A stretch of DNA of 64,000 nucleotides from assembly GCF_031656215.1 (NCBI RefSeq), contig NZ_CP134228.1, positions 1,240,001 to 1,304,000 on the forward strand, in the 5' to 3' direction. Shown here piece by piece: positions 1 through 64,000 of the stretch. The stretch is from Mesorhizobium koreense (lineage in GTDB: Bacteria > Pseudomonadota > Alphaproteobacteria > Rhizobiales > Rhizobiaceae). The notes beneath the pieces are model-generated. The model saw only the letters and a program-made list of their open reading frames with translations, was not told the DNA's origin and did not search any database. Numbering within the stretch: position 1 is the first letter of the stretch; every line of letters begins with the position of its first letter. The position numbers and the translations under genes are program-made.

Positions 1-363
1 AAACCTATTGTGAAATCCATGCGTTAGTGCCTAGCGCGTTCGCGCCAGGACCATATTCTGGACCACACGCACCGAAAATTGCCCCCATGCTGCTATACCT
101 TTTGCTTGTCGATCTTAAGTCTCGGCGAGGACTGGCGACAATGCAGTTGGCGGTGTTTGTGGTGCGGGCTTACAACATATCTTAAAGTATATAATAGCAT
201 ACCTTAAATACATGTTTAGTTTCTAAGGAGATTATTAACCGATCGGATCTTATCCTCCGATATGTGCACAGCTGTTGCTTGAATGACTAGAGATAGCCCT
301 TACATTTGTATTTGATGATTGCTGGCAACAAAGCGAGCAAGCACGCAAGCAAGGGAGTAAAAG
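1..363. other. Gene-free left edge
   Basis: No convincing gene is seen here. The stretch around 170-240 is clearly richer in A and T than the rest of the window. A short inverted repeat (ATCGGA and TCCGAT) lies near 243-262. The region precedes the small gene at 364 and probably holds its promoter, but no clear -35/-10 pair was found. Confidence 0.4.
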
Positions 364-660
364 ATGACAACCGCAAACGTTATTGAGTTCAAGCGCCAGC
401 CAGCACCGGAAATCGAGGCGCAGCTAAAGGAAGAGCTGGTATGCGAGCTGCTGACGCCGGAGCCAGGACCGATGGGGCCCGAAGAAATGGAGGAACGCCG
501 GCGCCGGGTAGCGGCAATTCTCGGCCGCCCGTTCCCACGGCTCTCGCGCGAGGAACTGCGGGCGCAAGATATTCCGAATTTGGACGATATACAGGAGTGG
601 AGTTTGATGGACGCGCTGCGGCGCGGCTCTGCCCCGGATATCAGAAACCTCTTTCGATAG
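364..660 (+). CDS. Small hypothetical protein, 98 aa
   Basis: This open frame encodes a 98-residue, charged, probably cytoplasmic protein with no signal peptide or membrane segment. I do not recognise a family. The start is an ATG preceded by the purine-rich stretch AAGGGAGTAAAAG, a plausible ribosome binding site. The middle is rich in Glu and Arg and likely helical. A strong hairpin at 685-721 follows the stop codon and could end its transcript. It sits in the phage-like accessory region and may be a phage or plasmid accessory gene. Function is unknown. Confidence 0.55.
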   Translation: MTTANVIEFKRQPAPEIEAQLKEELVCELLTPEPGPMGPEEMEERRRRVAAILGRPFPRLSREELRAQDIPNLDDIQEWSLMDALRRGSAPDIRNLFR

Positions 661-684
661 TCCGTAGCAACGCACACAGCTAAA

Positions 685-721
685 GAAACCGGCCGGGCCA
701 GTGACAGGCTCGGCCGGTTTC
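685..721 (+). terminator. Hairpin after the 98-aa gene
   Basis: GAAACCGGCCG at 685-695 pairs perfectly with CGGCCGGTTTC at 711-721, an 11-bp stem with a 15-base loop. The following bases (atattt) are only partly T-rich, so it is a moderate intrinsic terminator candidate 24 bp after the stop at 660. Confidence 0.55.
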
Positions 722-837
722 ATATTTCCCGCCGTACGAGCCAACGCCCGCCAGCCACGCTCAGGGCTTCACCAGCGCGTTTCGGCCGTGCTGCTGCGAG
801 CAGGGGCTTGTGGGGCGGCGGCCCGCTGCCTCCAGCG

Positions 838-1004
838 GCGCGTCGTTGCCTGTGATCAGCGCATTGCTGGGGCACGGCAACGCTGCCACCACGGCGCGCT
901 ACGCCCACCTGTCGAATGATCCTCTCCGCGCCGTCAATGAGCGGATCGGAAGCCGGCTTGCAACGGCGCTCGACAAGAGGGACGAAGACAAGGCGGCGGT
1001 GTAA
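838..1004 (+). pseudogene. C-terminal remnant of a tyrosine recombinase
   Basis: The reading frame here encodes SLPVISALLGHGNAATTARY followed by AHLSND, which is the C-terminal catalytic end of a phage-type integrase: the LGH box and the RYAHL context of the nucleophile tyrosine. Everything upstream (core-binding domain, first catalytic Arg, HxxR box) is missing, so it cannot be active. It differs from the intact integrase at 16190-17362, whose tail reads LGHANAAVTLGIYSHAT. It is therefore the relic of a different, older element and supports repeated integration in this region. Confidence 0.75.
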
Positions 1005-1030
1005 ATGTACGTCACCTGCATGAGCCCGGT

Positions 1031-1295
1031 GATCTAAGGGCGGTTGTCGGTTGCTGCAAAAGCCCGGTCGCCCTGGGGGACCGGGCCTTGCCAGTGATGC
1101 AACACTGACCCGCTGATCTAAGCACGCCCAACGATCAACGGGAAGCGGATCGCTTCGGCTTGCGCACCTGACCGGTTTCGACCTCCTGAACGGTTACGTC
1201 TGCTGCCGCCTGACATTCTTGACGATGTCGTCTGCGTGCTCGGCTCAAGTCGATCAAAATCCAGAAAGGAAATGTCATGGATCAGGTGGGCGGCA
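1031..1295. repeat. Collapsed copy of the 3741-4442 segment
   Basis: This 265-bp stretch is a shortened duplicate of 3741-4442. It begins with the same GATCTAAGGGCGGTTGTCGG and ends with the same ATGGATCAGGTGGGCGGC. Relative to the long copy it lacks most of the hairpin array, about 10 bp around 1208, and roughly 110 bp near 1243. The main loss joins two GATCTAAG-type motifs, as expected for recombination between tandem repeats. It contains a truncated version of the small minus-strand gene at 4163-4345, and the start of the 33-aa plus-strand gene at 4424, now fused to unrelated sequence. Confidence 0.8.
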
Positions 1296-1312
1296 GCGTG
1301 CTGTCGGAAAGT

Positions 1313-1627
1313 TCACCTGAACGGGAAACGGTTGCCGCCGCTGTTGACCAAAGTCATTTTCTTGCCATCGGTAACGATGCGATCACAGCGCGATCCACCT
1401 TTATCGAACGTGACGCAGATCTTCCCGTTGGAAATCTTGTAGTGCCCAGGGCTTCCGCCCTTGAAGGTGTATCTCCCGTCGGGAAGATATTTCATCGCGC
1501 CGCTCACCGTGTGACCGACTGCGACCTTCTCGATTTCGGCTTTGGTGGCCGGGCGCTCTGCCGCCATAGCAGCGACGGACCAAGACAGGCATGCCGCTGC
1601 GAGCGGCACGATATAGAGTTTGTGCAT
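1313..1627 (-). CDS. Small secreted protein, 104 aa
   Basis: From the ATG at 1627 the product starts MHKLYIVPLAAACLSWSVAA, a clear signal peptide with a likely cleavage after AMA. The mature part of about 80 residues is basic and contains two Cys (KICVTF and SRCDR) that could form a disulphide in the periplasm. The pattern TVSGAMKYLPDGRYTFKGG is reminiscent of small periplasmic proteins of rhizobia, but I assign no family. An upstream in-frame start at 1663 would add 12 residues before the signal peptide and is less likely. The 3' end abuts the collapsed duplication at 1031-1295. Confidence 0.65.
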   Translation of the reverse strand: MHKLYIVPLAAACLSWSVAAMAAERPATKAEIEKVAVGHTVSGAMKYLPDGRYTFKGGSPGHYKISNGKICVTFDKGGSRCDRIVTDGKKMTLVNSGGNRFPFR

Positions 1628-1727
1628 GAGCCCCTCACATATCTTTGATGCCAAGCGGAACAATTTCCGCTCACGGCGCCCATGATATGAGATGGCTTGA
1701 AAGCGGCAATGATCTTAACGGCCGCCC

Positions 1728-1833
1728 TGACCTACCTCCATTGGAGGGGCAGACCGTACCTCCGATCATGCGATCCTGATCGCCCTGAAGTCTGCATTCG
1801 CCCCGCTGCCGAAAGGTGGCGGGGCTTTTCGCG
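1728..1833 (+). ncRNA. Candidate small RNA, copy A
   Basis: No gene fits this stretch. It has two exposed anti-Shine-Dalgarno-type motifs (CCTACCTCC and CGTACCTCC) followed by a strong intrinsic terminator, GCCCCGCTGCC GAAA GGTGGCGGGGC with a T run, at about 1800-1828. The same layout and nearly the same terminator recur at 4917-5032. C/U-rich motifs plus a Rho-independent terminator are the usual design of alphaproteobacterial trans-acting small RNAs that block ribosome binding. The 5' end is a guess; no promoter was identified. Confidence 0.5.
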
Positions 1834-1996
1834 CTGGCCTTCGCGTAATGATCAAAACCGGGGGCACGCTTTCGGCCATCGATAGGCGCGAACCATCGCC
1901 AAAGCTTGGTCATGCTCAGACTTGATTCTCACGCAGGCAAAACGGGAAGGCGGCCTTCGGGTCGCCTTCTTACCTTAGAGGCGGGGGTTCGTTCCG

Positions 1997-2136
1997 TCAG
2001 CCCCGATCGCGATGCTCGCCGCAATGCCATCGCGTCTCTTTGCCGTAGGGCTCGCCAAAAAACCCCAACGCTCGCAGCCAGGCGCTTCGCACCAGTGATT
2101 GATGGAAGCCGCCAGAATGGAAGGATCAACCGTCAT
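1997..2136 (-). pseudogene. Frameshifted small Cys/His protein
   Basis: From the ATG at 2136 the frame encodes MTVDPSILAASINHWCEAPG, then CERWGF, then loses sense. Shifting frame at the A6 run (2057-2062) restores FFGEPYGKETRWHCGEH with a stop at 1997-1999. The restored 46-residue product has a CxxxxC...CxxH pattern suggesting a small zinc-binding protein. A related copy lies at 7522-7643. One base is missing from the homopolymer; this could be gene decay, a sequencing error or slippage. Confidence 0.55.
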
Positions 2137-2197
2137 TTTTGGGTAGGTGCTTGCGCGCCGTCGCGGCGACAATGCTGAGCGCATCGGCGAACGGCAG

Positions 2198-2503
2198 TCA
2201 TTCTCTCGCTTTCCGCCACCCAGCGGCGCGGGCTTCGGCCTCTGAGCAAAACCAGCGCTCGCCATACTGCGGAGAGATGCGGGTCACGGCGTAATATTTC
2301 TGACCCCGCACATGGTAGATGTGCTCGCCGGTGTTGATCGAGATGTTGCCCTTGATGTCACACGATTGCGACACCTGACTCGCCGGGCGCGGCTGGGAGA
2401 CATGCGCAGCCTGCCGGCTGAACGCAAACAGGTCGGTCGAATAGTAGCCTACACCAGCGGCGACAAGGATCGCGGCGGGCAAGGGAATGCTACTGATCTT
2501 CAT
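2198..2503 (-). CDS. Membrane-anchored sunset-domain-like protein, 101 aa
   Basis: The product starts MKISSIPLPAAILVAAGVGY, a single N-terminal membrane anchor or uncleaved signal. After a linker rich in Pro, Ser and Gln the C-terminal half contains CDIKGNISINTGEHIYHVRG, then QKYY, and ERWFCSEAEARAAGW. This matches the short module often called a sunset or nuclease-associated C-terminal domain in rhizobial proteins, with two conserved Cys. It probably faces the periplasm. The start chosen is the ATG at 2503; an ATG-like start 9 codons upstream is possible. Biochemical role is unknown. Confidence 0.7.
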   Translation of the reverse strand: MKISSIPLPAAILVAAGVGYYSTDLFAFSRQAAHVSQPRPASQVSQSCDIKGNISINTGEHIYHVRGQKYYAVTRISPQYGERWFCSEAEARAAGWRKARE

Positions 2504-2734
2504 CCGTTGAGAATAGCAGGCAGCGATCAACCAGCAGTTTCAGCAAAACCGACAATTTAAAAGGAAATTTCTGGCTGGCGCTAACACACGCGAGCCTGCC
2601 TCTCAACGGTCCTTAATCGGGGCGGATAAATTCGCTGGGATTTCTCAACCTCACTGCAAAACACCGCTGCTATGACATGCGGCGGCAAAGGAGCGAGAAA
2701 ACACCAAGTAGAGCCGGCAACAGGAGAGTGGTGA

Positions 2735-2887
2735 ATGATGATGTTGCTAACCGTCGCCGCCTTCTGGCTCGGCGTACTGTGCGCAGCGGGCGGCGGTCAT
2801 GGAAGCAATACGGAATTCTTCGGCGCGTGGACGGCAATGCTGTCCTTCGCCGCATTCACGTTTGAGATAGTCCTACTTCTAATTTAG
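2735..2887 (+). CDS. Very small membrane protein, 50 aa
   Basis: The ATG at 2735 is preceded by CAGGAG at 2721-2726 with good spacing. The product begins MMMLLTVAAFWLGVLCAAGG, a hydrophobic helix, then a short polar loop (GHGSNTEF), then a second hydrophobic helix ending in FEIVLLLI. It is therefore likely a two-helix inner-membrane peptide. Two more in-frame ATGs follow directly, so the exact start is uncertain by one or two codons. It is convergent with the terminase-like gene at 2915. No family is recognised; phage-encoded membrane peptides of this size are common. Confidence 0.5.
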   Translation: MMMLLTVAAFWLGVLCAAGGGHGSNTEFFGAWTAMLSFAAFTFEIVLLLI

Positions 2888-2914
2888 CCGGCGAGGGCAA
2901 CCCGCACTGTTGGC

Positions 2915-3358
2915 TCACCCAGCTTCATACTCCCCATTAAGCACTTTCTCTTCGGTTGACTTGTCGAGCATCGCTATCAACTCCTCGACCGTCGCAGTAG
3001 CCATCAAGGCAACGGAGCGGCTCGGAATCGGGCCGATCGCACGATTGAGGATTTCCTGGGCGGCGGTGATGCGTGCCGACTCCGATCGACCATTTATGCA
3101 AACGTTCATCAGCGTGGTGAAGGCCGCTGGCGCAGCGGCTTCGAAACGCGACCGCGTCTCGCCCGCGATAGCGCTCCTGATACGGCGGGCCGAAAGCAGC
3201 CGCTCAGCCACATCGCTAGCCTCTCGCTCGTCATCGCTATAGCCAGCCTGCAAAGCCGCTGTGGCGCCATGTTGTGGGCCGCCAAGGGCGACCACTGCCG
3301 CGACGAAAGCAATTTCCTGCGGATGGGTTAGGTTGGCGATGGTCAGGTCAGAGGGCAT
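2915..3358 (-). CDS. Possible phage terminase small subunit, 147 aa
   Basis: The start chosen is the ATG at 3358 (MPSDLTIANLTHPQEIAFVA). The N-terminal part, with ALGGPQHGATAALQAGYS, resembles the helix-turn-helix DNA-binding region of small terminase subunits, which recruit the packaging motor to phage DNA. A helical region follows (AAPAAFTTLMNVCINGRSES) and then a repeat-rich helix, ARITAAQEILNRAIG, common in this family. The length fits. No large terminase gene is nearby. The upstream DNA holds 11-bp phased repeats (3497-3572), which could be its binding site. The assignment rests on pattern resemblance, not on an alignment. Confidence 0.5.
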   Translation of the reverse strand: MPSDLTIANLTHPQEIAFVAAVVALGGPQHGATAALQAGYSDDEREASDVAERLLSARRIRSAIAGETRSRFEAAAPAAFTTLMNVCINGRSESARITAAQEILNRAIGPIPSRSVALMATATVEELIAMLDKSTEEKVLNGEYEAG

Positions 3359-3400
3359 GGCGTGTCTCGCGCGGCGGATTGAGATAGTCGGGACGACGGT

Positions 3401-3415
3401 TGTTACGCTATAACA
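3401..3415. promoter_or_regulatory. Inverted repeat upstream of the terminase-like gene
   Basis: TGTTA CGCTA TAACA is a perfect 5-bp-arm inverted repeat 43 bp upstream of the ATG at 3358. Its position suits an operator or promoter element for the minus-strand gene. The regulator is unknown. Confidence 0.35.
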
Positions 3416-3496
3416 TTTCGGCCCACATGCCAATAGGCCAAGGCCCCTCCAAGGGCCGAACGGCCGTAGGGGTATGGGGGGACACACCACCCCCAA

Positions 3497-3572
3497 ATTT
3501 TACCGGAATTTTACCGGGATTTTACCCGTTTTTGGGTGTGAATTTTACCGAGATTTTACCCGGTTTTTGGGC
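3497..3572. repeat. 11-bp phased TTTTACC repeats
   Basis: TTTTACC starts at 3498, 3509, 3520, 3543 and 3554, spacings of 11, 11, 23 and 11 bp, so all copies lie close to the same face of the helix. They fall in two imperfect 34-bp blocks (about 3507-3538 and 3541-3572), each ending in a run like CCCG(G)TTTTTGGG. No credible gene covers the site. The layout is that of an iteron or a multi-site protein-binding array and lies just upstream of the terminase-like gene. Confidence 0.75.
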
Positions 3573-3740
3573 ACCAAGAAATTGAGCAACGAAGCAACTT
3601 ACAACCTGCAAGACACCAACATACTTTGCCAAACTATGTTGCTTCAGCGTCGATCTCTGCCCCGGATGAAGCGACAAAGATACCGTGCAGAGTTGGGGCG
3701 GCGTGAGCAATCCCACAGTCTGCAACTGACCCGAGCCGAT

Positions 3741-4155
3741 GATCTAAGGGCGGTTGTCGGTTGCTGCAAAAGCCCGGCCGCCCTTGGGGGAGTGGGTGGG
3801 GTCGGCGACCGGGCCTTGCCAGCGATGCAACACTGACGCGCGGATCTAAGCACGGCCGATGGAATTGGAAAAGCCCGGTCGCTTGGGATGTTCGGGTGAG
3901 AACGAGCGACCGGGCCCCGCCAGCGTTCAGCGTGCTGACCCCTGATTTAAGCACGATCCGGGAAGAGCGCAGAAGACCCGGCCGCAGAGTTGGGCTCAAC
4001 ATCGGCCGGGCCTTGTCAGCGTTCAGGCGAACCGACATGCGATCTAGCCACACCGGGAAAGACACTTCTATGAAGCTCGTCACAGACCGACCGGTTGTGA
4101 GAGTTGGGAGCGGTCAGGTGGAAAGTTAAAAGCCCGGCCGCTGATCTAAGCACGC
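3741..4155. repeat. Tandem array of hairpin units, about 100 bp each
   Basis: GATCTAAG-type motifs occur at 3741, 3843, 3944 (GATTTAAG), 4041 (GATCTAGC) and 4143, a period of 97-102 bp. The first three units carry an inverted repeat of the form GCCCGGYCGC...GCGACCGGGC (imperfect in the third), followed by GCCAGCG or a close variant; the fourth unit is degenerate. The stems are long and GC-rich. A shortened copy is at 1031-1120 and a solitary hairpin of the same kind is at 6919-6960. No open frame explains the period. Possible roles are structured RNA, transcription terminators or a protein-binding array. Confidence 0.75.
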
Positions 4156-4162
4156 CCAACGA

Positions 4163-4345
4163 TCAACGGAAAGCGGATCGCTTCGGCTTGCGCACCTGGC
4201 CGGTTTCGACCTCCTGAACCGTCACGTCTGCAGCCGGAAACAGCCGTCTGACATTCTTGACGATGTCGTCTGCGTGCTCGGCGGGTGAGTATTCTGCATC
4301 TACAGGCACGCTGATCGTCAGCTTCACCTCAACGTACGTCAACAC
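4163..4345 (-). CDS. Small hypothetical protein, 60 aa
   Basis: The product from the GTG at 4345 reads roughly MLTYVEVKLTISVPVDAEYS, then PAEHADDIVKNVRRLFPAAD, and ends in a basic tail, RKPKRSAFR. It looks like a compact alpha/beta phage-type protein. The putative ribosome binding site is GGGGGCGGGA. A truncated copy of its C-terminal half survives inside the duplicate at 1031-1295 with an internal loss of 10 bp and no start. No family is recognised. The intact copy is probably the functional one. Confidence 0.5.
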   Translation of the reverse strand: MLTYVEVKLTISVPVDAEYSPAEHADDIVKNVRRLFPAADVTVQEVETGQVRKPKRSAFR

Positions 4346-4423
4346 CGTCCCGCCCCCTAAAACACCGCGCCTTTTACAGCACAGGGGCGGCCCAAGTCGA
4401 TCAAAATCCAGAAAGGAAATGTC

Positions 4424-4525
4424 ATGGATCAGGTGGGCGGCACCGGCACGCCTGGCCGGGCTATCTGGAAAGCCGGCGGCTGGATACTTGCCGCTGCCGT
4501 AGCCCTCGTCGGCTTCTATGCCTAG
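4424..4525 (+). CDS. 33-aa single-helix membrane peptide
   Basis: AGAAAGGAAATGTC precedes the ATG at 4424. The peptide begins MDQVGGTGTPGRAIWKAGGW and continues with ILAAAVALVGFYA and a stop, so it has a short polar N-terminus and one membrane helix. The ribosome binding site and first six codons are duplicated at 1264-1295, where the rest of the frame has been replaced. Preservation of a complete frame with a good start in only one copy suggests a real gene, but at this length chance cannot be excluded. Confidence 0.4.
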   Translation: MDQVGGTGTPGRAIWKAGGWILAAAVALVGFYA

Positions 4526-4574
4526 GTGACCAGCCATATCACGTTTCGGCCGTGGTCGGTGCTCGCGGGAGGCG

Positions 4575-4790
4575 TTAATTGACAGGCGGCTTGATGACGA
4601 ACCTCTGCACCTCGAACACAATTCCGTCCATCAGCTTGAGATAGCGAACAGCATCCTGCGGCATCTCTCGGACTGGAACGTCGGCTGAGCATCGCAGGTG
4701 CTGGAGCATGAAATAGGCCGCCGTGCCGGCGTCGGGCGCCCCTACGTAAAAGACCCTATCATCGAACAGGAATTCCCATCCTCTCTGCAT
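4575..4790 (-). CDS. Small hypothetical protein, 71 aa
   Basis: The ATG at 4790 has an ideal ribosome binding site, GGGAGGACTCT. The product begins MQRGWEFLFDDRVFYVGAPD and is a mixed alpha/beta soluble protein without signal or membrane segments. It is probably a phage or island accessory gene. I recognise no family. It is read away from the candidate small RNA at 4917-5032. Confidence 0.55.
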   Translation of the reverse strand: MQRGWEFLFDDRVFYVGAPDAGTAAYFMLQHLRCSADVPVREMPQDAVRYLKLMDGIVFEVQRFVIKPPVN

Positions 4791-4916
4791 AGAGTCCTCC
4801 CACGCGTGTCATCCTCATGGGAGAACAACGTTTTTGCGAGGGCAACGTTGCAGGCGAGGAGCCCGGCCGGAGCCGGCATCGGGAAGCTAAAATGGACCGC
4901 CAAGGCCGGTCTTCGC

Positions 4917-5032
4917 CCTGACCTACCTCCATCGGATGAGTTGACCCTACCTCTCATTGTGCCATCGTATTGGCTCGATCAATATCCGATTTCCGCCCCG
5001 CTGCCGAAAGGTGGCGGGGCTTTTTTGCGTTT
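4917..5032 (+). ncRNA. Candidate small RNA, copy B
   Basis: This stretch repeats the layout of 1728-1833: CCTGACCTACCTCC near the 5' end, a second motif CCCTACCTC, and the same terminator stem (GCCCCGCTGCC GAAA GGTGGCGGGGC) followed by six T, at about 4996-5028. The middle has diverged strongly while the motifs and the terminator are kept, which is what selection on an RNA would give. The transcript start is not defined. Confidence 0.55.
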
Positions 5033-5159
5033 GCGGCATGGGACCAAGGGCCGATCTCATGGGATCATTGGTCCCAATCCCGCGTCTCAACGGAACCGCT
5101 TCTAGACTCCGATGTTGGCCCCCTAACCAGGGCCGGCGGGACAGCAGACGGAGATTAAT

Positions 5160-6035
5160 ATGAACATCTCTCGCAAAATGGCCGTAAGCAGCCTCGCCAT
5201 GATGGTTAGTCTCGGCATCACATCGGGTGTGGTCTGGGCGCAGGGCGCCCAAGGCAACACGAAGCTCGATAGCAATTCCAAAATCGAGACGCAGCACCAA
5301 ACCAAGGGTGCAACTGGCTCAGAGACGAAATCAGAGAGCCAGACCAGCGGCGGCATGAAGGCCGAAGGTGGTACCCGCGTGAAGGGTCAGTCCGATAGTC
5401 AGACGAAGGCAGAGGGCAACACCCGGATGAAAGGCGAAACGAGCGGCCAGACGAAGGCCGAGGGCAGCACCCAGATGAAGGGTGGAACCGGTAATCGGAC
5501 CAAAGCCGAGAGCAGTACCCGGATGAAAGGCGAAGGCCAGAATGCCCAGACGGATACCGGCGCCAAATCGGATCAGAAAACTCAGATGAAGACGGAGGAG
5601 TCCGGCTCGACGAAGAAGGGCGAGGGCTCCCGCGCTCAAATGAGATCGGAAACGGGCAAGAGCGGCAGCGCCACGTCTGGTGGCGGGATGAACGGCGAGA
5701 CCACGAAGAGCGGCCAGGTGGAAAGCACGGGCACCAGCAATGAGAAGACCGGTTCCGTGCAGAAGAATGGCGGCGTAGAAGTGAACGTCACCACCGAGCA
5801 GAAGACCGAAATCCGTCAGGTGATCAAGACGGAGGATGTCCAGCCGGTCGAGCACGTGACGTTCGACGTGGATGTGGGTACGTCAATCCCGCACAGCGTG
5901 CATCTGCATCGGCTGCCGCCGAGGATCGTGAAGATTGTGCCGGCCTATGAGGACTACGAGTACTTCGTCCTTGCCGATGGCCGCATCGTTATCGTCGATC
6001 CGAATTCATACGAGATTGTCTACATTCTGGCGTAA
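5160..6035 (+). CDS. Secreted DUF1236 protein with 16-residue repeats, 291 aa
   Basis: The N-terminus MNISRKMAVSSLAMMVSLGI is a signal peptide that probably ends after VWAQG. Residues about 60-130 contain four imperfect 16-residue repeats around TKAEGxTRMKG, giving a highly charged, probably disordered Lys/Thr/Gly/Ser region. The C-terminal 90 residues (from TEQKTEIRQVIKTEDV to DPNSYEIVYIL) match the DUF1236 domain found in periplasmic proteins of rhizobia and relatives. The ATG at 5160 follows GACGGAGATTAAT, a fair ribosome binding site. The 48-bp DNA repeat could vary in copy number between strains. The role is unknown; an envelope or stress function is only a guess. Confidence 0.8.
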   Translation: MNISRKMAVSSLAMMVSLGITSGVVWAQGAQGNTKLDSNSKIETQHQTKGATGSETKSESQTSGGMKAEGGTRVKGQSDSQTKAEGNTRMKGETSGQTKAEGSTQMKGGTGNRTKAESSTRMKGEGQNAQTDTGAKSDQKTQMKTEESGSTKKGEGSRAQMRSETGKSGSATSGGGMNGETTKSGQVESTGTSNEKTGSVQKNGGVEVNVTTEQKTEIRQVIKTEDVQPVEHVTFDVDVGTSIPHSVHLHRLPPRIVKIVPAYEDYEYFVLADGRIVIVDPNSYEIVYILA

Positions 6036-6165
6036 ACGGGTCGATCTCAATCGCTCGTTGGCTTCTGATGAGCGGCGTAAGCCCTTACCAGCTTCGGCTG
6101 GTGAGGGTCTGCCGGAACAAGCACGTGTCCTTGTGGCTCGTCAATCAACGAGGACGGAGGGTATC

Positions 6166-6396
6166 ATGTTAATCGAAGTTGGACCCGCGCGTCGGCCGGG
6201 CATCGCTGACACCATTTACGACAGGCCGCTGCAGAAAGATGACCTGCAGGTTGATCCCAATGGCGGGATTGCGCTGACCATAGACGCGAGCGGAATTAGA
6301 GACGTCAAGTCTCACTATCGCTATCGGATCAGTTTCACAGCTGTGGAGGCGGGCAGGATAGCCGGAACCATCGCGGACGCAGGTGGATTTGCTTAA
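6166..6396 (+). CDS. Hypothetical protein, 76 aa
   Basis: The ATG at 6166 follows AGGACGGAGGGTATC, a strong ribosome binding site. The product begins MLIEVGPARRPGIADTIYDR, then runs as a beta-rich small protein ending near AGRIAGTIADAGGFA. The frame remains open further upstream but is not needed. It follows the DUF1236 gene on the same strand after 130 bp. No family is recognised. Confidence 0.55.
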   Translation: MLIEVGPARRPGIADTIYDRPLQKDDLQVDPNGGIALTIDASGIRDVKSHYRYRISFTAVEAGRIAGTIADAGGFA

Positions 6397-6496
6397 AGAG
6401 TGCCCTGCTGAATGAAACCGCCTCAAACACCGTTCAGCTTCGACTGCTTTTTGGCGGTATCTTTGGCTCTAGTCAAACGGTCATGGTCCGTGCGCT

Positions 6497-6862
6497 TCAG
6501 TGCATCGCAACCAGACGGTGGATCGCATCGCGTATGGCGTTCGATACGGTCTCTACTTGTCGGACGTCTTTGCCTGGCGCGGTAAGAACGAAGATTCCTT
6601 CCGTGCCGTCAGTCAGTTGCAGATATAGATGAAGCTCGCCATCGAACGGCTGCGCGGTAAGGCCAGCCACACTATGAACTCCTATGGGATCCTCGATCTT
6701 CGGAGCATTCCCCGCTTCCGCTGCAAATGTTTCGAAGATCGCCTCCGCCGCATCTAACCCTACTCTAATCGTCTCCTTTGTCCCCGCATTGTCCGTGGCC
6801 TCGACGATAACCTCGCAGGTCGTCTTATCGAACCGGACTTCTGTCGTTGCCGTCTTCGTCAT
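6497..6862 (-). CDS. Hypothetical protein, 121 aa
   Basis: The chosen start is the ATG at 6862 (MTKTATTEVRFDKTTCEVIV), preceded by GGGGAGCA. A longer frame back to 6997 runs through the GCCCGG hairpin and is unlikely to be translated. The product is soluble, with two beta-rich halves; the second, DGELHLYLQLTDGTEGIFVL, suggests a small sandwich fold. No family is recognised. It is an island accessory gene. Confidence 0.55.
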   Translation of the reverse strand: MTKTATTEVRFDKTTCEVIVEATDNAGTKETIRVGLDAAEAIFETFAAEAGNAPKIEDPIGVHSVAGLTAQPFDGELHLYLQLTDGTEGIFVLTAPGKDVRQVETVSNAIRDAIHRLVAMH

Positions 6863-6918
6863 TGCTCCCCATCGGGGCCTTTTTGCATGCTGCAGAAACA
6901 GACGCGCATTTTGAGTAG

Positions 6919-6960
6919 GCCCGGCCGCCTGGGGTAGTGTGGGAACAGAGGCGACCGGGC
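6919..6960. repeat. Solitary GCCCGG hairpin
   Basis: GCCCGGCCGCC at 6919-6929 faces GGCGACCGGGC at 6950-6960, the same inverted repeat found in the array at 3741-4155, here without the GATCTAAG motif. It lies just upstream of the gene that starts at 6862 on the minus strand. Confidence 0.6.
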
Positions 6961-7160
6961 CCTTGCTGCGGCGGTTCAGCCTCGGCCGCTTGGCCAAATT
7001 AGTCTAGGTCATCGGGAAGGGATGCCGGACCTTGGTCCCATGCTCCACGCGCATTGGTCCAAGCTGCCGGTCTGATCGGAACGCACGGCCTTAGCGGCTG
7101 TTCATATGGATCGCTTGTTTCGCGCAGCTAACGCCGCCCGCTCTGAGCGAAGCGATCGAC

Positions 7161-7194
7161 GCCCCGCCTGTCCTTTCCGATTGGCGGGGCTTTT
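7161..7194 (+). terminator. Intrinsic terminator
   Basis: GCCCCGCC at 7161-7168 pairs with GGCGGGGC at 7183-7190 and is followed by TTTT. The upstream 150 bp hold no clear gene, so it may end a short unrecognised transcript, as with the two small RNA candidates whose terminators share the GCCCCGC...GCGGGGC core. Confidence 0.6.
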
Positions 7195-7298
7195 CATCTC
7201 AAGGGGGCGAGATTCGACGGGGACCGCAATTCGGCGTACTGTTCACTCGCGGAGCGTTCATAACGATAACCGCGAAGCTCCGCATTTTGGAGGCTTCC

Positions 7299-7520
7299 AT
7301 GCCATTCCGTTCGATAGCGCAGGACGGCGTCCTGACGCCGGACGATCTCGATTTTCTGCAGGGAGTTTACGAGGAGGCGGCGATCGGCATGGCCAACATC
7401 GATGACGTGATGATGCACGATGTCGTCAGCACGCTCATCATGCACTACCGCGCCGGTGAGAAGGATCGGAACGAACTGGTGGCAATCGCGATGCGCGATA
7501 TGCGTCGCGCCGCCGGCTGA
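7299..7520 (+). CDS. Conserved-looking hypothetical protein, 73 aa
   Basis: TTGGAGG lies 6 bases before the ATG at 7299, which fixes the start (MPFRSIAQDGVLTPDDLDFL). The TTG at 7287 is the ribosome binding site itself, not a start. The product is acidic and helical (QGVYEEAAIGMANIDDVMMH), with a C-terminal helix RNELVAIAMRDMRRAAG. It resembles short helical hypothetical proteins of rhizobia but no function is known. It has no membrane segment. Confidence 0.6.
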   Translation: MPFRSIAQDGVLTPDDLDFLQGVYEEAAIGMANIDDVMMHDVVSTLIMHYRAGEKDRNELVAIAMRDMRRAAG

Positions 7521-7521
7521 G

Positions 7522-7643
7522 CTATTCTCGGGGCCGATGCTCCCCGCATAACCAGCGCGTCTCCTTGCCGTGCGGCTCGCCAAAGCAACCCCACCGATTG
7601 CACCCCGTTACCCCTCTGGCAGCATCGGCGCGAGAGGTGGCAT
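7522..7643 (-). pseudogene. Frameshifted small Cys/His protein, second copy
   Basis: From the ATG at 7643 the frame reads MPPLAPMLPEG and then stops. Adding one base to the C4 run at 7611-7614 (G4 on the coding strand) restores VTGCNRWGCFGEPHGKETRW followed by LCGEHRPRE and a stop at 7522-7524. The restored product is a relative of the one at 1997-2136 (shared WGxFGEPxGKETRWxCGEH). The start lies 7 bp after the stop of the membrane protein at 7651-7824, so the two were probably co-transcribed. Confidence 0.5.
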
Positions 7644-7650
7644 GAAGCGG

Positions 7651-7824
7651 CTAGGGTACGCGAACACACGTCCCGACCACGCAGATTTGGGTGCCTCCGG
7701 TCCACCGATCGTATTTCAGGATGCTGTTGTCGGGACCAGGAGTCCTCTCATATCGAAACATCCACGCGCTAATAGCTACCGCCGCGGCTAAAACTCCGAC
7801 GACCGAAAGTTGGAAGCTCGACAT
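7651..7824 (-). CDS. Small membrane-anchored protein, 57 aa
   Basis: The product from the ATG at 7824 starts MSSFQLSVVGVLAAAVAISA, an N-terminal membrane helix, followed by a 35-residue tail with RYERTPGPDNSILKYDRW and a pair of Cys (TQICVVGTCVRVP) that could form a disulphide outside the membrane. GTGGAG 6 bases upstream supports this start; an ATG two codons earlier is also possible. No family is recognised. Confidence 0.5.
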   Translation of the reverse strand: MSSFQLSVVGVLAAAVAISAWMFRYERTPGPDNSILKYDRWTGGTQICVVGTCVRVP

Positions 7825-7883
7825 GCCCATCTCCACTGCGCCCGCCATGGAGTTTCGCGCAGGCGTTTGCCAAGGGCAAGACG

Positions 7884-8540
7884 CTAGAGTTTTGAATAGA
7901 GGTGCATTGCCAGAGTTGCAGCGCCCGCCGAAAGGTACATTTTGGGCTCGGGCGCGCGCCACCCATCGTTGCAGGTTAGGTTATAAATTTCGGAAAGTTT
8001 TGCCTCAATCACCGGTGAGTCCAATGTCGCTAGAGACTCATGAGCGAACGTGTTCCGTATTTCGCGAATAAGGTGAAGTGCGCACCTCTGATCTTTGTCG
8101 ATCAACTTGTGGCGGAAAGCTGCGTCGATCCGGCGAGCAAACTTACCTGGCGCGCTTACGCCGGTTGCCAAAAGGGCTCGCGCGAGCATGTGATCAAGTA
8201 CAGTCGTCCATAACACCACAGTACCGATTTCCGTTGGTAGCGCATTCTCGACGTTCGCCCTAGCCAATATCTCCTGGATTTCCGGCCAGTTTGGCAAAGA
8301 CTCCAAACTTACTTGTGGCCAAGATTCTACCTCGCTGTAGGAGACAGCACCGATAGGACCGAATTCACCATTTTTCGCCCTTTCAAATATTTCCCGTCCG
8401 TGAGGTTCGATATCGTTGGCGTCAGCGACAAAAGGAACTTCTTCGCCGGGGAGGTTGTCGAAACGTACCATACAGTGAATCTGCGTTGGATTTAGCCACC
8501 TAGGGTTAGCGACCGACGAATACGTTATGGGTGAGCGCAT
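7884..8540 (-). CDS. Phage-type N-terminal module joined to an MltR/HEPN-like helical domain, 218 aa
   Basis: I start the protein at the ATG at 8540 (MRSPITYSSVANPRWLNPTQ). Residues about 10-65, including DANDIEPHGREIFERAKNGE and FGPIGAV, resemble a short module of rhizobial prophage tail proteins. Residues about 100-195 are helical with TVLDHMLARALLATG and LIREIRNTFAHES, the layout of MltR/DUF4145-type domains in which RxxxxH-like residues (here RNTFAH) recall HEPN folds. The combination is unusual. The function could be regulatory or a host-defence/anti-defence role; both are guesses. The start could be further upstream at 8624. Confidence 0.5.
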   Translation of the reverse strand: MRSPITYSSVANPRWLNPTQIHCMVRFDNLPGEEVPFVADANDIEPHGREIFERAKNGEFGPIGAVSYSEVESWPQVSLESLPNWPEIQEILARANVENALPTEIGTVVLWTTVLDHMLARALLATGVSAPGKFARRIDAAFRHKLIDKDQRCALHLIREIRNTFAHESLATLDSPVIEAKLSEIYNLTCNDGWRAPEPKMYLSAGAATLAMHLYSKL

Positions 8541-8707
8541 GGTGCCGTCTTTGAAGTAATCTAGCCGTACAACAGCAAACCAAAGATGGTGCTTCGCTAC
8601 AAGCGATGCCGATGACGTGTACATGTGGAAGAGCGTCAGGGCGGGGGCTCTCTCGGAAAGGTGTAGCCTCCGTGGGCTCGGCAATGAGCCGTGGCAGTTC
8701 AAGCAAC

Positions 8708-10672
8708 TCAGCTCCTTTTAACGCTCGCCCCGTAGGCTTCGCGTGCAAGCTCATGTGCGCTGCTGGGTGGATAATAGCCTGCTTTCCGGCCCTTTGCGCC
8801 ATCCAGGCAACTGAGTTCGCCGTTTCGAACGGCGTCTGCAAGCCAATCGTTCACTTCGTTTTTCGATGGGCGGCGCCCTATCGCTTCCTCGACCTTTTTG
8901 AACACCGTGTCGGAGTGGCGCCTGCTTCGATTGAGCGGCACGTTCGCCTTCGCGCATGCTATGGCTTCCCTCACCACAGCCTGTCGGGCTTCTTCCAGCT
9001 TTCCATCATCCGGCAGCGCCGCGACGGGCATCAAAGCGCCTTCATGATAGCGTAGCCTAAGCGGGTCGACGGGGGCGCCGTGGTTGCGCTTCACTACGCT
9101 TAGCTCGTATGTGTCGGGAACGTCCTTGACCGCGCTGAGCGCCAGCCGCCGCCGTGGTGCATTCTGCCAGGCGACCGACCAGCCATCCATGCTCTTGCGC
9201 TCACTACCGGCCTGTGACGGGTGCCATGGAATGACGAGGGTGCAGTTGCCCCGATCGCACACGCTTTGCAGCACCACTTTGATGAAGAAGTTGACGCTGT
9301 CCTCATCGATCTTTGCGTGGCCGGCGAAGCGAACAAAGTCATAGGCGCTGTCGAGCACCACGACCTTATGCCCCGGAATTGCGTTGAGGCGCTCCAGCAG
9401 CTCGAAATAGAACGGGCGTGCTTCCACACCGCCGCTTTCCTTCATGACCACAAGCGCCGTATCCACGCCCCGGCAGATGACGAACTGCCCCTGTGTGGGC
9501 TTCTGAAGCTTCAGTGCACCGCAAATCGCCTGGGTGCGCCGCGCAATCTCGTTCGCGTCGTCCTCCGCCGAACAGTAAAGCAGCGGTGCTTTCTGCGGCG
9601 TCAGGCTACCGGCCGGGGCGCCCGGCACGTTGGCGCCCGCGTTGAGGCACAGCCCCCATTGCAGCGCGAGACGGGATTTATTGACGCCGCCTGGGCCCGC
9701 GATGAAGTTGGGAATGCCGCGCTCTATCCAGCCGGGCACAAGCTCTTCGACCGGAGCAACCGGGCGGCCAAGCAACTCGGCAACGCTGTATTCCTCATGC
9801 GCCCTGATGTTCGGGCTGAAAAGATCGGCGTCCGACATGGCCGGCGTCGTTTCCGGCGACTGGCGAAGGGCGTGGAAGGCGTCGACGCCCCAGCGCTTGA
9901 GATAGTCGTCAAGGCCCTGCTTGGCGCCGTCAGGGGCGGCCGGCAGGCGCATGTGGTACACATCGGCGCCGTGCTGCTTCAGGGCCGCCGCCAGCCCGTC
10001 GAATGCTTGCCCGACACGCGGCTTGGTCGCTATGTCGGAGTCGAACGCCACGTAAACCAGCCGGCCGCGCCACTCGATACCGGCAAGGTCAGGGTGCAGC
10101 TCTCTCTCGCCTTTGCGGTGCCAGCAATCCACGCCCGTCAGCGAAATCACCTGAAGACCATGCTCAGCGCCCGCGAGCGCGCGAGTCTCGCCTTCGCTGA
10201 TAATGAGGCCGTAGCTCGGATCGGCCGCTATTTCCGGCCATGGTGCTTCAGGGTGCCGAACGAAGTAAACATGGACGCCGCTGTCCCTGGGCTGGTTGAA
10301 TCGCCTTTCGTGGAGGGCGGGTGCATCGCCGCCGAGATAGCGGACGCGATGGAAAGGGTGCCCGTGGTCGGCAATCATGTGGTCGGCGGTGCCGGGCTTG
10401 TAAAACCACCATACCAGCGCCGGCTCACGTCGATGCGAGCGGTCTATGCGGCTGGCATCGGCAACAACCTCACCGCCAGCAGCAAGGAAAGCCTCCAGGG
10501 TGGCGCCGCGTGCTTCAAGATAGTCGGAGGCGAGCCGCATGTAATCCGGCTCAGCGACGGCCTGCGCCCAGCCCTGCGGGACGGGCGTGAAAAAGGCGCC
10601 AGAGGTAGGGGTGGCTTCACTCGCGTCGGCATAGAGAACGCTGCCTGTGGGGGCTGTTGAATCTTCTGTCAC
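8708..10672 (-). CDS. Primase-helicase-like protein (DUF3854 + RepA-type ATPase), 654 aa
   Basis: The N-terminal half (about residues 40-270) matches the DUF3854/Toprim-like region of phage and plasmid primases, with LIISEGETRALAGAEHGLQV and a later VYVAFDSDI as the likely metal-binding Toprim signatures. The C-terminal half (about 290-520) is a RepA/RecA-type ATPase: the P-loop reads AGPGGVNKSRLALQW, with Asn where Gly is normal before Lys-Ser, and Walker B is KVVVLDSAYD. It likely primes and unwinds element DNA. The start is GTG at 10672 after GAGGGCGAAG. It follows a 242-aa gene after 24 bp, probably in one operon. Confidence 0.8.
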   Translation of the reverse strand: MTEDSTAPTGSVLYADASEATPTSGAFFTPVPQGWAQAVAEPDYMRLASDYLEARGATLEAFLAAGGEVVADASRIDRSHRREPALVWWFYKPGTADHMIADHGHPFHRVRYLGGDAPALHERRFNQPRDSGVHVYFVRHPEAPWPEIAADPSYGLIISEGETRALAGAEHGLQVISLTGVDCWHRKGERELHPDLAGIEWRGRLVYVAFDSDIATKPRVGQAFDGLAAALKQHGADVYHMRLPAAPDGAKQGLDDYLKRWGVDAFHALRQSPETTPAMSDADLFSPNIRAHEEYSVAELLGRPVAPVEELVPGWIERGIPNFIAGPGGVNKSRLALQWGLCLNAGANVPGAPAGSLTPQKAPLLYCSAEDDANEIARRTQAICGALKLQKPTQGQFVICRGVDTALVVMKESGGVEARPFYFELLERLNAIPGHKVVVLDSAYDFVRFAGHAKIDEDSVNFFIKVVLQSVCDRGNCTLVIPWHPSQAGSERKSMDGWSVAWQNAPRRRLALSAVKDVPDTYELSVVKRNHGAPVDPLRLRYHEGALMPVAALPDDGKLEEARQAVVREAIACAKANVPLNRSRRHSDTVFKKVEEAIGRRPSKNEVNDWLADAVRNGELSCLDGAKGRKAGYYPPSSAHELAREAYGASVKRS

Positions 10673-10696
10673 TTCGCCCTCGCATGGCGGCTTGCT

Positions 10697-11425
10697 CTAG
10701 GCGGCGCGTTGCTCGGATGTGCGGTCGCGAATGCGGCTCGACACTTCCGAAGCACACATGCCGCGCAAATCCGCCGCTCCCAGGAACCGGGCGAGCTTCG
10801 CGGCGGAGCCTTCCTGTGCACTCTCGATTTTCTCAGATAGAAGCCAGTCGCCTAGCCCACCGTGGGCCGTCATGCCGAAGCGGATGGTGTCTTTCACATC
10901 CGTTCTGGAAACGGGCAATCTATGACCGTCGATTGCCTGGAAGGCCATATCGGCGAGCCAACCCGGATCTTTTTCCAGCTCCGCCAGCGTGGTTTCGTAG
11001 GGCGCCCCGAGCGCCATGGAGGTTGCGATGGCAAGTTCCGCCGCTCCGGCAATGTACCCGACCACCAGAGGATAATCACCTCGGGCATCGTTGAGCGGAA
11101 AGCGGCGGCGATCGTTAGCCCACTGAAACAACATGCCGACAAGCTGACGCTGCGGTGTTTTTTCGTCATACGCGCGCGCGCCAATGAGCCGGTCGACACG
11201 AACCGCAAACCGCCCCAGCCGATCGGCTTTGGAGTAGTTATCGCCCCGCCCCAGCAACAGCTCTTCGATTCCAGCGCCTATCTTGATCAACTCGCGTTGT
11301 TCGACGCCGGAGTCGGCCCAAAGCTGCGCAAAGGCGAGCGGAAACGCGCCCCGGCGTATCGCCCGCCAAAGCCAAGTGCAGAAGTCGTGATCTTCGCGGG
11401 TTTTAATGAAAGGAAGGAGGTTCAT
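10697..11425 (-). CDS. Hypothetical protein, 242 aa
   Basis: The start is the ATG at 11425 (MNLLPFIKTREDHDFCTWLW); the frame is open upstream, but that part reads across low-quality sequence and overlaps the next gene. GGGAGATTGCCCG upstream gives a possible ribosome binding site. The product is soluble and mostly helical. The mid-part AGAAELAIATSMALGAPYET is alanine-rich. It is placed just before the primase-helicase, with which it is probably co-transcribed, so a replication or regulation role is possible. No family is recognised. Confidence 0.6.
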   Translation of the reverse strand: MNLLPFIKTREDHDFCTWLWRAIRRGAFPLAFAQLWADSGVEQRELIKIGAGIEELLLGRGDNYSKADRLGRFAVRVDRLIGARAYDEKTPQRQLVGMLFQWANDRRRFPLNDARGDYPLVVGYIAGAAELAIATSMALGAPYETTLAELEKDPGWLADMAFQAIDGHRLPVSRTDVKDTIRFGMTAHGGLGDWLLSEKIESAQEGSAAKLARFLGAADLRGMCASEVSSRIRDRTSEQRAA

Positions 11426-11559
11426 CGGGCAATCTCCCGTACGCTGCGCTCTAGAGTGCCGGCAGGCGGTGACGGAGCGTTCTAAGCTGCTCCGTGGTGG
11501 GGTGAATAGAAGTGTCGAAGCCTTTGAGCATGTACTCACTGCGTAAGAAGGTGTTGAAG

Positions 11560-12492
11560 TTACGTGGCATAGAGCCCGCCGATTATAAAGAAACCGCTCG
11601 CTAAACCGGTCAGGGAGTCTGCTTCCGCTGGATCTGCCGAATCTACCGAAGCAAAGGAGTAAGAGGACGAGAGCGGCACCGTTATTCCGACTAGGCCGGC
11701 TGTAGCCACCCCGAGCGCGGCCGTGGCAGTGCTGTCTGTTCGCGTCAGGCACTGGTAGTATTTCTGCCCGGCCGTGAGGCTGGCGGTGGAAAGGAGAGCC
11801 TTAACAATATCTTGCCCACCGCTAGAAGCTGCCACAAATGTTGCGGTTTCCGCGAGCAGTGTGCCAAGCGTGGAGCCGTCCGTCTCGAATACAGAGAGTT
11901 TATAGGAGGCTCCCGACACAAGGTTCGCGTTCGCCCAAAGGTATGAAAGCTGCATGTTCACGAGTGGGGCGTAAATTTGCCCCTTCGTCGCGTGGGCCGA
12001 GCCCGAGTAAGTGAATGTACAGGGTTGCTGCCACGCTCCAAGTCCTCCACCCCCGCCGCCTCCACCTGCGGGCGTACTATACGCCCCGGTGCCATCGAGA
12101 TATTTGGTCGCGTCGTTCGGTAGTTTCGGCGCAAAACCGTGCCGGCTGGTGCTGACGTTGTTCGTGAGCACGTCCGACAGGTCCATCTCGGACTCGTCAA
12201 TCGTCTGTTGCGGCGGCTCCGCCCATGTGCCGTCAGCGCGCAGGAATTTCGACGTACCGGTAACAGCTGTGCCTGCCTCCCATACTGCCGAACCTCGGCG
12301 GAGCATGGCACCGGCACCGTCGCTGATCAGGTCGAGTACTGCCGACACCTTGGCGGCCGTAGAGAGGTTCGGGATGGTGTCGTTGGTGCGCGTCTGATGG
12401 TCAAATTTGCGCATGAATTCCACAGTTGGACGGCCTTGCGCATCCACGATTGGAATATTCCAGTTAAGAGGAGATTGGCGGGGCAATGTCAC
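11560..12492 (-). CDS. Phage tail-fibre-like structural protein, 310 aa
   Basis: The N-terminus (MTLPRQSPLNWNIPIVDAQG, then RPTVEFMRKFDHQTRTND) and the repeated TGTSKFLRADGTWAEPP-type segment are typical of phage tail fibre or baseplate-distal proteins. A glycine run (GGGGGGGG) separates the N-terminal region from a C-terminal beta-rich domain of about 150 residues rich in Ser, Thr and Ala that could bind a cell surface. The start is GTG at 12492, which overlaps the stop of the upstream 54-aa gene as GTGA, so the two are translationally coupled. Assigned by composition and motif. Confidence 0.7.
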   Translation of the reverse strand: MTLPRQSPLNWNIPIVDAQGRPTVEFMRKFDHQTRTNDTIPNLSTAAKVSAVLDLISDGAGAMLRRGSAVWEAGTAVTGTSKFLRADGTWAEPPQQTIDESEMDLSDVLTNNVSTSRHGFAPKLPNDATKYLDGTGAYSTPAGGGGGGGGLGAWQQPCTFTYSGSAHATKGQIYAPLVNMQLSYLWANANLVSGASYKLSVFETDGSTLGTLLAETATFVAASSGGQDIVKALLSTASLTAGQKYYQCLTRTDSTATAALGVATAGLVGITVPLSSSYSFASVDSADPAEADSLTGLASGFFIIGGLYAT

Positions 12493-12653
12493 TGCTGAGA
12501 ATCCTCCCTCTTCGCCGGCACCTGTTCCGGTGCGTAGGCCACTAGGGCGACGATTTGGTTGATCCGAGTCGTCGGCTGAGCCGCATGGGCGCGTGAGGCG
12601 GAGGCGTCGTGGATGCGCCCGCTGGGCTGATCTACTTGTGTTGCATGACTCAT
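12489..12653 (-). CDS. Small phage protein, 54 aa
   Basis: An ATG at 12653 lies 2 bp after the stop of the LamG protein (12656), and the stop codon at 12489-12491 overlaps the GTG start of the tail-fibre gene. The product starts MSHATQVDQPSGRIHDASAS and ends with QIVALVAYAPEQVPAKREDS plus QQ. Tight coupling on both sides argues that it is real. It may be a small virion or chaperone protein; no family is recognised. Confidence 0.55.
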   Translation of the reverse strand: MSHATQVDQPSGRIHDASASRAHAAQPTTRINQIVALVAYAPEQVPAKREDSQQ

Positions 12654-12655
12654 GG

Positions 12656-14854
12656 TTACGCTGTCCTGTTTAGTCGGATTTTACCCAGCAGAATCGAGGT
12701 CGGAGACAGCGCGGCGGACGTATCGGGGTCCGTTTCGAACGTGTCGAAGGTCACCGAAGGCGTCGTGGTGATAGGCCGCTCCGTGCCCAGCGACACGCCG
12801 TCATCGGCGCCCACGAATGACATCTGAGTACTGGCCGACCCGGCGTCGGTTTTCCACTGACGGGCGGCGATCGTGATGCTGTCCACCACGGAGGTATTCG
12901 AGGGCATCCGGTCGAGCGAGAACTGCGAGTATCCGGGGATATCTTCGCCGCCGCTCAGCGTGGTGCCGCCCCATGAGCCGTTGGCGGCGGTCGTGCTCGA
13001 CGCGATCGAGTTGCCGGCCGTGCCCGCCGTAAGCGCCGTCACCAGCATCTGGTTTGTCGGCTCTAGCGCAGCGGGGACATCGGCATTGGCGAGCGTGCCG
13101 GTGCCGTAGACCGTACCTTCACCGGCACCGGCCGTGATCGCCGCGCTAAGGTTATTCATCGTCGCCTGGACGCTGGCGCCGATGGCGACATCGTAGGCGG
13201 CGGAAACGGTCGCGACGAACTTGTAAACCGCCGCCGTGGTGCCGTCCTTGGTGCCTACCGTAACCGTGTCGTTGGCCGTGGGGACAGCCGAAAGGGTGAA
13301 AAGCCCGGTTGCGGGTATGAGAGCCGCTTCAATGAAGTTGTCATCCAGCGGCGTCGCCTGGTCGATCGTCTGGAAATCGTGCTCGCCATCGTCGGGGGTG
13401 ATCGCCGCCGCGTCGTCGTGCGCCACCAGCGCGATTGCGTTCGGGCCATCGTCGGCAATGACGCCGTTATCCCAGCTCGACAGCCAAACGACGCTGCCCC
13501 ACTGCGAATCGTCGGCATTGCGCGGAAAGCCTTCCGTGGGCGGGGTGAAGTTCGCCGTGTAGCGTGCAAAGCCGCCTGTCAGCCGGAACTCATCCACCCA
13601 GCCCTGGAGGGTCGTGTCAGCGACGACACTGGAACCGTTCGTCTGGCCGCCGAGACACGGCAGCTCCGTGCCGGCGTAGTACGTGTTCGCATCCGCCTGC
13701 GCCTCGCCCTGCTGCACGCCGTCGATGAACAGCAGCAGCTCATCGGAGGAGCGCACCAGCGCGACATGGTACCAGTGCCCGATCGCGGGCGTCCAAGCCC
13801 ACTTCAGCACTTCCGAAACCGTGCCGTTCTGCCCGTCCGTCGAAATGCGGAATACCAGCAACCCGTTTTCGAGGTCGGGGCCGCCGAGATAGAGCTGGTA
13901 GCTCCGTGCGTTGTTCGTCTCATCCCATTTGCCGAACAGCACCGCCTTATCGCTGCCCGTGGGGAGCGACTGGAAGCGGAATTGCCCTTCAATGGTAAAG
14001 TCGTCGGATCCAAGGTCGGTTGCCGTGGTGCCGGGGCCGGTGACGGCCTTGGTGACGGCCGAGCCGCCCAAGTCGTTCACCGACAGGTCGAGAATGCCGA
14101 CGCCGAAGCGATGCAGCGGCTGCGCTGCCCAGCCGGTGTGATCGGCGTCGTCCTTGTTGACGAAAAGAGTCGCCACCTTGCGGTCGCCCACGGGGAAGGT
14201 GGAATCGCCGGTACGCACGATCAAGTGACCAATGTAGCCGCGCCCCCCGTTCGAGATAGATCCGCCCGTTGCAGCCATTTGAAACTGCGCAATGTCCTGG
14301 GTATCCGAGAACGTGAGGCTGCTGGCGTCGATGACCTTCGTGCCGTTCACATAGAGAACACACACGCCAGTATTCGCGTCGAGCTTGCATTCGATGTGCG
14401 CGGCCGTCTCCGCGACGATGACGGGGCCGCTGGTCGCCGCAAGCAAGCTGTCCGAGTTGTCCACCAGCTTCAGCGCGCCGGTCGTCTCCAATACCAGCTT
14501 GGCGAGACGGTTATTGCCGGAATCGCACACGGCGAGGATAAAGGTGCCGCTATCTGCAACAGTGGGCAGCGTCGAACACGCGTAGTAAAACGAGAAAATC
14601 GCCGTGCTTTGTGCCGTGGGCAGCACGCGGCGCATGGCGTTCTTGTTCACGTTCGTGGAGCCGAAAAGGTATTCCACGTAAAGGTCGGGATTCTTGATAT
14701 CCCAGGGCAGAGTCTTGACTGCCCGGCTCGCTTCGATAATGCCTCCGTCGAACGCCGCCCACACACCGGCGAGCATTGCGAGTCCGATCGGTTTAGTTGA
14801 ATCGAACGTGCCGGTGCCGTAGGCGCTGAAACCTTCAACAATCACGTTGCTCAT
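12656..14854 (-). CDS. LamG-domain phage structural protein, 732 aa
   Basis: The protein has no signal peptide. Residues about 60-230 form one beta-rich concanavalin-like region and about 255-440 a second that reads as LamG: FTIEGQFRFQSLPTGSDKAV, then GHWYHVALVRSSDELLLFID and the VDEFRLTGG end motif. The C-terminal 250 residues are low-complexity Ser/Thr/Ala/Gly-rich. LamG-like domains in phage tails bind carbohydrate on the host surface. GAGGCAGCGAC precedes the ATG at 14854. It heads the tail-protein operon 12656-11560. Confidence 0.75.
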   Translation of the reverse strand: MSNVIVEGFSAYGTGTFDSTKPIGLAMLAGVWAAFDGGIIEASRAVKTLPWDIKNPDLYVEYLFGSTNVNKNAMRRVLPTAQSTAIFSFYYACSTLPTVADSGTFILAVCDSGNNRLAKLVLETTGALKLVDNSDSLLAATSGPVIVAETAAHIECKLDANTGVCVLYVNGTKVIDASSLTFSDTQDIAQFQMAATGGSISNGGRGYIGHLIVRTGDSTFPVGDRKVATLFVNKDDADHTGWAAQPLHRFGVGILDLSVNDLGGSAVTKAVTGPGTTATDLGSDDFTIEGQFRFQSLPTGSDKAVLFGKWDETNNARSYQLYLGGPDLENGLLVFRISTDGQNGTVSEVLKWAWTPAIGHWYHVALVRSSDELLLFIDGVQQGEAQADANTYYAGTELPCLGGQTNGSSVVADTTLQGWVDEFRLTGGFARYTANFTPPTEGFPRNADDSQWGSVVWLSSWDNGVIADDGPNAIALVAHDDAAAITPDDGEHDFQTIDQATPLDDNFIEAALIPATGLFTLSAVPTANDTVTVGTKDGTTAAVYKFVATVSAAYDVAIGASVQATMNNLSAAITAGAGEGTVYGTGTLANADVPAALEPTNQMLVTALTAGTAGNSIASSTTAANGSWGGTTLSGGEDIPGYSQFSLDRMPSNTSVVDSITIAARQWKTDAGSASTQMSFVGADDGVSLGTERPITTTPSVTFDTFETDPDTSAALSPTSILLGKIRLNRTA

Positions 14855-14924
14855 GTCGCTGCCTCATTCCAGGTGACGAGCCTCCGCAGCTCATCGAGAT
14901 TACGTTACGGTTCGCGCGGCCGGG

Positions 14925-15197
14925 TCAGGAGGCGCCTACCCCTGCCGGGTGGGCGACGGGCTGCTGAGGGGGAGTGTCTGAAGCAAGGAACGGCGTCGGA
15001 GCCGGCGTGGAGTGCGCCTGCGGAATGCGACCGTTTTCCAAGATTTCGATCGCGACACGACGCGGAATGAAGTAGCGACGCCCGATCCGGGCCGCTGGGA
15101 TAGTGTTGTCGCGAATTGCGCAGTCGACCGTGTGCCGGCCACATCCCAGCGCTTTGGCAAATTCCACCGGGCTGAGCGGTCGATCGGGAAGGGTCAT
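14925..15197 (-). CDS. Excisionase-like helix-turn-helix protein, 90 aa
   Basis: Residues 5-55 read LSPVEFAKALGCGRHTVDCA followed by IRDNTIPAARIGRRYFIPR, the MerR/excisionase-type winged helix that recognises DNA sites and bends them for integrase. The C-terminal 35 residues are Pro/Ala-rich and probably flexible. Such proteins direct phage integrase towards excision or act as regulators. It is read away from the ribbon-helix-helix gene at 15448; the intergenic region holds inverted repeats and a consensus -35 box. An AlpA-like activator role is equally possible. Confidence 0.75.
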   Translation of the reverse strand: MTLPDRPLSPVEFAKALGCGRHTVDCAIRDNTIPAARIGRRYFIPRRVAIEILENGRIPQAHSTPAPTPFLASDTPPQQPVAHPAGVGAS

Positions 15198-15348
15198 GGT
15201 ACCTGCTCCTTAATAGTTATGTACTCGGCCGCTCACCCAAGTAGGAGCCGCCTCGCCTTATTCGTTAGCAGATAAAGTTAATATTGTAAACAGACATGAT
15301 TACGATATTGATAATGTACGGGTGTGCCGTTGACGGCTATTGGCTTCA

Positions 15349-15413
15349 TTGCATCTCGCCTTGATAGCAAATCAACAGATTTTGTTGACAAGATGCAACG
15401 AGTGTGATTAGGT
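15349..15413 (+). promoter_or_regulatory. Promoter with overlapping inverted repeats
   Basis: TTGACA at 15385-15390 is a perfect -35 element; TTAGGT at 15408-15413, 17 bases later, is a weak -10. Two inverted repeats overlap it: TTGCATCT (15349-15356) with AGATGCAA (15391-15398), and TCAACA (15372-15377) with TGTTGA (15383-15388). The site lies just upstream of the ribbon-helix-helix regulator, so autoregulation is likely. Confidence 0.55.
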
Positions 15414-15447
15414 GCGATCACTTTTTCGGGTGCAGAGAGGTCAGACC

Positions 15448-15966
15448 GTGGCAAAGAGGGTAGCCCCCGCCAGTCAAATGTTCCGTCTCGACAGCGAGCT
15501 GTGGGAGCGTATGGGCAAAGAAGCGGAGGTAAGCGGAAGAACGACGCGCCAAGAGATTGAGTGGCGGTTGGAGCAGACTCTGCCTGAGAATCTGAATAGG
15601 GATTCGTGGGCTGGATTGGAAGCGCGTCTGACATCGCGTGCGCGAGCGCTCACCCGGCTACTCAGCCTAGTGGCGAACGAACTAATCAAAGACATTCCAG
15701 AGGGCGAAGATTACGCCTACCTCCAGCGTGGTCTTTGTAGGGTACTTGAACGCCTTGGCGAGAAGAAGCTGGATGACCCAAAACACCTAGCGGAAATGGT
15801 AGCGGAGATCATGTGGAATCGACTGTACAACGCTCATGAGCCGACCTACGAGCAGGGTACCCCGGTTCCGATGGCGAGCGATCAAAAGGCTCTGTCTGAA
15901 ATTAAATCAGATTTGGGAATCGGACAAACGGCGGAGCGCCCACAAAAGAAGCGGGAGACCACGTGA
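15448..15966 (+). CDS. Ribbon-helix-helix (Arc-like) regulator, 172 aa
   Basis: Residues about 10-45 (SQMFRLDSELWERMGKEAEV followed by SGRTTRQEIEWRLEQTL) match an Arc/MetJ-type ribbon-helix-helix DNA-binding domain. The remaining 120 residues are helical and probably bind partners or form oligomers. The start used is GTG at 15448, which has GAGAGG seven bases upstream; an upstream GTG at 15412 would sit on the -10 region of the promoter. Its stop overlaps the next gene (GTGA), so these genes and the integrase are likely one transcript. It is a candidate repressor of the element. Confidence 0.65.
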   Translation: MAKRVAPASQMFRLDSELWERMGKEAEVSGRTTRQEIEWRLEQTLPENLNRDSWAGLEARLTSRARALTRLLSLVANELIKDIPEGEDYAYLQRGLCRVLERLGEKKLDDPKHLAEMVAEIMWNRLYNAHEPTYEQGTPVPMASDQKALSEIKSDLGIGQTAERPQKKRETT

Positions 15967-16178
15967 GCCGCCGCGCTGCGAAGATCACACACGTTGAGGT
16001 GACCCGGCTGATTAAGGCCGTCATGTCATCGGGGCTGACCGTGCAGCGCGTGACCTTCGATGGCGAGAAAGTTGAGGTTGTAACGGCCGGCGAACCGTCC
16101 TCCAGGAAGCCCGTTGGCGGCCCTAGTACCTTCCAGACATTGGAAGATTACAGGGCGTGGCGCTCGCAGCAGCCGTAG
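15963..16178 (+). CDS. Small hypothetical protein next to integrase, 71 aa
   Basis: The GTG start at 15963 overlaps the previous stop, and the stop lies 12 bp before the integrase ATG. The product begins MSRRAAKITHVEVTRLIKAV and contains a short beta segment (GLTVQRVTFDGEKVEVVTAG). Proteins of this size and pattern often sit directly before integrases of rhizobial prophages. It may modulate integration; no biochemical evidence is seen. Confidence 0.6.
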   Translation: MSRRAAKITHVEVTRLIKAVMSSGLTVQRVTFDGEKVEVVTAGEPSSRKPVGGPSTFQTLEDYRAWRSQQP

Positions 16179-16189
16179 GAGCGAAAGTA

Positions 16190-17362
16190 ATGAGTAAAAA
16201 GGCCAAGAAGCTCGCCGGGATCGATCGTCGTAGTGAAAACAGATGGCGCATCCGCTACGTCAAGGACGGCAAGCGTCACACGGAGACTGTGACGGGAAGC
16301 CAGGAGGACGCAATCGCCCGCCGCGACGTGATCCGCGCGGATATCGCGCGCAACGCATGGACTGCGCCCGCCGCTACGACGCTTGCCGAGTGGGCTGCGA
16401 CCTGGGCCGAACAATATCTCAAACGCGCAGTGTCGACGCGCTCCTACGATCGCCAAAAAAGCATCCTGGATCGTCACATCGTTCCAGCGCTGGGCAAGAT
16501 TTCGCTCCAAAAGCTGACGCCTGTCCGCATCAATGAGCTTTACCGGCAGCTTGAGGCGGATGGCCTGCACGCCTCCACGATACGCTATGTGCATGTGGTG
16601 CTTGGTTCATGCTTCAAGGCGGCGGCCAGAATCGGGGCGGTTGCGCGCAACCCGGTCGCGAACGCGTCGCCCCCAAAAGCAACCACACAAAGCGGCGGCC
16701 GGGCGCTGACGCAAGCCGAACTCGACAAGCTGCTGAGAGCCTTCGACGGCGACCCGCTGTTTCCGATCGTGGCGCTTGCCGCAGGCACGGGCGCGCGCAT
16801 CAATGAACTTCTGGCGGTGGAGTGGTCCGCCGTCAATTGGAGCGCCAAGACACTACGCATCGAAGCGGCGCTGAAACCGACGCGCGAGGGGCTTCAGCGC
16901 GGCGTACCCAAGACGGAGCGCAGCCGGCGCACTATCCGCCTGGATGATGGGCTGGCGGCCCTGCTTGAAGCCGAACGGGAGCGGCAGGAGGAAGAACAGC
17001 GGGCAATCCGCTGCATGGGCAGCGTTGCCACGCTGCGCAGCCTCCTGCCCGATCACGCCCTGGTATTCCCGGCTTCCGCGGTTGACCCGGCAGCGCCCCG
17101 CCGGCATGGGCCAATAAGCAAAGCGTTCGCGGCAAGGGCGGGCAAGATCGGCCTCGCTGGGCTCCGTTTCCACGACCTTCGCCACACGCACGCCACCCTG
17201 TTGCTTCAGGCCGGCGTGCCGGTCGCGGCGGTCAGCGCGCGGCTCGGTCACGCCAACGCGGCGGTGACGCTGGGCATTTACAGCCACGCAACGACCGACG
17301 CGGAGGCGGCGGCGGCAACAGCGGCCGGTCTTCTTCTCGCCAACGTGCTGGGAGCAAGTTGA
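16190..17362 (+). CDS. int: Tyrosine recombinase (phage integrase), 390 aa
   Basis: The protein has an N-terminal arm-binding region (about 1-60), a core-binding SAM-like domain (about 65-150) and a catalytic domain (about 175-375). The catalytic set is visible: Arg in GTGARINELLAVEW, His and Arg in FHDLRHTHATLLLQAG, the LGHANAAVTL box and the nucleophile Tyr in GIYSHAT. It should integrate and excise the phage-like element. The start is the ATG at 16190, preceded by TAGGAGCGAAAGTA; a GTG at 16157 would add 11 residues. A long inverted repeat follows the gene at 17370-17405. Confidence 0.93.
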   Translation: MSKKAKKLAGIDRRSENRWRIRYVKDGKRHTETVTGSQEDAIARRDVIRADIARNAWTAPAATTLAEWAATWAEQYLKRAVSTRSYDRQKSILDRHIVPALGKISLQKLTPVRINELYRQLEADGLHASTIRYVHVVLGSCFKAAARIGAVARNPVANASPPKATTQSGGRALTQAELDKLLRAFDGDPLFPIVALAAGTGARINELLAVEWSAVNWSAKTLRIEAALKPTREGLQRGVPKTERSRRTIRLDDGLAALLEAERERQEEEQRAIRCMGSVATLRSLLPDHALVFPASAVDPAAPRRHGPISKAFAARAGKIGLAGLRFHDLRHTHATLLLQAGVPVAAVSARLGHANAAVTLGIYSHATTDAEAAAATAAGLLLANVLGAS

Positions 17363-17369
17363 GGAGGTA

Positions 17370-17405
17370 GGCGCGCCAAGCCGTTGATGCCATTGCTGGC
17401 GCGCC
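17370..17405. terminator. Inverted repeat between convergent genes
   Basis: GGCGCGCCA (17370-17378) pairs perfectly with TGGCGCGCC (17397-17405) across an 18-base loop. It lies between the integrase and the convergent minus-strand gene ending at 17423. There is no T run, so it is a possible bidirectional terminator or a recombination-related site. Confidence 0.45.
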
Positions 17406-17422
17406 CACCGTGCTTTCAGGCT

Positions 17423-17680
17423 TCAGGACGCAATTTCCATCCGACGCCACGGCAGACGTGCCGGATCAACACTTTGCAGAAACCGAACGATGTCCTGCCG
17501 CCCGTAAAGGCGGTGTCGTTGTGCTCCTAACAGCACAGCGGGACGGCCCAACCGAACGCTGAGCGCGGCAACCAGACCTTCCGCAGTATGATGATTGTCA
17601 ATGACGTGATCCTGCACAGATGCGACGGCAAAGTCGACGCCCTGTTCAAGCACAAGAGCAATATCCCATTGCGCCATCAC
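17423..17680 (-). CDS. Hypothetical protein, 85 aa
   Basis: The product starts MMAQWDIALVLEQGVDFAVA and continues with SVQDHVIDNHHTAEGLVAAL. It is a soluble alpha/beta protein without membrane segments. The start overlaps the stop of the upstream helix-turn-helix gene (17677-17680), so both are expressed together. Similar short proteins accompany small helix-turn-helix genes in rhizobial islands. No function is assigned. Confidence 0.55.
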   Translation of the reverse strand: MMAQWDIALVLEQGVDFAVASVQDHVIDNHHTAEGLVAALSVRLGRPAVLLGAQRHRLYGRQDIVRFLQSVDPARLPWRRMEIAS

Positions 17681-17877
17681 GCAGCCCTCCTTTTCGGAGC
17701 GGCTGCCTGTTCGCTACCGGGGTGTTTGCGTCCTTTCAGAACGTCATTCACACGGCCCGGATTGACGCCATACGAGGCCGCAATGTGATGCTGGTACTCG
17801 CCCTGCCAATGGCGAAGCCAAACGTCAACGGCATCGTCAAAGGTAAGGCAGTATGGTGGTTTGGGAGGAATAACCAT
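17677..17877 (-). CDS. Small helix-turn-helix protein, 66 aa
   Basis: Residues about 25-52 (EYQHHIAASYGVNPGRVNDV followed by LKGRKHPGS) form a short helix-turn-helix of the type seen in phage and plasmid control proteins. The N-terminal part (FDDAVDVWLRHWQG) is likely a helix for dimerisation. The start is ATG at 17877. It overlaps the next gene by 4 bp. It may regulate the right end of the element. Confidence 0.6.
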   Translation of the reverse strand: MVIPPKPPYCLTFDDAVDVWLRHWQGEYQHHIAASYGVNPGRVNDVLKGRKHPGSEQAAAPKRRAA

Positions 17878-17994
17878 ATTCCAAAGTCCTTATATGTCGG
17901 ACCTCGGACGGCTTGACAGGAGTCGGAGTGCGAGTATCCTCGCAACGCACTAACCGAATACCGCAGGCCGTCCGAAGCTTTTGCGGTTTCGATG

Positions 17995-18023
17995 GAGGGC
18001 CGGGGTCGCCACCCCGGCCTCTC
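17995..18023. other. Strong hairpin near the element's right end
   Basis: GAGGGCCGGGGT (17995-18006) pairs with ACCCCGGCCTCTC (18011-18023) across a 4-base loop, one of the strongest hairpins in the window. It lies about 120 bp upstream of the minus-strand gene pair and has no T run. It could be a terminator, an operator or part of an attachment region. Confidence 0.4.
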
Positions 18024-18475
18024 TCATCGAGAATCGGTCATGCAACCGATCCAGTTAGTAATTTCGCGCTAAAGTTCATGCAGTGTCAAGGTTTCTACGT
18101 TCACGCTGCGTTCTGCTGCCAATGATCCGGCTGATGCACCCGATACTCGAAGCTTGGGCACGCCGCCTAGAGGGGCAAAGGCGCTGCCACCATTTGAACT
18201 GCGGCGACAATTAGGGAGCGGAGTTCCTCCTGTGCAACGTGCAGAGAGCGAACTGATCAAGCAACGTGGCGCGGCTTGTGGTCCGTGCCGGCGCTCCTTA
18301 TCTGCGCGGGCAGCGGACGGCGTTCTTTTCCCTTGTCGAACTGGCCAAGGATCGCTACAACCCGCCCGCTCAAACCGGGTCCGTGGCCTATTTGGTCCAA
18401 CACTGGTCCACGGGTCGGTTTTGTTCACAGGATGTTCCGTCAAGTGCACCTTGAGAATGGCGGAATCCTGTGGTT
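18024..18475. other. Gene-free stretch before tRNA-Ser
   Basis: A long open frame exists on the minus strand (18069-18566), but it starts inside the reverse complement of the tRNA gene and I do not accept it. No ribosome binding site, promoter or repeat stands out. Confidence 0.5.
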
Positions 18476-18565
18476 GGAGAGGTGGCTGAGCGGTTGAAAG
18501 CACCGCACTCGAAATGCGGCATACTCGCAAGGGTATCGGGGGTTCGAATCCCCCCCTCTCCGCCA
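18476..18565 (+). tRNA. tRNA-Ser (anticodon CGA)
   Basis: The gene folds as a class II tRNA. The acceptor arms are GGAGAGG (18476-18482) and CCTCTCC (18555-18561). The D arm begins TGGCTGAGCGG, the anticodon loop reads CTCGAAA within the stem CCGCA/TGCGG, a long variable arm follows, and the T arm contains GGTTCGAATCC. The CCA end (18563-18565) is encoded. Anticodon CGA reads UCG serine codons. Its 3' end points towards the T6SS side, away from the integrase. Confidence 0.95.
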
Positions 18566-18858
18566 AATTATTGACATAAGCATTTGTTATTATTTTATTT
18601 TCCGAGCCGAGATATTTTCATCACCACTTTGCGAAATGTTGACACCCGAAAACGGGCATCTCTTCCTTCCGGCAAGGTTTCGATTTGCATCAGGGCACTT
18701 TTAATCCTTACCTGCGACAACGCTGGGTATATGCCGCCGCATGGCTTTGAGAGGCTGGGTGGACTGGCAGGAGCATACTAGAGGCGGCTATTGGGCCAAA
18801 CCCACCGTCTCGGGCCGAGAAATCTTGCTGGCGTTGGATACCGTCCACCAGCAACATT
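18566..18858. other. Gene-free stretch after tRNA-Ser
   Basis: The first 40 bp are AT-rich. TTGACA at 18571-18576 followed 17 bases later by TTTATT (18594-18599) could be a promoter reading to the right, but no gene starts nearby. No second copy of the tRNA 3' end was found inside the window. Confidence 0.4.
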
Positions 18859-18890
18859 GAAAAAACCCGCCCCAGCGAGCCGGGACGGGC
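18859..18890 (-). terminator. Intrinsic terminator on the minus strand
   Basis: Read on the minus strand, a stem built from CCCGTCCCGG and the matching GGGGCGGG is followed by TTTTTT. It lies about 25-55 bp beyond the stop of the small minus-strand frame at 18916-19131 and supports transcription of that frame. Confidence 0.55.
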
Positions 18891-18915
18891 AAACTGGCAA
18901 CAATCTGGCGATATG

Positions 18916-19131
18916 TCAGGCGTTTGGCTGCGGCCTGCCTACCATCTCGTTTCTGCTCCAGATCAGGCGGGACATATTGTGCTGCCCTTCCGTTATGCGG
19001 GCAGGTCGCGGCTCTTCGACAGCCGATAGCAACTCCGTTGCGATGTCCTCGGCCAATTCAAACGCTTGGCCTAAGCACGATCTGAAGTAGGCTCGCTTGT
19101 CGATGGAAAACAAAGGTGGAAGGATGGGCAA
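18916..19131 (-). CDS. Doubtful small gene, up to 71 aa
   Basis: The frame encodes a helical stretch, FSIDKRAYFRSCLGQAFELA followed by EDIATELLSAVEEPRPARI, that has the composition of a real protein. However, the only start is a TTG at 19131 without a visible ribosome binding site. A good terminator follows at 18859-18890. It may be a truncated gene whose 5' part was lost next to the tRNA. No family is recognised. Confidence 0.3.
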   Translation of the reverse strand: MPILPPLFSIDKRAYFRSCLGQAFELAEDIATELLSAVEEPRPARITEGQHNMSRLIWSRNEMVGRPQPNA

Positions 19132-19179
19132 CTGCTCTTAGGAGGCAGCGGCGAGACAGGCGGAACTGAGGACCAACGA

Positions 19180-19848
19180 ATGACGGACGTTCAGGACTTT
19201 ATCTCACACCCACGGACGTTTCTGCGTAACAATGTCCTTATGGTAACAGCGGGTACTGGTGGAACCGGCGGAGAAAAAACCTTCAAATTCAGCCCTGTTC
19301 ATTCGGTCATAGCGAAGAATATGCTGGTGAACGGAAATCCGACAATGCCGGTATTTTCGCTAAGCCTTTTGTCGGGGAAGGAGGGCGACGATGTGAATGC
19401 GTTCTGGTGTCCTTACTCCAGTTCTGACGCGCTGGGGACGACACTGCCAGGGAACGGTGGCCCGAACATGATGTTTACCTACGCAATGGACGGGTGCACT
19501 TTTGTCGCGGGATCAGTGACTAGTGGTAACGACGTGAGCGTTCACCATGTCAATATGACACCGCAGACACGACAGAACCTCGATCCTTCAGTCGCCGGCC
19601 AACAGCAGAGAATGATCCAGAGAAATGTCGCCAAAGGCTTGGTAACGAATGCAAAATTGATCGACCCGGATGACTACTACAACCCAATGACCCGCAAAGC
19701 GGTTGTTCCGAACAACGCAAAGATATCTACCGTCACGTTCGGTAGGCGTAGCTCCAGCGGAGCATGGAAGTTCTATACCCACCAGTATTACACGGTACCT
19801 GGTGATCGAATGACGCTACGCTATATCGGGTGCGAGCGTTTCATCTGA
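19180..19848 (+). CDS. Possible secreted effector with CNF/CheD-like Cys-His pattern, 222 aa
   Basis: The protein has no signal peptide or membrane segment. It is beta-rich. Its central segment, MFTYAMDGCTFVAGSVTSGN followed by DVSVHHVN, places Cys106 before a beta-hairpin and His122/His123 16-17 residues later. This resembles the SGC...H arrangement of CNF-type deamidase domains, in which Cys and His are separated by about 15 residues. That similarity is mine by eye and is not an alignment. GAGG lies before the ATG at 19180. It stands alone near a complete T6SS, so it may be a T6SS cargo. It could equally be a non-enzymatic structural protein. Confidence 0.4.
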   Translation: MTDVQDFISHPRTFLRNNVLMVTAGTGGTGGEKTFKFSPVHSVIAKNMLVNGNPTMPVFSLSLLSGKEGDDVNAFWCPYSSSDALGTTLPGNGGPNMMFTYAMDGCTFVAGSVTSGNDVSVHHVNMTPQTRQNLDPSVAGQQQRMIQRNVAKGLVTNAKLIDPDDYYNPMTRKAVVPNNAKISTVTFGRRSSSGAWKFYTHQYYTVPGDRMTLRYIGCERFI

Positions 19849-19992
19849 CTGCCCCAACGATAACAATCCAGCACGGTTTATACGCGGCCTCCAATCCACC
19901 CTCCAACTGATGGATCCGCTTGCCGAATGCGGCCTGAGGGGTGTGCAGTTCGGAAGCGCGGCCGATAAAGCTGCCAGGGGGCGGTTCAAGTG

Positions 19993-20331
19993 TCAGGCAA
20001 TGACGAGATCGACCGCGGAATAAAGCTTCTTCAAATTGGGTAGCGACTTCGACTGCCAGGGGATACGGGTCGATCCCTTGACGGTCAGTCCGACATCCAT
20101 CTGCTTGCGGATTTCGATGGTGAACCGCGCCAGGAGATTGATGCCGGAACTGTTGAGGAATTCAAGCTCGGTCAGGTCGAGCACAATCGTCTTCGGCTTC
20201 GCCGCCAGCACGCCGTTCATCAGGTCGAGGACCGGCGCATACGCTTCCGTGCCCGAGAGACGCATCGTGCCTTCGTAGTGGATCTCGGCGCCCTCGCTCC
20301 AGACGCGGTACTCGTTGGTCTTGATTTCCAT
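19993..20331 (-). CDS. STAS-like regulator (slr1659-type), 112 aa
   Basis: The fold pattern is STAS-like: a beta strand (PKTIVLDLTELEFLNSSGIN) ending in a Ser-Ser-Gly turn, then a helix LLARFTIEIRKQMDVG. In anti-sigma antagonists the Ser of this turn is the phosphorylation site used in partner switching. The protein resembles the family named after cyanobacterial slr1659. It is the last gene of the minus-strand signalling operon, 37 bp after the ATPase-like gene that probably phosphorylates it. Phosphatase partners would be the PP2C proteins nearby. Confidence 0.75.
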   Translation of the reverse strand: MEIKTNEYRVWSEGAEIHYEGTMRLSGTEAYAPVLDLMNGVLAAKPKTIVLDLTELEFLNSSGINLLARFTIEIRKQMDVGLTVKGSTRIPWQSKSLPNLKKLYSAVDLVIA

Positions 20332-20368
20332 GGCTTGCTATTGGCTCCGTCACAAATTCTTCTGGGCG

Positions 20369-20923
20369 TCAGGAAAGATCAAGGGCGGCAAATGTATCGA
20401 GACCGATAGACCCGCCCGCTCCAGCGTCCGCGTCGTGGAATATCCAGCCCAAACGCGCGCCATAGTCGTTCATCAAGGTCAAAAGACCAAGCCCGGATCC
20501 GCTGGCCCCCGCATCGGCTGCATTGGCCTCGATGCGGGCGATCAGCAATTCGCCGGGATCGCGCGCCGTCAGTTCCGCAAGCATATCCTGGAAGCGCCGC
20601 GCGGTTCCCGGGCTGATCGCGTTGACGATCTTGACTTCGAAGAGATCGCCGTCGAGCGAGCTCTCAATGATTATATCGCCCGGCTCCCCGAACTTGACCG
20701 CATTTTCCAGAAGCTCGTTGACCAGATAGCCGATGCCGTGGCGTGTCTCTGTATAGGCTTGTTGCGAGGTCGCCCGGCGAAGCGCGAAGAAATCGCCGAG
20801 GAAATCGGCTGTCGCGGCGCAATGGTGCCAGGCAAGGCCAAGCGGGCCGTCGGCTAGTCTGATGCGGGTGGCGAAGGCACCCGGACCATTGCGGAAATCC
20901 GTGCGGCCGAAAGATTTGAGCAT
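20369..20923 (-). CDS. HATPase-like regulator (slr1658-type), 184 aa
   Basis: Residues about 60-180 resemble a GHKL/HATPase fold: an N-box-like YLVNELLENAVKFG with Glu and Asn, and a G-rich segment GASGSGLGLLTLMNDYGARL. The family is related to cyanobacterial slr1658 and to serine kinases of partner-switching systems. It should phosphorylate or bind the STAS-like product encoded directly downstream. The start ATG at 20923 lies 2 bp after the stop of the PP2C gene, so expression is coupled. Some HATPase motifs are shortened, so activity is uncertain. Confidence 0.7.
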   Translation of the reverse strand: MLKSFGRTDFRNGPGAFATRIRLADGPLGLAWHHCAATADFLGDFFALRRATSQQAYTETRHGIGYLVNELLENAVKFGEPGDIIIESSLDGDLFEVKIVNAISPGTARRFQDMLAELTARDPGELLIARIEANAADAGASGSGLGLLTLMNDYGARLGWIFHDADAGAGGSIGLDTFAALDLS

Positions 20924-20925
20924 CG

Positions 20926-23307
20926 CTATCTGTGCCTCATCACGACAAGGGTGATGTCGTCATGGATCTTCTGGGTGCCGATATGTGCTATCACGTCGTC
21001 GATGACGCCGTGCACGATCTCCTCGGCGTTGCCGTGGCCGTGCGCGCGAACGCTGCGGCACAGCCTTTCCGTGCCGAACAGTTCGCCGGCCGGACTTTCC
21101 GCCTCGGTGACGCCGTCGGTATAGAGCACGATGGCGTCGCCCGGGTCGAAACGGATGTCGCGCGTGGCAATAAAAGGCGATATGTCGCCTTCCAGGCCGA
21201 TCGGGAAGCCGAGGTCGATGGTATCGATGCGCTCGAGCTCGCCGTTCCCGCGCAAGATCAGCACCTCTTCATGCTGGCCTGACACGGTCACCTTCCGATC
21301 CTCGTAGTCGAGGAAGGCCAGCGACAGGTGCTTGTCGGAATTTGTGCGCGTGATGTTCTTGTAAATCGCACGGTTGAGCACCTGCAGGAACTGCTTCGGA
21401 TCACCACCGCCCTTTTCCTGAAGGGCCCGCGCCGTGGACTGCACCATCAGCATCAGGACGCCGCTTTCCAGTCCGTGTCCGGTAACGTCGCCGATGCCGA
21501 CCTTGATACGAGCCCCGTCGTGCAGCACGTCATAGTAATCGCCACCCACTTCGTCGGCCGGTTCCATGAAGCCGGCAATCTCGACCTTTGGGATGGCATC
21601 GAGTTCGCTTGCCTTGGGCAGCACCATCATCTGGATCCGCCGAGCGACATCAAGTTCAGCGCCAAGCCTGCGATTCTCGCCTTTCAGCTTCTTGTTGAGC
21701 GCCGAAATCTCCTTGTTGGCGCTTTCCAACTGTGTCGTGCGTGCCTCCACCAGCCGCTCGAGATTCTCGGTATGGTAACTGATTTCCTCTGCCATTCGAT
21801 TGAAGGCCAGCCCCACCGCACCAACCTCGTCACGGGTAGGAATGCTGACGCGCACCGAATAGTCCTTGGCGGCGAAGCGACGTGCCGCATTCGCCAAAGC
21901 GCTCAATCCAGCGGTGATCCGCCCCGATATGGCGAAAACCGCGGCAAACACGACCAGCATACAAACGAGAATGGCCAGGACCTGGTAGGTGAGGATCCTT
22001 TTCGTGGCAGCCGAGATGCTATCCTGGGCGGCGGACAGCGAGGCATAGATCTCCCGTTCCGGGACGACGATACCGACCGACATCGTTTCGCTTGCGACCG
22101 GGCCGCCGCTCCAGAGATTGACTGGCTTCAGGCGTTTCAACGCGACAAGATAGGGGACCTGCGTGCCGTCTTGTTCAAGCGAGATTTCCTGGATGGCACC
22201 GTCGTTGACCGCATCCAACGACAGCGTCTTTATCGCAGGTTGCGTGCTGCTGCGGAGCGAGCGCTCGACACCGGTCACGCCGCTCGAGCGGGCGCCGCTT
22301 GCCGCCTCGATGCCGAGCACCTTCTCGCCGGCCTTGCTGATGGCGAGAATATTGCCGTTCGACATGGTGAGGAACCCGAAGCCACTCTGGGCGACCTTCA
22401 CGCTCTGAACCACCTGCGCAAGCTGGTCGAGCGTGATGTCCGCGCCCACGGTGCCGGCAATATCGGAGCGATCCTTCGTGAAGAGCGGATGAAAAAGGCT
22501 GACAATGAGCTTGCCGGTTATTGCGTCGGTGTAAGGCGCCGTCATCGTCAGGTCCCCTTTCACCGGCTCACTTCCGGGAGTCCTGAGCCAGCCCTGCCAA
22601 CTTTCGTAGAGACCGGGAAAAAAGAAATCCCAGAAATTGGCGCTGTTGTGCCCGGGGTAGAGCTTGTCGAAAGTCTGCGCCTGGTCAGTGTAGGGAACCG
22701 TACGGAAGATCGGCCGGCTTTTCGGGCCGATGTAATACATCTGCTGTTTCGGCGCGCCGGTCGCCATGAGGCTTGGCGCGAAAAGATCGAGCATGGCGCT
22801 GTCGTCGATTTCTTTTTGCACCGCCGGCAGGGGCCGGTGATCCGCGTCGAGCAGATAGCCCCATACGCTGACGACCGATGCGCTGCCGGGACCGTTTTGT
22901 GCCCATCCGCCCTTTTGGTCGTAGATCAGGGGCGCCTGGGTCGCCGCCGGTCCGGCCAAGGCCGCAGCAAGAGCCTCCCTGCTGTCGGGGCTGTCGATCT
23001 GCGCCTGCATCGAACCGGCGAGAGCATCGACTTCGCCGCGCACGCGATCGAGAACGAGATCCGCCCGCACCGAGGTGGAACCTACATAGGTCTTCAGGAA
23101 CTCCTGCGTCGCGGTCGTCAGCCCGGCACCGACTTCCGAAGTCGCGTCCTTCGACAACCGCTGCACATTCCACAGCGCGAGGCCGCCGCTGAGCAGCAGA
23201 TCGAAGAGAACGGCCGCGCCGACAACCATGATGAACTTGGCCCGGAAGGAACGGGGCGACAGCGTAAACCTGCTATCGGGTCGGGCCTCGAGCGCTTGCG
23301 TCGTCAT
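20926..23307 (-). CDS. Membrane Cache-HAMP-PP2C phosphatase (SiaA/RsbU-like), 793 aa
   Basis: The start is ATG at 23307, overlapping the methyltransferase stop as ATGA. The domain order is: membrane helix (FIMVVGAAVLFDLLLSGGLA), a large periplasmic sensor of about 380 residues with a Cache-like pattern, a second helix (VLAILVCMLVVFAAVFAI), HAMP (LANAARRFAAKDYSVRVSIP), a coiled coil, and a SpoIIE-type PP2C domain with GGDYYDV, IGDVTGHG and the C-terminal DDITLVV metal-binding Asp pair. It likely senses an extracytoplasmic signal and dephosphorylates a STAS protein. The layout matches SiaA of Pseudomonas aeruginosa. Confidence 0.88.
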   Translation of the reverse strand: MTTQALEARPDSRFTLSPRSFRAKFIMVVGAAVLFDLLLSGGLALWNVQRLSKDATSEVGAGLTTATQEFLKTYVGSTSVRADLVLDRVRGEVDALAGSMQAQIDSPDSREALAAALAGPAATQAPLIYDQKGGWAQNGPGSASVVSVWGYLLDADHRPLPAVQKEIDDSAMLDLFAPSLMATGAPKQQMYYIGPKSRPIFRTVPYTDQAQTFDKLYPGHNSANFWDFFFPGLYESWQGWLRTPGSEPVKGDLTMTAPYTDAITGKLIVSLFHPLFTKDRSDIAGTVGADITLDQLAQVVQSVKVAQSGFGFLTMSNGNILAISKAGEKVLGIEAASGARSSGVTGVERSLRSSTQPAIKTLSLDAVNDGAIQEISLEQDGTQVPYLVALKRLKPVNLWSGGPVASETMSVGIVVPEREIYASLSAAQDSISAATKRILTYQVLAILVCMLVVFAAVFAISGRITAGLSALANAARRFAAKDYSVRVSIPTRDEVGAVGLAFNRMAEEISYHTENLERLVEARTTQLESANKEISALNKKLKGENRRLGAELDVARRIQMMVLPKASELDAIPKVEIAGFMEPADEVGGDYYDVLHDGARIKVGIGDVTGHGLESGVLMLMVQSTARALQEKGGGDPKQFLQVLNRAIYKNITRTNSDKHLSLAFLDYEDRKVTVSGQHEEVLILRGNGELERIDTIDLGFPIGLEGDISPFIATRDIRFDPGDAIVLYTDGVTEAESPAGELFGTERLCRSVRAHGHGNAEEIVHGVIDDVIAHIGTQKIHDDITLVVMRHR

Positions 23308-24479
23308 TGCGGCTTGCGCCCCGACGCAACCCATATCGGCCAGCCGGCATAGCCTTTCGGGTGTGTCGCCGCGAAGATGTGATCCTGGAAGCCCTGCCGC
23401 AAGCGTGCATTGAAGGCTTCGTCGTCTCCGCGTTGGACCGACATCTGGCCGGCATAGACGTTTTCCCAGGATTGTATGATGTCCGCGAAATCCTGTGGAT
23501 CGCCATCCACATTGGTCACCATGAACGATTCCATACGAACTTCGTCGAAGCCGGCATCGAGAAGATATCGTCGGCTTTTCGGGCCGAGCTCCACGTCCAT
23601 GCCGAAATGTGCAAACAGCTTGGCGACTTCGGTATAGGTCCACTGGATGCTTTCGGCGCGTGGTTCTCCCAGGCAGTGGGAGTTCTTTTCGTTGGTGACA
23701 TAAACCCGACCGCCCGGTTTGCAGATGCGGTAGAGCTCGCGCAGGATCAGTTCCGGGCGGTCGAATATTTGCAGCGAATGCCGGCAGGTGACGAGGTCGA
23801 ACTGGTCGTCTTCCAAAAGCATATCGGAAGCGTCGCCATAGACATATTCGATACCCTGGATGCCGAAGTCGCCCGCGACCTTTCGGGCGTAGTCCAGGCT
23901 CGATCGTGAATGATCGAGCGCGACCAGGCGCGAAGGATCGAACTCCTTGTGAACCAGCACGGCAAAATCGCCGATGCCGCAGCAGATGTCGGCGATCGCC
24001 AGCCCCTTGCGCATGCCGTGACGCGGCAGGATGTCCCGCTCGTGCCGCCAGGTCATCTTCGTCTGGGTGCGAAGGATCGGAATGAAGGAACCTTCTTCCA
24101 GGAAGGTCTGGCCAGGATAAAAATCGCTGTCGTATTCCTCGACGACAATGCGCGGGTTCGCATTCTGCAGGGCGTGAAACTTGCGTGTCGACCAGCCCAC
24201 GACGCTCGACGTGATGATCGAAATCCTAAGTTCCGGCCTTTCCTCGCAAGCCTTTATCAGATCGGTCGCAAGCGTATGGAAAGCCAGATTGTTGAGTCGT
24301 AGCAATCGCTTGACGTTGATATAGAACGTGCCCTTGACGAGTGCGATGGACGTCTTGAGCAGCCGAGTGCAGGCATGCATCTCCTCGACCTGTCGCGGAC
24401 GCATCGAACCGATGATCGAAAACTCCTGATTGTTCTCGTCATAGCGTACGTCGAAGGTTGGATGGGCTATGTCCGACAT
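23304..24479 (-). CDS. STAS-like domain fused to SAM methyltransferase, 391 aa
   Basis: Residues 1-125 read like the slr1659-type STAS domain: GTFYINVKRLLRLNNLAFHT is the strand-turn segment and ITSSVVGWSTRKFHALQNAN aligns by eye with the C-terminal part of the neighbouring STAS protein. The usual turn Ser is replaced (LNNLAF). Residues about 155-300 are a class I methyltransferase: motif I ADICCGIGDFAVLVHKEF, an acidic VALDHS and FDLVTCRHSLQIF. The start ATG at 24479 overlaps the previous stop (TGATG). It may methylate a protein or small molecule under control of the phosphorelay. The substrate is unknown. Confidence 0.7.
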   Translation of the reverse strand: MSDIAHPTFDVRYDENNQEFSIIGSMRPRQVEEMHACTRLLKTSIALVKGTFYINVKRLLRLNNLAFHTLATDLIKACEERPELRISIITSSVVGWSTRKFHALQNANPRIVVEEYDSDFYPGQTFLEEGSFIPILRTQTKMTWRHERDILPRHGMRKGLAIADICCGIGDFAVLVHKEFDPSRLVALDHSRSSLDYARKVAGDFGIQGIEYVYGDASDMLLEDDQFDLVTCRHSLQIFDRPELILRELYRICKPGGRVYVTNEKNSHCLGEPRAESIQWTYTEVAKLFAHFGMDVELGPKSRRYLLDAGFDEVRMESFMVTNVDGDPQDFADIIQSWENVYAGQMSVQRGDDEAFNARLRQGFQDHIFAATHPKGYAGWPIWVASGRKPQ

Positions 24480-24994
24480 CAACTCCCCCCCTCTTCCAGC
24501 GAGAGTTCGACAACCAGCCTTATTGCCTGCGGTATCGCTTCAACGGAGAGGTCCGCGCCGTAGTCGACGGCCAGTTCGAGCAGCCCGACACTGGCCTCCA
24601 TCGGACCGTCTTTGAACAAGGCGGCCCGATATCGGTCCTCGATGTCTTCGCCCGCCAATTTGGCTACGGCATCCTGATAGAAGGCGATTTCAGATTCCCC
24701 GCAGGGAACCGTGAGCTCGATCCTGTCTCTGTCTGCCTGGCGGCAAACGCAGCAGGTAAGGTTGCCTGCCCCGCCATGGACCCGAAAGACGGTCTCCAGC
24801 AACTCGTTGAGCGCGGAGGAAAACAGGTTCGCGTAGAGAAGCGAGTCCGTGCGATTGTGGCTGATCATACGCGCGATGTACGAGGAAAACCGGTCGCAAT
24901 AGGACCAGTTCGAAGCAAAGGCCGCGATGTCGAGATCGATGCTGAGAAGCGGGGCGAAATAGCCGCCCTCGCGTGTCTTCCCCGTCCGAGACAT
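24479..24994 (-). CDS. SiaB/DUF6272-like protein, 171 aa
   Basis: From the ATG at 24994 (MSRTGKTREGGYFAPLLSID) the product has a region DIAAFASNWSYCDRFSSYIA and LFSSALNELLETVFRVHG that resembles SiaB/DUF6272-type proteins, small GHKL-like kinases or kinase relatives. The N-box-like NELLETV is present but the glycine-rich boxes are not obvious. It is first in the minus-strand operon and overlaps the methyltransferase gene. A divergent promoter region of about 190 bp separates it from the PP2C gene at 25187. The family assignment is moderate. Confidence 0.5.
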   Translation of the reverse strand: MSRTGKTREGGYFAPLLSIDLDIAAFASNWSYCDRFSSYIARMISHNRTDSLLYANLFSSALNELLETVFRVHGGAGNLTCCVCRQADRDRIELTVPCGESEIAFYQDAVAKLAGEDIEDRYRAALFKDGPMEASVGLLELAVDYGADLSVEAIPQAIRLVVELSLEEGGS

Positions 24995-25186
24995 ATGCCC
25001 CCCGTCATGATGTGAAGCTTGATGTGCTTCGTTTCCCCCGGCTGTATCGGAGAGCGTGTATTCGCGAACCGGATTTGCCAAGCGGTCCGCCCCTGCAACG
25101 ATATGGAACGGCCGTTGAAACGGCAACGCCGATAGCCGGGCCGATTGCTTGCCAAGCGGTTCGGTGGGGGACTATTACACCTGATA

Positions 25187-26128
25187 ATGAACGAACCCTC
25201 AAAAACAGCCGCTGTTTTTCCCAAGCAGGCGCAGGGCAGTTTTGATCTCGCCGAAGAGCTTGCCGCTGCGAAGGCCGAGATCGCGCGACTGACCGCCGAA
25301 TACGACGATCTTACGCTCCTGTATGAAGCCACCATCGAACATGGCGAGGCAGTTGAAGATCAGTTGGCCGACAGCAACCTAGCGCTTCAGAAGATCCAGG
25401 CGCGGCTGGAGGCGGAGCTTCTCGATGCCGAGCGGTATGTGATGTCCATATTGCCTGCGCCACGCCAGGCAATTCCGGCGACTGAATGGTTACTGGTGCC
25501 TTCCACGGAGCTTGGTGGTGATTCCTTCGGCTATCACGACATCGACGAAGATCACATGGCATTTTACCTGCTCGACGTGTGCGGCCACGGGGTTGGGGCA
25601 GCGCTGCTGTCGGTAGCGGCCATCAAAGTGCTGCAGTCGTCGGCATTGCCGGCTACCGACTTTCGCGAACCGCACAGCGTGCTTTGCGCGCTCAATGATG
25701 CCTTTCCGATGGAAAAGCAGAACGGCATGTTCTTCACCATCTGGTACGGCGTGTACCAGCGCACGACGGCGACGCTTCTCTATGCGAGCGGCGGCCATCC
25801 GCCGGCTATCCATTTGCGCACCGGCGCCGATAGACGCACGACGTCAACGCATCTGATGACGCGGGGCGGGATGGCGATCGGCGCGCTTCCCGACATAAGC
25901 TATCAATCCGAACGCATCGCAATCGAACCTGGCGACCGGTTGCTGCTGATCAGCGACGGAACCTTCGAAGTGTCCGGCCCGAACGGCGACATGCTCGGCA
26001 TCGACGATTTGACAAAGTTCGTGACCATGCAAAGCGATTACCCGCAGGCAGTCCTTGACTGGGTGCGGTCCTTCAATGCGGATGGCCCGCTGCCAGACGA
26101 TTTTTCATTGCTCCGCATTCAGTTCTGA
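25187..26128 (+). CDS. Cytoplasmic PP2C phosphatase with coiled coil, 313 aa
   Basis: The start chosen is ATG at 25187 (MNEPSKTAAVFPKQAQGSFD). Residues about 25-85 form a coiled coil (LAEELAAAKAEIARLTAEYD onwards) and about 95-310 a SpoIIE/RsbU-type PP2C domain with LGGDSFGYHDI, LLDVCGHGVGAALLS and the C-terminal DDFSLLRIQF. The metal-binding aspartates are present, although GDVSG is replaced by LDVCG. Such enzymes dephosphorylate STAS proteins. It is divergent from the minus-strand signalling operon and may share its promoter region. No sensory domain other than the coiled coil is visible. Confidence 0.85.
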   Translation: MNEPSKTAAVFPKQAQGSFDLAEELAAAKAEIARLTAEYDDLTLLYEATIEHGEAVEDQLADSNLALQKIQARLEAELLDAERYVMSILPAPRQAIPATEWLLVPSTELGGDSFGYHDIDEDHMAFYLLDVCGHGVGAALLSVAAIKVLQSSALPATDFREPHSVLCALNDAFPMEKQNGMFFTIWYGVYQRTTATLLYASGGHPPAIHLRTGADRRTTSTHLMTRGGMAIGALPDISYQSERIAIEPGDRLLLISDGTFEVSGPNGDMLGIDDLTKFVTMQSDYPQAVLDWVRSFNADGPLPDDFSLLRIQF

Positions 26129-26555
26129 TCGAGAACGGCGGACAAAAAGATTCCGGCAGGTTTGGGGGTGATCGACCCTCCAGCATCGCAATCGGCAAGC
26201 AATTGCCGATGTGAATTCTGCACAAATTCAATGCCGCGAAGCCAATGACGAAAAGGCTCGTCGGGACCGCGAAGGCGTCAGAGAAGCCGATCAGAGGGCA
26301 AAAGAAAAGCGGTAAGTGGCGCTTCCATGTCTGTGATATAGGTATGAAGCAACAGGTCGGGCACTTTTCGAGCCACGTGCGACACTTGTAGTCGGAGATG
26401 ACCGCACCGAAAGTCCGCCTGCTCGCTGGCGAAGTGGAAACTTTCCATCGCGGACCCCCAGCCTCCGCCGTTCTTTTGCCTTGAGGCGTGAATTGTGATC
26501 TGTTCGCACCCTCGGTCGAAGCGACGGCCGGAAGCGCGAGGCCTTTCAGGAAAAC
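26129..26555. other. Gene-free stretch between two PP2C genes
   Basis: No supported gene, repeat or terminator was found. A 48-codon plus-strand frame from about 26244 has no ribosome binding site and is not accepted. The region probably contains the promoter of the cNMP-binding PP2C gene. Confidence 0.4.
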
Positions 26556-27899
26556 ATGTCGATGCCGTCTCAGGCGCCGCAGGCAGGCGAAATCCCTTCG
26601 CTTCTTCGGGCGCATCCGTTCCTGCGAGCTTTGCCTGAAGTCGCGCTTGACCGGCTGCTCTCGAACGGAGCGAGAAGGGAGGCGGAGATAGGCTCCGTTC
26701 TTCTCAGACAGGGCGAGGCGAGCGATTCCGCTATGCTGTTGCTCGTGGGGGCGGTCGAAGTGGTAGCGGAGACGGTTTCCGGCGAAATCCGCCTTGCCCG
26801 CGTCGATGCGCCGGCCTTACTCGGCGAGATCGGGGTCATTGCAGCTTTGCCGCGAACCGCGACGGTCCGCGCCCTAGAAAACATACGTTATTTGAACATA
26901 GGCAAAGAGGTCTTCAACTCGCTGGCAGACGAGAGCCCACAAATACTGCGCCATGTGGTGGGCCGGCTCGGAGGGCAGCTGAAATCGTTGAATTCGGCGA
27001 TCGGCGTCTATACCGACGCGCTGGTCGCGCTTGAAAAGGACGCGTTTGACCAGGGCATCCTCGACAATCTCAACAACCCTTCGGCCGAACTGGTCAATTT
27101 CGCCGAGACGTTCCGCAGAATGGCGGAGCAGATCGCGCTGAGGCAGCGGCAGCGCGAGGAACTGGCGAGCGCGGCCGCTATCCAGCACGCCATGCTTCCA
27201 GATCCGCTTCCAAGGGATGGCCATGGACGTTTCGATCTTTTCGCTGCGATGCGGCCGGCGCGGGAAGTGGGCGGCGATTTCTACGATGCCTTCCTACTCG
27301 ACGCCAACCGCCTCGTGGTCACCATTGGCGATGTTTCCGGCAAGGGCGTGCCCGCCTCGCTGTTTATGGCCGTTTGCCAGACGACGCTGCGCATGACGCT
27401 GCGCGGGCCGGCATCCGGGATCGGCGAGGCAGTCGAATATGCCAATGAGCTCCTGGAGATGGAGAACTCGGCCTCCATGTTCGCCACCTTCTTCGGCGCG
27501 ATCCTCGATTTGCGGGACGGAAGTCTTTCCTACTGCAATTGCGGGCATAACCCGCCTCTCGTCCAGCGACGCGACGGCACTGTCGAGGCCATGCCGCCCG
27601 ATGGCATCGCGCTTGGTGTTCTATCGCCGGCCGATTGCCGAACGCGGACCACGCGGCTCGACCCGGGCGACCGGCTCCTGCTGTTCACGGACGGCATAAC
27701 GGAAGCGCACGATCCGTTGGGCGAGCTTTTTGAAGACGAGCGGCTTCACGCGACGGTCGCGGGGCGTCGAAATCTCGACGTGCGGCAACTGGTCGAGGGT
27801 ATCTTCGAAGACGTTGACGCTTTTGCCGCTGGCGCGAGCCAACATGACGATCTTACCTGCCTCGTGCTCGCCTATCGTGGCGCTTCTTCAGGTCCGTGA
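26556..27899 (+). CDS. Cyclic-nucleotide-binding PP2C phosphatase, 447 aa
   Basis: Residues about 18-140 are a cyclic-nucleotide-binding domain of the CRP type: VLLRQGEASDSAMLLLVGAV, then DAPALLGEIGVIAALPRTAT with the phosphate-binding LGEIGV...PRTATVRA cassette intact. A helical linker of about 70 residues follows. Residues about 205-440 are a SpoIIE-type PP2C domain with VGGDFYDAF, TIGDVSGKGVPASLFMAV and the final HDDLTCLVL. The protein should couple cAMP or cGMP to dephosphorylation of a STAS protein. The class III cyclase at 57817 is an obvious source of ligand. CAGGAAAAC precedes the ATG. Confidence 0.9.
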   Translation: MSMPSQAPQAGEIPSLLRAHPFLRALPEVALDRLLSNGARREAEIGSVLLRQGEASDSAMLLLVGAVEVVAETVSGEIRLARVDAPALLGEIGVIAALPRTATVRALENIRYLNIGKEVFNSLADESPQILRHVVGRLGGQLKSLNSAIGVYTDALVALEKDAFDQGILDNLNNPSAELVNFAETFRRMAEQIALRQRQREELASAAAIQHAMLPDPLPRDGHGRFDLFAAMRPAREVGGDFYDAFLLDANRLVVTIGDVSGKGVPASLFMAVCQTTLRMTLRGPASGIGEAVEYANELLEMENSASMFATFFGAILDLRDGSLSYCNCGHNPPLVQRRDGTVEAMPPDGIALGVLSPADCRTRTTRLDPGDRLLLFTDGITEAHDPLGELFEDERLHATVAGRRNLDVRQLVEGIFEDVDAFAAGASQHDDLTCLVLAYRGASSGP

Positions 27900-28430
27900 T
27901 GTTTGGCCCGCGGAAGCATCGCCGATTTGACATAAGGGACGCACCGTCGAGTAACCTCATTGGCGGGTTTTGATTGACGCTACGGAACTTGTATGAGTAG
28001 TCTACCCAGATTCGGGATCACTTCTCCCATCAGCGAAGATCGATGTGGTGCGAAGGTCCGCCTTGGAAGGTAGCCGTGACGGCTCGATTGGGGTCGCAGG
28101 TGGCAAAAGGAAACAGGCAGATGGGTGATCGCATCAAGGGATCGCCAGGAATTTAGACGGGCAGGACCCTCATTGCGGGTCGAATCGACGAGACACGTTC
28201 CCGGCGCGACAAACAAGTAGCCGTGCAGGGTGAGATTAAGTGAAAGGCGGCGCCAACCGTAGTCCGGGTAGTGAGCAGAGAGGCCGGCTGATTTTCGGCG
28301 AGGCTCTGTTTTGTACGAGGGGCTGTCTGGTGGGCAGAGACTAAGTCGAGAGAAAAATCGGCGTTGTATTTGGGGTCCGGCAAATTGCCGGTTTAGTTAT
28401 GCGCCGTTTGTGCGGCGGGCGGGCTTGGGC
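27900..28430. other. Gene-free stretch upstream of clpV
   Basis: About 530 bp contain no convincing gene. A TTGACG at 27975-27980 has no good -10 partner, and no sigma-54 -24/-12 element was found by eye. This is probably the control region of the T6SS plus operon. Confidence 0.4.
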
Positions 28431-31178
28431 ATGGCAACACTCGACATCAAATCGCTTGTAGCGAGGCTTGGGCCGCGGTGCCGTTCGGCTTTGGAGGCCG
28501 CTGTCGGGCTCACGCTTTCCCGTACAAACTACAATGTCGAGATCGAGCACTATCTATCGAAGATCATCGAGGGCGTCGACAGTGATATTGCGGCGATTTT
28601 CACTCGGTTCGAGATCGAGGCCGATCGGCTTGCTACCGACCTGACGCGCGCGCTCGATCGCCTCAAGACGGGCAACAGCCGCTCGCCGGCCCTGTCGCCA
28701 GATCTGGTGAAACTGATCCGCGAGGCGTGGATGGCGGCCTCGCTGCAATTCGGCGAACCCGCCGTCCGCAGCGGTCATGTCCTTGTCGCCCTTCTTTCCG
28801 ACGATACGCTCGCCGCCGTCGCGCGCGATGCATCCTCGCAATTCGGCAAGATCAACGTCGAGACATTGACTTCGTCCTTTGCCGACATCGTTTCGGGCAG
28901 CGCCGAGGCGGGAAGTGCGCCGGCGGCGGGCGGTGCGCAGGGTAGTGCGGGAGCGGCGCCACGGCCGGGTGCCGGCGGTCCGTTGGACCAGTATACGATC
29001 GACCTCACCGCCAGGGCACGCGAGGGAAAGATCGATGCCGTGCTGGGCCGCGACGCCGAGACCCGCCAGATCGTCGATATCCTGACGCGCCGCCGGCAGA
29101 ACAACCCGATCCTGACGGGCGAGGCCGGCGTCGGCAAGACGGCGGTGGTGGAAGGCTTCGCGCTGAAGATCGTCGCCGGCGACGTGCCGCCCGCGTTGCG
29201 TGACGTCGAGTTACGGACGCTCGATCTAGGCCTGCTGCAAGCGGGCGCCGGCGTGAAGGGCGAGTTCGAGAACCGGCTGAAAGGCATCATCGACGCCGTC
29301 AAGGCGTCGCCCAAGCCCGTCATCCTGTTCATCGACGAGGCGCACACGATGATCGGCGCGGGAGGTGCGGCCGGTCAGAACGACGCGGCCAACCTCTTGA
29401 AACCGGCATTGGCCAGGGGCGAACTGAGAACCGTGGCGGCCACCACATGGGCCGAATACAAGAAATACTTCGAACGCGATCCGGCGCTCAGCCGGCGCTT
29501 CCAGGTCGTCCGGGTGGAGGAACCGGACGATGAGGCAGCGATCGCCATGATGCGCGGCATCGTGCCGGCGCTCGAGGCGCATCACGGCGTGCGTATCCAG
29601 TCGGACGCCGTCGAGGAAGCGGTGCGCCTGTCGCGCCGTTACATCCCGAGCCGTCAGCTCCCCGACAAGGCCGTCAGCCTGCTCGACACCGCCAGCGGGC
29701 GGGTCGCGGTCGCCAGCCATGCCGTGCCTGCCGCCGTGGAAGACGCGCGCCGGCGCATCGAGTTGATCGACATGGATTTGGGGATCCTCGGTCGAGAGGC
29801 CCGCATCGGGACCGACCACACGGCGCGTATCGAGGAACTCGGCACCACGCGCGAGGCTGCCGTCGGCGAGTTGGCGGACCTCGAGAAGAAATGGGAACAG
29901 GAACGGGAACAGGTCACCCGTATCCGCGAGCTGCAGGAACAACTCGGCAAGGGGGGCGATTTATCGTCCGGGGATGAGGCGGGCGGTACCGGCCATATGC
30001 CGGATCCGGAAGCCTTGCGCACGGAGTTGAAGACGCGCCAGTCGGAACTGGAGGCGTTGCAGGGCGAGCACCCCCTCATGCGGGTGACGGTCGACGCCCA
30101 GGCGATCGCGGAAGTCGTCGGAAACTGGACCGGCATTCCTGTCGGCCGGATGCTACGCGACGAGATCAAGACGGTCCTGTCCCTCAAGGACAAGCTGGAG
30201 GAACGCGTGATCGGCCAGGGTCATGCGCTCGAGGCGATTGCCGAGACCATCCGCACCTCCCGCGCCAAGCTGATCGATCCGCGCAAGCCCATCGGCGTTT
30301 TCCTGATGGTGGGCACTTCGGGCGTCGGCAAGACGGAGACGGCGCTCGCCGTCGCGGATCTCCTTTATGGCGGTGAGCAGAACCTGACCGTCATCAACAT
30401 GTCCGAGTTCAAGGAAGAACATAAGGTATCGACCCTGATGGGCTCGCCTCCCGGCTACGTCGGCTACGGCGAGGGCGGCGTGCTCACCGAAGCTGTGCGC
30501 CGCCGGCCCTATTCGGTGATCCTGCTCGACGAGATGGAGAAAGCCCATCCCGGCGTCCAGGACGTCTTCTACCAGGTGTTCGACAAGGGCATGCTGCGTG
30601 ACGGCGAGGGCCGCGATATCGATTTCAAGAACACCATCATCATCGTCACCTCGAATGCCGGCACGGACCTGATCCATCGATTGTGCGACGACCCGGCGAC
30701 GCGGGTGAGCGCAGAGGAACTCAACGAGGCCCTGCGCCCCGAACTCCTCAAGACGTTCAAGCCGGCCTTCCTCGGCCGTTGCTCCATCGTGCCCTATTTC
30801 CCGTTGGCCGACGATATCATCCGCAAGATCGTGGAGCTCCAGCTCAACCGCATCCGCAAGCGTTACCTGGAAGTCTATCGTGCGAGCCTGTCGTGGGACG
30901 GGGATCTGATCGACGAGATCGCCGGCCGCTGCACCGAAGTCGAAAGCGGAGCGCGCAATATCGAGCACATTCTGTCGCGCAGCCTGCTGCCGCGCTTGTC
31001 GGCGCATGTGTTGTCGCGGATGGCGGACGGGGAGGAGATCGGCAGCATCTTCGTGACGATCGGCCCCGAGGGAGAATTCGAATTCAAGGCCGGAACCGGG
31101 GGTGGCGACGCCTCCTCCCGTTCGGGTGTTGAAGAAGGCGGCGAACCCGGCGAAGCCAACAGTGCGGCGGCGGAGTAG
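28431..31178 (+). CDS. tssH: T6SS sheath-disassembly ATPase ClpV, 915 aa
   Basis: ClpV unfolds contracted TssB/TssC sheath so that its subunits can be reused. The Clp-N region occupies about residues 10-160. The first AAA+ module has Walker A GEAGVGKTAVVEGFA and Walker B VILFIDEAHTMIGAG; a coiled-coil M domain lies at about 420-520; the second AAA+ module has Walker A GTSGVGKTETALAVA and LLDEMEKAH. The C-terminal tail of about 30 residues is Gly/Glu-rich. The ATG at 28431 starts MATLDIKSLVARLG; an upstream in-frame start would read through non-conserved sequence. It is first in the plus-strand T6SS operon. Confidence 0.95.
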   Translation: MATLDIKSLVARLGPRCRSALEAAVGLTLSRTNYNVEIEHYLSKIIEGVDSDIAAIFTRFEIEADRLATDLTRALDRLKTGNSRSPALSPDLVKLIREAWMAASLQFGEPAVRSGHVLVALLSDDTLAAVARDASSQFGKINVETLTSSFADIVSGSAEAGSAPAAGGAQGSAGAAPRPGAGGPLDQYTIDLTARAREGKIDAVLGRDAETRQIVDILTRRRQNNPILTGEAGVGKTAVVEGFALKIVAGDVPPALRDVELRTLDLGLLQAGAGVKGEFENRLKGIIDAVKASPKPVILFIDEAHTMIGAGGAAGQNDAANLLKPALARGELRTVAATTWAEYKKYFERDPALSRRFQVVRVEEPDDEAAIAMMRGIVPALEAHHGVRIQSDAVEEAVRLSRRYIPSRQLPDKAVSLLDTASGRVAVASHAVPAAVEDARRRIELIDMDLGILGREARIGTDHTARIEELGTTREAAVGELADLEKKWEQEREQVTRIRELQEQLGKGGDLSSGDEAGGTGHMPDPEALRTELKTRQSELEALQGEHPLMRVTVDAQAIAEVVGNWTGIPVGRMLRDEIKTVLSLKDKLEERVIGQGHALEAIAETIRTSRAKLIDPRKPIGVFLMVGTSGVGKTETALAVADLLYGGEQNLTVINMSEFKEEHKVSTLMGSPPGYVGYGEGGVLTEAVRRRPYSVILLDEMEKAHPGVQDVFYQVFDKGMLRDGEGRDIDFKNTIIIVTSNAGTDLIHRLCDDPATRVSAEELNEALRPELLKTFKPAFLGRCSIVPYFPLADDIIRKIVELQLNRIRKRYLEVYRASLSWDGDLIDEIAGRCTEVESGARNIEHILSRSLLPRLSAHVLSRMADGEEIGSIFVTIGPEGEFEFKAGTGGGDASSRSGVEEGGEPGEANSAAAE

Positions 31179-31247
31179 CTTCTATTAATGTCAGGCGCTC
31201 CATGGGGGGCGCCCAGGGCTCGTTCACTAGTCTGGGAAGGATGTGCA

Positions 31248-31724
31248 ATGGCTGTTTACATGAAATATGAAGGTATCGACGGCGAGGTTACGCAGAAGGA
31301 TCACGTTAAGTGGATAGAGGTCCAGTCCTTCCAGTTCGGCGTCGGACGCGGGATCTCGACACCGACCGGGAGCACGAACAATCGTGAATCCTCTCATGCT
31401 TCCGTAAGCGAAGTCACGGTTACGAAGTCGATGGACGGCGCGTCGCCGAAGCTCTTCACCGAATCGGCCGCGGGCACGACGGGAAAGAAAGTCGAAATCA
31501 ATTTCGTTTCGACGGGCGATCCGGGCATGGTCTATGCGAAATACACGCTGGATGACACGCTGATCTCCGGATACAGCGTATCGAGCGGCGGCGACAGGCC
31601 GAGCGAATCGCTCTCGCTTAATTTCACCAAGGTCGAGTTCGAGATGACGCCGCACGACGACAAGAATGCAGCGGGCACGCCGGTCAGGGTCAGCTACGAC
31701 CTTACGACTGCCAAGAAAGGCTGA
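31248..31724 (+). CDS. hcp: Hcp tube protein, 158 aa
   Basis: Hcp hexamers stack to form the inner tube expelled by the T6SS, and they can chaperone effectors. The product starts MAVYMKYEGIDGEVTQKDHV, then KWIEVQSFQFGVGR, which are hallmark Hcp segments, and the length is normal. The ATG at 31248 follows GGGAAGGATGTGCA; the frame upstream includes the clpV-hcp gap and is not used. It lies 69 bp after clpV and 57 bp before vgrG. No effector extension is present. Confidence 0.95.
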   Translation: MAVYMKYEGIDGEVTQKDHVKWIEVQSFQFGVGRGISTPTGSTNNRESSHASVSEVTVTKSMDGASPKLFTESAAGTTGKKVEINFVSTGDPGMVYAKYTLDDTLISGYSVSSGGDRPSESLSLNFTKVEFEMTPHDDKNAAGTPVRVSYDLTTAKKG

Positions 31725-31781
31725 TGATGGACGAGGTCCGGCGTCCCGGCGAAATGGGGCGTCGGAATCTCGGTAACCGGC

Positions 31782-33659
31782 ATGGCTGAATCTGTCTCGC
31801 AGGCACCCATCTCACAGGTAGACCGATGGCTGACGCTCAACACGGCGCTCGGCAAGGACCAGATGCTTGCGACCGAAGCAGTCGGGACCGAAGCCATCTC
31901 CGAACCCTTCGAGTTTCGCGTCTCGGCTCTCTCGCCGAAGATGACCATTGCCCCAGAAGACATTCTGGGCAAGCCGGCGACGCTGTCGATGGCGCGGCCG
32001 CAAGACAAGCCCCGCATCGTCAACGGCATCGTCACCTCGATTGCAGCCGGGCCCTTTACGCGCGGCGGCTACAGGCTGTACACGCTGGTGATTTCACCGA
32101 CGCTTTGGACACTTGGCCGGAAGTCGAACTACAAGGTTTTCCAGGGCACGATTCCGAACATCCTGGCCACGCTTCTTACGGGCGTCAAATTCAAGAATTC
32201 GCTCAAGGGAAAATATGAGCCGCGCGCGTATTGCACTCAGTTCGGCGAGACCGACCTTGCCTTCTTCGAACGTCTGATTGCCGAAGAAGGGATTTTTTAT
32301 TACTTCACGCACACCGATTCCGATCACACGCTCGTGCTGTGCAACGACGCAACGGCCTATGCGGACTGCGCTCAGGATTCGATCGAATATCGACAGGATG
32401 TCGAGGCTACCGCGAACGCGATAGCTGAATTCGACATGGCGAGCCGCCTGACTGAGACGAGTTGGACACTCTCCGACTACGATTACGAGGTCTCGACCGA
32501 TCCCTCCGTTACGACGACGAAGACAGCGCTGAAGCCTGCCAGCGCCAAGCAGTGGGAACGGTTCCGCTTCAGTGCCGGGCCGAAGGCGCAAAGGGTGAGC
32601 GCGCTGTCCGCCGCCGCGGTCGATGCGACGGATGCCGGCTTCGCCGTCATCGACGGTAGAGGCGGCGCCGCGAGCTTTATGCCCGGCCATCGCTTCACCA
32701 TCAAGGAACATCCCGCCTCCGATGTCGTTGACAAGAAATTCGTCCTGACACGTGTGGCGCATGAAAGCCGCGATCCGACCTATTTCGCCCTGCATGAGGG
32801 AACGGAGGGCGAACCCTACTACCGCAACGATTTTTCCTGCATTCCCGCGGAGCGGGTCGCCCGGCGGCCTCTGCCTCCGCCGAAGCCGGTGGTGCACGGA
32901 CCGTTGACCGCGATCGTTGTCGGCGGGAAGGACTCCGTCGGCACCGACGAGTTGGGGCGGATCAGGGTCCGCTTCTACTGGGACCGCGAGGGCAAGAAGC
33001 AAAACAAGGAGTCCTGTCTCGTGCGGGTCGCCCAGCCATTGGCGGGCGCCGGCTGGGGAGGGCTCTTCATTCCGCGGGGCGGGATGGAGGTCGTCGTGCA
33101 TTTCCTCGACGGCGATCCCGACCGTCCGCTGGTCACCGGCGCTGTATACAACGTGGACAACAAGGCGCCCTGGGTCACCAAGGAGACCGCGACCAAAAGC
33201 GGCTTCCTCACGCTCAATGTCGGAAGCCGCAACAAGACTACGGCGCACGAATTGTCCTTCGACGAGAAGGCCGGCGAGGAAAAATTCACTATCCACGCCC
33301 AGAAGGATTTTCTGCGCGAGGTCGAGAACGACGATACGCTCGACGTCGGCAACGACCAGAAGCGCACGATCAAGAACAACCGCACGACGACGATAAAGCA
33401 GGGTAATGACGAACTGGAAATCTCGCAGGGGAACCAGACGGTAAAGGCGTCGTCCGGTCAGATCACGGTAGAGGCGATGCAGGGCATCAAGCTCAAATGC
33501 GGCGACAGCGTTGTCGAGATCACCCCGCAGGGCGTCAAGATCAATGGCCTCACCATCACTGTAACGGGGACGACCAAGGCGGAAACAAAGGCCCCCGTCG
33601 TCCAGATCACCGCCGACGGTTTGGCCGCCCTCAAGGGCGGCGTCGTCAATATCAATTGA
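31782..33659 (+). CDS. vgrG: VgrG spike protein, 625 aa
   Basis: VgrG trimers cap the Hcp tube and carry a PAAR tip. The order is the gp27-like base (about 10-360, including YCTQFGETDLAFFERLIAEE), the OB-fold gp5-like part (RIRVRFYWDREGKK) and a beta-helix with repeated short strands (EKFTIHAQKDFLREVENDDT, then LDVGNDQKRTIKNN). The C-terminus ends soon after this (GGVVNIN), so no fused effector domain is present. The separate PAAR protein at 55652 probably sharpens the tip. The start is ATG at 31782. Confidence 0.95.
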   Translation: MAESVSQAPISQVDRWLTLNTALGKDQMLATEAVGTEAISEPFEFRVSALSPKMTIAPEDILGKPATLSMARPQDKPRIVNGIVTSIAAGPFTRGGYRLYTLVISPTLWTLGRKSNYKVFQGTIPNILATLLTGVKFKNSLKGKYEPRAYCTQFGETDLAFFERLIAEEGIFYYFTHTDSDHTLVLCNDATAYADCAQDSIEYRQDVEATANAIAEFDMASRLTETSWTLSDYDYEVSTDPSVTTTKTALKPASAKQWERFRFSAGPKAQRVSALSAAAVDATDAGFAVIDGRGGAASFMPGHRFTIKEHPASDVVDKKFVLTRVAHESRDPTYFALHEGTEGEPYYRNDFSCIPAERVARRPLPPPKPVVHGPLTAIVVGGKDSVGTDELGRIRVRFYWDREGKKQNKESCLVRVAQPLAGAGWGGLFIPRGGMEVVVHFLDGDPDRPLVTGAVYNVDNKAPWVTKETATKSGFLTLNVGSRNKTTAHELSFDEKAGEEKFTIHAQKDFLREVENDDTLDVGNDQKRTIKNNRTTTIKQGNDELEISQGNQTVKASSGQITVEAMQGIKLKCGDSVVEITPQGVKINGLTITVTGTTKAETKAPVVQITADGLAALKGGVVNIN

Positions 33660-33661
33660 AG

Positions 33662-34273
33662 GTGGAGACGGTGGAGGTCCAGACCGCTCCGTTTCGCAAG
33701 ATTTCGGCATCCTCGGCCGAGGAGATCTGTCGCCGCGCGGCTTTGTCGCCGACGGCGATGGTTTTGCTTTCGCCCGCGCTCTCGCCGCAGGCCTTCCTGG
33801 CGCTGTTGGTGCAGGGCCGGCATTTCGGCGACGCAGTGCGCTTCCTGGCCTTTTCCCTGCCGCCGCGAGAGGCCGTATGGTGGGCTTGCGTGACGGCGCG
33901 CGGCAACGAGTTGGCGCCACCCGATACCGATTGCCTTGGACTGGCGATCGCCTGGGCCTATGAGCCCGACGAAGGCAAGCGGCGCGCCTGCATGGCAGCT
34001 GCCGAGCAGCTTAATTTCGAGGGGGCAGCCGCCTACGCGGCCTTGTCCGTGTTCTGGTCGGGTGGCAGCATGGCGCCGGAGGGCATGCCGGACGTACCCC
34101 CGGACCCATCGCTTTGCGCCATCGGGGTAGGGGCTTCTGTTCTCCTCGCGGTTGCGGCGGGCGAGGCACAATCCGCCGACCGACGCTTCGAGGAAGCGAT
34201 CGAGCGCGGGATGGATATCGCCAATGGCGGAAACGGGAAGCTGAAGGCGGAACTTCGCCGCGAGGCGTCATGA
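33662..34273 (+). CDS. T6SS-linked conserved protein (DUF6931-like), 203 aa
   Basis: The frame starts with GTG at 33662 or 33671, right after the vgrG stop. The product contains ALSPQAFLALLVQGRHFGDA and LPPREAVWWACVTARGNELA, which resemble DUF6931 proteins found beside vgrG in rhizobial T6SS clusters. It is soluble, helical and Ala-rich, of about 200 residues. It may be an adaptor that loads cargo on VgrG, but this is inferred from position only. Its stop overlaps the next gene as ATGA. Confidence 0.55.
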   Translation: METVEVQTAPFRKISASSAEEICRRAALSPTAMVLLSPALSPQAFLALLVQGRHFGDAVRFLAFSLPPREAVWWACVTARGNELAPPDTDCLGLAIAWAYEPDEGKRRACMAAAEQLNFEGAAAYAALSVFWSGGSMAPEGMPDVPPDPSLCAIGVGASVLLAVAAGEAQSADRRFEEAIERGMDIANGGNGKLKAELRREAS

Positions 34274-34449
34274 GCTCCGTCGTTTTCATGCTGTTGCGGG
34301 GAGCAAGTCCAGCGGAACCAATGGAAGGGCGAGATCGGTTGATTCGCGCGGCGTTCTCTAGCATTGTCGACCTCGGAAGGAACCTCGCCGACTTCTGCCG
34401 CTGGCTGGCCAGCGCCGCCGCGGGTACCGGGGGGAAGCTGTTCGGATGA
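34270..34449 (+). CDS. Very small T6SS operon protein, 59 aa
   Basis: The ATG at 34270 overlaps the upstream stop (ATGA), and its own stop overlaps the tssA start at 34446 in the same way. Coupling on both sides and conserved phase argue for a real gene. The product, MSSVVFMLLRGASPAEPMEG then RDRLIRAAFSSIVDLGRNLA, has a hydrophobic N-terminus and an amphipathic helix. I recognise no family. Confidence 0.5.
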   Translation: MSSVVFMLLRGASPAEPMEGRDRLIRAAFSSIVDLGRNLADFCRWLASAAAGTGGKLFG

Positions 34450-35564
34450 CGAGCCCGCAGGTTATCGATATCGCCGCATTGATGGAGCCGATCTCGGAAG
34501 AGGCGGCGGCCGGGACGGATTCGCGCGGCGACAAGCAATCGAACTCCCTCTACTACCGGGTCAAAGATGCCCGCAATGCCGCCCGCTCGGAAGAACGTAG
34601 CGCGATCGAGACGGGAGCGGCCACGCCCGAAGAGTGGAATACGGTCGTTTCCACCTCGGTGGAATTGCTGACCACAGCGAGCAAAGACCTGGAGATTGCC
34701 GCATGGCTGGTCGAGGGTTTGGTCCGCACGGAGGGCTTCGCGGGGCTTCGCGATGGTCTGGCGGTGATCGCGGGCATCGTGCGGAACTATTGGGAGACGT
34801 GTTTCCCCGAACTCGATGAGGACGGCGTCGAGGGGAGGGTGACGGCGGTCGCCGGCCTAAGCGGATCGGGCGCCGTCGGGACGCTGATTCAGCCGATCCG
34901 CCTTCTGCCGATCACGCAAGGCGACATCGCGAGCTATTCGCTATGGAGTTATGAGCAGGCCAGCGAGATACAGAAGATCACGGATCCCGCAAGGCGCCAG
35001 GCCCGCATAGATGCGGGCGCCGTGCCCATGGAACAGTTCATGCAAAGCGTGACGGAGACGCCTGCGGCGACGTTCGCCGCGACCGTCGGGCTGATCGATG
35101 AATGTCTTGCGGCGCTCGACGAAATGTCGTCCGCGTTCGACGCGGTTGCCGGTCCCGACGCGCCGCCTGTGACGGCGTTGCGCGAATTGCTGCAGCAGGC
35201 CGGCTCATCCATCCGTTATTTCGCGGCCGACAAGCTTGCGCTCGTGAGCGTAGACGACGCCGTCGCCACCGATGACACTGCGCCCACCGCCGATAGCACA
35301 GGAGCGTCCGCGCCTGCATCCGGCGGACCCCGCGTCGACGGCTATGCCTCGCGTAACGAGGCGCTCGGCGAACTGACGCGCCTTGCCGGCTTTTTCCGCA
35401 AGACCGAACCGCAATCCCCTATTTCGTACACGCTGGAGGAAGCCGTCCGGCGCGCCCGTCTGACCCTGCCGGAACTTCTGGCCGAGCTTGCCGAGGACCC
35501 GTCCCACGTCCAGCGCATCCTGCTCGCCGCGGGCATCAAAAATCTCGAGGCTTCGTCCGAATAG
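34446..35564 (+). CDS. tssA: T6SS assembly protein TssA, 372 aa
   Basis: TssA organises baseplate-tail assembly. An ImpA N-terminal domain is visible at about residues 10-130 ([20 protein letters not shown] at the start, [20 protein letters not shown] and [20 protein letters not shown] later). The C-terminal segment ([20 protein letters not shown], then [20 protein letters not shown]) is typical of short TssA proteins that end in a ring-forming domain. The acidic linker near residues 275-295 is likely flexible. The start overlaps the preceding 59-aa gene. Confidence 0.9.
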
Positions 35565-35604
35565 CCGACCGATAATCAGAACCGTACCAACCGAGGAAAG
35601 TAAC

Positions 35605-36120
35605 ATGGCAGAAAGCGTTCAGAAGAAACTCTCAAGAGTGCGCAAACCGCGCGTCCATATCACCTATGACGTGGAGACGGAGGGTGCCCAGGTCCGCAAG
35701 GAGCTGCCTTTTGTCGTCGGTGTCATCGGCGATTTCTCGGGCAAGCCGTACGAGCCGCTCAAGCCGCTGCGCGACCGCAAGTTCATCCAGATCGACCGTG
35801 ACAATTTCGACGACGTCATGAAGCGCATGACGCCGGGCGCGGAGTTCAAGGTCGAAAACACGCTTGCCGGAGACGATAGCGAGATGGCCGTGGCGCTCCG
35901 GTTCAATTCAATGGACGATTTCGAGCCCGGCTCGGTCGTCCAGCAGGTGGAGCCGCTGCGTAAGCTGCTGGCGGTGCGTAACAAGCTGCGTGACCTGATG
36001 TCGAAGGCGGATCGCTCGGAAGATCTCGAGAACATTCTCGAGGAGGTTCTGCGCAACACCGACAAGCTTTCCGCGCTGGTGGGAGAGCTTGGAGACGAAA
36101 CCACCGGACAGGAGGCCTGA
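35605..36120 (+). CDS. tssB: T6SS sheath small subunit TssB, 171 aa
   Basis: TssB pairs with TssC to build the contractile sheath. The N-terminal [20 protein letters not shown] and YDVETEGAQ, and the segment [20 protein letters not shown], match the family, and the length is normal. GGAAAGTAAC precedes the ATG. Three base pairs separate it from tssC, which shows tight co-expression. Confidence 0.95.
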
Positions 36121-36123
36121 GCC

Positions 36124-37623
36124 ATGAGCAGTGAAGCCAAGACCGAAACGGCGGCTGCGGCCGCCGGCGCCGAGGAAGTGGCCGGCGTCAGCCTGCTTGA
36201 CCAGGCGATCGAAGCGACGCGCAATACCAAGCGCGATGAAATGCAGGACCTCCTGCGCACCCTGACGTCGGAAGCGCTCTCGGGGACAGTCACGTTCAGC
36301 AAGAACCTGACCCAGACCTTCAACCGCGCTATCGAGGCGATCGACGAAAAGCTGTCCAAACAGCTTTCGGCGATCATGCATCATCCGGATTTCCAGAAGC
36401 TGGAAGGAAGCTGGCGCGGGCTCAATCACCTCGTCAAGAATTCCGAGACCGGAGCGACGCTCAAGATCCGCATGATGAACCTCAGCAAAAAGGAGCTTCA
36501 CAAGGATCTGACGAAGGCTGTCGAGTTCGATCAGAGCCAGATCTTCAAGAAGATGTACGAAACGGAGTTCGGGACACCCGGTGGCGAGCCTTACGGCACC
36601 CTGATCGGCGACTACGAATTCGGAGCCGGCACGGAAGATTTGGAAGTGCTGCAGGGCATGTCGAACGTCGCGGCGGCGTCCTTTGCGCCATTCATCGCGG
36701 CATCGAGCCCCGACATGTTCGGGCTGGACAGTTTCACCGAATTGTCCAAGCCGCGTGACCTCGAGAAGATTTTCGAGAGCTCCGAATATATCAAGTGGCG
36801 CAGCTTCCGCGACAGCGAAGACAGCCGTTTCGTCACGCTCACCATGCCCAGGGTGCTGGCGCGGGTGCCGTATGGCTCGGCTGGTCGTTCGATCGAGGAA
36901 TTCAAGTTCGAGGAAGCGCCGGTCAGCGCCAACGGCGTCGTTAGCGCCATGACATCCGACAAGTTCACCTGGATGAACGCGTCTTACGCGCTCGGCGAAC
37001 GGCTGACCTCGGCGTTCTCGAAATATGGATGGTGCGTTGCTGTGCGGGGCGCCGAAGGCGGCGGCAAGGTGGAGGATTTGCCGACCTTCACCTTCACCAG
37101 CGACGATGGCGACATCGACCAGCAATGCCCGACCGAAATCGGCATCACCGATCGTCGCGAAGCGGAGTTGTCCAAGCTCGGCTTCCTGCCGCTCTGCCAC
37201 TACAAGGGATCGGACTACGCCGTGTTCTTCGGTTCGCAGACCACACAGAAGCCGAAGAAGTACGACAGCCCTGACGCGACCGCCAATGCCGCGATCTCGG
37301 CAAGGTTGCCCTACATCATGGCGACGGCCCGGTTTGCCCATTATCTCAAGGTGATGGGTCGCGACAAGATCGGTTCCTTCATGGAAGCGTCGAACTGCGA
37401 GACCTGGCTGAACAACTGGATTCGCAATTACGTAAACGGCAATCCGGATGCCAGCGCGGAGATGAAGGCTCAATATCCGCTCGCCGAGGCCAAGGTGACC
37501 GTCACCGAGGTGCCCGGCGCACCGGGTTCCTACAATGCCGTTGCCTATCTAAGGCCATGGCTGCAGATGGAGGAGCTTACCGCCTCGATGCGGCTGGTGG
37601 CGCGCATCCCGCAGATGGGATGA
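36124..37623 (+). CDS. tssC: T6SS sheath large subunit TssC, 499 aa
   Basis: TssC is the main sheath subunit. The protein has an Ala-rich N-terminus, then [12 protein letters not shown] and the conserved [20 protein letters not shown] and [10 protein letters not shown] regions. The C-terminal motif ([20 protein letters not shown] then [18 protein letters not shown]) is normal for TssC. The length is typical. It is followed after 13 bp by a second tssC-type gene. Confidence 0.96.
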
Positions 37624-37636
37624 CGCCTGGGTCGAA

Positions 37637-39199
37637 ATGAATGAGGAAGGCGCGATAGCACAACCTGCGGCGGATGTCGGATCGGCATCCGCCAGCCGGA
37701 CCGGACCCGGTCCCGCGTCTGTGCGCCTGCGCGAAAATATCGCCGCCGCCGTCTGCGATGACGACGACGGCGATTTCGATTTGCAGGGGTTCCTGGATGA
37801 GGAGGACACAGGAAGCCTTCTTTGCCGTTGGTACGGCGCCGATGCGCTTGCCGCCATGGGTCCTCTCGATAAACGGGCGCTGCGCGTCCACCTCGACCGC
37901 GACATAGCCGCGCTCGACTCGCTCCTGTCGGAGCAGCTTGATGCGATCCTGCATCATCGGGAATTCAAGCAGATCGAGGCGCCCTGGCGCGGTGTTTCCT
38001 TCCTTCTCGACCAGGTCGAGGAGGATGACAAGGTCGTCATCCGGCTGCTGAGCACGACGTGGAAGGAACTCGGCCGTGATTTCGACCGGTCCAGCGAATT
38101 CGATCAGAGCGCGCTTTTCGCCAAGGTCTACAGTGAAGAATACGGCATGCCGGGCGGTTTGCCTTACGGGTTGCTGCTTTGCGATCATTTTGTCCGCCAT
38201 CGGCATGGCGGGGCCGATTCCGCCGACGATATCGGGACGCTTTCCCGACTGGCGGAAGTGGCTGCCGCATCGTTTTCGCCATGCGTCGTCGGTGCGGCGC
38301 CTGAATTGTTCGGCGTCTCGACCTTTGCAGATCTCTCGCATGTCCAGCACATCGATGCCGGCTTCCGCCTGGAAGAGTATCAACGTTGGCGGCGCCTGCA
38401 GGAGAAGGAGGAGAGCCGCTTTCTCGGGGTCGCGCTGCCACGGATATTGCTGCGTGGCTTGCATGACGGTGATGGAGAAGATCATGGCGGCTTCGTCTAC
38501 AGGGAGCGGGCGCTCGGCATAGAGGATTGGCTTTGGGGAAATGCCGTCTACGGCTTCGGCGCCGTCGTTATCCGCGCTTTTCGTGAGTCGGGATGGTTCG
38601 CCGATATCCGCGGTGCGCGTGACGGGGTTTTCGGAGCAGGGCGCGTCGACGGCCTGCCGGCGCCGTTTTTTTCTACCGGCGAGGCGGTCGCCTACCGCCG
38701 CCCGCTCGAGGTCGAACTGACCGACAGGAAGCAGAAGGTGCTTGAGGAACTCGGCTTCGTAGCGTTGAGCCCGTGCGGGTACACGAAGTCCGTGGCGTTC
38801 CTCGGAGCGCAGTCGCTCAACGTTCCCCCGGTTGCCGATACCGCGGAGAGCCGGAACGCAAGGCTGTCATCCATGCTGCAATACGTGCTCTGCGTCAGCC
38901 GCTTCGCCCACTACGTGAAGGTCATCGCCCGCGACCGCGTGGGCGCGTTCACCACTGTCGCGCAACTCGAAAGGCTCCTCGGCGACTGGTTGCGCGGCTA
39001 TATGATCGGCAATCCGGATGCCAGCACCGAACTCAAGACGCGCTATCCTCTGAGTGGCGGAAGCGTCGAAGTTACGGAACTGCCCGGAAAGCCTGGCTCG
39101 ATGGCCTGCATCATGCATATCCAGCCGCATTTCCAGTTCGACCGGGTCGTGACCGGAATACAGTTGCGGACGGAGATACAGCCGCCGCGGAATATCTGA
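37637..39199 (+). CDS. tssC2: Second TssC-type sheath protein, 520 aa
   Basis: This gene also encodes a full-length TssC family protein: HHREFKQIEAPWRGVSFLLD, FLGVALPRILLRGLHDGDGE and the C-terminal SMACIMHIQPHFQFDRVVTG. It has a longer, acidic and disordered N-terminus (about 55 residues). Identity to the first TssC is moderate by eye. Paired tssC genes (tssC40/tssC41) are known from Agrobacterium-type T6SS clusters. The two may build different parts of the sheath or of its baseplate end. Confidence 0.9.
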   Translation: MNEEGAIAQPAADVGSASASRTGPGPASVRLRENIAAAVCDDDDGDFDLQGFLDEEDTGSLLCRWYGADALAAMGPLDKRALRVHLDRDIAALDSLLSEQLDAILHHREFKQIEAPWRGVSFLLDQVEEDDKVVIRLLSTTWKELGRDFDRSSEFDQSALFAKVYSEEYGMPGGLPYGLLLCDHFVRHRHGGADSADDIGTLSRLAEVAAASFSPCVVGAAPELFGVSTFADLSHVQHIDAGFRLEEYQRWRRLQEKEESRFLGVALPRILLRGLHDGDGEDHGGFVYRERALGIEDWLWGNAVYGFGAVVIRAFRESGWFADIRGARDGVFGAGRVDGLPAPFFSTGEAVAYRRPLEVELTDRKQKVLEELGFVALSPCGYTKSVAFLGAQSLNVPPVADTAESRNARLSSMLQYVLCVSRFAHYVKVIARDRVGAFTTVAQLERLLGDWLRGYMIGNPDASTELKTRYPLSGGSVEVTELPGKPGSMACIMHIQPHFQFDRVVTGIQLRTEIQPPRNI

Positions 39200-39211
39200 C
39201 CGGAGAACGAG

Positions 39212-39709
39212 GTGGACAGGAAACCCGCGAAAAGACCCGTCGTCCTTCCGATCCTCGACAGGCTCCTGCAAGGAGACAATATCGAGATCGACGGCAATTT
39301 CGACCGCGCCATTCAGGTCCTGCGCGAATCCGTTCGGCGTGACCTCGAAATCCTTTTCAACACGCGGCCTTACTACCAGGCCATCCCCGACGAATTCGGG
39401 GAACTGAAATCGTCGCTTATCGCGTTCGGGCTGCCCGATCTCCAGGTTCAGAACCTGGCCGGCGCCTCACAGCAGGAGGAATGCCGGCGTCGGATCGAGA
39501 ATGCCATTCGGCGGTTCGAGCCCCGCTTGCGGGATGTTTCGGTGGAGATACTGGAAGACGATGCGCAGACGCGCGAGCGGACCCTGCGCTTCAGGATCGA
39601 CGCGATCATGGATGTCGCCGAGATGGCGGAAGCCGTTGTCTACGACACTTTTGTCGATCCGGTTTCCGGCGGCGTGCTGTTTGCCGGAACCAGATCGGCG
39701 ATTTCATAA
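39212..39709 (+). CDS. tssE: T6SS baseplate wedge protein TssE, 165 aa
   Basis: TssE is the gp25-like baseplate protein. The segment VRRDLEILFNTRPYYQAIPD and the internal FGLPDLQVQNL match the family, and the conserved Glu of the EIL segment is present. The start is GTG at 39212 after CGGAGAACGAG. It is the last gene of the plus-strand T6SS operon and ends 25 bp before the convergent kinase gene. Confidence 0.93.
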   Translation: MDRKPAKRPVVLPILDRLLQGDNIEIDGNFDRAIQVLRESVRRDLEILFNTRPYYQAIPDEFGELKSSLIAFGLPDLQVQNLAGASQQEECRRRIENAIRRFEPRLRDVSVEILEDDAQTRERTLRFRIDAIMDVAEMAEAVVYDTFVDPVSGGVLFAGTRSAIS

Positions 39710-39734
39710 AACGGCGCGGCAGCGGGTAGATCGG

Positions 39735-40481
39735 TCATCTGCCGTCGATGGCTGAAAGGGCTGCGGCAAGTTCACGCGCCGACGGTCTGTCGGCGGGGGC
39801 GGCGAAGCCGGCATGGAGCACTTCGGCAAGGCGGCGATCCGCCAGCGACGAAAAATCCGGTTTCGGTTCGGTGTTCCTGCGCCGGGCCGCGAATACCGCA
39901 TCAGCCGTTCCCGTATGGAGCGGCCGGCCGTTCACCATACGATGCGCGACGGCGCAGAGCGCCCATACATCGGCGCTCGGCTCCGGCGCGGCGCCCAGCA
40001 TCTGCTCGGGGGCCATCCATGCGGGCGATCCCACGACTTCTCCTGTGTCCAACCGGTCCGTGCCGCCGACCAGGCCCGCGACGCCGAGGTCGATGAGGAC
40101 GGCATGGCCGTCGCGGAACATGATGTGGGCGGGTTTGAGATCGCGATGCACGACGCCACATGCATGCAGATGCGCCAACGTTCGAGCGACGTCTCCCAAT
40201 GCCGTCAATGTTGCCGTCCCTGCCGGCATGTCGAGAAGCGATCCCTGCAACCACTCGAAAACGATCCGGTCTGGCGCGTGATCGAGTACCGACGCTAGCC
40301 CGGTGTGTCTCACTGTCCGGCCAAGGTGCGCCTCGCGTGCGAAGCGCGGCTTGTCGGGCCCGGCCGGGTCACGGGGGCGCTTGACGGCCACCTTGCGGCC
40401 GTCCTCGTCGACCGCCTCGAAGATATCGAAGGAACGGCCGGCGCGGCGAAGGACTTCACCCGTGAAGAGCCCTTCCGCCAT
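39735..40481 (-). CDS. ppkA: Ser/Thr protein kinase (PpkA-like), 248 aa
   Basis: A short kinase domain without membrane segment or C-terminal sensor. The signature residues are visible: Lys in KVAVKRPRD, the catalytic loop GVVHRDLKPAHIMFRDG, Asp-Leu-Gly in VLIDLGVAG in place of DFG, and the APEQM segment. In T6SS clusters such kinases phosphorylate the FHA protein, here at 53723, to switch on assembly. The ATG at 40481 lies 6 bp after the methyltransferase stop. The classical PppA phosphatase was not found. Compared with PpkA it lacks the periplasmic domain. Confidence 0.85.
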   Translation of the reverse strand: MAEGLFTGEVLRRAGRSFDIFEAVDEDGRKVAVKRPRDPAGPDKPRFAREAHLGRTVRHTGLASVLDHAPDRIVFEWLQGSLLDMPAGTATLTALGDVARTLAHLHACGVVHRDLKPAHIMFRDGHAVLIDLGVAGLVGGTDRLDTGEVVGSPAWMAPEQMLGAAPEPSADVWALCAVAHRMVNGRPLHTGTADAVFAARRRNTEPKPDFSSLADRRLAEVLHAGFAAPADRPSARELAAALSAIDGR

Positions 40482-40486
40482 GCCGG

Positions 40487-42031
40487 TCAGATGGCGCCGA
40501 CGCGCCGCCACATGGGCAACGCGACCGACAGGACCTCCGGTACATTGTGCTCCAGCAATGTGACGGTCTCTGCCCTGTCCTCGATGATCTTGCCGTCTTT
40601 CGCCAGATGATCGCCGCCTCTTTGCAATTGGTTCCAGCAATCATCCACGACGGGTCCAACCTCGGCAGGGATCCCATCCGCCAACGCGGTGTAGACCAGC
40701 ATCTCGACCAACCGGATGGTGACGGCCGAACCGATCGCCATGCCGGCCAGCGATGCATACGCCTTGCCCTGGTCCGAGCGGAGGCGGATTTGGGCGCTGT
40801 TGTAGCGGCGCGCCCGTTTGCGCGCGGCTTCCGACGGATTGGCCGTCACGACGGGCAGGGCCTGCTTGGAACCGACAAGCATGCCGATCGCCTCGCGTGC
40901 GGTCGCTGTCGACGATGCCGGATCGACATGCGTGAAAATCTCTTCAAGCGTGGGGGTGCCTCCGGCGATCTGTTCCAACGCCGGCCCATAGAACGCTTCG
41001 CCAAGCGTCGCCGCGCCAGCCGGCACCTTGATCTCGCGGCTCAGAGCGCTTGTCGGGATGATTGCGGTGAGGCGGACCGAGCGCAGCCTGCTCTCGAGGC
41101 GGCGGGCAGGAATGGTGCGGGCGCCGCGGATGAAGATATCGCGCCGGAAGGTGCGTTCCCTGAAGAAGTCGCCCACGGTCTCCTGCAGATCGAGCGGCGA
41201 ACCGTCAATGAGTTCGCGCTGCTCTTTGGTCAGGCAGACGTCGGGATAATTGTCGAGAATGTTGGCGGACGCGGCGAAGGTCAGCCTGGCTGACGCAAGC
41301 GCCTCTGCCACGTCCATCTGATAGCAGGGCTGCCAGTGTTCGTTGAGATATTCATGCGCAACATAGGCGACATCTTCCTTCCGGGACATCTCTTCCAGCC
41401 GCGAGAGCTGTTCCGTAAGCAGCGCCCCGGCCCCTGCATCCGCCATCCGCCGGACGATTCCCAGGACCCTCGCGGCACGGTCGTCGCTGCGGCCATCCTC
41501 TCGCATCGCCAGCGAGCGGATCACCCTTTGCATCGGCGCCACATTGTTCCAGCCGGGAAGGGCATTGTAGGTGATATAGACAAGGCCACCAGGTTCGAGA
41601 TGCGCGTCGATGAAATCGACGATGTGCCGCTGGTTTTCCAAGCTGATCCACGACCACACGCCATGCAGGGCGATGTAGTGGAAACGCGGCAGCGCCGCTC
41701 CATGCGCGCCTGCAAGATCGGCAAACGCCCAATCCTCCAGATGAAGGTTGTCGAGTTCCCCCTTATTCGACAGCCGGCGTGCGCGCGCGATATGAGCCGG
41801 GTTGAAGTCTATGCCCCAGACCTCTGCGTGAGGGCAGGTCGCCGCCACCGTCGCCGCCGACTTGCCCGCGCCGCAGCCCAGTTCGCAATAAAAGAACGGC
41901 TCGCCGGCCTCGACCGGCGGCTCTGTCGCGCGCAGGAGGCAGGCAATATCCAGATGCGCCGGCATCTGCTCGGCATACCATCCGTCCAGATACTCTATAT
42001 CGGAGACGTATCCATCCGCCCAGTTGTTCAT
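40487..42031 (-). CDS. Methyltransferase with regulatory domain, 514 aa
   Basis: Residues about 1-170 carry a class I methyltransferase: motif I FFYCELGCGAGKSAATVAAT, then WGIDFNPAHIARARRLSN and FHYIALHGVWSWISLENQRH. Residues about 215-300 and beyond resemble the methyltransferase regulatory domain (MethyTransf_Reg), and the C-terminal part is helical. It lies between tssG and the Ser/Thr kinase in the minus-strand T6SS operon, 6 bp from the kinase. Its substrate is unknown; it may modify a T6SS or envelope component. The ATG at 42031 has GGAAGAACGG upstream. Confidence 0.85.
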   Translation of the reverse strand: MNNWADGYVSDIEYLDGWYAEQMPAHLDIACLLRATEPPVEAGEPFFYCELGCGAGKSAATVAATCPHAEVWGIDFNPAHIARARRLSNKGELDNLHLEDWAFADLAGAHGAALPRFHYIALHGVWSWISLENQRHIVDFIDAHLEPGGLVYITYNALPGWNNVAPMQRVIRSLAMREDGRSDDRAARVLGIVRRMADAGAGALLTEQLSRLEEMSRKEDVAYVAHEYLNEHWQPCYQMDVAEALASARLTFAASANILDNYPDVCLTKEQRELIDGSPLDLQETVGDFFRERTFRRDIFIRGARTIPARRLESRLRSVRLTAIIPTSALSREIKVPAGAATLGEAFYGPALEQIAGGTPTLEEIFTHVDPASSTATAREAIGMLVGSKQALPVVTANPSEAARKRARRYNSAQIRLRSDQGKAYASLAGMAIGSAVTIRLVEMLVYTALADGIPAEVGPVVDDCWNQLQRGGDHLAKDGKIIEDRAETVTLLEHNVPEVLSVALPMWRRVGAI

Positions 42032-42055
42032 CCGTTCTTCCCCCTGGCCGCCCGA

Positions 42056-43147
42056 TCAGCGCAGATGCGCGGGTGGCTCTATGTCTACGCGTGCCGGCGC
42101 CTGGCGCGGCTTATCCATGTGAAGCCAGGTATTCCACCCCAACCTGCTTCCGGTTTCGGGATGATCCCGGCTTTCGAGACGCAGCGGCGGAAGCTCATCC
42201 GGCTTGAGCTCGATCGAAAGCCTGAACGACATCTCCGGTCCGAGCGTGACGGCGGCAAGATCGCCGAAACCGCGCGAGCTTGTCCCATCCGGCAGCAGCG
42301 CCCGAAAATCCGAATACCCGACAGGCCCGACGATCAGTCGAACGGTCGATTGGATATCATAGATGCGTTCGCCGATAACCATGTCGTCCCCGAGCCGGCA
42401 GAACGAGCCTTGCGGCCGATCCGGAGCCGGCAGGAGGGTACGGTCGTCTTCGGCGATCGGCAGCCAGCGTGCGTGAAACTGCTCAACCCGGATGGGAAGG
42501 CCGGTGGCGCCGCGCAGCAATTGCTCGACGGCTTGCGCGGATCGGGCGCTGCGTGAAAGCAGGCCGCCGTAATGTACAAGTGTGTTGTCGTCGGTAGCGG
42601 TACGGCCGAGCATGGACGGCAGGCCGAAGCCGACGACGGCTCTCAGCGCGGCGTCTATCGGGCGCGGCAGTTCCAGACGGGCGCCGCGCTCGAATTCGGC
42701 AGCCAGCTGGTGCTTGGCCCAGGCCTCGAAATACAGCCCGCTCAGACGATTGTTGAAGAGGTCGAGGAAATCGCGCAGGCCCGGATTTCGTTCGCGTACG
42801 CTAAGGTGGACAAGTTCGCTGAAGGCATGGGGGAGTGCGCCGGACGGTCCGGTCAGGCCGAAGACGGTCTGGGTCAGTTCGATTTGGCTGCTTCCCTTCG
42901 GCCGACGAACGGAGGCCACCTCGATTGCCGCGAAGCCGAGCGGCACGCCCGAGCGTATCCGCATCGTGGCGCGCTCCCAATCGACGCCGCGTCCGGCCGT
43001 CTCGGGGACTGGCAGGTCTGAAGTCGCGTTCTCTTCGGCCGCGATCAATTCGACAATCCGCATGGCCTGGAAGAGTTCGTAGGCCTGCGGGCGGTCGAAA
43101 ACATCCGACTTCAAAGAAGTATGCGGTCGCCTCCGCGCGCGGGCCAT
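42056..43147 (-). CDS. tssG: T6SS baseplate protein TssG, 363 aa
   Basis: TssG joins TssE, TssF and TssK in the baseplate. The segment DRPQAYELFQAMRIVELIAA at the N-terminus and the later LSGLYFEAWAKHQLAAEFER and WNTWLHM are family-typical, and the length is normal. Its start overlaps the end of tssF by about 37 bp, as is common in these operons. The start is ATG at 43147. Confidence 0.93.
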   Translation of the reverse strand: MARARRRPHTSLKSDVFDRPQAYELFQAMRIVELIAAEENATSDLPVPETAGRGVDWERATMRIRSGVPLGFAAIEVASVRRPKGSSQIELTQTVFGLTGPSGALPHAFSELVHLSVRERNPGLRDFLDLFNNRLSGLYFEAWAKHQLAAEFERGARLELPRPIDAALRAVVGFGLPSMLGRTATDDNTLVHYGGLLSRSARSAQAVEQLLRGATGLPIRVEQFHARWLPIAEDDRTLLPAPDRPQGSFCRLGDDMVIGERIYDIQSTVRLIVGPVGYSDFRALLPDGTSSRGFGDLAAVTLGPEMSFRLSIELKPDELPPLRLESRDHPETGSRLGWNTWLHMDKPRQAPARVDIEPPAHLR

Positions 43148-44937
43148 GTTTTCAGAACTCCGGTTTGCCCTTTGACCCTGACGCTCAGGCGGGCGAAGGA
43201 ATTGACGCTGGCATACATGCCGAAGAAGCGCTCCAGCACGCTGGCGGCCATATAGATGCCGTTGCCGGAGAAATACGCCTCGTCGAAGGTTGCCGTGACG
43301 TCGATGCCCCGGCAGAACGCCGTATTCCCTTTCACACGCAGCCGTGCCGTTCCCGGCCGGGAGGACAGGGCAGAGATCCCGTCGATGAGCGAGCGTGTCT
43401 CGTCGGAACTGCGGATGTCATAGAGAAGCAGCATTTCCTTGAGGACGTCCAGGCCGCCGTCACTGACAATGGACAGGTGGTTGAGAGCGAGGTGCGAGAT
43501 CAGCCGCCATCGCGCTCCCTCTCCGTAATCCGGCCGGGCCACGGGAGTGGGGGCGGTTATCAGCCGCAATCCTTCCACGCCGGCCATCGGTTCCGCCAGG
43601 CGCAATTCCGGCCGCCCGCCTCCGAACGGCAGCCTTTCGGCAAGATTTCCGTTGAAGCACAACGTATCGACCGACAGGACCGTATCGGCCGGCACGGAAG
43701 GCGTGAAATCCGGATCGAAGATCGAAAGCGCCATGCGCTGCTTTCCGGTCGCATCCGTGTCGTGGTGGCGATGGGCGATCCACCACGCCGGCGCGCCGCG
43801 CGCGGTGTCGCTGTGGCGCGTGTGGAGCGTTCCGTAGACGGGCAAGACTTCCCGCGCGTTGCCGTCACCGTCCGATGCGACTACCTTCTCGATGGAGTAG
43901 ATTTCCAGCGCGTCTGAACGGCGGCTGTCGGGCTCCACCGTATATTGCGCCGTGGTGTGATCGAGGGAGATCGGCTCCGCCGCCTGCCGGAAGAGGTTGG
44001 CGACGGGCGTGCAGTTGAGCGCGAATGCGGAGGCCGTCACCGCGCGCTCGATATTGGCGCGCGAGCGCCGGAGATAGATGAATACGTCGAGCGTGCGGCC
44101 TTTGTTGCCAAGCCGGGCGCGATCAGGGAAAGCCAGGTCGACGAAAAGAAACTTCTCCGGAAAGGCGAAATATTCCGTCAGCAACCGATAGCCTGCGTGC
44201 GAAGTATCCGGGTAGGGCAGGAGCCCTTCATTGCTGTCGAAACCACCCGGAGTCAGAGCGGCGCCTTCGACGATCACCGGTTCGGCGTCGTTCGCTCCCG
44301 CCGCGAAGGCGACGGCTACGACATCGTTCAAGAGCATCTCGTAAAGCGGATAAACGAGTTGCGGCTGTCCACGCAGAAAGAAGCGCAGCGATGCCGGTGA
44401 GATGTCGGAGAAGCCGCCTTCCGCCAGCGAGGTTTCGAGGGTCAGCCGCAGGCAAGCCGCCGCATCCGCCGCAGCTTCGAATTCCGGCGCCCGGATGGGA
44501 CGGCCCGACAAGGCAGCGCTCACGACGCGGACGGGATGCATCGTCACGTCGAAAGCGGTGGAGAAGCGGCAGCTTTCGCCACCGATCTCTTCGGTATCGA
44601 CGAGGGTACCGCGCGGCACCGTCGCCGCTTCGGCGATGTCCGGGCCGGGCTCGATCTGAAGGATGGCCATGGACGGGAACGGCCGCGTGTAGTGCGGATA
44701 GAGGACCGCCAGCATGGCGTTGGCCAGTTCCGTGAAATCGTCGTCGAGCCTTTGGCGGATGCGAGCCGTCAGGAAGGCGAAGGACTCGATGAGACGACCG
44801 ACATGGGGATCTTCGACCGCGTCTTCGGAAAGCCTGAGCCGGCTGGCGATACGCGGATTCTCGGCAGCGAACTGGGCCGCCGCACGACGGATGTTCAGCA
44901 ATTCGCGGTTGTAGTGGCCAAGGATATCGTCGGTCAT
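43111..44937 (-). CDS. tssF: T6SS baseplate protein TssF, 608 aa
   Basis: TssF is the gp6-like large baseplate protein. The N-terminus MTDDILGHYNRELLNIRRAA with QFAAENPRIASRLRLSE, the hallmark FAFLTARIRQRLDDDFTELA, and the length of about 600 match TssF closely. No odd insertions are seen. It is placed between tssM and tssG; only 2 bp separate it from the tssM stop. Confidence 0.95.
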   Translation of the reverse strand: MTDDILGHYNRELLNIRRAAAQFAAENPRIASRLRLSEDAVEDPHVGRLIESFAFLTARIRQRLDDDFTELANAMLAVLYPHYTRPFPSMAILQIEPGPDIAEAATVPRGTLVDTEEIGGESCRFSTAFDVTMHPVRVVSAALSGRPIRAPEFEAAADAAACLRLTLETSLAEGGFSDISPASLRFFLRGQPQLVYPLYEMLLNDVVAVAFAAGANDAEPVIVEGAALTPGGFDSNEGLLPYPDTSHAGYRLLTEYFAFPEKFLFVDLAFPDRARLGNKGRTLDVFIYLRRSRANIERAVTASAFALNCTPVANLFRQAAEPISLDHTTAQYTVEPDSRRSDALEIYSIEKVVASDGDGNAREVLPVYGTLHTRHSDTARGAPAWWIAHRHHDTDATGKQRMALSIFDPDFTPSVPADTVLSVDTLCFNGNLAERLPFGGGRPELRLAEPMAGVEGLRLITAPTPVARPDYGEGARWRLISHLALNHLSIVSDGGLDVLKEMLLLYDIRSSDETRSLIDGISALSSRPGTARLRVKGNTAFCRGIDVTATFDEAYFSGNGIYMAASVLERFFGMYASVNSFARLSVRVKGQTGVLKTWPARGGDRILL

Positions 44938-44939
44938 CT

Positions 44940-47900
44940 CTACTGCCTCGCCACCTTTTCCTCAACCAGTTGCGGGCATTTGAATCCGTGCAGGAGATCA
45001 CCGCCGATGATCGCTCGGGCCGAAGGGGCGGAGAATTTCAGCTTTACCCGCCGGCTGCCTATCGTGAAGCGAAGGGTGGCTTCCCCGGCTTCTTTCTTGT
45101 CGGGATCCACGTCACGCCCGGCGTCGAGCAGATGGAACAGCGCCCACGGCCCCTGCCAGAGGACGATGTTCTTCTGGCCGGCGATCTCCGGCGTGACCGA
45201 CAGGGCGACCTCGCTGTCCTTTGGCGGCGCCGGCCATGCTATCGACGAAGGCGTGGCGGGGCCATGGTCATAAATGTCGGTCTGGCCGTTATGCTCGAAT
45301 TGCGCCGCGTTGGCCGTTCCGTCAAGACCGATCGGCGTCACCGTGAAATTGACGCCGGCCTTGCCGCTGGCGTCGAAATACAGGGCGGAGATGGCGGAGG
45401 CGCGCTCGAACGCCGAAAGTACGGCGTCGTCGAGGCCGAGCCCGATCATGTTGCCGCCGCGCCATTTCCACGGGCTCGCCGAAACGTCGATGAAGGGCTT
45501 GAGATAGCCGTCACGGAACGAGGCGATCGCGCCCTTCGGGCCGAAGACGGTAGTGAAGTCCTCGGGCGATGCGTCGAGTTCGCTCTTCGGATCGAACGGG
45601 TAGTGGCCCGAGACCACGGCGCGGCATGCGGGCAGCACCGTCGAGCTCCATATGTCGGTCAGGCGCGCGCGCGCGCCCGCGCCGGTGACCGCGGCCATGC
45701 GAAAGACGATGCGTTGGAAAAGAGGTCGAAGCTGGTCTGGCAGCTTCCGCACCATCTCGTCGAGTTGATTGAGCGTGTCCTGCGGCTTGTTGCCGAGTTG
45801 GAGGATATCGCCGCCGGTCGCGATCAGATTGAGATTGCCGTAGAGCGGTTTGAGGGCGTCGAGGACGACATCGACCTGGGTGGGAGAGGGCTTGTCCTTG
45901 GCCGTTTTGACGCCGATCCCGACCGCCTTGGCCAATTGGGAGAAATGCTCCGTCACGCGCCTTTCGGCATTGGCCACCCTGCGCGGGGTGCTCGGATAGA
46001 GCGGTACACGGCTGGCCAGTTCACTCTCGGCCATGCTCGCTGCGCCGGTCAAGCCGCCTGTCAGATCCGTCTGCTGCGCGATCGCCTTCAATAATTCGTC
46101 GGCGGGCGAGGGAGCGCCGGTCAGGATGGAGACCAGCTTGGCGGCCTGGCCAGCATCGGCCGTAGGGGTGATGGTAAGATCGGCGAGAAGGCTGTCCCAT
46201 TCCCGGTTGTAGGCGACGGCGTAGAGTTCGAGCATGCCTTCCCGGATCCGCCCCGCCTGCTGCCCGAGGTCGGGTTTCTTCCTGTTCTCGCCCATCACCC
46301 ACAAATCGTCCGCGACCGCTACGGAGGCTTCTTGCGAGTGCGGCATCATCCAGGAGCGATACCCGTCGAGCGTATAAAGGCCCGGTATGCCGTCCCACAG
46401 GCTCGCCCCGCTGACGCGGGCGAGCGCCTGCGGCCCCTCGGTTCCCATATGGTCGACGGGTCTCCATGGCGCGAGCGCCTGCACGTCCGGCCGGCTCTGG
46501 AGCATTTGGTAGGCAAGTTCGGCAAGCCCTGCTTCTCCGATGCGCCCTCTCGCGCGATCGACCAGGGCGCTGTCGATCGGTTGCTTGGTCAGATCAACCG
46601 AGGCCAACGCGGCAAGATGGGCCTGCATGCGGGTTCCCTCGGCTTCATTGCCGGGCATCATGGTGGCGGCGAAGCCCGGCGCGACGCCGGCGGCAACGGC
46701 AGGATCGACCGGGCGGACGCCGCCAAGCATGAGATAGAATTTCAGCAACTGGAACCGGCTGACGACATCGAGCGTCGGCAGATCGAGGGCCGAGCGGGCA
46801 TAGGAAAGAACATAGGGGAGGAACAAATTCCTGAGGCCGAGATCGTAGGTCTTTTCGGACGAGGCCGATGCCGGCTTCTCCGAATAGAGGCCGAGCGTGA
46901 CCCGCCCTGGCTTTTCGCGCTCCAGCGCCGCCAGGCTATCGAGCGCCGTCGCGATGCGCCCGAACTCCGGCGTGCCGGCCTTGACGTCTCCGATCGCTGC
47001 AAGCGCGCTGCGCGCCGTCCCGATCTCGTCGGAAAGGCGTGCGGTATAGGCGCGTCCGTCGCTGAAGCTTATCCACCACAGGATCGCACATCCGAAGATG
47101 GCCAGCGCTATGAGAAAATTGACGGAAAGCGCCTGCACGCGCTGCGCGGCAGCGGCGCTTCGCGAATAGCCGGCCATGGCTGCCTCCGCCAGCACGGTCT
47201 GCTGGAGGCCACGGAGGAAAAAGGGCCGCGAGTGCAGTGCCGCCTTGCGGTCCCGCAGTGCGACGGCGCCCGGCTTGAAGGCGAAGACGGGCGCCAAGGC
47301 GCTCTGCAGCGCGTCGTTTGAATGCCCGGTCTGCAGCGCGCTGGCGAAGAAGAGGCCGCGCAGGAGTGGCGGCGTGCCGAAGCGGCTCGGCGAGCCGATC
47401 TGCCCGACCAGCGGCGTCAGGCGCGATTTCAGCAGCGCCAACTGGCTCGGGAATTCGAATACCCTCAGGCGCAGCCTCTCATCGGTCTCTTCCTGCAATC
47501 GGCGAAGCTGCTGGCCTGTGAGCCGATCGAGCATATCGTCGAAGCCCGTGGAAAACCGTTCGACAGGCGTGCCGTGCGCGCCGTCATCGTTCGGCGATCC
47601 GATCTGGAACCCGAGCCGCGCGTCGCGTTCGTCCATGTTGAGCGAATCGAAGAATTCCTCGAACCCCACGAGAAGATCGAGCTTGGTGAGGACCAGATAG
47701 ATCGGCGGGCGCGCCCGCAGGCGGTCCGTCATCTCGTCGAGCCGCTTGCGCAACAGCGTTCCGAGTGCCTCGGCGGCGTCGGGCGTGACGGTCGCAAGGG
47801 CGGCGGCGTCGAGCGTCACCAGAACGCCGTTCAGCGGCTGGGTTGGGCGCCACCGCCGGATGTAGGTGAGCGTGCGCAGCCAGACGGCTTTCTGCGTTTC

Positions 47901-48491
47901 ATCCGGCTGCCGGAGACAGGAACTGGCGAGTTCCATGAACACGCCATGCTCGGAAAGCATGATATCGGCGGGCGAATTTGCGGCCGGCGTCGCACCGTCG
48001 CCGGTGATCGAAAGGCCGGCGTTCCTGAGCAGTGTCGTCTTGCCGCTCCCTTGGGTTCCGACGACCAGATAGCGCGGCAGCGAACGGCCTCGCCGGCCGG
48101 GCAGGTCCAGCCATCGCGGCTCGCCCAGAGCATGGCGAGCGCGCCGTGCATTTCCGGCGAAAAGCGCGAACTGCTCGTTGCCTGCCGCCTGCTCGCGCTT
48201 GAGCGCTGCTTTCCTTTCATCTACCTCCCGTTGCTTGGTGTCGCCTTCGCTCCCGGCTTCCGGCTTGCGATGGCCACGAATCAGAAGTCCGGCAACGCCC
48301 CAGGCGACCGCCATGACCAGCAGGACCGCAAGCCGCACCGATGCCGGCGCCAGCGGTCGCATTTCGCCGACCGCGAGCAGCGGACCAAGGAAGAAGACGA
48401 GGAGCGCCAGCACCCCGCCCATGATCGTCACCATCCCGAATGGCCGGAGGGCGCGCTCGAGCGCGGCACCGATCATGCCGCCCGCTTTCAC
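44940..48491 (-). CDS. tssM: T6SS inner-membrane protein TssM (IcmF), 1183 aa
   Basis: TssM spans the inner membrane and the periplasm and links TssL to TssJ. Two N-terminal helices (MVTIMGGVLALLVFFLGPLL and VRLAVLLVMAVAWGVAGLLI) precede a GTPase/ATPase-like domain with Walker A VGTQGSGKTTLLRNAG, then YLVLTKLDLLVGFEEFFDSL. A third helix lies at LIALAIFGCAILWWISF, followed by a large periplasmic domain. It is one of two IcmF-type genes side by side; the other is at 48488-50296. The ATG at 48491 overlaps the stop of that gene. Confidence 0.95.
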   Translation of the reverse strand: MKAGGMIGAALERALRPFGMVTIMGGVLALLVFFLGPLLAVGEMRPLAPASVRLAVLLVMAVAWGVAGLLIRGHRKPEAGSEGDTKQREVDERKAALKREQAAGNEQFALFAGNARRARHALGEPRWLDLPGRRGRSLPRYLVVGTQGSGKTTLLRNAGLSITGDGATPAANSPADIMLSEHGVFMELASSCLRQPDETQKAVWLRTLTYIRRWRPTQPLNGVLVTLDAAALATVTPDAAEALGTLLRKRLDEMTDRLRARPPIYLVLTKLDLLVGFEEFFDSLNMDERDARLGFQIGSPNDDGAHGTPVERFSTGFDDMLDRLTGQQLRRLQEETDERLRLRVFEFPSQLALLKSRLTPLVGQIGSPSRFGTPPLLRGLFFASALQTGHSNDALQSALAPVFAFKPGAVALRDRKAALHSRPFFLRGLQQTVLAEAAMAGYSRSAAAAQRVQALSVNFLIALAIFGCAILWWISFSDGRAYTARLSDEIGTARSALAAIGDVKAGTPEFGRIATALDSLAALEREKPGRVTLGLYSEKPASASSEKTYDLGLRNLFLPYVLSYARSALDLPTLDVVSRFQLLKFYLMLGGVRPVDPAVAAGVAPGFAATMMPGNEAEGTRMQAHLAALASVDLTKQPIDSALVDRARGRIGEAGLAELAYQMLQSRPDVQALAPWRPVDHMGTEGPQALARVSGASLWDGIPGLYTLDGYRSWMMPHSQEASVAVADDLWVMGENRKKPDLGQQAGRIREGMLELYAVAYNREWDSLLADLTITPTADAGQAAKLVSILTGAPSPADELLKAIAQQTDLTGGLTGAASMAESELASRVPLYPSTPRRVANAERRVTEHFSQLAKAVGIGVKTAKDKPSPTQVDVVLDALKPLYGNLNLIATGGDILQLGNKPQDTLNQLDEMVRKLPDQLRPLFQRIVFRMAAVTGAGARARLTDIWSSTVLPACRAVVSGHYPFDPKSELDASPEDFTTVFGPKGAIASFRDGYLKPFIDVSASPWKWRGGNMIGLGLDDAVLSAFERASAISALYFDASGKAGVNFTVTPIGLDGTANAAQFEHNGQTDIYDHGPATPSSIAWPAPPKDSEVALSVTPEIAGQKNIVLWQGPWALFHLLDAGRDVDPDKKEAGEATLRFTIGSRRVKLKFSAPSARAIIGGDLLHGFKCPQLVEEKVARQ

Positions 48492-50296
48492 GACAGGCTT
48501 TCCTTGTAGGCGATGATGCGCCGTGCCGCGGCGATGTAGGGCGCGCTGGCCGTCATTCCGCCGGCGGCTTTTATCGCTTCCAGCCCGTCGGCCACGAACG
48601 AGGCACGGAGTTCGGCCGGCACGGCTTCGGCCGATTTCTCCAGCCAGGCACGGATGGCGGCCTCCTCGCTTGGGGCCGAACGGTCTGCAAGCCGGATCAG
48701 GTCCTGAAGCGTTTTGGCATCCGTGTCCATGTCGACCAGCTGGCTCTCGAGGATAGCGTCGAGATGCGGAGCCAGCGCATTCTGAAGGACAGCCCGGCGT
48801 GCCCGGAGAAGCGCTTCGCCGAGTTTGGGCCGCGCCGAGAAGCCCGGCACGCGAGGCTTGTCCTCCGATGCGGATTGGATGCGCTGGTTGAGCGCGGCAA
48901 GCTTCTTCAGATCGCCCAGGACCGCCGGCGTCTTGCCGATCTGCGAAGGGCTGGCGACCGGGGTGAACGTCGCGGCGGTTGCCGCAGCTTCTCGCGGCCA
49001 GGCGGCTTCGCGATCATGGATCGCGCTCGCAAGGACCAGGAACCCGATGCAGGCGGCAACGACGCAGGCGGCCGCGAGCCACTGCAATAGAAGACGAATA
49101 TGGTAGGGGGATTCCTTCAGGGAGAGCCCGGCTTCCTGGAAAGCGCCTTTGCGAAGCGCGCCTGATATGAAGAAGCCGTGCTCCTCCTCGTCGAGTCCAA
49201 GGTCGGGCGGCACCGTGCCCGAGCGCGGCATGGCGAAGCGCAGCGACATCTCCGGCAGCAGCGGGTCGATGGCCAGCGCCTCCTGGCGGGCACTGGTGAG
49301 GAAGACGCCACGCAGCGCCGCCCCCTTCCAATCGGGGCGATCGTCGGGAAAGAGCGCCTCGAGCATCGGCCGGATAGTGTCGGATATGGTCGCGATCTGC
49401 GCGCCGAAGCTCTGGATGCGTCCGCTCCGGATCGGGTCTCCCTCTCGCGACAGCCATTCGATCAGGCGCAGCCTGAGTGCGGTGAGGATGCCGCGGAAAC
49501 CGTCGGTGAGCGCCTTGTCGCCGGCTTCCCCGCCTTGCGGGCGTGCCAGGCCTTCGAAGGGAAGCCCGAAACCCCATGCCTGTTGCCGTTCCTGCGGCTC
49601 GTGGCGGTCGAAGAATTCACGGAATCCCGGAGCGAGGTCGACCTTCGAGAGCAGGAGATAGACCGGATAGCGGCGGCGCGTCCGCCTTTCGATCTCGCGG
49701 ATGGATTCCGTCGTGGCCTGCGTCAGCGTTTCGTATTCGATGCTGTCGGCAAGCGCGAGGTCGGCCGGCGCGAGGACGAGGAGAATGCCGTTCAGCGGCA
49801 GATCCGGGCGCAGTGCCGCGAGCAGCGTGGTCAGTTGCAGGATCGTTTCATGCCCCGTGCCGAGCGGCGCTTCCACGAAAATACCTTCCTTGCCGGCCCA
49901 CCAGACCGCGTCGCCGATGCGAACGCCGTTACCCAGTTGCAGGTCCGATTGCTTGAGGATGCTGGACTTGCCCGAGCCGCCGGGACCTAGCACAAGGAAA
50001 AGCGGCACGCGGTAGCGTGCCCGGAACCCGGAAAGCCCACGGTTTTTCAGAAAGGCGAGGGCCGCGCGCTTCTGGTCGCGCACCGCCATCGCGCGCCCGG
50101 TATCTCCCCGGGCGTCCCGTCGCCTTCCGTACCAGCCAAGGAAAACAGGCAGGAACCCCCAGAGGACCAGCGGCGCCACGCTGGCGGCGAAATGCAGGCC
50201 GGGTGATGCCAGCCGCGCATCGCGCCATATCAGCCAGCTTGCGGCGAGCGCCACCAGCAGGCCGAGCAGGGTTGCGATGTTCGCCCGCGCCGGCAT
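48488..50296 (-). CDS. Second IcmF/TssM-like protein, shortened, 602 aa
   Basis: This protein resembles the N-terminal half of TssM. Two helices (LLGLLVALAASWLIW and APLVLWGFLPVFLGWY) are followed by a P-loop with intact Walker A LVLGPGGSGKSSILKQ and a KVDLAPGFREFF segment matching TssM. A third helix, LLLQWLAAACVVAACIGFLV, leads to only about 190 C-terminal residues instead of the long periplasmic domain of TssM. It overlaps tssM by 4 bp. It may replace or modulate the TssM ATPase in the envelope complex. Confidence 0.8.
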   Translation of the reverse strand: MPARANIATLLGLLVALAASWLIWRDARLASPGLHFAASVAPLVLWGFLPVFLGWYGRRRDARGDTGRAMAVRDQKRAALAFLKNRGLSGFRARYRVPLFLVLGPGGSGKSSILKQSDLQLGNGVRIGDAVWWAGKEGIFVEAPLGTGHETILQLTTLLAALRPDLPLNGILLVLAPADLALADSIEYETLTQATTESIREIERRTRRRYPVYLLLSKVDLAPGFREFFDRHEPQERQQAWGFGLPFEGLARPQGGEAGDKALTDGFRGILTALRLRLIEWLSREGDPIRSGRIQSFGAQIATISDTIRPMLEALFPDDRPDWKGAALRGVFLTSARQEALAIDPLLPEMSLRFAMPRSGTVPPDLGLDEEEHGFFISGALRKGAFQEAGLSLKESPYHIRLLLQWLAAACVVAACIGFLVLASAIHDREAAWPREAAATAATFTPVASPSQIGKTPAVLGDLKKLAALNQRIQSASEDKPRVPGFSARPKLGEALLRARRAVLQNALAPHLDAILESQLVDMDTDAKTLQDLIRLADRSAPSEEAAIRAWLEKSAEAVPAELRASFVADGLEAIKAAGGMTASAPYIAAARRIIAYKESLS

Positions 50297-50297
50297 C

Positions 50298-51770
50298 TCA
50301 GTTTGCCGCCTCCGCGTCGATCAGGAACTCGACGCGCCGGTTCCGCTCGCGCCCTTCCGCGGTCGAGTTGGAAGCGATCGGATCGTTGGATCCCCGGCCG
50401 ACGGTGGTCACGCGCGACGGGTCGTCCAGCCCCTTGCGCAGCACGCTTGCGGCTGAATCGGCGCGAGCCTTTGAGATCGCCATGTTGTCGCCGAGCTTGC
50501 TGCCGTAGGGCACGGCCACGTTATCGGTGTTGCCGGAAACGACGATCGGCCCCTTCTCGTGATTGAGCGCGGCCGCGATGCGGCCGACGAGCGGATCGCT
50601 CGCCGAGGCCAGATCGACGCCTCCTGACGGGAAGGACGCGTTGAGCATCCGGATGGCGATCTTGTCGTCTTCTTTCACGAGTTCGACATGCTTGGCGGCG
50701 ATGTCCGGCGCAAGGAAGCCCTGCAGCCGCTCCATCTGCGTCTTTGGCTTCACCGGCTCGGGGATGTTGGGGATAGCTGGTCCTGCCACCACGACCGGGA
50801 TTGCCGGCGCCAGCGCATCGATCTGCTGCGCCGCCGCGTCGACGCGCTGGCGCAGGTCGAAGCTCGACAGCGCCCAGAGGATGGCGGCCAGGAGCAGCGC
50901 CACGATGGCGACGATCCAGGCGCCGCGCGCCGATTTCGGCGCGACATGGGGTGCGGCGACAGGTTCCCATGGCGGCGACAATTCGCGATCGTAGGGGCCG
51001 CGGACCCGCCGGATGATCCGGTAGAGCTCGTGGCGAAGCCGGCTCAGCCTTCCCTGACCGCCCTCCATGACCCGGTACTTGCCGGAAAATCCGACCGCAA
51101 GGCAGATCGCCATGAATTCCAGGCCGTCGATATTCTCGTCCGGCTGCCGGCGCATCTGATTGAGCAATTCGTAGAAGCGCTCGCCACCCCATGTTTCGTT
51201 GTAGAGCGAGCTGACGAGACTGCGCCCGGCCCAGACGGCCTGGCCGCCCCATTCGGTGTTGAGGATGATGTCGTCGAGCGTCGCGGCAATCGCGTAGCGG
51301 CTCATTCGCACCAGCCGCGGCGGGACGTCGCGCGCCATCGCGGCGGTCTCGAACTGCTTGATCTCAGCCAGGATACGCTGGCGGAAGCGTTCCACGTCCT
51401 CCGGCGGGGCGCTCTCGTTCAGTCTACCCGCCAACCACAGAAGAGGTGCTGCGGCGCTGACCAACGGATTGACCGAGGCGAGATCGAACGCCTTCTCGAT
51501 CGCCCCTTCCTTGCCGGATTTCAGATAGTCGCCCGTGCCGAAATCGTCCGCGAATGCGCCGTCGCTTCCCAGCAGGTCGTCGAAATCGTCGGATCGCCGC
51601 GCGCGCGGCTGGGAGAAAGCCGTCTTGAACTCGTTCTCGCCGGCTGCATCGAAGCCATTGTCGAGAAACAGGCTGTCGCTGCTCGGGCGCGAGGCTTGCC
51701 TGATCCGGGGCAAGGGCTGCCGGATGGTATCGTCGGCATCCGGTGGATCGAAGATCGGATCGCTGCTCAT
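50298..51770 (-). CDS. tssL: T6SS inner-membrane protein TssL with OmpA domain, 490 aa
   Basis: The N-terminal about 290 residues contain the DotU-like domain (NPLVSAAAPLLWLAGRLNES, then YAIAATLDDIILNTEWGGQA). A membrane helix, IVAIVALLLAAILWALSSF, follows, and the C-terminus has an OmpA-type peptidoglycan-binding domain (SGNTDNVAVPYGSKLGDNMA, then ISKARADSAASVLRKGL and ERNRRVEFLI). Such evolved TssL proteins anchor the system to the cell wall. The start used is ATG at 51770, with AGGAACCC upstream. Confidence 0.93.
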   Translation of the reverse strand: MSSDPIFDPPDADDTIRQPLPRIRQASRPSSDSLFLDNGFDAAGENEFKTAFSQPRARRSDDFDDLLGSDGAFADDFGTGDYLKSGKEGAIEKAFDLASVNPLVSAAAPLLWLAGRLNESAPPEDVERFRQRILAEIKQFETAAMARDVPPRLVRMSRYAIAATLDDIILNTEWGGQAVWAGRSLVSSLYNETWGGERFYELLNQMRRQPDENIDGLEFMAICLAVGFSGKYRVMEGGQGRLSRLRHELYRIIRRVRGPYDRELSPPWEPVAAPHVAPKSARGAWIVAIVALLLAAILWALSSFDLRQRVDAAAQQIDALAPAIPVVVAGPAIPNIPEPVKPKTQMERLQGFLAPDIAAKHVELVKEDDKIAIRMLNASFPSGGVDLASASDPLVGRIAAALNHEKGPIVVSGNTDNVAVPYGSKLGDNMAISKARADSAASVLRKGLDDPSRVTTVGRGSNDPIASNSTAEGRERNRRVEFLIDAEAAN

Positions 51771-51784
51771 CGTGGGTTCCTCGA

Positions 51785-53122
51785 TCAATCCTTGACGGCC
51801 CACAGTTCAAGTTCGATGCCGGGAAAGTCCCCGGCCACATGGATCGCCAGCCCGCCGGAGGAAGCTATCTGCTTCCAGACGGGACTTGTCCTGTCCAGTT
51901 CGAAATAGGCCTTGCCCGTGTGGTAGGGGATCTGGCGCGGTGCCGCCGTCAGCCCGCGGAGCCGAATTCCGGGGAGGGCGGCGTTGACCAATTCCCGAAT
52001 CTGTTCCACCGGCCCGACCTTCGCTTGTCCGACCAGGCGCTTCACCAATGTCTCCGCCGGCATGTCCGCCCGCGCGACGAGGATGAGCGTATATTTCGAA
52101 TAAATCGAGCGGTCGGGCGCCTCGGCGACACGGATGCCGTAGCGGTGCTGGACAAGCGGGATGGTCAGCGCGCCGCGTTCGAGGACGGCGCTGAGCGCCT
52201 GACGGAGCGATGTCATCACCGGCGCGAACGTCGCCTGCAGATCGTCATGGTCGTAGGCCGGGAAACTCGCGGGCCTGTGATTGGCGCGGGCGAACGTCGC
52301 AAGCTCTCCCGCGAGCGAGACCATGTTGATGTAAACGGTCTCGGGATGAACGATCGAAGCCGATGCCAGATGGGTGAAGACCGGCTGCCAGCGGTTGACG
52401 CCCTGCAGCATCAGCGTATCCGACAACTCGCCCGACGTTCCTTCGCTGCCGGCGGCGAGCCGTGAAGCGATGGCTTCACCGCGATGGTTCAGCAGTCCGA
52501 CGATCTCGGTGACGAAGCCGCTGACCACCGTGGATACCCGCATGTCGAGCAGGGGCGGGATGAAGGTCTCGTCGAGGATGACGGTATTGTCCGAACGAAC
52601 CTCGCCGATGCGCGCGACGCCGAGGCCAAGCAGGCCGTTGCGTTCGCTGCCCTGCGGCGCACAGCGAATGCGAAGCTTGCCGATCGTGATCGTGGCGGTG
52701 GCTTCGTCACTAGCGGTCGCATCGGAAACTGCAAGGTCATGCCCGACATAACGCGTTATCGCATCGGAAGTGTTGTCTGCCACTTCTATCCCGCCCGGTC
52801 GACGGGTCGGCAGCGTCAGGTAGACGATCTGGCCCCGCGCACTCTCGTCGAGTTCGAGCGGCTGCATGGCGCCTTCGTCTATATCGTCCGGCCAATTGAA
52901 CGGCGTACCGTCCGGAAAGATGCCGGAGGCGCGTTCCACGGAAAACTTGCCGATCGAGAGAAGGTCGCGGTTGAGCTTCAGTTCGGACAGCCCCCACCCA
53001 TAGCCACGAAGCCCATGGAAGAGATGCCGCGCCATCCCTTCCACATAGCGCGCTTCCTGCTGGAAGTGCTGGGCCCGAATGAACATCCCTTCGGACCAGA
53101 TCACCTTACTGTCGACAGGCAT
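51785..53122 (-). CDS. tssK: T6SS baseplate-membrane linker TssK, 445 aa
   Basis: TssK trimers link the baseplate to the membrane complex. The N-terminus MPVDSKVIWSEGMFIRAQHF with QQEARYVEGMARHLFHGLRG, and the central FIPPLLDMRVS segment, are typical, as is the length near 445. It lies between tssJ and tssL, the usual order. There is a 14-bp gap to tssL. Nothing unusual is seen. Confidence 0.96.
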   Translation of the reverse strand: MPVDSKVIWSEGMFIRAQHFQQEARYVEGMARHLFHGLRGYGWGLSELKLNRDLLSIGKFSVERASGIFPDGTPFNWPDDIDEGAMQPLELDESARGQIVYLTLPTRRPGGIEVADNTSDAITRYVGHDLAVSDATASDEATATITIGKLRIRCAPQGSERNGLLGLGVARIGEVRSDNTVILDETFIPPLLDMRVSTVVSGFVTEIVGLLNHRGEAIASRLAAGSEGTSGELSDTLMLQGVNRWQPVFTHLASASIVHPETVYINMVSLAGELATFARANHRPASFPAYDHDDLQATFAPVMTSLRQALSAVLERGALTIPLVQHRYGIRVAEAPDRSIYSKYTLILVARADMPAETLVKRLVGQAKVGPVEQIRELVNAALPGIRLRGLTAAPRQIPYHTGKAYFELDRTSPVWKQIASSGGLAIHVAGDFPGIELELWAVKD

Positions 53123-53178
53123 GAAGTGCCTCTTCCCCCGTTGCTTGACCTGGGTCGTGAATTAGCCCCGCGCCACGG

Positions 53179-53685
53179 TCAATCCTGTGGCCCGAGATCG
53201 ACCGAAAGCGATTTCAGGTCTGCCTTTAATTTCAGCTTCTTTTCGCCCTGGAGCGGTATCATCGCACGCCATTTGGCGTCTTGAAAGTCGCGAAAGCCGA
53301 CGACCACCGCCACCAGCACCGTTCCCTCCGCCATTGGCGCCTTCACATGCGCGACACTGCCCGGCTGTACGATGAGTTCCGCCTTGCCCAGCATGGTCGG
53401 GCCCAGCGTTTTTGCATCGTTCTCCCACAATTGGCGGAAGCTGGCGTTCGCGAATGCGGTGTCGCCCGACAATAGATATACGCGAACGACCGTCGGCGAG
53501 GGCTGTCCGTCCGGCTGCGGATTTACAAGTGGCGACGCGGCGACAAGGAAGTCGAGGCCGGCATTTTGCGGCGCCGGCTTGATTTCGATTTCCTTTGCCG
53601 GCGGCTTCTTCTTGCCGAATATGCCGCACGACGCGAGGCCAAACGCCAACGCAACGATCACCAACAACCGGAGAATGCGGACCAT
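53179..53685 (-). CDS. tssJ: T6SS outer-membrane lipoprotein TssJ, 168 aa
   Basis: The N-terminus MVRILRLLVIVALAFGLASC ends in a lipobox (LASC), so Cys20 should be lipidated and the protein anchored to the outer membrane, where it binds the periplasmic part of TssM. The following lysine-rich linker and a beta-sandwich domain (VVRVYLLSGDTAFANASFRQ, then LGKAELIVQPGS) match TssJ. The length is normal. Confidence 0.93.
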   Translation of the reverse strand: MVRILRLLVIVALAFGLASCGIFGKKKPPAKEIEIKPAPQNAGLDFLVAASPLVNPQPDGQPSPTVVRVYLLSGDTAFANASFRQLWENDAKTLGPTMLGKAELIVQPGSVAHVKAPMAEGTVLVAVVVGFRDFQDAKWRAMIPLQGEKKLKLKADLKSLSVDLGPQD

Positions 53686-53722
53686 ACAACCACCCTACCC
53701 ATACCGTCGCCGTCTTCGATAC

Positions 53723-54403
53723 CTATACGCTCTCCGGATATCGTTCTCGCAGATATGACCGCAGCCGGTCGTAGAAAGCCTGCCATTCCCGGTCGCTGAC
53801 GACAGCGCCCGCCACATCGACCCCTTGCGCAAGCGCTGTGACGTCAAGCTCGGGAAAAGACTCGATCAGGCTGACGACGATAGCGTCGGCGGTAGGCGAC
53901 GGCGAGCCGGGAACGAGGGCTGCGGCTCTGTCAGTCGAAGCGGGAGGCGCTTCCTTCCACCAGTCCTCGGCGATCGAAGCGCCGGTGGCCGGCAGCGGCT
54001 CGGCGATTGCCGGTCCGGGCGCGGGACGGCGCTCATTTTCGCCGAACGGCCCATCCTTCACCGGCGCGCTGTCCGGCGCGACCTGGTCCGCGTCTTCGAT
54101 TCCGACCGCGATGACGATGTCGCCCAGCCGGATCAGGTCGCCATGCGCGAGACGCCGGGTGGACTGGCTCCCGATCGGCTGCTCGTTCACAAAGGCGCCG
54201 TTGGTCGAGATATCGGTTACCGTAAAGCCGCCGGGTGCCGCGTCGATGCGGCAATGCTGCTTCGAGATGACCCGGGTCGAATCCGGGATCGTCCATGTGG
54301 CATCGGACGCGCGCCCGATCGTCATGCTGCCTTCCTCAAGCATATGCCGCGCCTCCACGCCTTCGGGAGGCGGCGACATGCGCAAGGAAAGCGTCAATTT
54401 CAC
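53723..54403 (-). CDS. T6SS FHA-domain protein, 226 aa
   Basis: Residues about 20-100 form an FHA phosphothreonine-binding domain: MTIGRASDATWTIPDSTRVI, then SKQHCRIDA and TDISTNGAFVNEQPIG hold the conserved Gly-Arg, Ser-x-x-His and Asn. A Pro/Ala-rich linker is followed by a C-terminal helical region ending in the DREWQAFYDRLRSYLRERYP segment. In known systems the FHA protein is phosphorylated by PpkA and recruits TssL. Here the kinase is at 39735. The start is GTG at 54403. Confidence 0.88.
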   Translation of the reverse strand: MKLTLSLRMSPPPEGVEARHMLEEGSMTIGRASDATWTIPDSTRVISKQHCRIDAAPGGFTVTDISTNGAFVNEQPIGSQSTRRLAHGDLIRLGDIVIAVGIEDADQVAPDSAPVKDGPFGENERRPAPGPAIAEPLPATGASIAEDWWKEAPPASTDRAAALVPGSPSPTADAIVVSLIESFPELDVTALAQGVDVAGAVVSDREWQAFYDRLRSYLRERYPESV

Positions 54404-54457
54404 CGGGAGGGGCCCCTTCCACCCTTGACGTGCGTCCGTTGGACGCGAAACCAGTCG

Positions 54458-55531
54458 TCAGCCGCGCCGCGCGGCAATTCCATAAGTTTGATAGTTCATA
54501 CAGGATCGTTCGTGAAGGCGCACGTGCCAAGGAATCTCCGTTGTGGATGACTTGCGGCGCAACGTTCCCGCAGCCATCGGTCCGTCCGTCAAAAGATGAT
54601 CGAGGATCGCCTCGCCCGACCCTTGATGTGGCCCGCGCTGCGAATGTCCGCCGATCCAGCCCTCGACCGGCGTGACCGCCGGGCTCCAGTCGAACGGAAC
54701 GGTGAGCAGGAGTTCGCCTCCCTTCGCGATGACGCGGTCCATCTCGATCAGTCCGCCGCGTGGATCTCCCAGACAGTCGAGCACGTTCATGCCGACCGTC
54801 AGGGCGAAGGTCTCGTCGGCGAAGGGCAGGCACGATATATCGCAAATCCAGATATCGGCTCGGCCCGCAGGGGTCTGCGGGACGTTGAAGCGCCGCCGAT
54901 CGTAGGTCAGGCCTATCCGGCGGCGGCCGTAGTCGACCTGCCCGCCAATCACGGCCCGGCGTGCCGTCCTTGCCAGTGAGGCACCCAGGTCGATGCCGAG
55001 CACCATGCGTCCGCCACCGGCCACGAGTTCCCGGACGGATCGCCCGGCACCGCAACCGATATCGAGGACAGGGCCTTGAGGCAGGTCGTCGGCCGCCATC
55101 GCCATCACGGAGCGCAGCGCCCGTGCGATCGCGCCGGGGCGGACGGTTACGTTTTCAGGTGGGCACTCGTCGGGGTCGAATTCGCCCCAATGGTCCCAGA
55201 CGTAGGAGGAAAGATGCTGCCGTGCGGAATCGAACATGCTGCCCGGGCCTGCAGCATCGCCGATCAGGCTCTCAACGGCGGGCGGCAAGTCGGTACGGGC
55301 AAGTAGGTAGAAGAGATTGTCCTGGATGTAGCGCCGGACATCGGGAACGAGGATCGGCAATCCGTCGATCACGGGATATTCCGCCCCGCAATTGCCGCAG
55401 CGGATGATGCCTGAAATGACATCGTCGCTCTGCTGCTCCTCGACCGTCGCCACCTCGAGCCGGATCGTTTCCTCTCGCATGCGGCAATTCGGGCAGACAG
55501 GTCGAAGCGAATTGAAAATCTTTATGAGCAT
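54458..55531 (-). CDS. SAM methyltransferase with N-terminal zinc ribbon, 357 aa
   Basis: Residues about 12-52 resemble a Trm112-like ribbon: CPNC, then CGNCGAEYPVIDGLPILVPD with four Cys likely to bind zinc. Residues about 150-270 are a class I methyltransferase, with motif I PVLDIGCGAGRSVRELVAGG and an acidic GIDLG that binds SAM. The C-terminal 60 residues may contact substrate. The gene lies between the PAAR gene and the FHA gene in the T6SS operon. Its substrate is unknown; a T6SS protein is possible. Confidence 0.8.
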   Translation of the reverse strand: MLIKIFNSLRPVCPNCRMREETIRLEVATVEEQQSDDVISGIIRCGNCGAEYPVIDGLPILVPDVRRYIQDNLFYLLARTDLPPAVESLIGDAAGPGSMFDSARQHLSSYVWDHWGEFDPDECPPENVTVRPGAIARALRSVMAMAADDLPQGPVLDIGCGAGRSVRELVAGGGRMVLGIDLGASLARTARRAVIGGQVDYGRRRIGLTYDRRRFNVPQTPAGRADIWICDISCLPFADETFALTVGMNVLDCLGDPRGGLIEMDRVIAKGGELLLTVPFDWSPAVTPVEGWIGGHSQRGPHQGSGEAILDHLLTDGPMAAGTLRRKSSTTEIPWHVRLHERSCMNYQTYGIAARRG

Positions 55532-55651
55532 GCGTGGTCCTGGCCCTGACGCCAGCCGGAGGGTTTGAACGGCAGGCAGATCGGAGCCCGCTCTTGTATT
55601 CGAATGCCGGCGAGCATGAGCCCGCCGCGCCTTGAGCAGGCGGACTCTCGA

Positions 55652-56032
55652 TTATCCGCCGATGATGACCGTCGGGCATCCCGGCGGCAGGATTTTGCCC
55701 GTCGGGCTCGGAATGGGCGCCACGCAACTGGGATGCATTGTCGGGTCGCCCACGCGTGCAGCCGGCATCTTGCCGATCAGCACGGTCGCCGAGCCCTTGA
55801 GGATATTGCCCGGCCCGCCGGGAACGCAGCCCGCCAGCATGCAGGGCTGGGACATGTCCATCATCCGTGCCGCAGGCATTTTGCCGATCAGCACCGTCGG
55901 TTCGCCCTTAATGATCGTAAGCGGCATCGCAGGATGCGGCGTGGGCGTCGGCGTGGGCGCGGCCGGATGGATCGGCGCATGGCAATGCGGCGCGTCCTGA
56001 AGAATCTTATCGCCCAAGCGAGCCGCGTTCAT
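55652..56032 (-). CDS. PAAR-domain spike tip, 126 aa
   Basis: The protein has PAAR-type repeats: AARLGDKILQDAPHCH at the start, GNILKGSATVLIGKMPAARV in the middle, DPTMHPSC and the C-terminal GKILPPGCPTVIIGG. The conserved His and Cys residues bind zinc and sharpen the VgrG tip. No effector domain follows, so it is a plain tip. It overlaps the upstream gene by 26 bp. Confidence 0.9.
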   Translation of the reverse strand: MNAARLGDKILQDAPHCHAPIHPAAPTPTPTPHPAMPLTIIKGEPTVLIGKMPAARMMDMSQPCMLAGCVPGGPGNILKGSATVLIGKMPAARVGDPTMHPSCVAPIPSPTGKILPPGCPTVIIGG

Positions 56033-57134
56033 GCGCAGCCTCCCCCGTACCCTGTGGAACGCCCATATTCTTTGTCAGGCGTAATATATTCCAATTTGCT
56101 TCGCGGCGGTAGGTGATCTCGTCGGCAATGTTGCGGACGAAATGCATCCCGAGGCCACCGACCTCGCGCTCGCCAAGTTCGCCATCGAGCCTGGGCGGCG
56201 GAATGTCGAGCGGATTGAAGGGCGCGCCGTCATCGCGGATGTCGATGCAAAGTCTTTTGCCGGAAAAATCGAGATCGATGTCGATTCGATGGCAGGCGCC
56301 ATCCCGGAACGCGTAGCTGACAAGATTGGTCAGGAGTTCGTCCACCGCCAGGTCGAGTCCCGCGAACGTGTTTTCGTCGATGCCGCAGCGCTCGCGGAAT
56401 TTTTCCATTTGCAAGATCGCCGAGGCGATCTGCCTATTCTCGTTGGTGATCGAGATCGTCTCCGACATACTGTCGTCCGGTCGCCGGCTCCGCCCCTTGA
56501 AAAAGATCAGTCCGAGAACCCCGCCCGGCTGAAGACCAGCACCCGCCGCATCGAGGGCTTCCGCTGCCGACATACCCGCGCCTGCTTCGGCGATCCTGGG
56601 CGAAGGCAGCGTGCCTGCGGCGATCCATAAATATGCGCCTGGCTGAAGCGCAACGGTGGCGCATCCGGTCGTTGGGGAAGTATCGTATCCAAAAGCGGCA
56701 TCTCCCAAGGCTGCGGCGCGAGTCGTTCCGGATTGAAGATCGAGCGTGGCCACCGTAACATCTGTATCCGCGCCGATAAAATGTCGGCAGGCGGCCAACG
56801 CGGCCCCCGGTTCCGTGAGTTCGGCAATGGCGGCACGTAGAAGATGTTTCAGCGAGGCCGCAGCAAGCGCGCCTTCGATACCCCCCGAGGACAAGCTTGC
56901 AACTGCGAAGCAGACGGTAGTGTCCTTTGGCCACCAGGTATCGTAAAAGCAGATACGCTCGCTCGAATCGTGCCGGGTTCCGGCGAATTCGACCTCCCGC
57001 CGAAATGGGAAGGACTGCGGTGGAAGCCCTGCGCTGATCGCACGGGCGAGTGCATCCTCCTTCTGTGCGTCGGACATCCGGTTTTTTGCCTCTTCCGTGC
57101 CGAGGGCCGCAATCGCCTCGGGATGGCATTCCAT
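56007..57134 (-). CDS. PP2C-like (degenerate) plus HATPase fusion, 375 aa
   Basis: Residues about 45-225 resemble a SpoIIE-type PP2C fold (ERICFYDTWWPKDTTVCFAV then ASLSSGGIEGALAAASLKHL) but the Asp of the canonical GDVSG motif is replaced (ASLSSGG), so it may be catalytically inactive. Residues about 230-350 are a HATPase of the anti-sigma kinase type: FAGLDLAVDELLTNLVSYAF with the N-box Glu and Asn, then IRDDGAPFNPLDIPP and GGLGMHFVRNIADEITYRRE. The fusion suggests a kinase whose PP2C-like part is a regulatory module. It starts the minus-strand T6SS operon. Confidence 0.8.
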   Translation of the reverse strand: MECHPEAIAALGTEEAKNRMSDAQKEDALARAISAGLPPQSFPFRREVEFAGTRHDSSERICFYDTWWPKDTTVCFAVASLSSGGIEGALAAASLKHLLRAAIAELTEPGAALAACRHFIGADTDVTVATLDLQSGTTRAAALGDAAFGYDTSPTTGCATVALQPGAYLWIAAGTLPSPRIAEAGAGMSAAEALDAAGAGLQPGGVLGLIFFKGRSRRPDDSMSETISITNENRQIASAILQMEKFRERCGIDENTFAGLDLAVDELLTNLVSYAFRDGACHRIDIDLDFSGKRLCIDIRDDGAPFNPLDIPPPRLDGELGEREVGGLGMHFVRNIADEITYRREANWNILRLTKNMGVPQGTGEAAHERGSLGR

Positions 57135-57331
57135 GTCAATTACGACTTACCGTGGTTTACGCGTCAACCCGGTATCAGCCCGATCGCTGGCCTGTCGAAT
57201 CCTGCGCGGTGTGTCACCGCCGACCGGCGGCACACATGAACCCCGCTGGAGGCTGATGCAAAGCCAGGAAACACGATTGCGGGTGAACCGTCGCCGCTCT
57301 ATCGTCAACCGGGGATCAGAAGGGGGCGACC

Positions 57332-57706
57332 GTGAGCCATAGTGCCGTGCTTTTGCTGCTCTTGTTGCAGGTGAAGCATTTCGTTTTCGACTTCGTGCTA
57401 CAGACGTCCTACCAGGTGAAGAACAAGGGAACCTATGGACATCCAGGCGGCATTCTGCACTCCGGCTTTCATGCCGCCGCCACGGCGCTTGTTCTTCTCG
57501 TCCTGGCGGTTCCTGCCGCAGTTTTGGTCGCTATAGTCGTCGGCGAATTTCTCGTACATTACCATATCGACTGGGGTAAGGATCAGATCACCCGCCGTTT
57601 CGCGACAGGACAGAATGCCTTCTTCTGGCAGATGATCGGTCTTGACCAACTGCTTCATCAACTGACTTATCTGGCGATTGCCGCTATCCTTTACGGATCG
57701 CGATGA
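57332..57706 (+). CDS. DUF3307 membrane protein, 124 aa
   Basis: The protein has several membrane helices (LLLLLLQVKHFVFDFVLQTS; then HAAATALVLLVLAVPAAVLV; then a C-terminal helix LTYLAIAAILYGSR) and the segment HYHIDWGKDQITRR, which match the DUF3307 family. Its biochemical role is unknown. The start is GTG at 57332 with GGGGGCGACC upstream. It stands between the T6SS operon and the cyclase and may be unrelated to both. Confidence 0.8.
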   Translation: MSHSAVLLLLLLQVKHFVFDFVLQTSYQVKNKGTYGHPGGILHSGFHAAATALVLLVLAVPAAVLVAIVVGEFLVHYHIDWGKDQITRRFATGQNAFFWQMIGLDQLLHQLTYLAIAAILYGSR

Positions 57707-57816
57707 CCGTGGGGCGGCGCCGGCCCATGGCATTCATCCGCGATCAAAGGGCCGATTGACGTCTCGGTAATTCATTCGGGATACCGTGTGCCGGTACCGT
57801 GCTGCGAGGGGGCGCG

Positions 57817-59442
57817 ATGAAACCGTTCTGGCGCTATGCCATCGAAAGGCCGCAATGGCTGGCGGCGATTATGGCGGTGGCTCTCGCTTTGTTGCCGGTG
57901 GCGGTCTGGCTCGACCTGAAAAATCTCTCGGACGCGGGGCTGTCGACCGAAGCACGCACGCTTAACGGCGTGTTCAACGCCATCCGCGGCTATTATGCCG
58001 ACAACATCGTCGCCCGGGTACAGGGCTTCAAAGGGGATAGCGTCGCCGTCCACAATTACATGGATGTCCCCGGAGCGATTCCGATACCCGCCACCCTGTC
58101 GCTGGAACTGGGAAGCATCGTGGGCGAGCATGGCTCCAACATCGGCTATCGTTTCGTGTCCGACTACCCGTTCGCCGGCCGCGCCCCTCATATACTCGAT
58201 GCTTTCGAGAAGAACGCACTCGCCGATTTCCGCGCCAAGCGCGACCCGGACATGATCCGGACCTCGATCTCGGGCTCTATGTTCCAGCGGCAGATCCGCA
58301 TGGCGGTTCCGGTGATCATGAGCCAGCCTTGCGTCACCTGCCACAACTCGCATCCCGACAGCCCGAAGCGAGACTGGAAGGTGGGTGACGTGCGCGCCAT
58401 TCAGGAAATCACCGTTCACCAGACGATCGCCAGCAATCTTTATTCGTTCAAATATCTTCTGGGGTATCTCGCCTTCGGCGGCCTGTTCGCGGTTGCTTTT
58501 TCCCGCGTGCAATGGCGGCAGGCCAAGCATTTTCGCAAGATGAATCACGAACTTGAGGAGGCCAACGGCTTCCTCGCATCCGTTTCCATGAAGATATCGA
58601 AATATCTGTCGCCGCAGATATACAAAAGCATCTTCAGCGGCGAGAAGGACGTGACCATCTCGACGGAGCGCAAGAAGCTCACCATCTTCTTTTCCGACAT
58701 CAAGGACTTCACCGAGATGTCGGAGCACCTTCAGCCGGAAGAACTCACCAGTCTCCTCAACGAGTACTTCACCGAAATGTCGGCCATCGCGCAATCCTAT
58801 GGCGCGACGGTGGACAAGTTCATTGGCGACGCGATCCTCGCCTTCTTCGGCGACCCCGAAACCAAGGGCGCCCGCGAGGATGCCCGCATCTGCCTCGACA
58901 TGGCGATCGCCATGCAGCGCCGTCTTGTCGCCCTGCAAGCTGAATGGCGCCATCGCGGTATACAGAAGCCCTTCGAGGTGCGCATGGGCATCAACACGGG
59001 CTATTGCAATGTCGGGAATTTCGGCAGCCTCGACCGCATGGACTACACGATCGTCGGCGCGGAGGCCAATCTGGCCGCGCGCCTCCAGTCGATCGCGGAG
59101 CCGGGCGGGATCGTGTTGAGTTACGAAACCTACGCGCTCGTCGAGGAAAGCGTAAGGGCACGCGCGCTGCCGGCGATAACGCTCAAAGGAATATCGCGAA
59201 AGATCGTGCCCTATATGGTCGAAGGTATCCACGATTCGCCCGACGCGGGTGCGACCACGATCAGCGAAATCGACAACGGCCTGACGCTTTTCCTCGATAC
59301 GGCCATGCTCGATGGCGAATCTGCCGAGCGTGCCCGCCGGATACTGGAAAGGGCGATCACGGCATTGAGGAGCAAGAGCCCGGCAAGCGAAGCCGATCGT
59401 CAACCAACGCCCGGCTGGAGACCCGCCCGAGGAGGGGATTGA
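57817..59442 (+). CDS. Class III adenylate cyclase with Tll0287-like periplasmic domain, 541 aa
   Basis: The start used is ATG at 57817 (MKPFWRYAIERPQWLAAIMA). The order is a membrane helix, a periplasmic Tll0287-like (DUF3365) domain of about 190 residues containing CVTCH (Cys172, Cys175, His176), a c-type heme-binding motif, a second membrane helix, a coiled coil and a class III cyclase domain (about 275-460). The catalytic residues are present: FFSDIKDF and FIGDAILAFFGD for metals, Lys in DKFIGD, and DYTIVGAEANLAARLQ. Lys and Asp/Thr indicate adenylate rather than guanylate cyclase. A redox or heme signal could control cAMP synthesis. Confidence 0.85.
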   Translation: MKPFWRYAIERPQWLAAIMAVALALLPVAVWLDLKNLSDAGLSTEARTLNGVFNAIRGYYADNIVARVQGFKGDSVAVHNYMDVPGAIPIPATLSLELGSIVGEHGSNIGYRFVSDYPFAGRAPHILDAFEKNALADFRAKRDPDMIRTSISGSMFQRQIRMAVPVIMSQPCVTCHNSHPDSPKRDWKVGDVRAIQEITVHQTIASNLYSFKYLLGYLAFGGLFAVAFSRVQWRQAKHFRKMNHELEEANGFLASVSMKISKYLSPQIYKSIFSGEKDVTISTERKKLTIFFSDIKDFTEMSEHLQPEELTSLLNEYFTEMSAIAQSYGATVDKFIGDAILAFFGDPETKGAREDARICLDMAIAMQRRLVALQAEWRHRGIQKPFEVRMGINTGYCNVGNFGSLDRMDYTIVGAEANLAARLQSIAEPGGIVLSYETYALVEESVRARALPAITLKGISRKIVPYMVEGIHDSPDAGATTISEIDNGLTLFLDTAMLDGESAERARRILERAITALRSKSPASEADRQPTPGWRPARGGD

Positions 59443-59766
59443 GGTTCGCTGTGGCAGGCAAGAAAATCATCTTATCAGCATACTGGATCTTCTTCGATAG
59501 CGGCTGGTACCTTAACGCCATCCAACGCAAGAATTAATCATCGTTGATGGATGATGGATGAAAAGGTAGACCACAGCCGACATCGTGCCCTCGAGCCTGC
59601 CTACCATTAGGCTAGTCGCTCTGCCGGATGTTGCGTGTCTTGCCTCTATGGGGATAAAGGCCGGGTCGTTGGCTGGCACGAATGTGCCCATTGCCGCCGA
59701 CTTTGGTTTGCGCCTCAAGCCGAGATCGTTCAATGTGAAAACGAGACGTATTAGGGCTGACCTGTA
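59443..59766. other. Gene-free stretch before the STAS gene
   Basis: About 320 bp between the cyclase and STAS genes hold no accepted gene. A long minus-strand frame (59512-60183) covers it and the STAS gene but is rejected. GATGGATGATGGATG near 59546-59560 is a short repeat. Confidence 0.4.
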
Positions 59767-60096
59767 ATGGACATCACTGAAAGCCGCCGTGGTGGGATTC
59801 TGGTCGTCGCTCCAATCGGACGGATCGACAGTAACACCTCGCCGGGTTTTGGCAGGCATATGAATGCTGCCATCGACCGTGGAGACATCAATATCGTTGT
59901 TGACATGGCCGGACTTGACTACATCAGCAGTACCGGACTTTCGGTCTTCCTGTCTTCGGCCAAGAAAATAAAGATTGCAGGCGGGAGCATGGCGCTGAGC
60001 GGCCTCAACAGCCGTATTCGTCTGGTATTCGAGATGAGTGGATTCCTGCGCCTCTTTCCCGTCTTTCCCAGCGTTGACGCGGCTACAGCGGGGTAA
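59767..60096 (+). CDS. STAS-domain anti-sigma factor antagonist, 109 aa
   Basis: A canonical single-domain STAS protein: MDITESRRGGILVVAPIGRI at the N-terminus, then DMAGLDYISSTGLSVFLSSA, in which the Ser-Ser-Thr-Gly turn provides the phosphorylation site. It should bind and be phosphorylated by a HATPase kinase and be released by a PP2C phosphatase. Candidate partners in the window are the HATPase at 56007 and the PP2C proteins at 20926, 25187 and 26556. No sigma factor is encoded here. Confidence 0.85.
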   Translation: MDITESRRGGILVVAPIGRIDSNTSPGFGRHMNAAIDRGDINIVVDMAGLDYISSTGLSVFLSSAKKIKIAGGSMALSGLNSRIRLVFEMSGFLRLFPVFPSVDAATAG

Positions 60097-60401
60097 ACGT
60101 CCGCAGGTCCCGGAGAAACGGAAGCCGTGTGGAAGAGGCTTGCGCCTGCAGCGGTCTTTGACTTCGACCGGCAAATCATTCAAAAATGAGAACGAGAGCG
60201 CCGTCGTGCTTCAGCACGGATGGGGACGTGTGTATCAATGGGTTCCAGGGGCAAGCCGCAGGCGAGGAGCGCGCAATCGTGGGTTGCGTGCAATGCCGTG
60301 ACCGGCGGTGGCGGCTTCTTGGGGAAAATGCGTCCTCTTCTCCGTGGCTGGGAACGTGAACCGACCCGGTGTCGTTCTGGACAGGGCGAGATCCTGCCGA
60401 G
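60097..60401. other. Gene-free stretch before the TPR/barrel gene
   Basis: No supported gene or repeat. The frames on both strands have no start with a ribosome binding site. It presumably contains the promoter of the 60402 gene. Confidence 0.4.
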
Positions 60402-61775
60402 ATGAGGTGTGCGGTTCGCTTCATCGGCTTTGCCATAGCGTTGTGCCTGTTTGCTCGTGGCGCGTCCGCCCTGGCCGACGAACCTGCCGCTAGCAACGTC
60501 CTGCCAAGGATCGAGAAAAGCAGCCTCGCTGCAAACGCCGCCCGCCGGAAAATCCTGTTTGCCAAGATGATGGCCGATCCGGCCAATCTTGACGTCGCCT
60601 TTGAATATGCGGCGCTCTCCTCGCAGGCGGGCGATCTTGAAAGTGCGATCTCGACACTCGAGCGCATGCTGATCTTTGCTCCCAAAGTGCCGCGTCTCCA
60701 ACTGGAACTGGGTGTACTCTACTATCGGCTAGGTTCGTACCAGCTTGCCCAGAACTATCTGACAGCCGCGCTCCAAGCCCCCGATGTCCCGGCGGAGGTC
60801 CGTGCGCGGGTGGAGCCTTATCTCGCTGAGATCCACAATCGTACTGCAATAGACCGGTTCAACGGGACCATCACTTTCGGGACACGCTATCAGTCCAATG
60901 CGAATGGCGGCGCCAGCAGCGACATCGTCAACATAGGAGGAATTCCTCTTCTCCTCAGCGATGCCGCCCTTGCGGATTCGGACGTCAACGGTTTTGTGTT
61001 GGGCAATTTCATCTACTCCCACGATCTTGCCTCGCAAGGCGACCGATTTGACGCGCAACTCCTGACCTATGGAGCTTTCTATAACGACCATCATGAAATC
61101 AATACCGGGCTTGCTGAACTGACCTTCGGGCCGGTGATCAGCCTCGACCGGTTCGGCTTCGACAAAACCGATTTCGGCATCTACGGCATATTGGGCGGTG
61201 TGATGCTACATGGTGATCCATACCGGTGGAGCGGAGGTATAGGCGCAAGGCTCGCAAAGGCATTCACACGTGACACGCGCGGTGAATTGCGGGTCGAGTA
61301 TCGCTACCAGGATTACCGGGACTCGGATCTTCGCCCCACCGCATCGGATCGCACAGGCAGCAATATCAACATCATCGGCACCTTGCGCCATCAGATCACA
61401 AACCGTTTCGCGGCCTATGCCGGCCTCGAAGGCGAGCGCCACGATGCCAGGCGGGGCTATGAAAGCTACTGGAGTCTGGGGGGTACCATTGGCGGCGTCT
61501 ATCTGCTTGACCCGTTAATTGGCAACGGCTCGCAGCCCTGGACTGCCAACCTTTCCTTCGGTGTGCTGGATCGCAGCTACGACGAACCCGATTCGTTGAT
61601 GGCAGCTTACGATCGCCACGATGTCGAAACGTTCGTGCAGGGGATATTGACCATACCCTTGCGCGAAACCTGGTCGATGCAGGCGGTTGCCAGTTACCGC
61701 AATGTCAATTCGAACTACGATATCGACAAGTTTGACAATGTCAGCGTGTCGCTAGGCTTCACGAAAAGCTTCTAG
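60402..61775 (+). CDS. TPR plus outer-membrane beta-barrel protein (Slam-like), 457 aa
   Basis: MRCAVRFIGFAIALCLFARG is a signal peptide. Residues about 50-140 contain TPR-type helices (DLESAISTLERMLIFAPKVP, then LQLELGVLYYRLGSYQLAQN). The remaining about 310 residues are beta-rich with alternating hydrophobic strands and end in VSVSLGFTKSF, a C-terminal Phe as in outer-membrane barrels. This resembles Slam/DUF560-type proteins, which export lipoproteins and other proteins to the cell surface. The start is ATG at 60402. It lies 9 bp before the FecR-domain gene, whose product may be its client. Confidence 0.6.
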   Translation: MRCAVRFIGFAIALCLFARGASALADEPAASNVLPRIEKSSLAANAARRKILFAKMMADPANLDVAFEYAALSSQAGDLESAISTLERMLIFAPKVPRLQLELGVLYYRLGSYQLAQNYLTAALQAPDVPAEVRARVEPYLAEIHNRTAIDRFNGTITFGTRYQSNANGGASSDIVNIGGIPLLLSDAALADSDVNGFVLGNFIYSHDLASQGDRFDAQLLTYGAFYNDHHEINTGLAELTFGPVISLDRFGFDKTDFGIYGILGGVMLHGDPYRWSGGIGARLAKAFTRDTRGELRVEYRYQDYRDSDLRPTASDRTGSNINIIGTLRHQITNRFAAYAGLEGERHDARRGYESYWSLGGTIGGVYLLDPLIGNGSQPWTANLSFGVLDRSYDEPDSLMAAYDRHDVETFVQGILTIPLRETWSMQAVASYRNVNSNYDIDKFDNVSVSLGFTKSF

Positions 61776-61784
61776 GACAAGGCC

Positions 61785-64000
61785 ATGCGGATCGTATCAC
61801 CCCTGTTGTCGACGGCCTTTTTCCTAACCTTCCTGAACTGCACCGCATTCGCGCAGCCGATCGGCACGGCCGCGGCGGTCAATCAGGATTCGCGTGGAAC
61901 GCCGCCAGACCGATCGATCCGCACCATCGTGCTCGGCGACAAGATCATTCATAATGAACGGATAGAGACCAACACAAAGGGGCTGCTTCAGATCCTGCTG
62001 GCCGACGGGACGACATTCACCGTGGGACCAGACTCGCACTTGACGATCGATTCCTTCGTCTATGACCCTGACGCGGGCGCTGCGAAGGTCACGGCGTCGC
62101 TCGGCAAGGGCGTCTTTCGTTTCATTGGTGGCAAGACGTCCAAAACACCGGACGGCGTGCGGTTGAATACGCCGGTCGGTACCGTCGGCATTCGTGGGGC
62201 GATTGCGGATATGGCCTTCGGCCTCGGTAACGGCACGCCGTCCCACATCGATCTCAGCTACGGCGACGACATCACGCTATGGCGGCCAGACGGCAAGCCA
62301 ATCAGGTTGTACAAGGCAGGTTTCTCGATCGTGATCGAGGGTTCGAAGGTGCGGGTGCACCGGACACCTGAATGGTGGACCGGGTTTTTCCAAGGACTGA
62401 TCTCTGGCGCAAATGGCGGCGGCGGCGGAGCGCCGATCAAGCCGACCGGTGCCATGGTGGTCGCCAGCACACTACCGGAGACGAATTCCAATTTTCCGCT
62501 GCCGCTGAATTCCATACCGATCCCCACGACGCGGCCCGACAACCCTGACCTTGGGGTCGTCGATCAGGGAAACAACGATATTATCCGTCAGAGGGTCGAG
62601 AATAGCAGTGGTGGTGGCGAGCCTCCTCCTCCGCCATCGGAACGATCGATGCGGGTGCTGACGATTTCGTCGGAAGAGGGGGGCGACGGGGTCGTTGGAG
62701 GATCGACGGATACGGACCAGCCGACGACATTGATCGTGCAGGCGGGGGCCGATACGGGAACCGCGACGCTCTCGCAGGGAACGGTCACGCTCCCCGTTTA
62801 TAACGATACCGCCTTTGCGGCGCATTCCGTCGGCGGTATTGCATCGCCCTTCGGCACCCTTTCGGGCGTTGCCTATTCGGGGCCCGAGGGGTTCACTGCC
62901 TATCTGTTGGGCATGGGCGGGGATCCGAGTTTGCCTTTCTATGCCATTACCGGGACGAAGACCGACATGGCCGCTCTTACCGGAAATAGCGTGCGCCGTT
63001 ACAGCTTTACGGCGGATCCGATCCAGGGAATTGGAGGCGTACCCTTCATGAGTGGCGCCGCGGGGATCGGCATGTCGGGAATTGCGAGTTCCGATTTTCT
63101 TGTCGCCGAACCGGGCTCGGCAGGTGACGGCAGCGGCCGCGTGATGCAGAGCTGGGTAGCGTTCAATGGCACCGGCGCAAATCAGCAAAGCGCGATCGGC
63201 GTCAATGTCGGGGCGCTCGACAGCAGCGGCTTCAGCCTCGAAAGGCGCGGCAGCTATCGCGTCGCTTCCGACGGGCCGTCATCTGTTCTGTTCGGTCAGG
63301 CCGCGACGCTGACCGTTGACGGCGCCGGCTTCTTCGGAACGAACGGCCAGAATTTTGTTGTCAGCGACGATGCGCCCGGCCAGCCGGGGCATTTTTTTGA
63401 TTCCTCGTCCGATAGTTTCACGTCAGGCACGGGCTTTTCGACCATCCATGTCGGCAATCTGGCCGGCGAAGTCACCAATCCGGCACGGTCGCTGAGCGGG
63501 ACGTATCAGGGTTTTGCCACCGGCGTCATCGAGAATGCGAGCACGGGCGGAGCAGTATTCGGCACGAGCGGCAGCCCCTCCGATATGACCATCGCGTTCG
63601 ACCCGGCGCGGAAATCGCTTGGCGGATCGATCACGGTCGATGCCCAATATTACGACGATCCGGGAACCATGACGGTCGCCTTCGGCGACGGGATAAACGG
63701 CAATACGCAGAATGGAGCGTCCGCCTACATAGACAGCGACACCTTTGCCGCGACCGCGAATCCGAACACCGCCGGCACCCATGTCAGTTCCGTGGACTCG
63801 TCCGTTGTCAACTATCAGCGCGACGGGCAGCCGGCGGGAACCTACCTCGTTTCCGGCACGCCCACGAACCTCACGACGCTTGGTGTTTCGACGGACCACC
63901 TGTGCACGACATGCGACTTCCTCAAATGGGGCTGGTGGGGAACGCAGGTGCAGACGGCCGATCCCACAAATCCCTCAGTCGAGGGCGGGCGCTTCTCCGT
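61785..64000 (+). CDS. FecR-domain secreted protein, partial at window end
   Basis: The ATG at 61785 follows AGGACAAGGCC. MRIVSPLLSTAFFLTFLNCT is a signal peptide. Residues about 40-160 form a FecR domain (LQILLADGTTFTVGPDSHLT, then GKGVFRFIGGKTSK and NTPVGTVGIRGAIADMAFG). A Gly-rich linker follows and then a long beta-rich region with repeated small-residue strands. The segment SLSGTYQGFATGVIENAS, and FLKWGWWGTQV close to the window end, look like a TbpB-type surface-lipoprotein barrel. The frame has no stop by 64000 (about 738 codons), so the length is unknown. FecR domains usually sense or transduce a signal; here it is probably surface-exposed. Confidence 0.7.
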   Translation, partial: MRIVSPLLSTAFFLTFLNCTAFAQPIGTAAAVNQDSRGTPPDRSIRTIVLGDKIIHNERIETNTKGLLQILLADGTTFTVGPDSHLTIDSFVYDPDAGAAKVTASLGKGVFRFIGGKTSKTPDGVRLNTPVGTVGIRGAIADMAFGLGNGTPSHIDLSYGDDITLWRPDGKPIRLYKAGFSIVIEGSKVRVHRTPEWWTGFFQGLISGANGGGGGAPIKPTGAMVVASTLPETNSNFPLPLNSIPIPTTRPDNPDLGVVDQGNNDIIRQRVENSSGGGEPPPPPSERSMRVLTISSEEGGDGVVGGSTDTDQPTTLIVQAGADTGTATLSQGTVTLPVYNDTAFAAHSVGGIASPFGTLSGVAYSGPEGFTAYLLGMGGDPSLPFYAITGTKTDMAALTGNSVRRYSFTADPIQGIGGVPFMSGAAGIGMSGIASSDFLVAEPGSAGDGSGRVMQSWVAFNGTGANQQSAIGVNVGALDSSGFSLERRGSYRVASDGPSSVLFGQAATLTVDGAGFFGTNGQNFVVSDDAPGQPGHFFDSSSDSFTSGTGFSTIHVGNLAGEVTNPARSLSGTYQGFATGVIENASTGGAVFGTSGSPSDMTIAFDPARKSLGGSITVDAQYYDDPGTMTVAFGDGINGNTQNGASAYIDSDTFAATANPNTAGTHVSSVDSSVVNYQRDGQPAGTYLVSGTPTNLTTLGVSTDHLCTTCDFLKWGWWGTQVQTADPTNPSVEGGRFS

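What the first reader, a model, noticed from the sequence alone, without database searches (positions are those of the whole stretch)
19993..60096. A partner-switching and cyclic-nucleotide signalling network wrapped around one T6SS
Flanking the T6SS genes I see three PP2C phosphatases (20926, 25187, 26556) plus one degenerate one (56007), at least two HATPase-type proteins (20369, 56007) and a possible third (24479), two STAS proteins (19993, 59767), a STAS-methyltransferase fusion (23304), a Ser/Thr kinase with its FHA protein (39735, 53723) and a class III cyclase (57817). One PP2C (26556) carries a cyclic-nucleotide-binding domain, so the cyclase could set its activity and hence the STAS phosphorylation state. 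Known T6SS control uses PpkA/PppA/FHA; a SiaA-like or slr1658/1659-like switch linked to cAMP beside a T6SS is not a set-up I know to be described. The link is inferred from proximity.
Basis: partly seen in the sequence, partly recalled or inferred. Interest (0 to 1): 0.85.

Follow-up and report, generated by a model that had tools for sequence, protein, structure and literature searches.

The report
Phospho-switch operon welded to a T6SS
Next to a bacterial toxin-injection machine (type VI secretion) lies a set of on/off protein switches that also sits beside such machines in several other bacteria, which suggests, but does not prove, that the switches tell the machine when to fire.

Summary
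The genes are real. Profile searches confirm two STAS proteins, an slr1659-like STAS-methyltransferase fusion, three HATPase-type proteins, three SpoIIE-type PP2Cs (the only three found in the genome), a PpkA-like kinase, an FHA protein and a class III cyclase around one T6SS. A five-gene operon (HATb, STAS-methyltransferase, sensor PP2C, HATa, STASa) plus PP2Cb and a HATPase/STAS pair lies in one T6SS locus in six of seven rhizobial genomes that carry P2HAT, in two block orders, and beside a different T6SS in eight Roseibium-type genomes (three near-identical). In a sister clade the operon mostly has a GGDEF-EAL protein upstream, and no T6SS was seen beside it. TagF was not found in the seven rhizobial loci. 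The cyclic-nucleotide half fails: the 57799 cyclase is a wandering gene, found mostly in genomes without VipB and absent from this place in a same-genus genome; the cNMP-PP2C was found in two genomes of that genus only. One HATPase lacks the N-box Asn in all 81 rows and looks like a dead kinase. I read this as a SiaABC-like module re-plugged onto a T6SS: a new variant of a known kind. Control of secretion is inferred.

The parts
19993..20331 (-). STASa, slr1659-superfamily STAS with LNSSG phospho-acceptor motif
   Evidence: NF047705 E 2.4e-40; LNSSG in 80 of 80 aligned rows
20369..20923 (-). HATa, slr1658-superfamily HATPase (SiaB-like kinase candidate), N-box and G-box kept
   Evidence: NF047703 E 2.3e-48; N-box Asn 80 of 80, SGLG glycines 79 of 80
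20926..23250 (-). PP2Ca, sensor (dCache-like)-HAMP-SpoIIE phosphatase, SiaA-like architecture
   Evidence: PF07228 7.6e-40, PF00672 1.4e-11, PF02743 2.6e-6 below cut-off; NF038263 1e-36 below cut-off; start from relatives
23304..24482 (-). STASMT, slr1659-like STAS fused to SAM methyltransferase; Asn where SiaC/STASa have the phospho-acceptor
24479..25015 (-). HATb, divergent slr1658-like HATPase without the N-box Asn: predicted pseudokinase partner
   Evidence: NF047703 4e-13; hhalign to HATa 95%; N-box Asn in 0 of 81 rows
25187..26128 (+). PP2Cb, soluble SpoIIE PP2C, divergent from the core operon; marks the T6SS-linked form
   Evidence: PF07228 5.2e-38
26556..27899 (+). PP2Cc, cNMP-binding SpoIIE PP2C; found full-length only in this genus
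   Evidence: PF07228 2.8e-46, PF00027 2.6e-13; 2 of 247 genomes, window and G758
28431..31178 (+). tssH (ClpV-like; named from domains and recall)
   Evidence: AAA_2 and ClpB_D2-small; next to STASc in relatives
31245..31724 (+). hcp
   Evidence: PF05638 4.8e-37
31782..33659 (+). vgrG-like (named by recall, from sequence and position; not scanned)
   Evidence: sequence; syntenic in relatives
33650..34273 (+). DUF6931 protein
   Evidence: PF22011 4.7e-47
34446..39709 (+). tssA, tssB, tssC, second tssC, tssE
   Evidence: ImpA_N, VipA, VipB, GPW_gp25
39735..40490 (-). ppkA-like Ser/Thr kinase (start approximate)
   Evidence: PF00069 5e-22
40487..42031 (-). MT1, methyltransferase with regulatory domain
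   Evidence: PF10119 4.8e-24; conserved in T6SS loci
42056..53685 (-). tssG, tssF, tssM, second IcmF_N protein, tssL (DotU-OmpA), tssK, tssJ
53723..54403 (-). FHA-domain protein
   Evidence: PF00498 2.9e-17
54458..55531 (-). MT2, methyltransferase
   Evidence: PF08241 2.3e-10; conserved in T6SS loci
55652..56032 (-). PAAR protein
   Evidence: PF05488 1.9e-14
56007..57134 (-). P2HAT: RsbW-like HATPase with a weakly PP2C-like degenerate N-terminal domain
   Evidence: PF13581 3.4e-22; full-length in 7 genomes, five aligned; hhalign to PP2Cb 25%
57799..59442 (+). Tll0287-like sensor + class III cyclase; lies between P2HAT and STASc only in this one of seven loci, not part of the conserved set
59767..60096 (+). 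STASc, SpoIIAA-like STAS, partner candidate of P2HAT
   Evidence: PF01740 2.7e-20, TIGR00377 1.7e-22; YISSTGL identical in the five loci aligned

Best explanation
This is a SiaABC-like partner-switching module that has been attached, together with a second RsbW/SpoIIAA-like switch, to a T6SS and most likely gates that T6SS after translation. Proposed working: PP2Ca senses a periplasmic ligand and removes phosphate from STASa, which HATa puts on. The free STASa changes partner and thereby sets the activity of the STAS-methyltransferase, which is held by the pseudokinase HATb and in this protein lacks the usual phospho-acceptor. In parallel, PP2Cb (and in this genus the cNMP-binding PP2Cc) dephosphorylates STASc. 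STASc then binds P2HAT and makes it release what it holds back. PpkA and FHA act as in other T6SSs, and P2HAT/STASc take the place of TagF-PppA, of which TagF was not found here. Shown: gene content, motifs, conserved linkage, no TagF match in the locus. Inferred: every biochemical step and the effect on secretion.
For: (1) Identical order of all shared query genes in five genomes: PP2Cb, HATb, STASMT, PP2Ca, HATa, STASa, ppkA, MT1, tssG-K, FHA, MT2, PAAR, P2HAT, STASc, tssH, hcp ... tssE. The window holds the same blocks in another order, so linkage outlived a rearrangement. (2) Full-length P2HAT in 7 of 247 family genomes, and all 7 are inside a T6SS. (3) Second, different T6SS: 8 Roseibium-type loci with core operon, PP2Cb, HATPase and STAS next to tss genes; the 5 relatives without PP2Cb (L028, L032, L051, L053, L176) have none of these there. 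(4) Among 80 named loci, T6SS genes in 11 of 17 with PP2Cb and 0 of 63 without; among the 50 genomes tested for VipB, of those that own one 11 of 12 PP2Cb-type versus 0 of 24 others have T6SS genes by the operon. (5) L022, L171 and L174 hold a P2HAT-like HATPase, STASc and PP2Cb side by side, supporting PP2Cb as the STASc phosphatase. (6) TagF match in 0 of 7 P2HAT-bearing loci, against 8 of 8 Roseibium-type loci and 4 of 5 other double-TssC clusters. (7) STASa and HATa keep the catalytic motifs in 79-80 of 80 rows; HATb has the N-box Asn in 0 of 81, STASMT has Asn or Ala at the acceptor position in 79 of 81.
Against: The PP2Cb-type operon also occurs in genomes where no VipB was found (L003, L006, L007, L011, L022), so it is not dedicated to T6SS. 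In same-genus G758 the operon lies on contigs apart from the T6SS (the assembly breaks inside STASMT). The linked loci are few and related: three of the eight Roseibium-type rows are over 99% identical, three rhizobial ones share a genus code (g496), and the tree allows perhaps two independent origins (6 changes of the label). Roseibium-type loci keep TagF as well. STASMT has Thr at the neighbouring position in 28 of 81 rows and Ser at the acceptor in 2, so phosphorylation of some family members is not excluded. No target of P2HAT or of the methyltransferase is known. Proximity is not function.
Confidence: 0.52

Rival explanations
1. Hitch-hiker: the switch operon is a free-standing surface or nutrient-sensing module that happens to be carried in the same genomic island as the T6SS and controls something else (biofilm, transport, c-di-GMP).
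For: The core operon is far wider than the T6SS link: 57 of 80 named loci have a GGDEF-EAL relative just upstream on the same strand and no T6SS genes in the fetched flank (domains scanned in one, L033). PP2Cb-type genomes without any VipB hit exist. G758 carries both, apart. The T6SS blocks are richer in GC (0.62-0.66) than the core (0.59-0.61).
Against: STASc and P2HAT are inside the T6SS block in 7 of 7 genomes; linkage to a second, different T6SS; PP2Cb, HATPase, STASc and T6SS are present (8) or absent (5) together in Roseibium-type loci; linkage kept in two block orders.
Confidence: 0.25
2. Transcriptional control: P2HAT is a true anti-sigma factor and the STASc/PP2C switch frees a sigma factor that transcribes the T6SS genes, rather than acting on the apparatus.
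For: P2HAT matches RsbW models (NF003144 6.9e-8, below cut-off) and STASc matches anti-sigma antagonists; its HATPase motifs are intact in the five sequences aligned.
Against: No sigma-factor family came up among the window ORFs scanned; in the SiaABC switch the output is an enzyme, not a sigma factor (PMC7647112, PMC8457831, passages).
Confidence: 0.13
3. One reading: a neighbouring cyclase makes cAMP or cGMP, which sets the cNMP-PP2C and so the STAS phosphorylation state and the T6SS.
For: The cNMP domain is a good match (PF00027 2.6e-13). PP2Cc sits next to tssH in both genomes that have it. A cyclase that I read as CHASE2-type follows STASc-sol-FecR in both. Cyclic nucleotides diffuse, so linkage is not required.
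Against: The 57799 cyclase is not T6SS-linked in 18 of 18 other neighbourhoods and is absent between P2HAT and STASc in all six other loci. No cNMP-domain match better than E 0.6 in the six other T6SS stretches searched (for G758 only contig C43, its PP2Cc being on C39). In G877 the PP2C beside tssE carries a receiver-like domain instead (read by eye). Two other genomes of the genus gave no match to either gene (G852, G915), but they have no VipB either.
Confidence: 0.1

Closest known systems
SiaABCD of Pseudomonas aeruginosa (PMC7647112: abstract and passages seen; PMC8457831: passages seen)
   Same: Membrane sensor PP2C, HATPase-type kinase and STAS protein in one operon; PP2Ca matches the SiaA model over HAMP and PP2C; in most of the sister clade a GGDEF-EAL protein lies just upstream, as the diguanylate cyclase SiaD belongs to siaABCD
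   Different: Kinase and STAS belong to the slr1658/slr1659 superfamilies, SiaA and SiaB matches are below their cut-offs, an added HATb/STAS-methyltransferase pair, and in the T6SS-linked form no diguanylate cyclase but PP2Cb and a T6SS
slr1658/slr1659 superfamily regulators (NCBIfam NF047703, NF047705)
   Same: HATa and STASa pass both models' cut-offs
   Different: Second pair (HATb, STAS part of STASMT) is far below the cut-offs; HATb lacks the N-box Asn
Threonine phosphorylation pathway of T6SS, PpkA/Fha/TagF-PppA of Agrobacterium tumefaciens (PMC3953482, passages seen)
   Same: Kinase and FHA genes in the T6SS cluster
   Different: No TagF match in the seven rhizobial loci; P2HAT/STASc present instead. 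PppA was not searched for as such
RsbW/RsbV-SpoIIE type partner switches (recalled)
   Same: P2HAT/STASc with PP2Cb is a kinase-antagonist-phosphatase set
   Different: Extra degenerate N-terminal domain in P2HAT; T6SS genes beside it; no sigma factor seen
HsbR/HsbA switch of P. aeruginosa (PMC5085249 seen in a search listing only; wiring recalled)
   Same: A partner switch that can touch secretion through Gac/Rsm
   Different: Indirect, not encoded in a T6SS locus (recalled)

Membership tests
Partner-switching system | STAS protein with phosphorylatable Ser/Thr | tested here: met
   STASa LNSSG in 80 of 80 rows; STASc YISSTGL in five loci; not met for STASMT of the window (NNLA)
Partner-switching system | GHKL-type kinase with N-box and G-box | tested here: met
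   HATa and P2HAT yes; HATb not
Partner-switching system | PP2C with the catalytic Asp motifs | tested here: met
   SpoIIE model matched over nearly its full length in PP2Ca, b, c; Asp motifs read by eye
Partner-switching system | Phosphorylation-dependent change of partner | not testable with these tools
   needs biochemistry
SiaABCD | SiaA equivalog score above cut-off | tested here: not met
   126.8 bits against 700
SiaABCD | SiaB family kinase above cut-off | tested here: not met
   18 bits against 85
SiaABCD | Diguanylate cyclase in the operon | tested here: not met
   no relative of the L033 GGDEF-EAL protein beside the operon in the 11 T6SS-linked named loci or, by the same query, in the window; present in 57 of 80 loci
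slr1658/slr1659 superfamilies | score above curated cut-off | tested here: met
   HATa 164 and STASa 137.3 bits against 100; HATb 49.2 and STASMT 36.6 are below
T6SS Thr-phosphorylation pathway | PpkA-like kinase and FHA protein in the cluster | tested here: met
T6SS Thr-phosphorylation pathway | TagF (or TagF-PppA) in the cluster | tested here: not met
   the one TagF match of the window genome is at its second T6SS, C1:2051517
T6SS | core tss genes present | tested here: met
   tssA, B, C, E, F, G, H, J, K, L, M, hcp and PAAR by Pfam; vgrG by recall and synteny only

The most novel reading that the evidence does not exclude
A T6SS whose brake is a partner switch with a methylation output. 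In these rhizobia P2HAT/STASc replace TagF-PppA, and the STAS-methyltransferase (with MT1 and MT2 of the same locus) modifies a T6SS or regulatory protein when the membrane PP2C senses its ligand. The same five-gene sensor core drives c-di-GMP turnover in sister lineages, so one input module has swapped outputs between c-di-GMP and secretion.
Probability: 0.2. Interest if true: 0.85.

Novelty: new variant of a known kind. Interest (0 to 1): 0.62.

Why it matters
T6SS firing is known to be set by threonine phosphorylation through PpkA, Fha, PppA and TagF. If partner switching gates a T6SS, it would add another post-translational route, show how one sensor module can be moved between c-di-GMP and secretion outputs, and give a first lead to what STAS-methyltransferases do. 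Five genomes with one gene order make it directly testable in soil bacteria.

Tried and rejected
Rejected: the 57799 cyclase as a conserved part. Not supported: a simple island integrated at tRNA-Ser 18476; no second copy of the last 15, 20 or 25 bases of the tRNA was found within 104 kb (up to 1-2 mismatches), so island ends are unknown. Rejected: that P2HAT/STASc are general T6SS parts; seven other T6SS clusters in operon-bearing genomes and the double-TssC cluster of G281 and second T6SS of the window genome show no match to them. A hit to the cyclase (28%) lies by one of these, in G302, and was not followed. Weak: PP2C nature of the P2HAT N-terminus.

Weaknesses of counts: one search kept the best 80 of 231 relatives, and 15 of those 80 loci are shorter than full length, with less than 10 kb on at least one side. 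The table covers 94 loci, of which L169, L170, L172 and L173 have the contig lengths of L028, L038, L066 and L064 and were taken as duplicates and dropped. L171 and L174 fail my distance rule for PP2Cb but carry it, and were labelled PP2Cb in the tree. L031 and L073 failed my distance/strand rule for the GGDEF-EAL protein although it lies near. The tree is a quick search with 29 of 88 inner branches open. My tssB query was cut one base out of frame and carried three X, so tssB rows in the blast tables are wrong-frame shadows and carry no weight. In G299 about 9 kb between tssM and tssF has no match to my queries. First looks of the genome search score only some candidates (5-8 in several calls), so absences there are soft. 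Presence of VipB was tested for 50 of the 80 named loci. G068, G135, G420, G629 and G706 were not tested for T6SS elsewhere. Of the 18 cyclase neighbourhoods, at least G753 and G889 have short flanks on one side. That G788, G898 and G954 are G299, G306 and G310 is inferred from equal or nearly equal coordinates.


Full report
What is there. The window is bases 1240001-1304000 of a single-contig 5.04 Mb genome. Its GTDB-style family f1 also holds G229, whose contig has the length of that of Mesorhizobium sp. NFR06 (539,439 bases), so I place it among the Rhizobiaceae. The T6SS at 28.4-56.0 kb has all core genes by Pfam except vgrG, which I name by recall and synteny. It has two TssC genes, a second IcmF_N protein, a PpkA-like kinase, an FHA protein and two methyltransferases (MT1, MT2). 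Left of it lies a tightly packed operon on the minus strand: HATb (24479-25015), STASMT (23304-24482), PP2Ca (20926-23250), HATa (20369-20923), STASa (19993-20331). PP2Cb (25187-26128) is divergent from it and PP2Cc, with a cNMP-binding domain, lies between PP2Cb and tssH. Right of the T6SS are P2HAT (56007), a class III cyclase (57799) and STASc (59767).

The core operon has a life of its own. A scan of the GTDB species genomes with STASMT gave 231 relatives, of which the best 80 were kept. In 79 of these 80 all five core genes were matched; the other, L003, runs off its contig. In 57 of the 80 a relative of the L033 GGDEF-EAL protein lies just upstream on the same strand, and none of these has T6SS genes in the fetched flank. 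In 17 of 80 PP2Cb lies divergently upstream, and 11 of these 17 have T6SS genes in the flank; of the 63 without PP2Cb, none has. A quick tree of 91 STASMT proteins splits off, with 97% SH-aLRT support, 63 rows without PP2Cb from 28 rows that hold all PP2Cb loci plus five Roseibium-type loci that lack it. In 50 of the 80 genomes I looked for VipB: 12 of 17 PP2Cb-type and 24 of 33 others own one, yet 11 of 12 against 0 of 24 have T6SS genes by the operon. PP2Cb-type genomes with no VipB hit exist (L003, L006, L007, L011, L022), so the module is not tied to T6SS.

The linkage with this T6SS. The window has the same blocks in another order. G828 and G877 were found by P2HAT alone, without regard to the operon or the T6SS. 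Full-length P2HAT occurs in 7 of 247 family genomes, all 7 within this T6SS (by equal or nearly equal coordinates three of the seven are second handles of the three genomes named above). In the seventh, same-genus G758, the core operon is on other contigs.

A second T6SS. In eight Roseibium/Labrenzia-type loci (three of them over 99% identical in STASMT) the same operon and PP2Cb adjoin a different T6SS (TssF and TssG only 22-28% identical to those of the window) with a stand-alone RsbW-like HATPase (PF13581 2e-20 in L080) and a STAS protein between. Five relatives without PP2Cb there (L028, L032, L051, L053, L176) show no STASc, HATPase or T6SS match at that place. Seven other T6SS clusters in operon-bearing genomes show no switch gene, nor does the second T6SS of the window genome.

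TagF. Among 18 + 2 genomes searched, TagF lies in the T6SS cluster of all eight Roseibium-type loci and of four of five other double-TssC clusters. No match lies in any of the seven P2HAT-type loci; five of those genomes carry one at another place and two (G306, G877) gave none. This fits P2HAT/STASc standing in for TagF-PppA in the rhizobial form, though the Roseibium type has both. PppA itself was not searched for.

Which parts can work. STASa has LNSSG in 80 of 80 rows; HATa has the N-box Asn in 80 of 80 and the SGLG glycines in 79 of 80. HATb has the N-box Asn in 0 of 81 rows (Val, Thr, Ile and others instead) and keeps a glycine at one G-box place in only 21. At the place of the first Ser of LNSSG, STASMT has Asn in 75, Ala in 4 and Ser in 2 of 81; at the next place it has Thr in 28, Leu in the window. 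Profile comparison still relates HATb to HATa (95%) and the STAS part of STASMT to STASa (92%). In SiaC, Thr68 in LNTSS is phosphorylated by SiaB and dephosphorylated by SiaA (PMC7647112, abstract and passages), and phosphorylation prevents binding to SiaD (PMC8457831, passages). Placing SiaC's LNTSS on LNSSG by eye, the methyltransferase of the window carries a STAS domain without the acceptor. I infer that it is controlled by binding rather than by phosphate, with the caution that other family members have a Thr one place on. P2HAT and STASc keep their motifs in the five loci aligned, and in L022, L171 and L174 a P2HAT-like HATPase, STASc and PP2Cb are neighbours, so I pair PP2Cb with STASc.

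The cyclic nucleotides. The 57799 cyclase is found in 39 of 247 family genomes, some matching only in the catalytic part. In 18 of 18 neighbourhoods read outside this genome it has no T6SS, STASc or P2HAT match beside it, and 15 of 17 other carriers tested gave no VipB. G758 carries it at 80% identity elsewhere, with P2HAT and STASc adjacent in its T6SS. It therefore looks like an intruder here. PP2Cc has one other full-length relative, in G758, beside tssH; in G877 a PP2C with a receiver-like domain stands by tssE (by eye). This suggests a slot for a variable input PP2C. A cyclase that I read as CHASE2-type follows STASc, sol and a FecR-like protein in both, in this genome just outside the window (64507-66837; not scanned against Pfam), so a cAMP input in this genus is possible but not shown.

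Literature. Searches for T6SS with partner switching, STAS domain or SpoIIE listed no paper that I could recognise as being on STAS-type control encoded in a T6SS locus; I judged from listings, and from passages of PMC9239204. That paper proposes PP2C-STAS-c-di-GMP links in Campylobacterota and notes eukaryotic-type kinases in T6SS loci of Arcobacter. The library holds only open-licence papers, so absence is soft. PMC3953482 (passages) describes PpkA, Fha and TagF-PppA in Agrobacterium.

Verdict. A real and recurring attachment of a SiaABC-like partner switch to T6SSs, with an added STAS-methyltransferase pair; the cyclic-nucleotide link is local and unproven. New variant of a known kind.

Noticed in passing
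19180-19848 (+): Orphan 222-aa ORF beside STASa without a family match at E 0.001 and not matched at the 80 other core-operon loci; a Cys/His pair recalls deamidase-like folds (recall only). Possible T6SS cargo.
   Followed up: partly
40487-42031 and 54458-55531 (-): Two further methyltransferases (MT1, MT2) are conserved inside all seven P2HAT-type T6SS loci; their targets are unknown.
   Followed up: partly
L033:7585-9399 and 56 other loci: Sister clade of the operon carries a GGDEF-EAL relative upstream: a rhizobial SiaABCD-like system that I did not see described in my searches (listings).
   Followed up: partly
L007:14871-16493, L022:14436-16235: A Na/Pi cotransporter and a Xan_ur permease beside the core operon where there is no T6SS; their C-terminal tails look HATPase-like by eye.
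   Followed up: no
60369-64442 and on to 66837 beyond the window end: TPR/beta-barrel gene, FecR-like protein and CHASE2-like cyclase in a row, conserved after STASc in G758 (the last two named by eye).
   Followed up: partly
G877 contig C15 598512-599735 (L269): PP2C with a receiver-like N-terminus beside tssE, where the window genus has a cNMP-PP2C beside tssH.
   Followed up: partly
16157-17362 (+), tRNA-Ser 18476-18565: Phage-type integrase (named by recall) near a tRNA-Ser; no repeat of the tRNA 3' end within 104 kb.
   Followed up: yes
48488-50296 (-): A second, shorter IcmF_N protein next to tssM, conserved in all seven loci.
   Followed up: no
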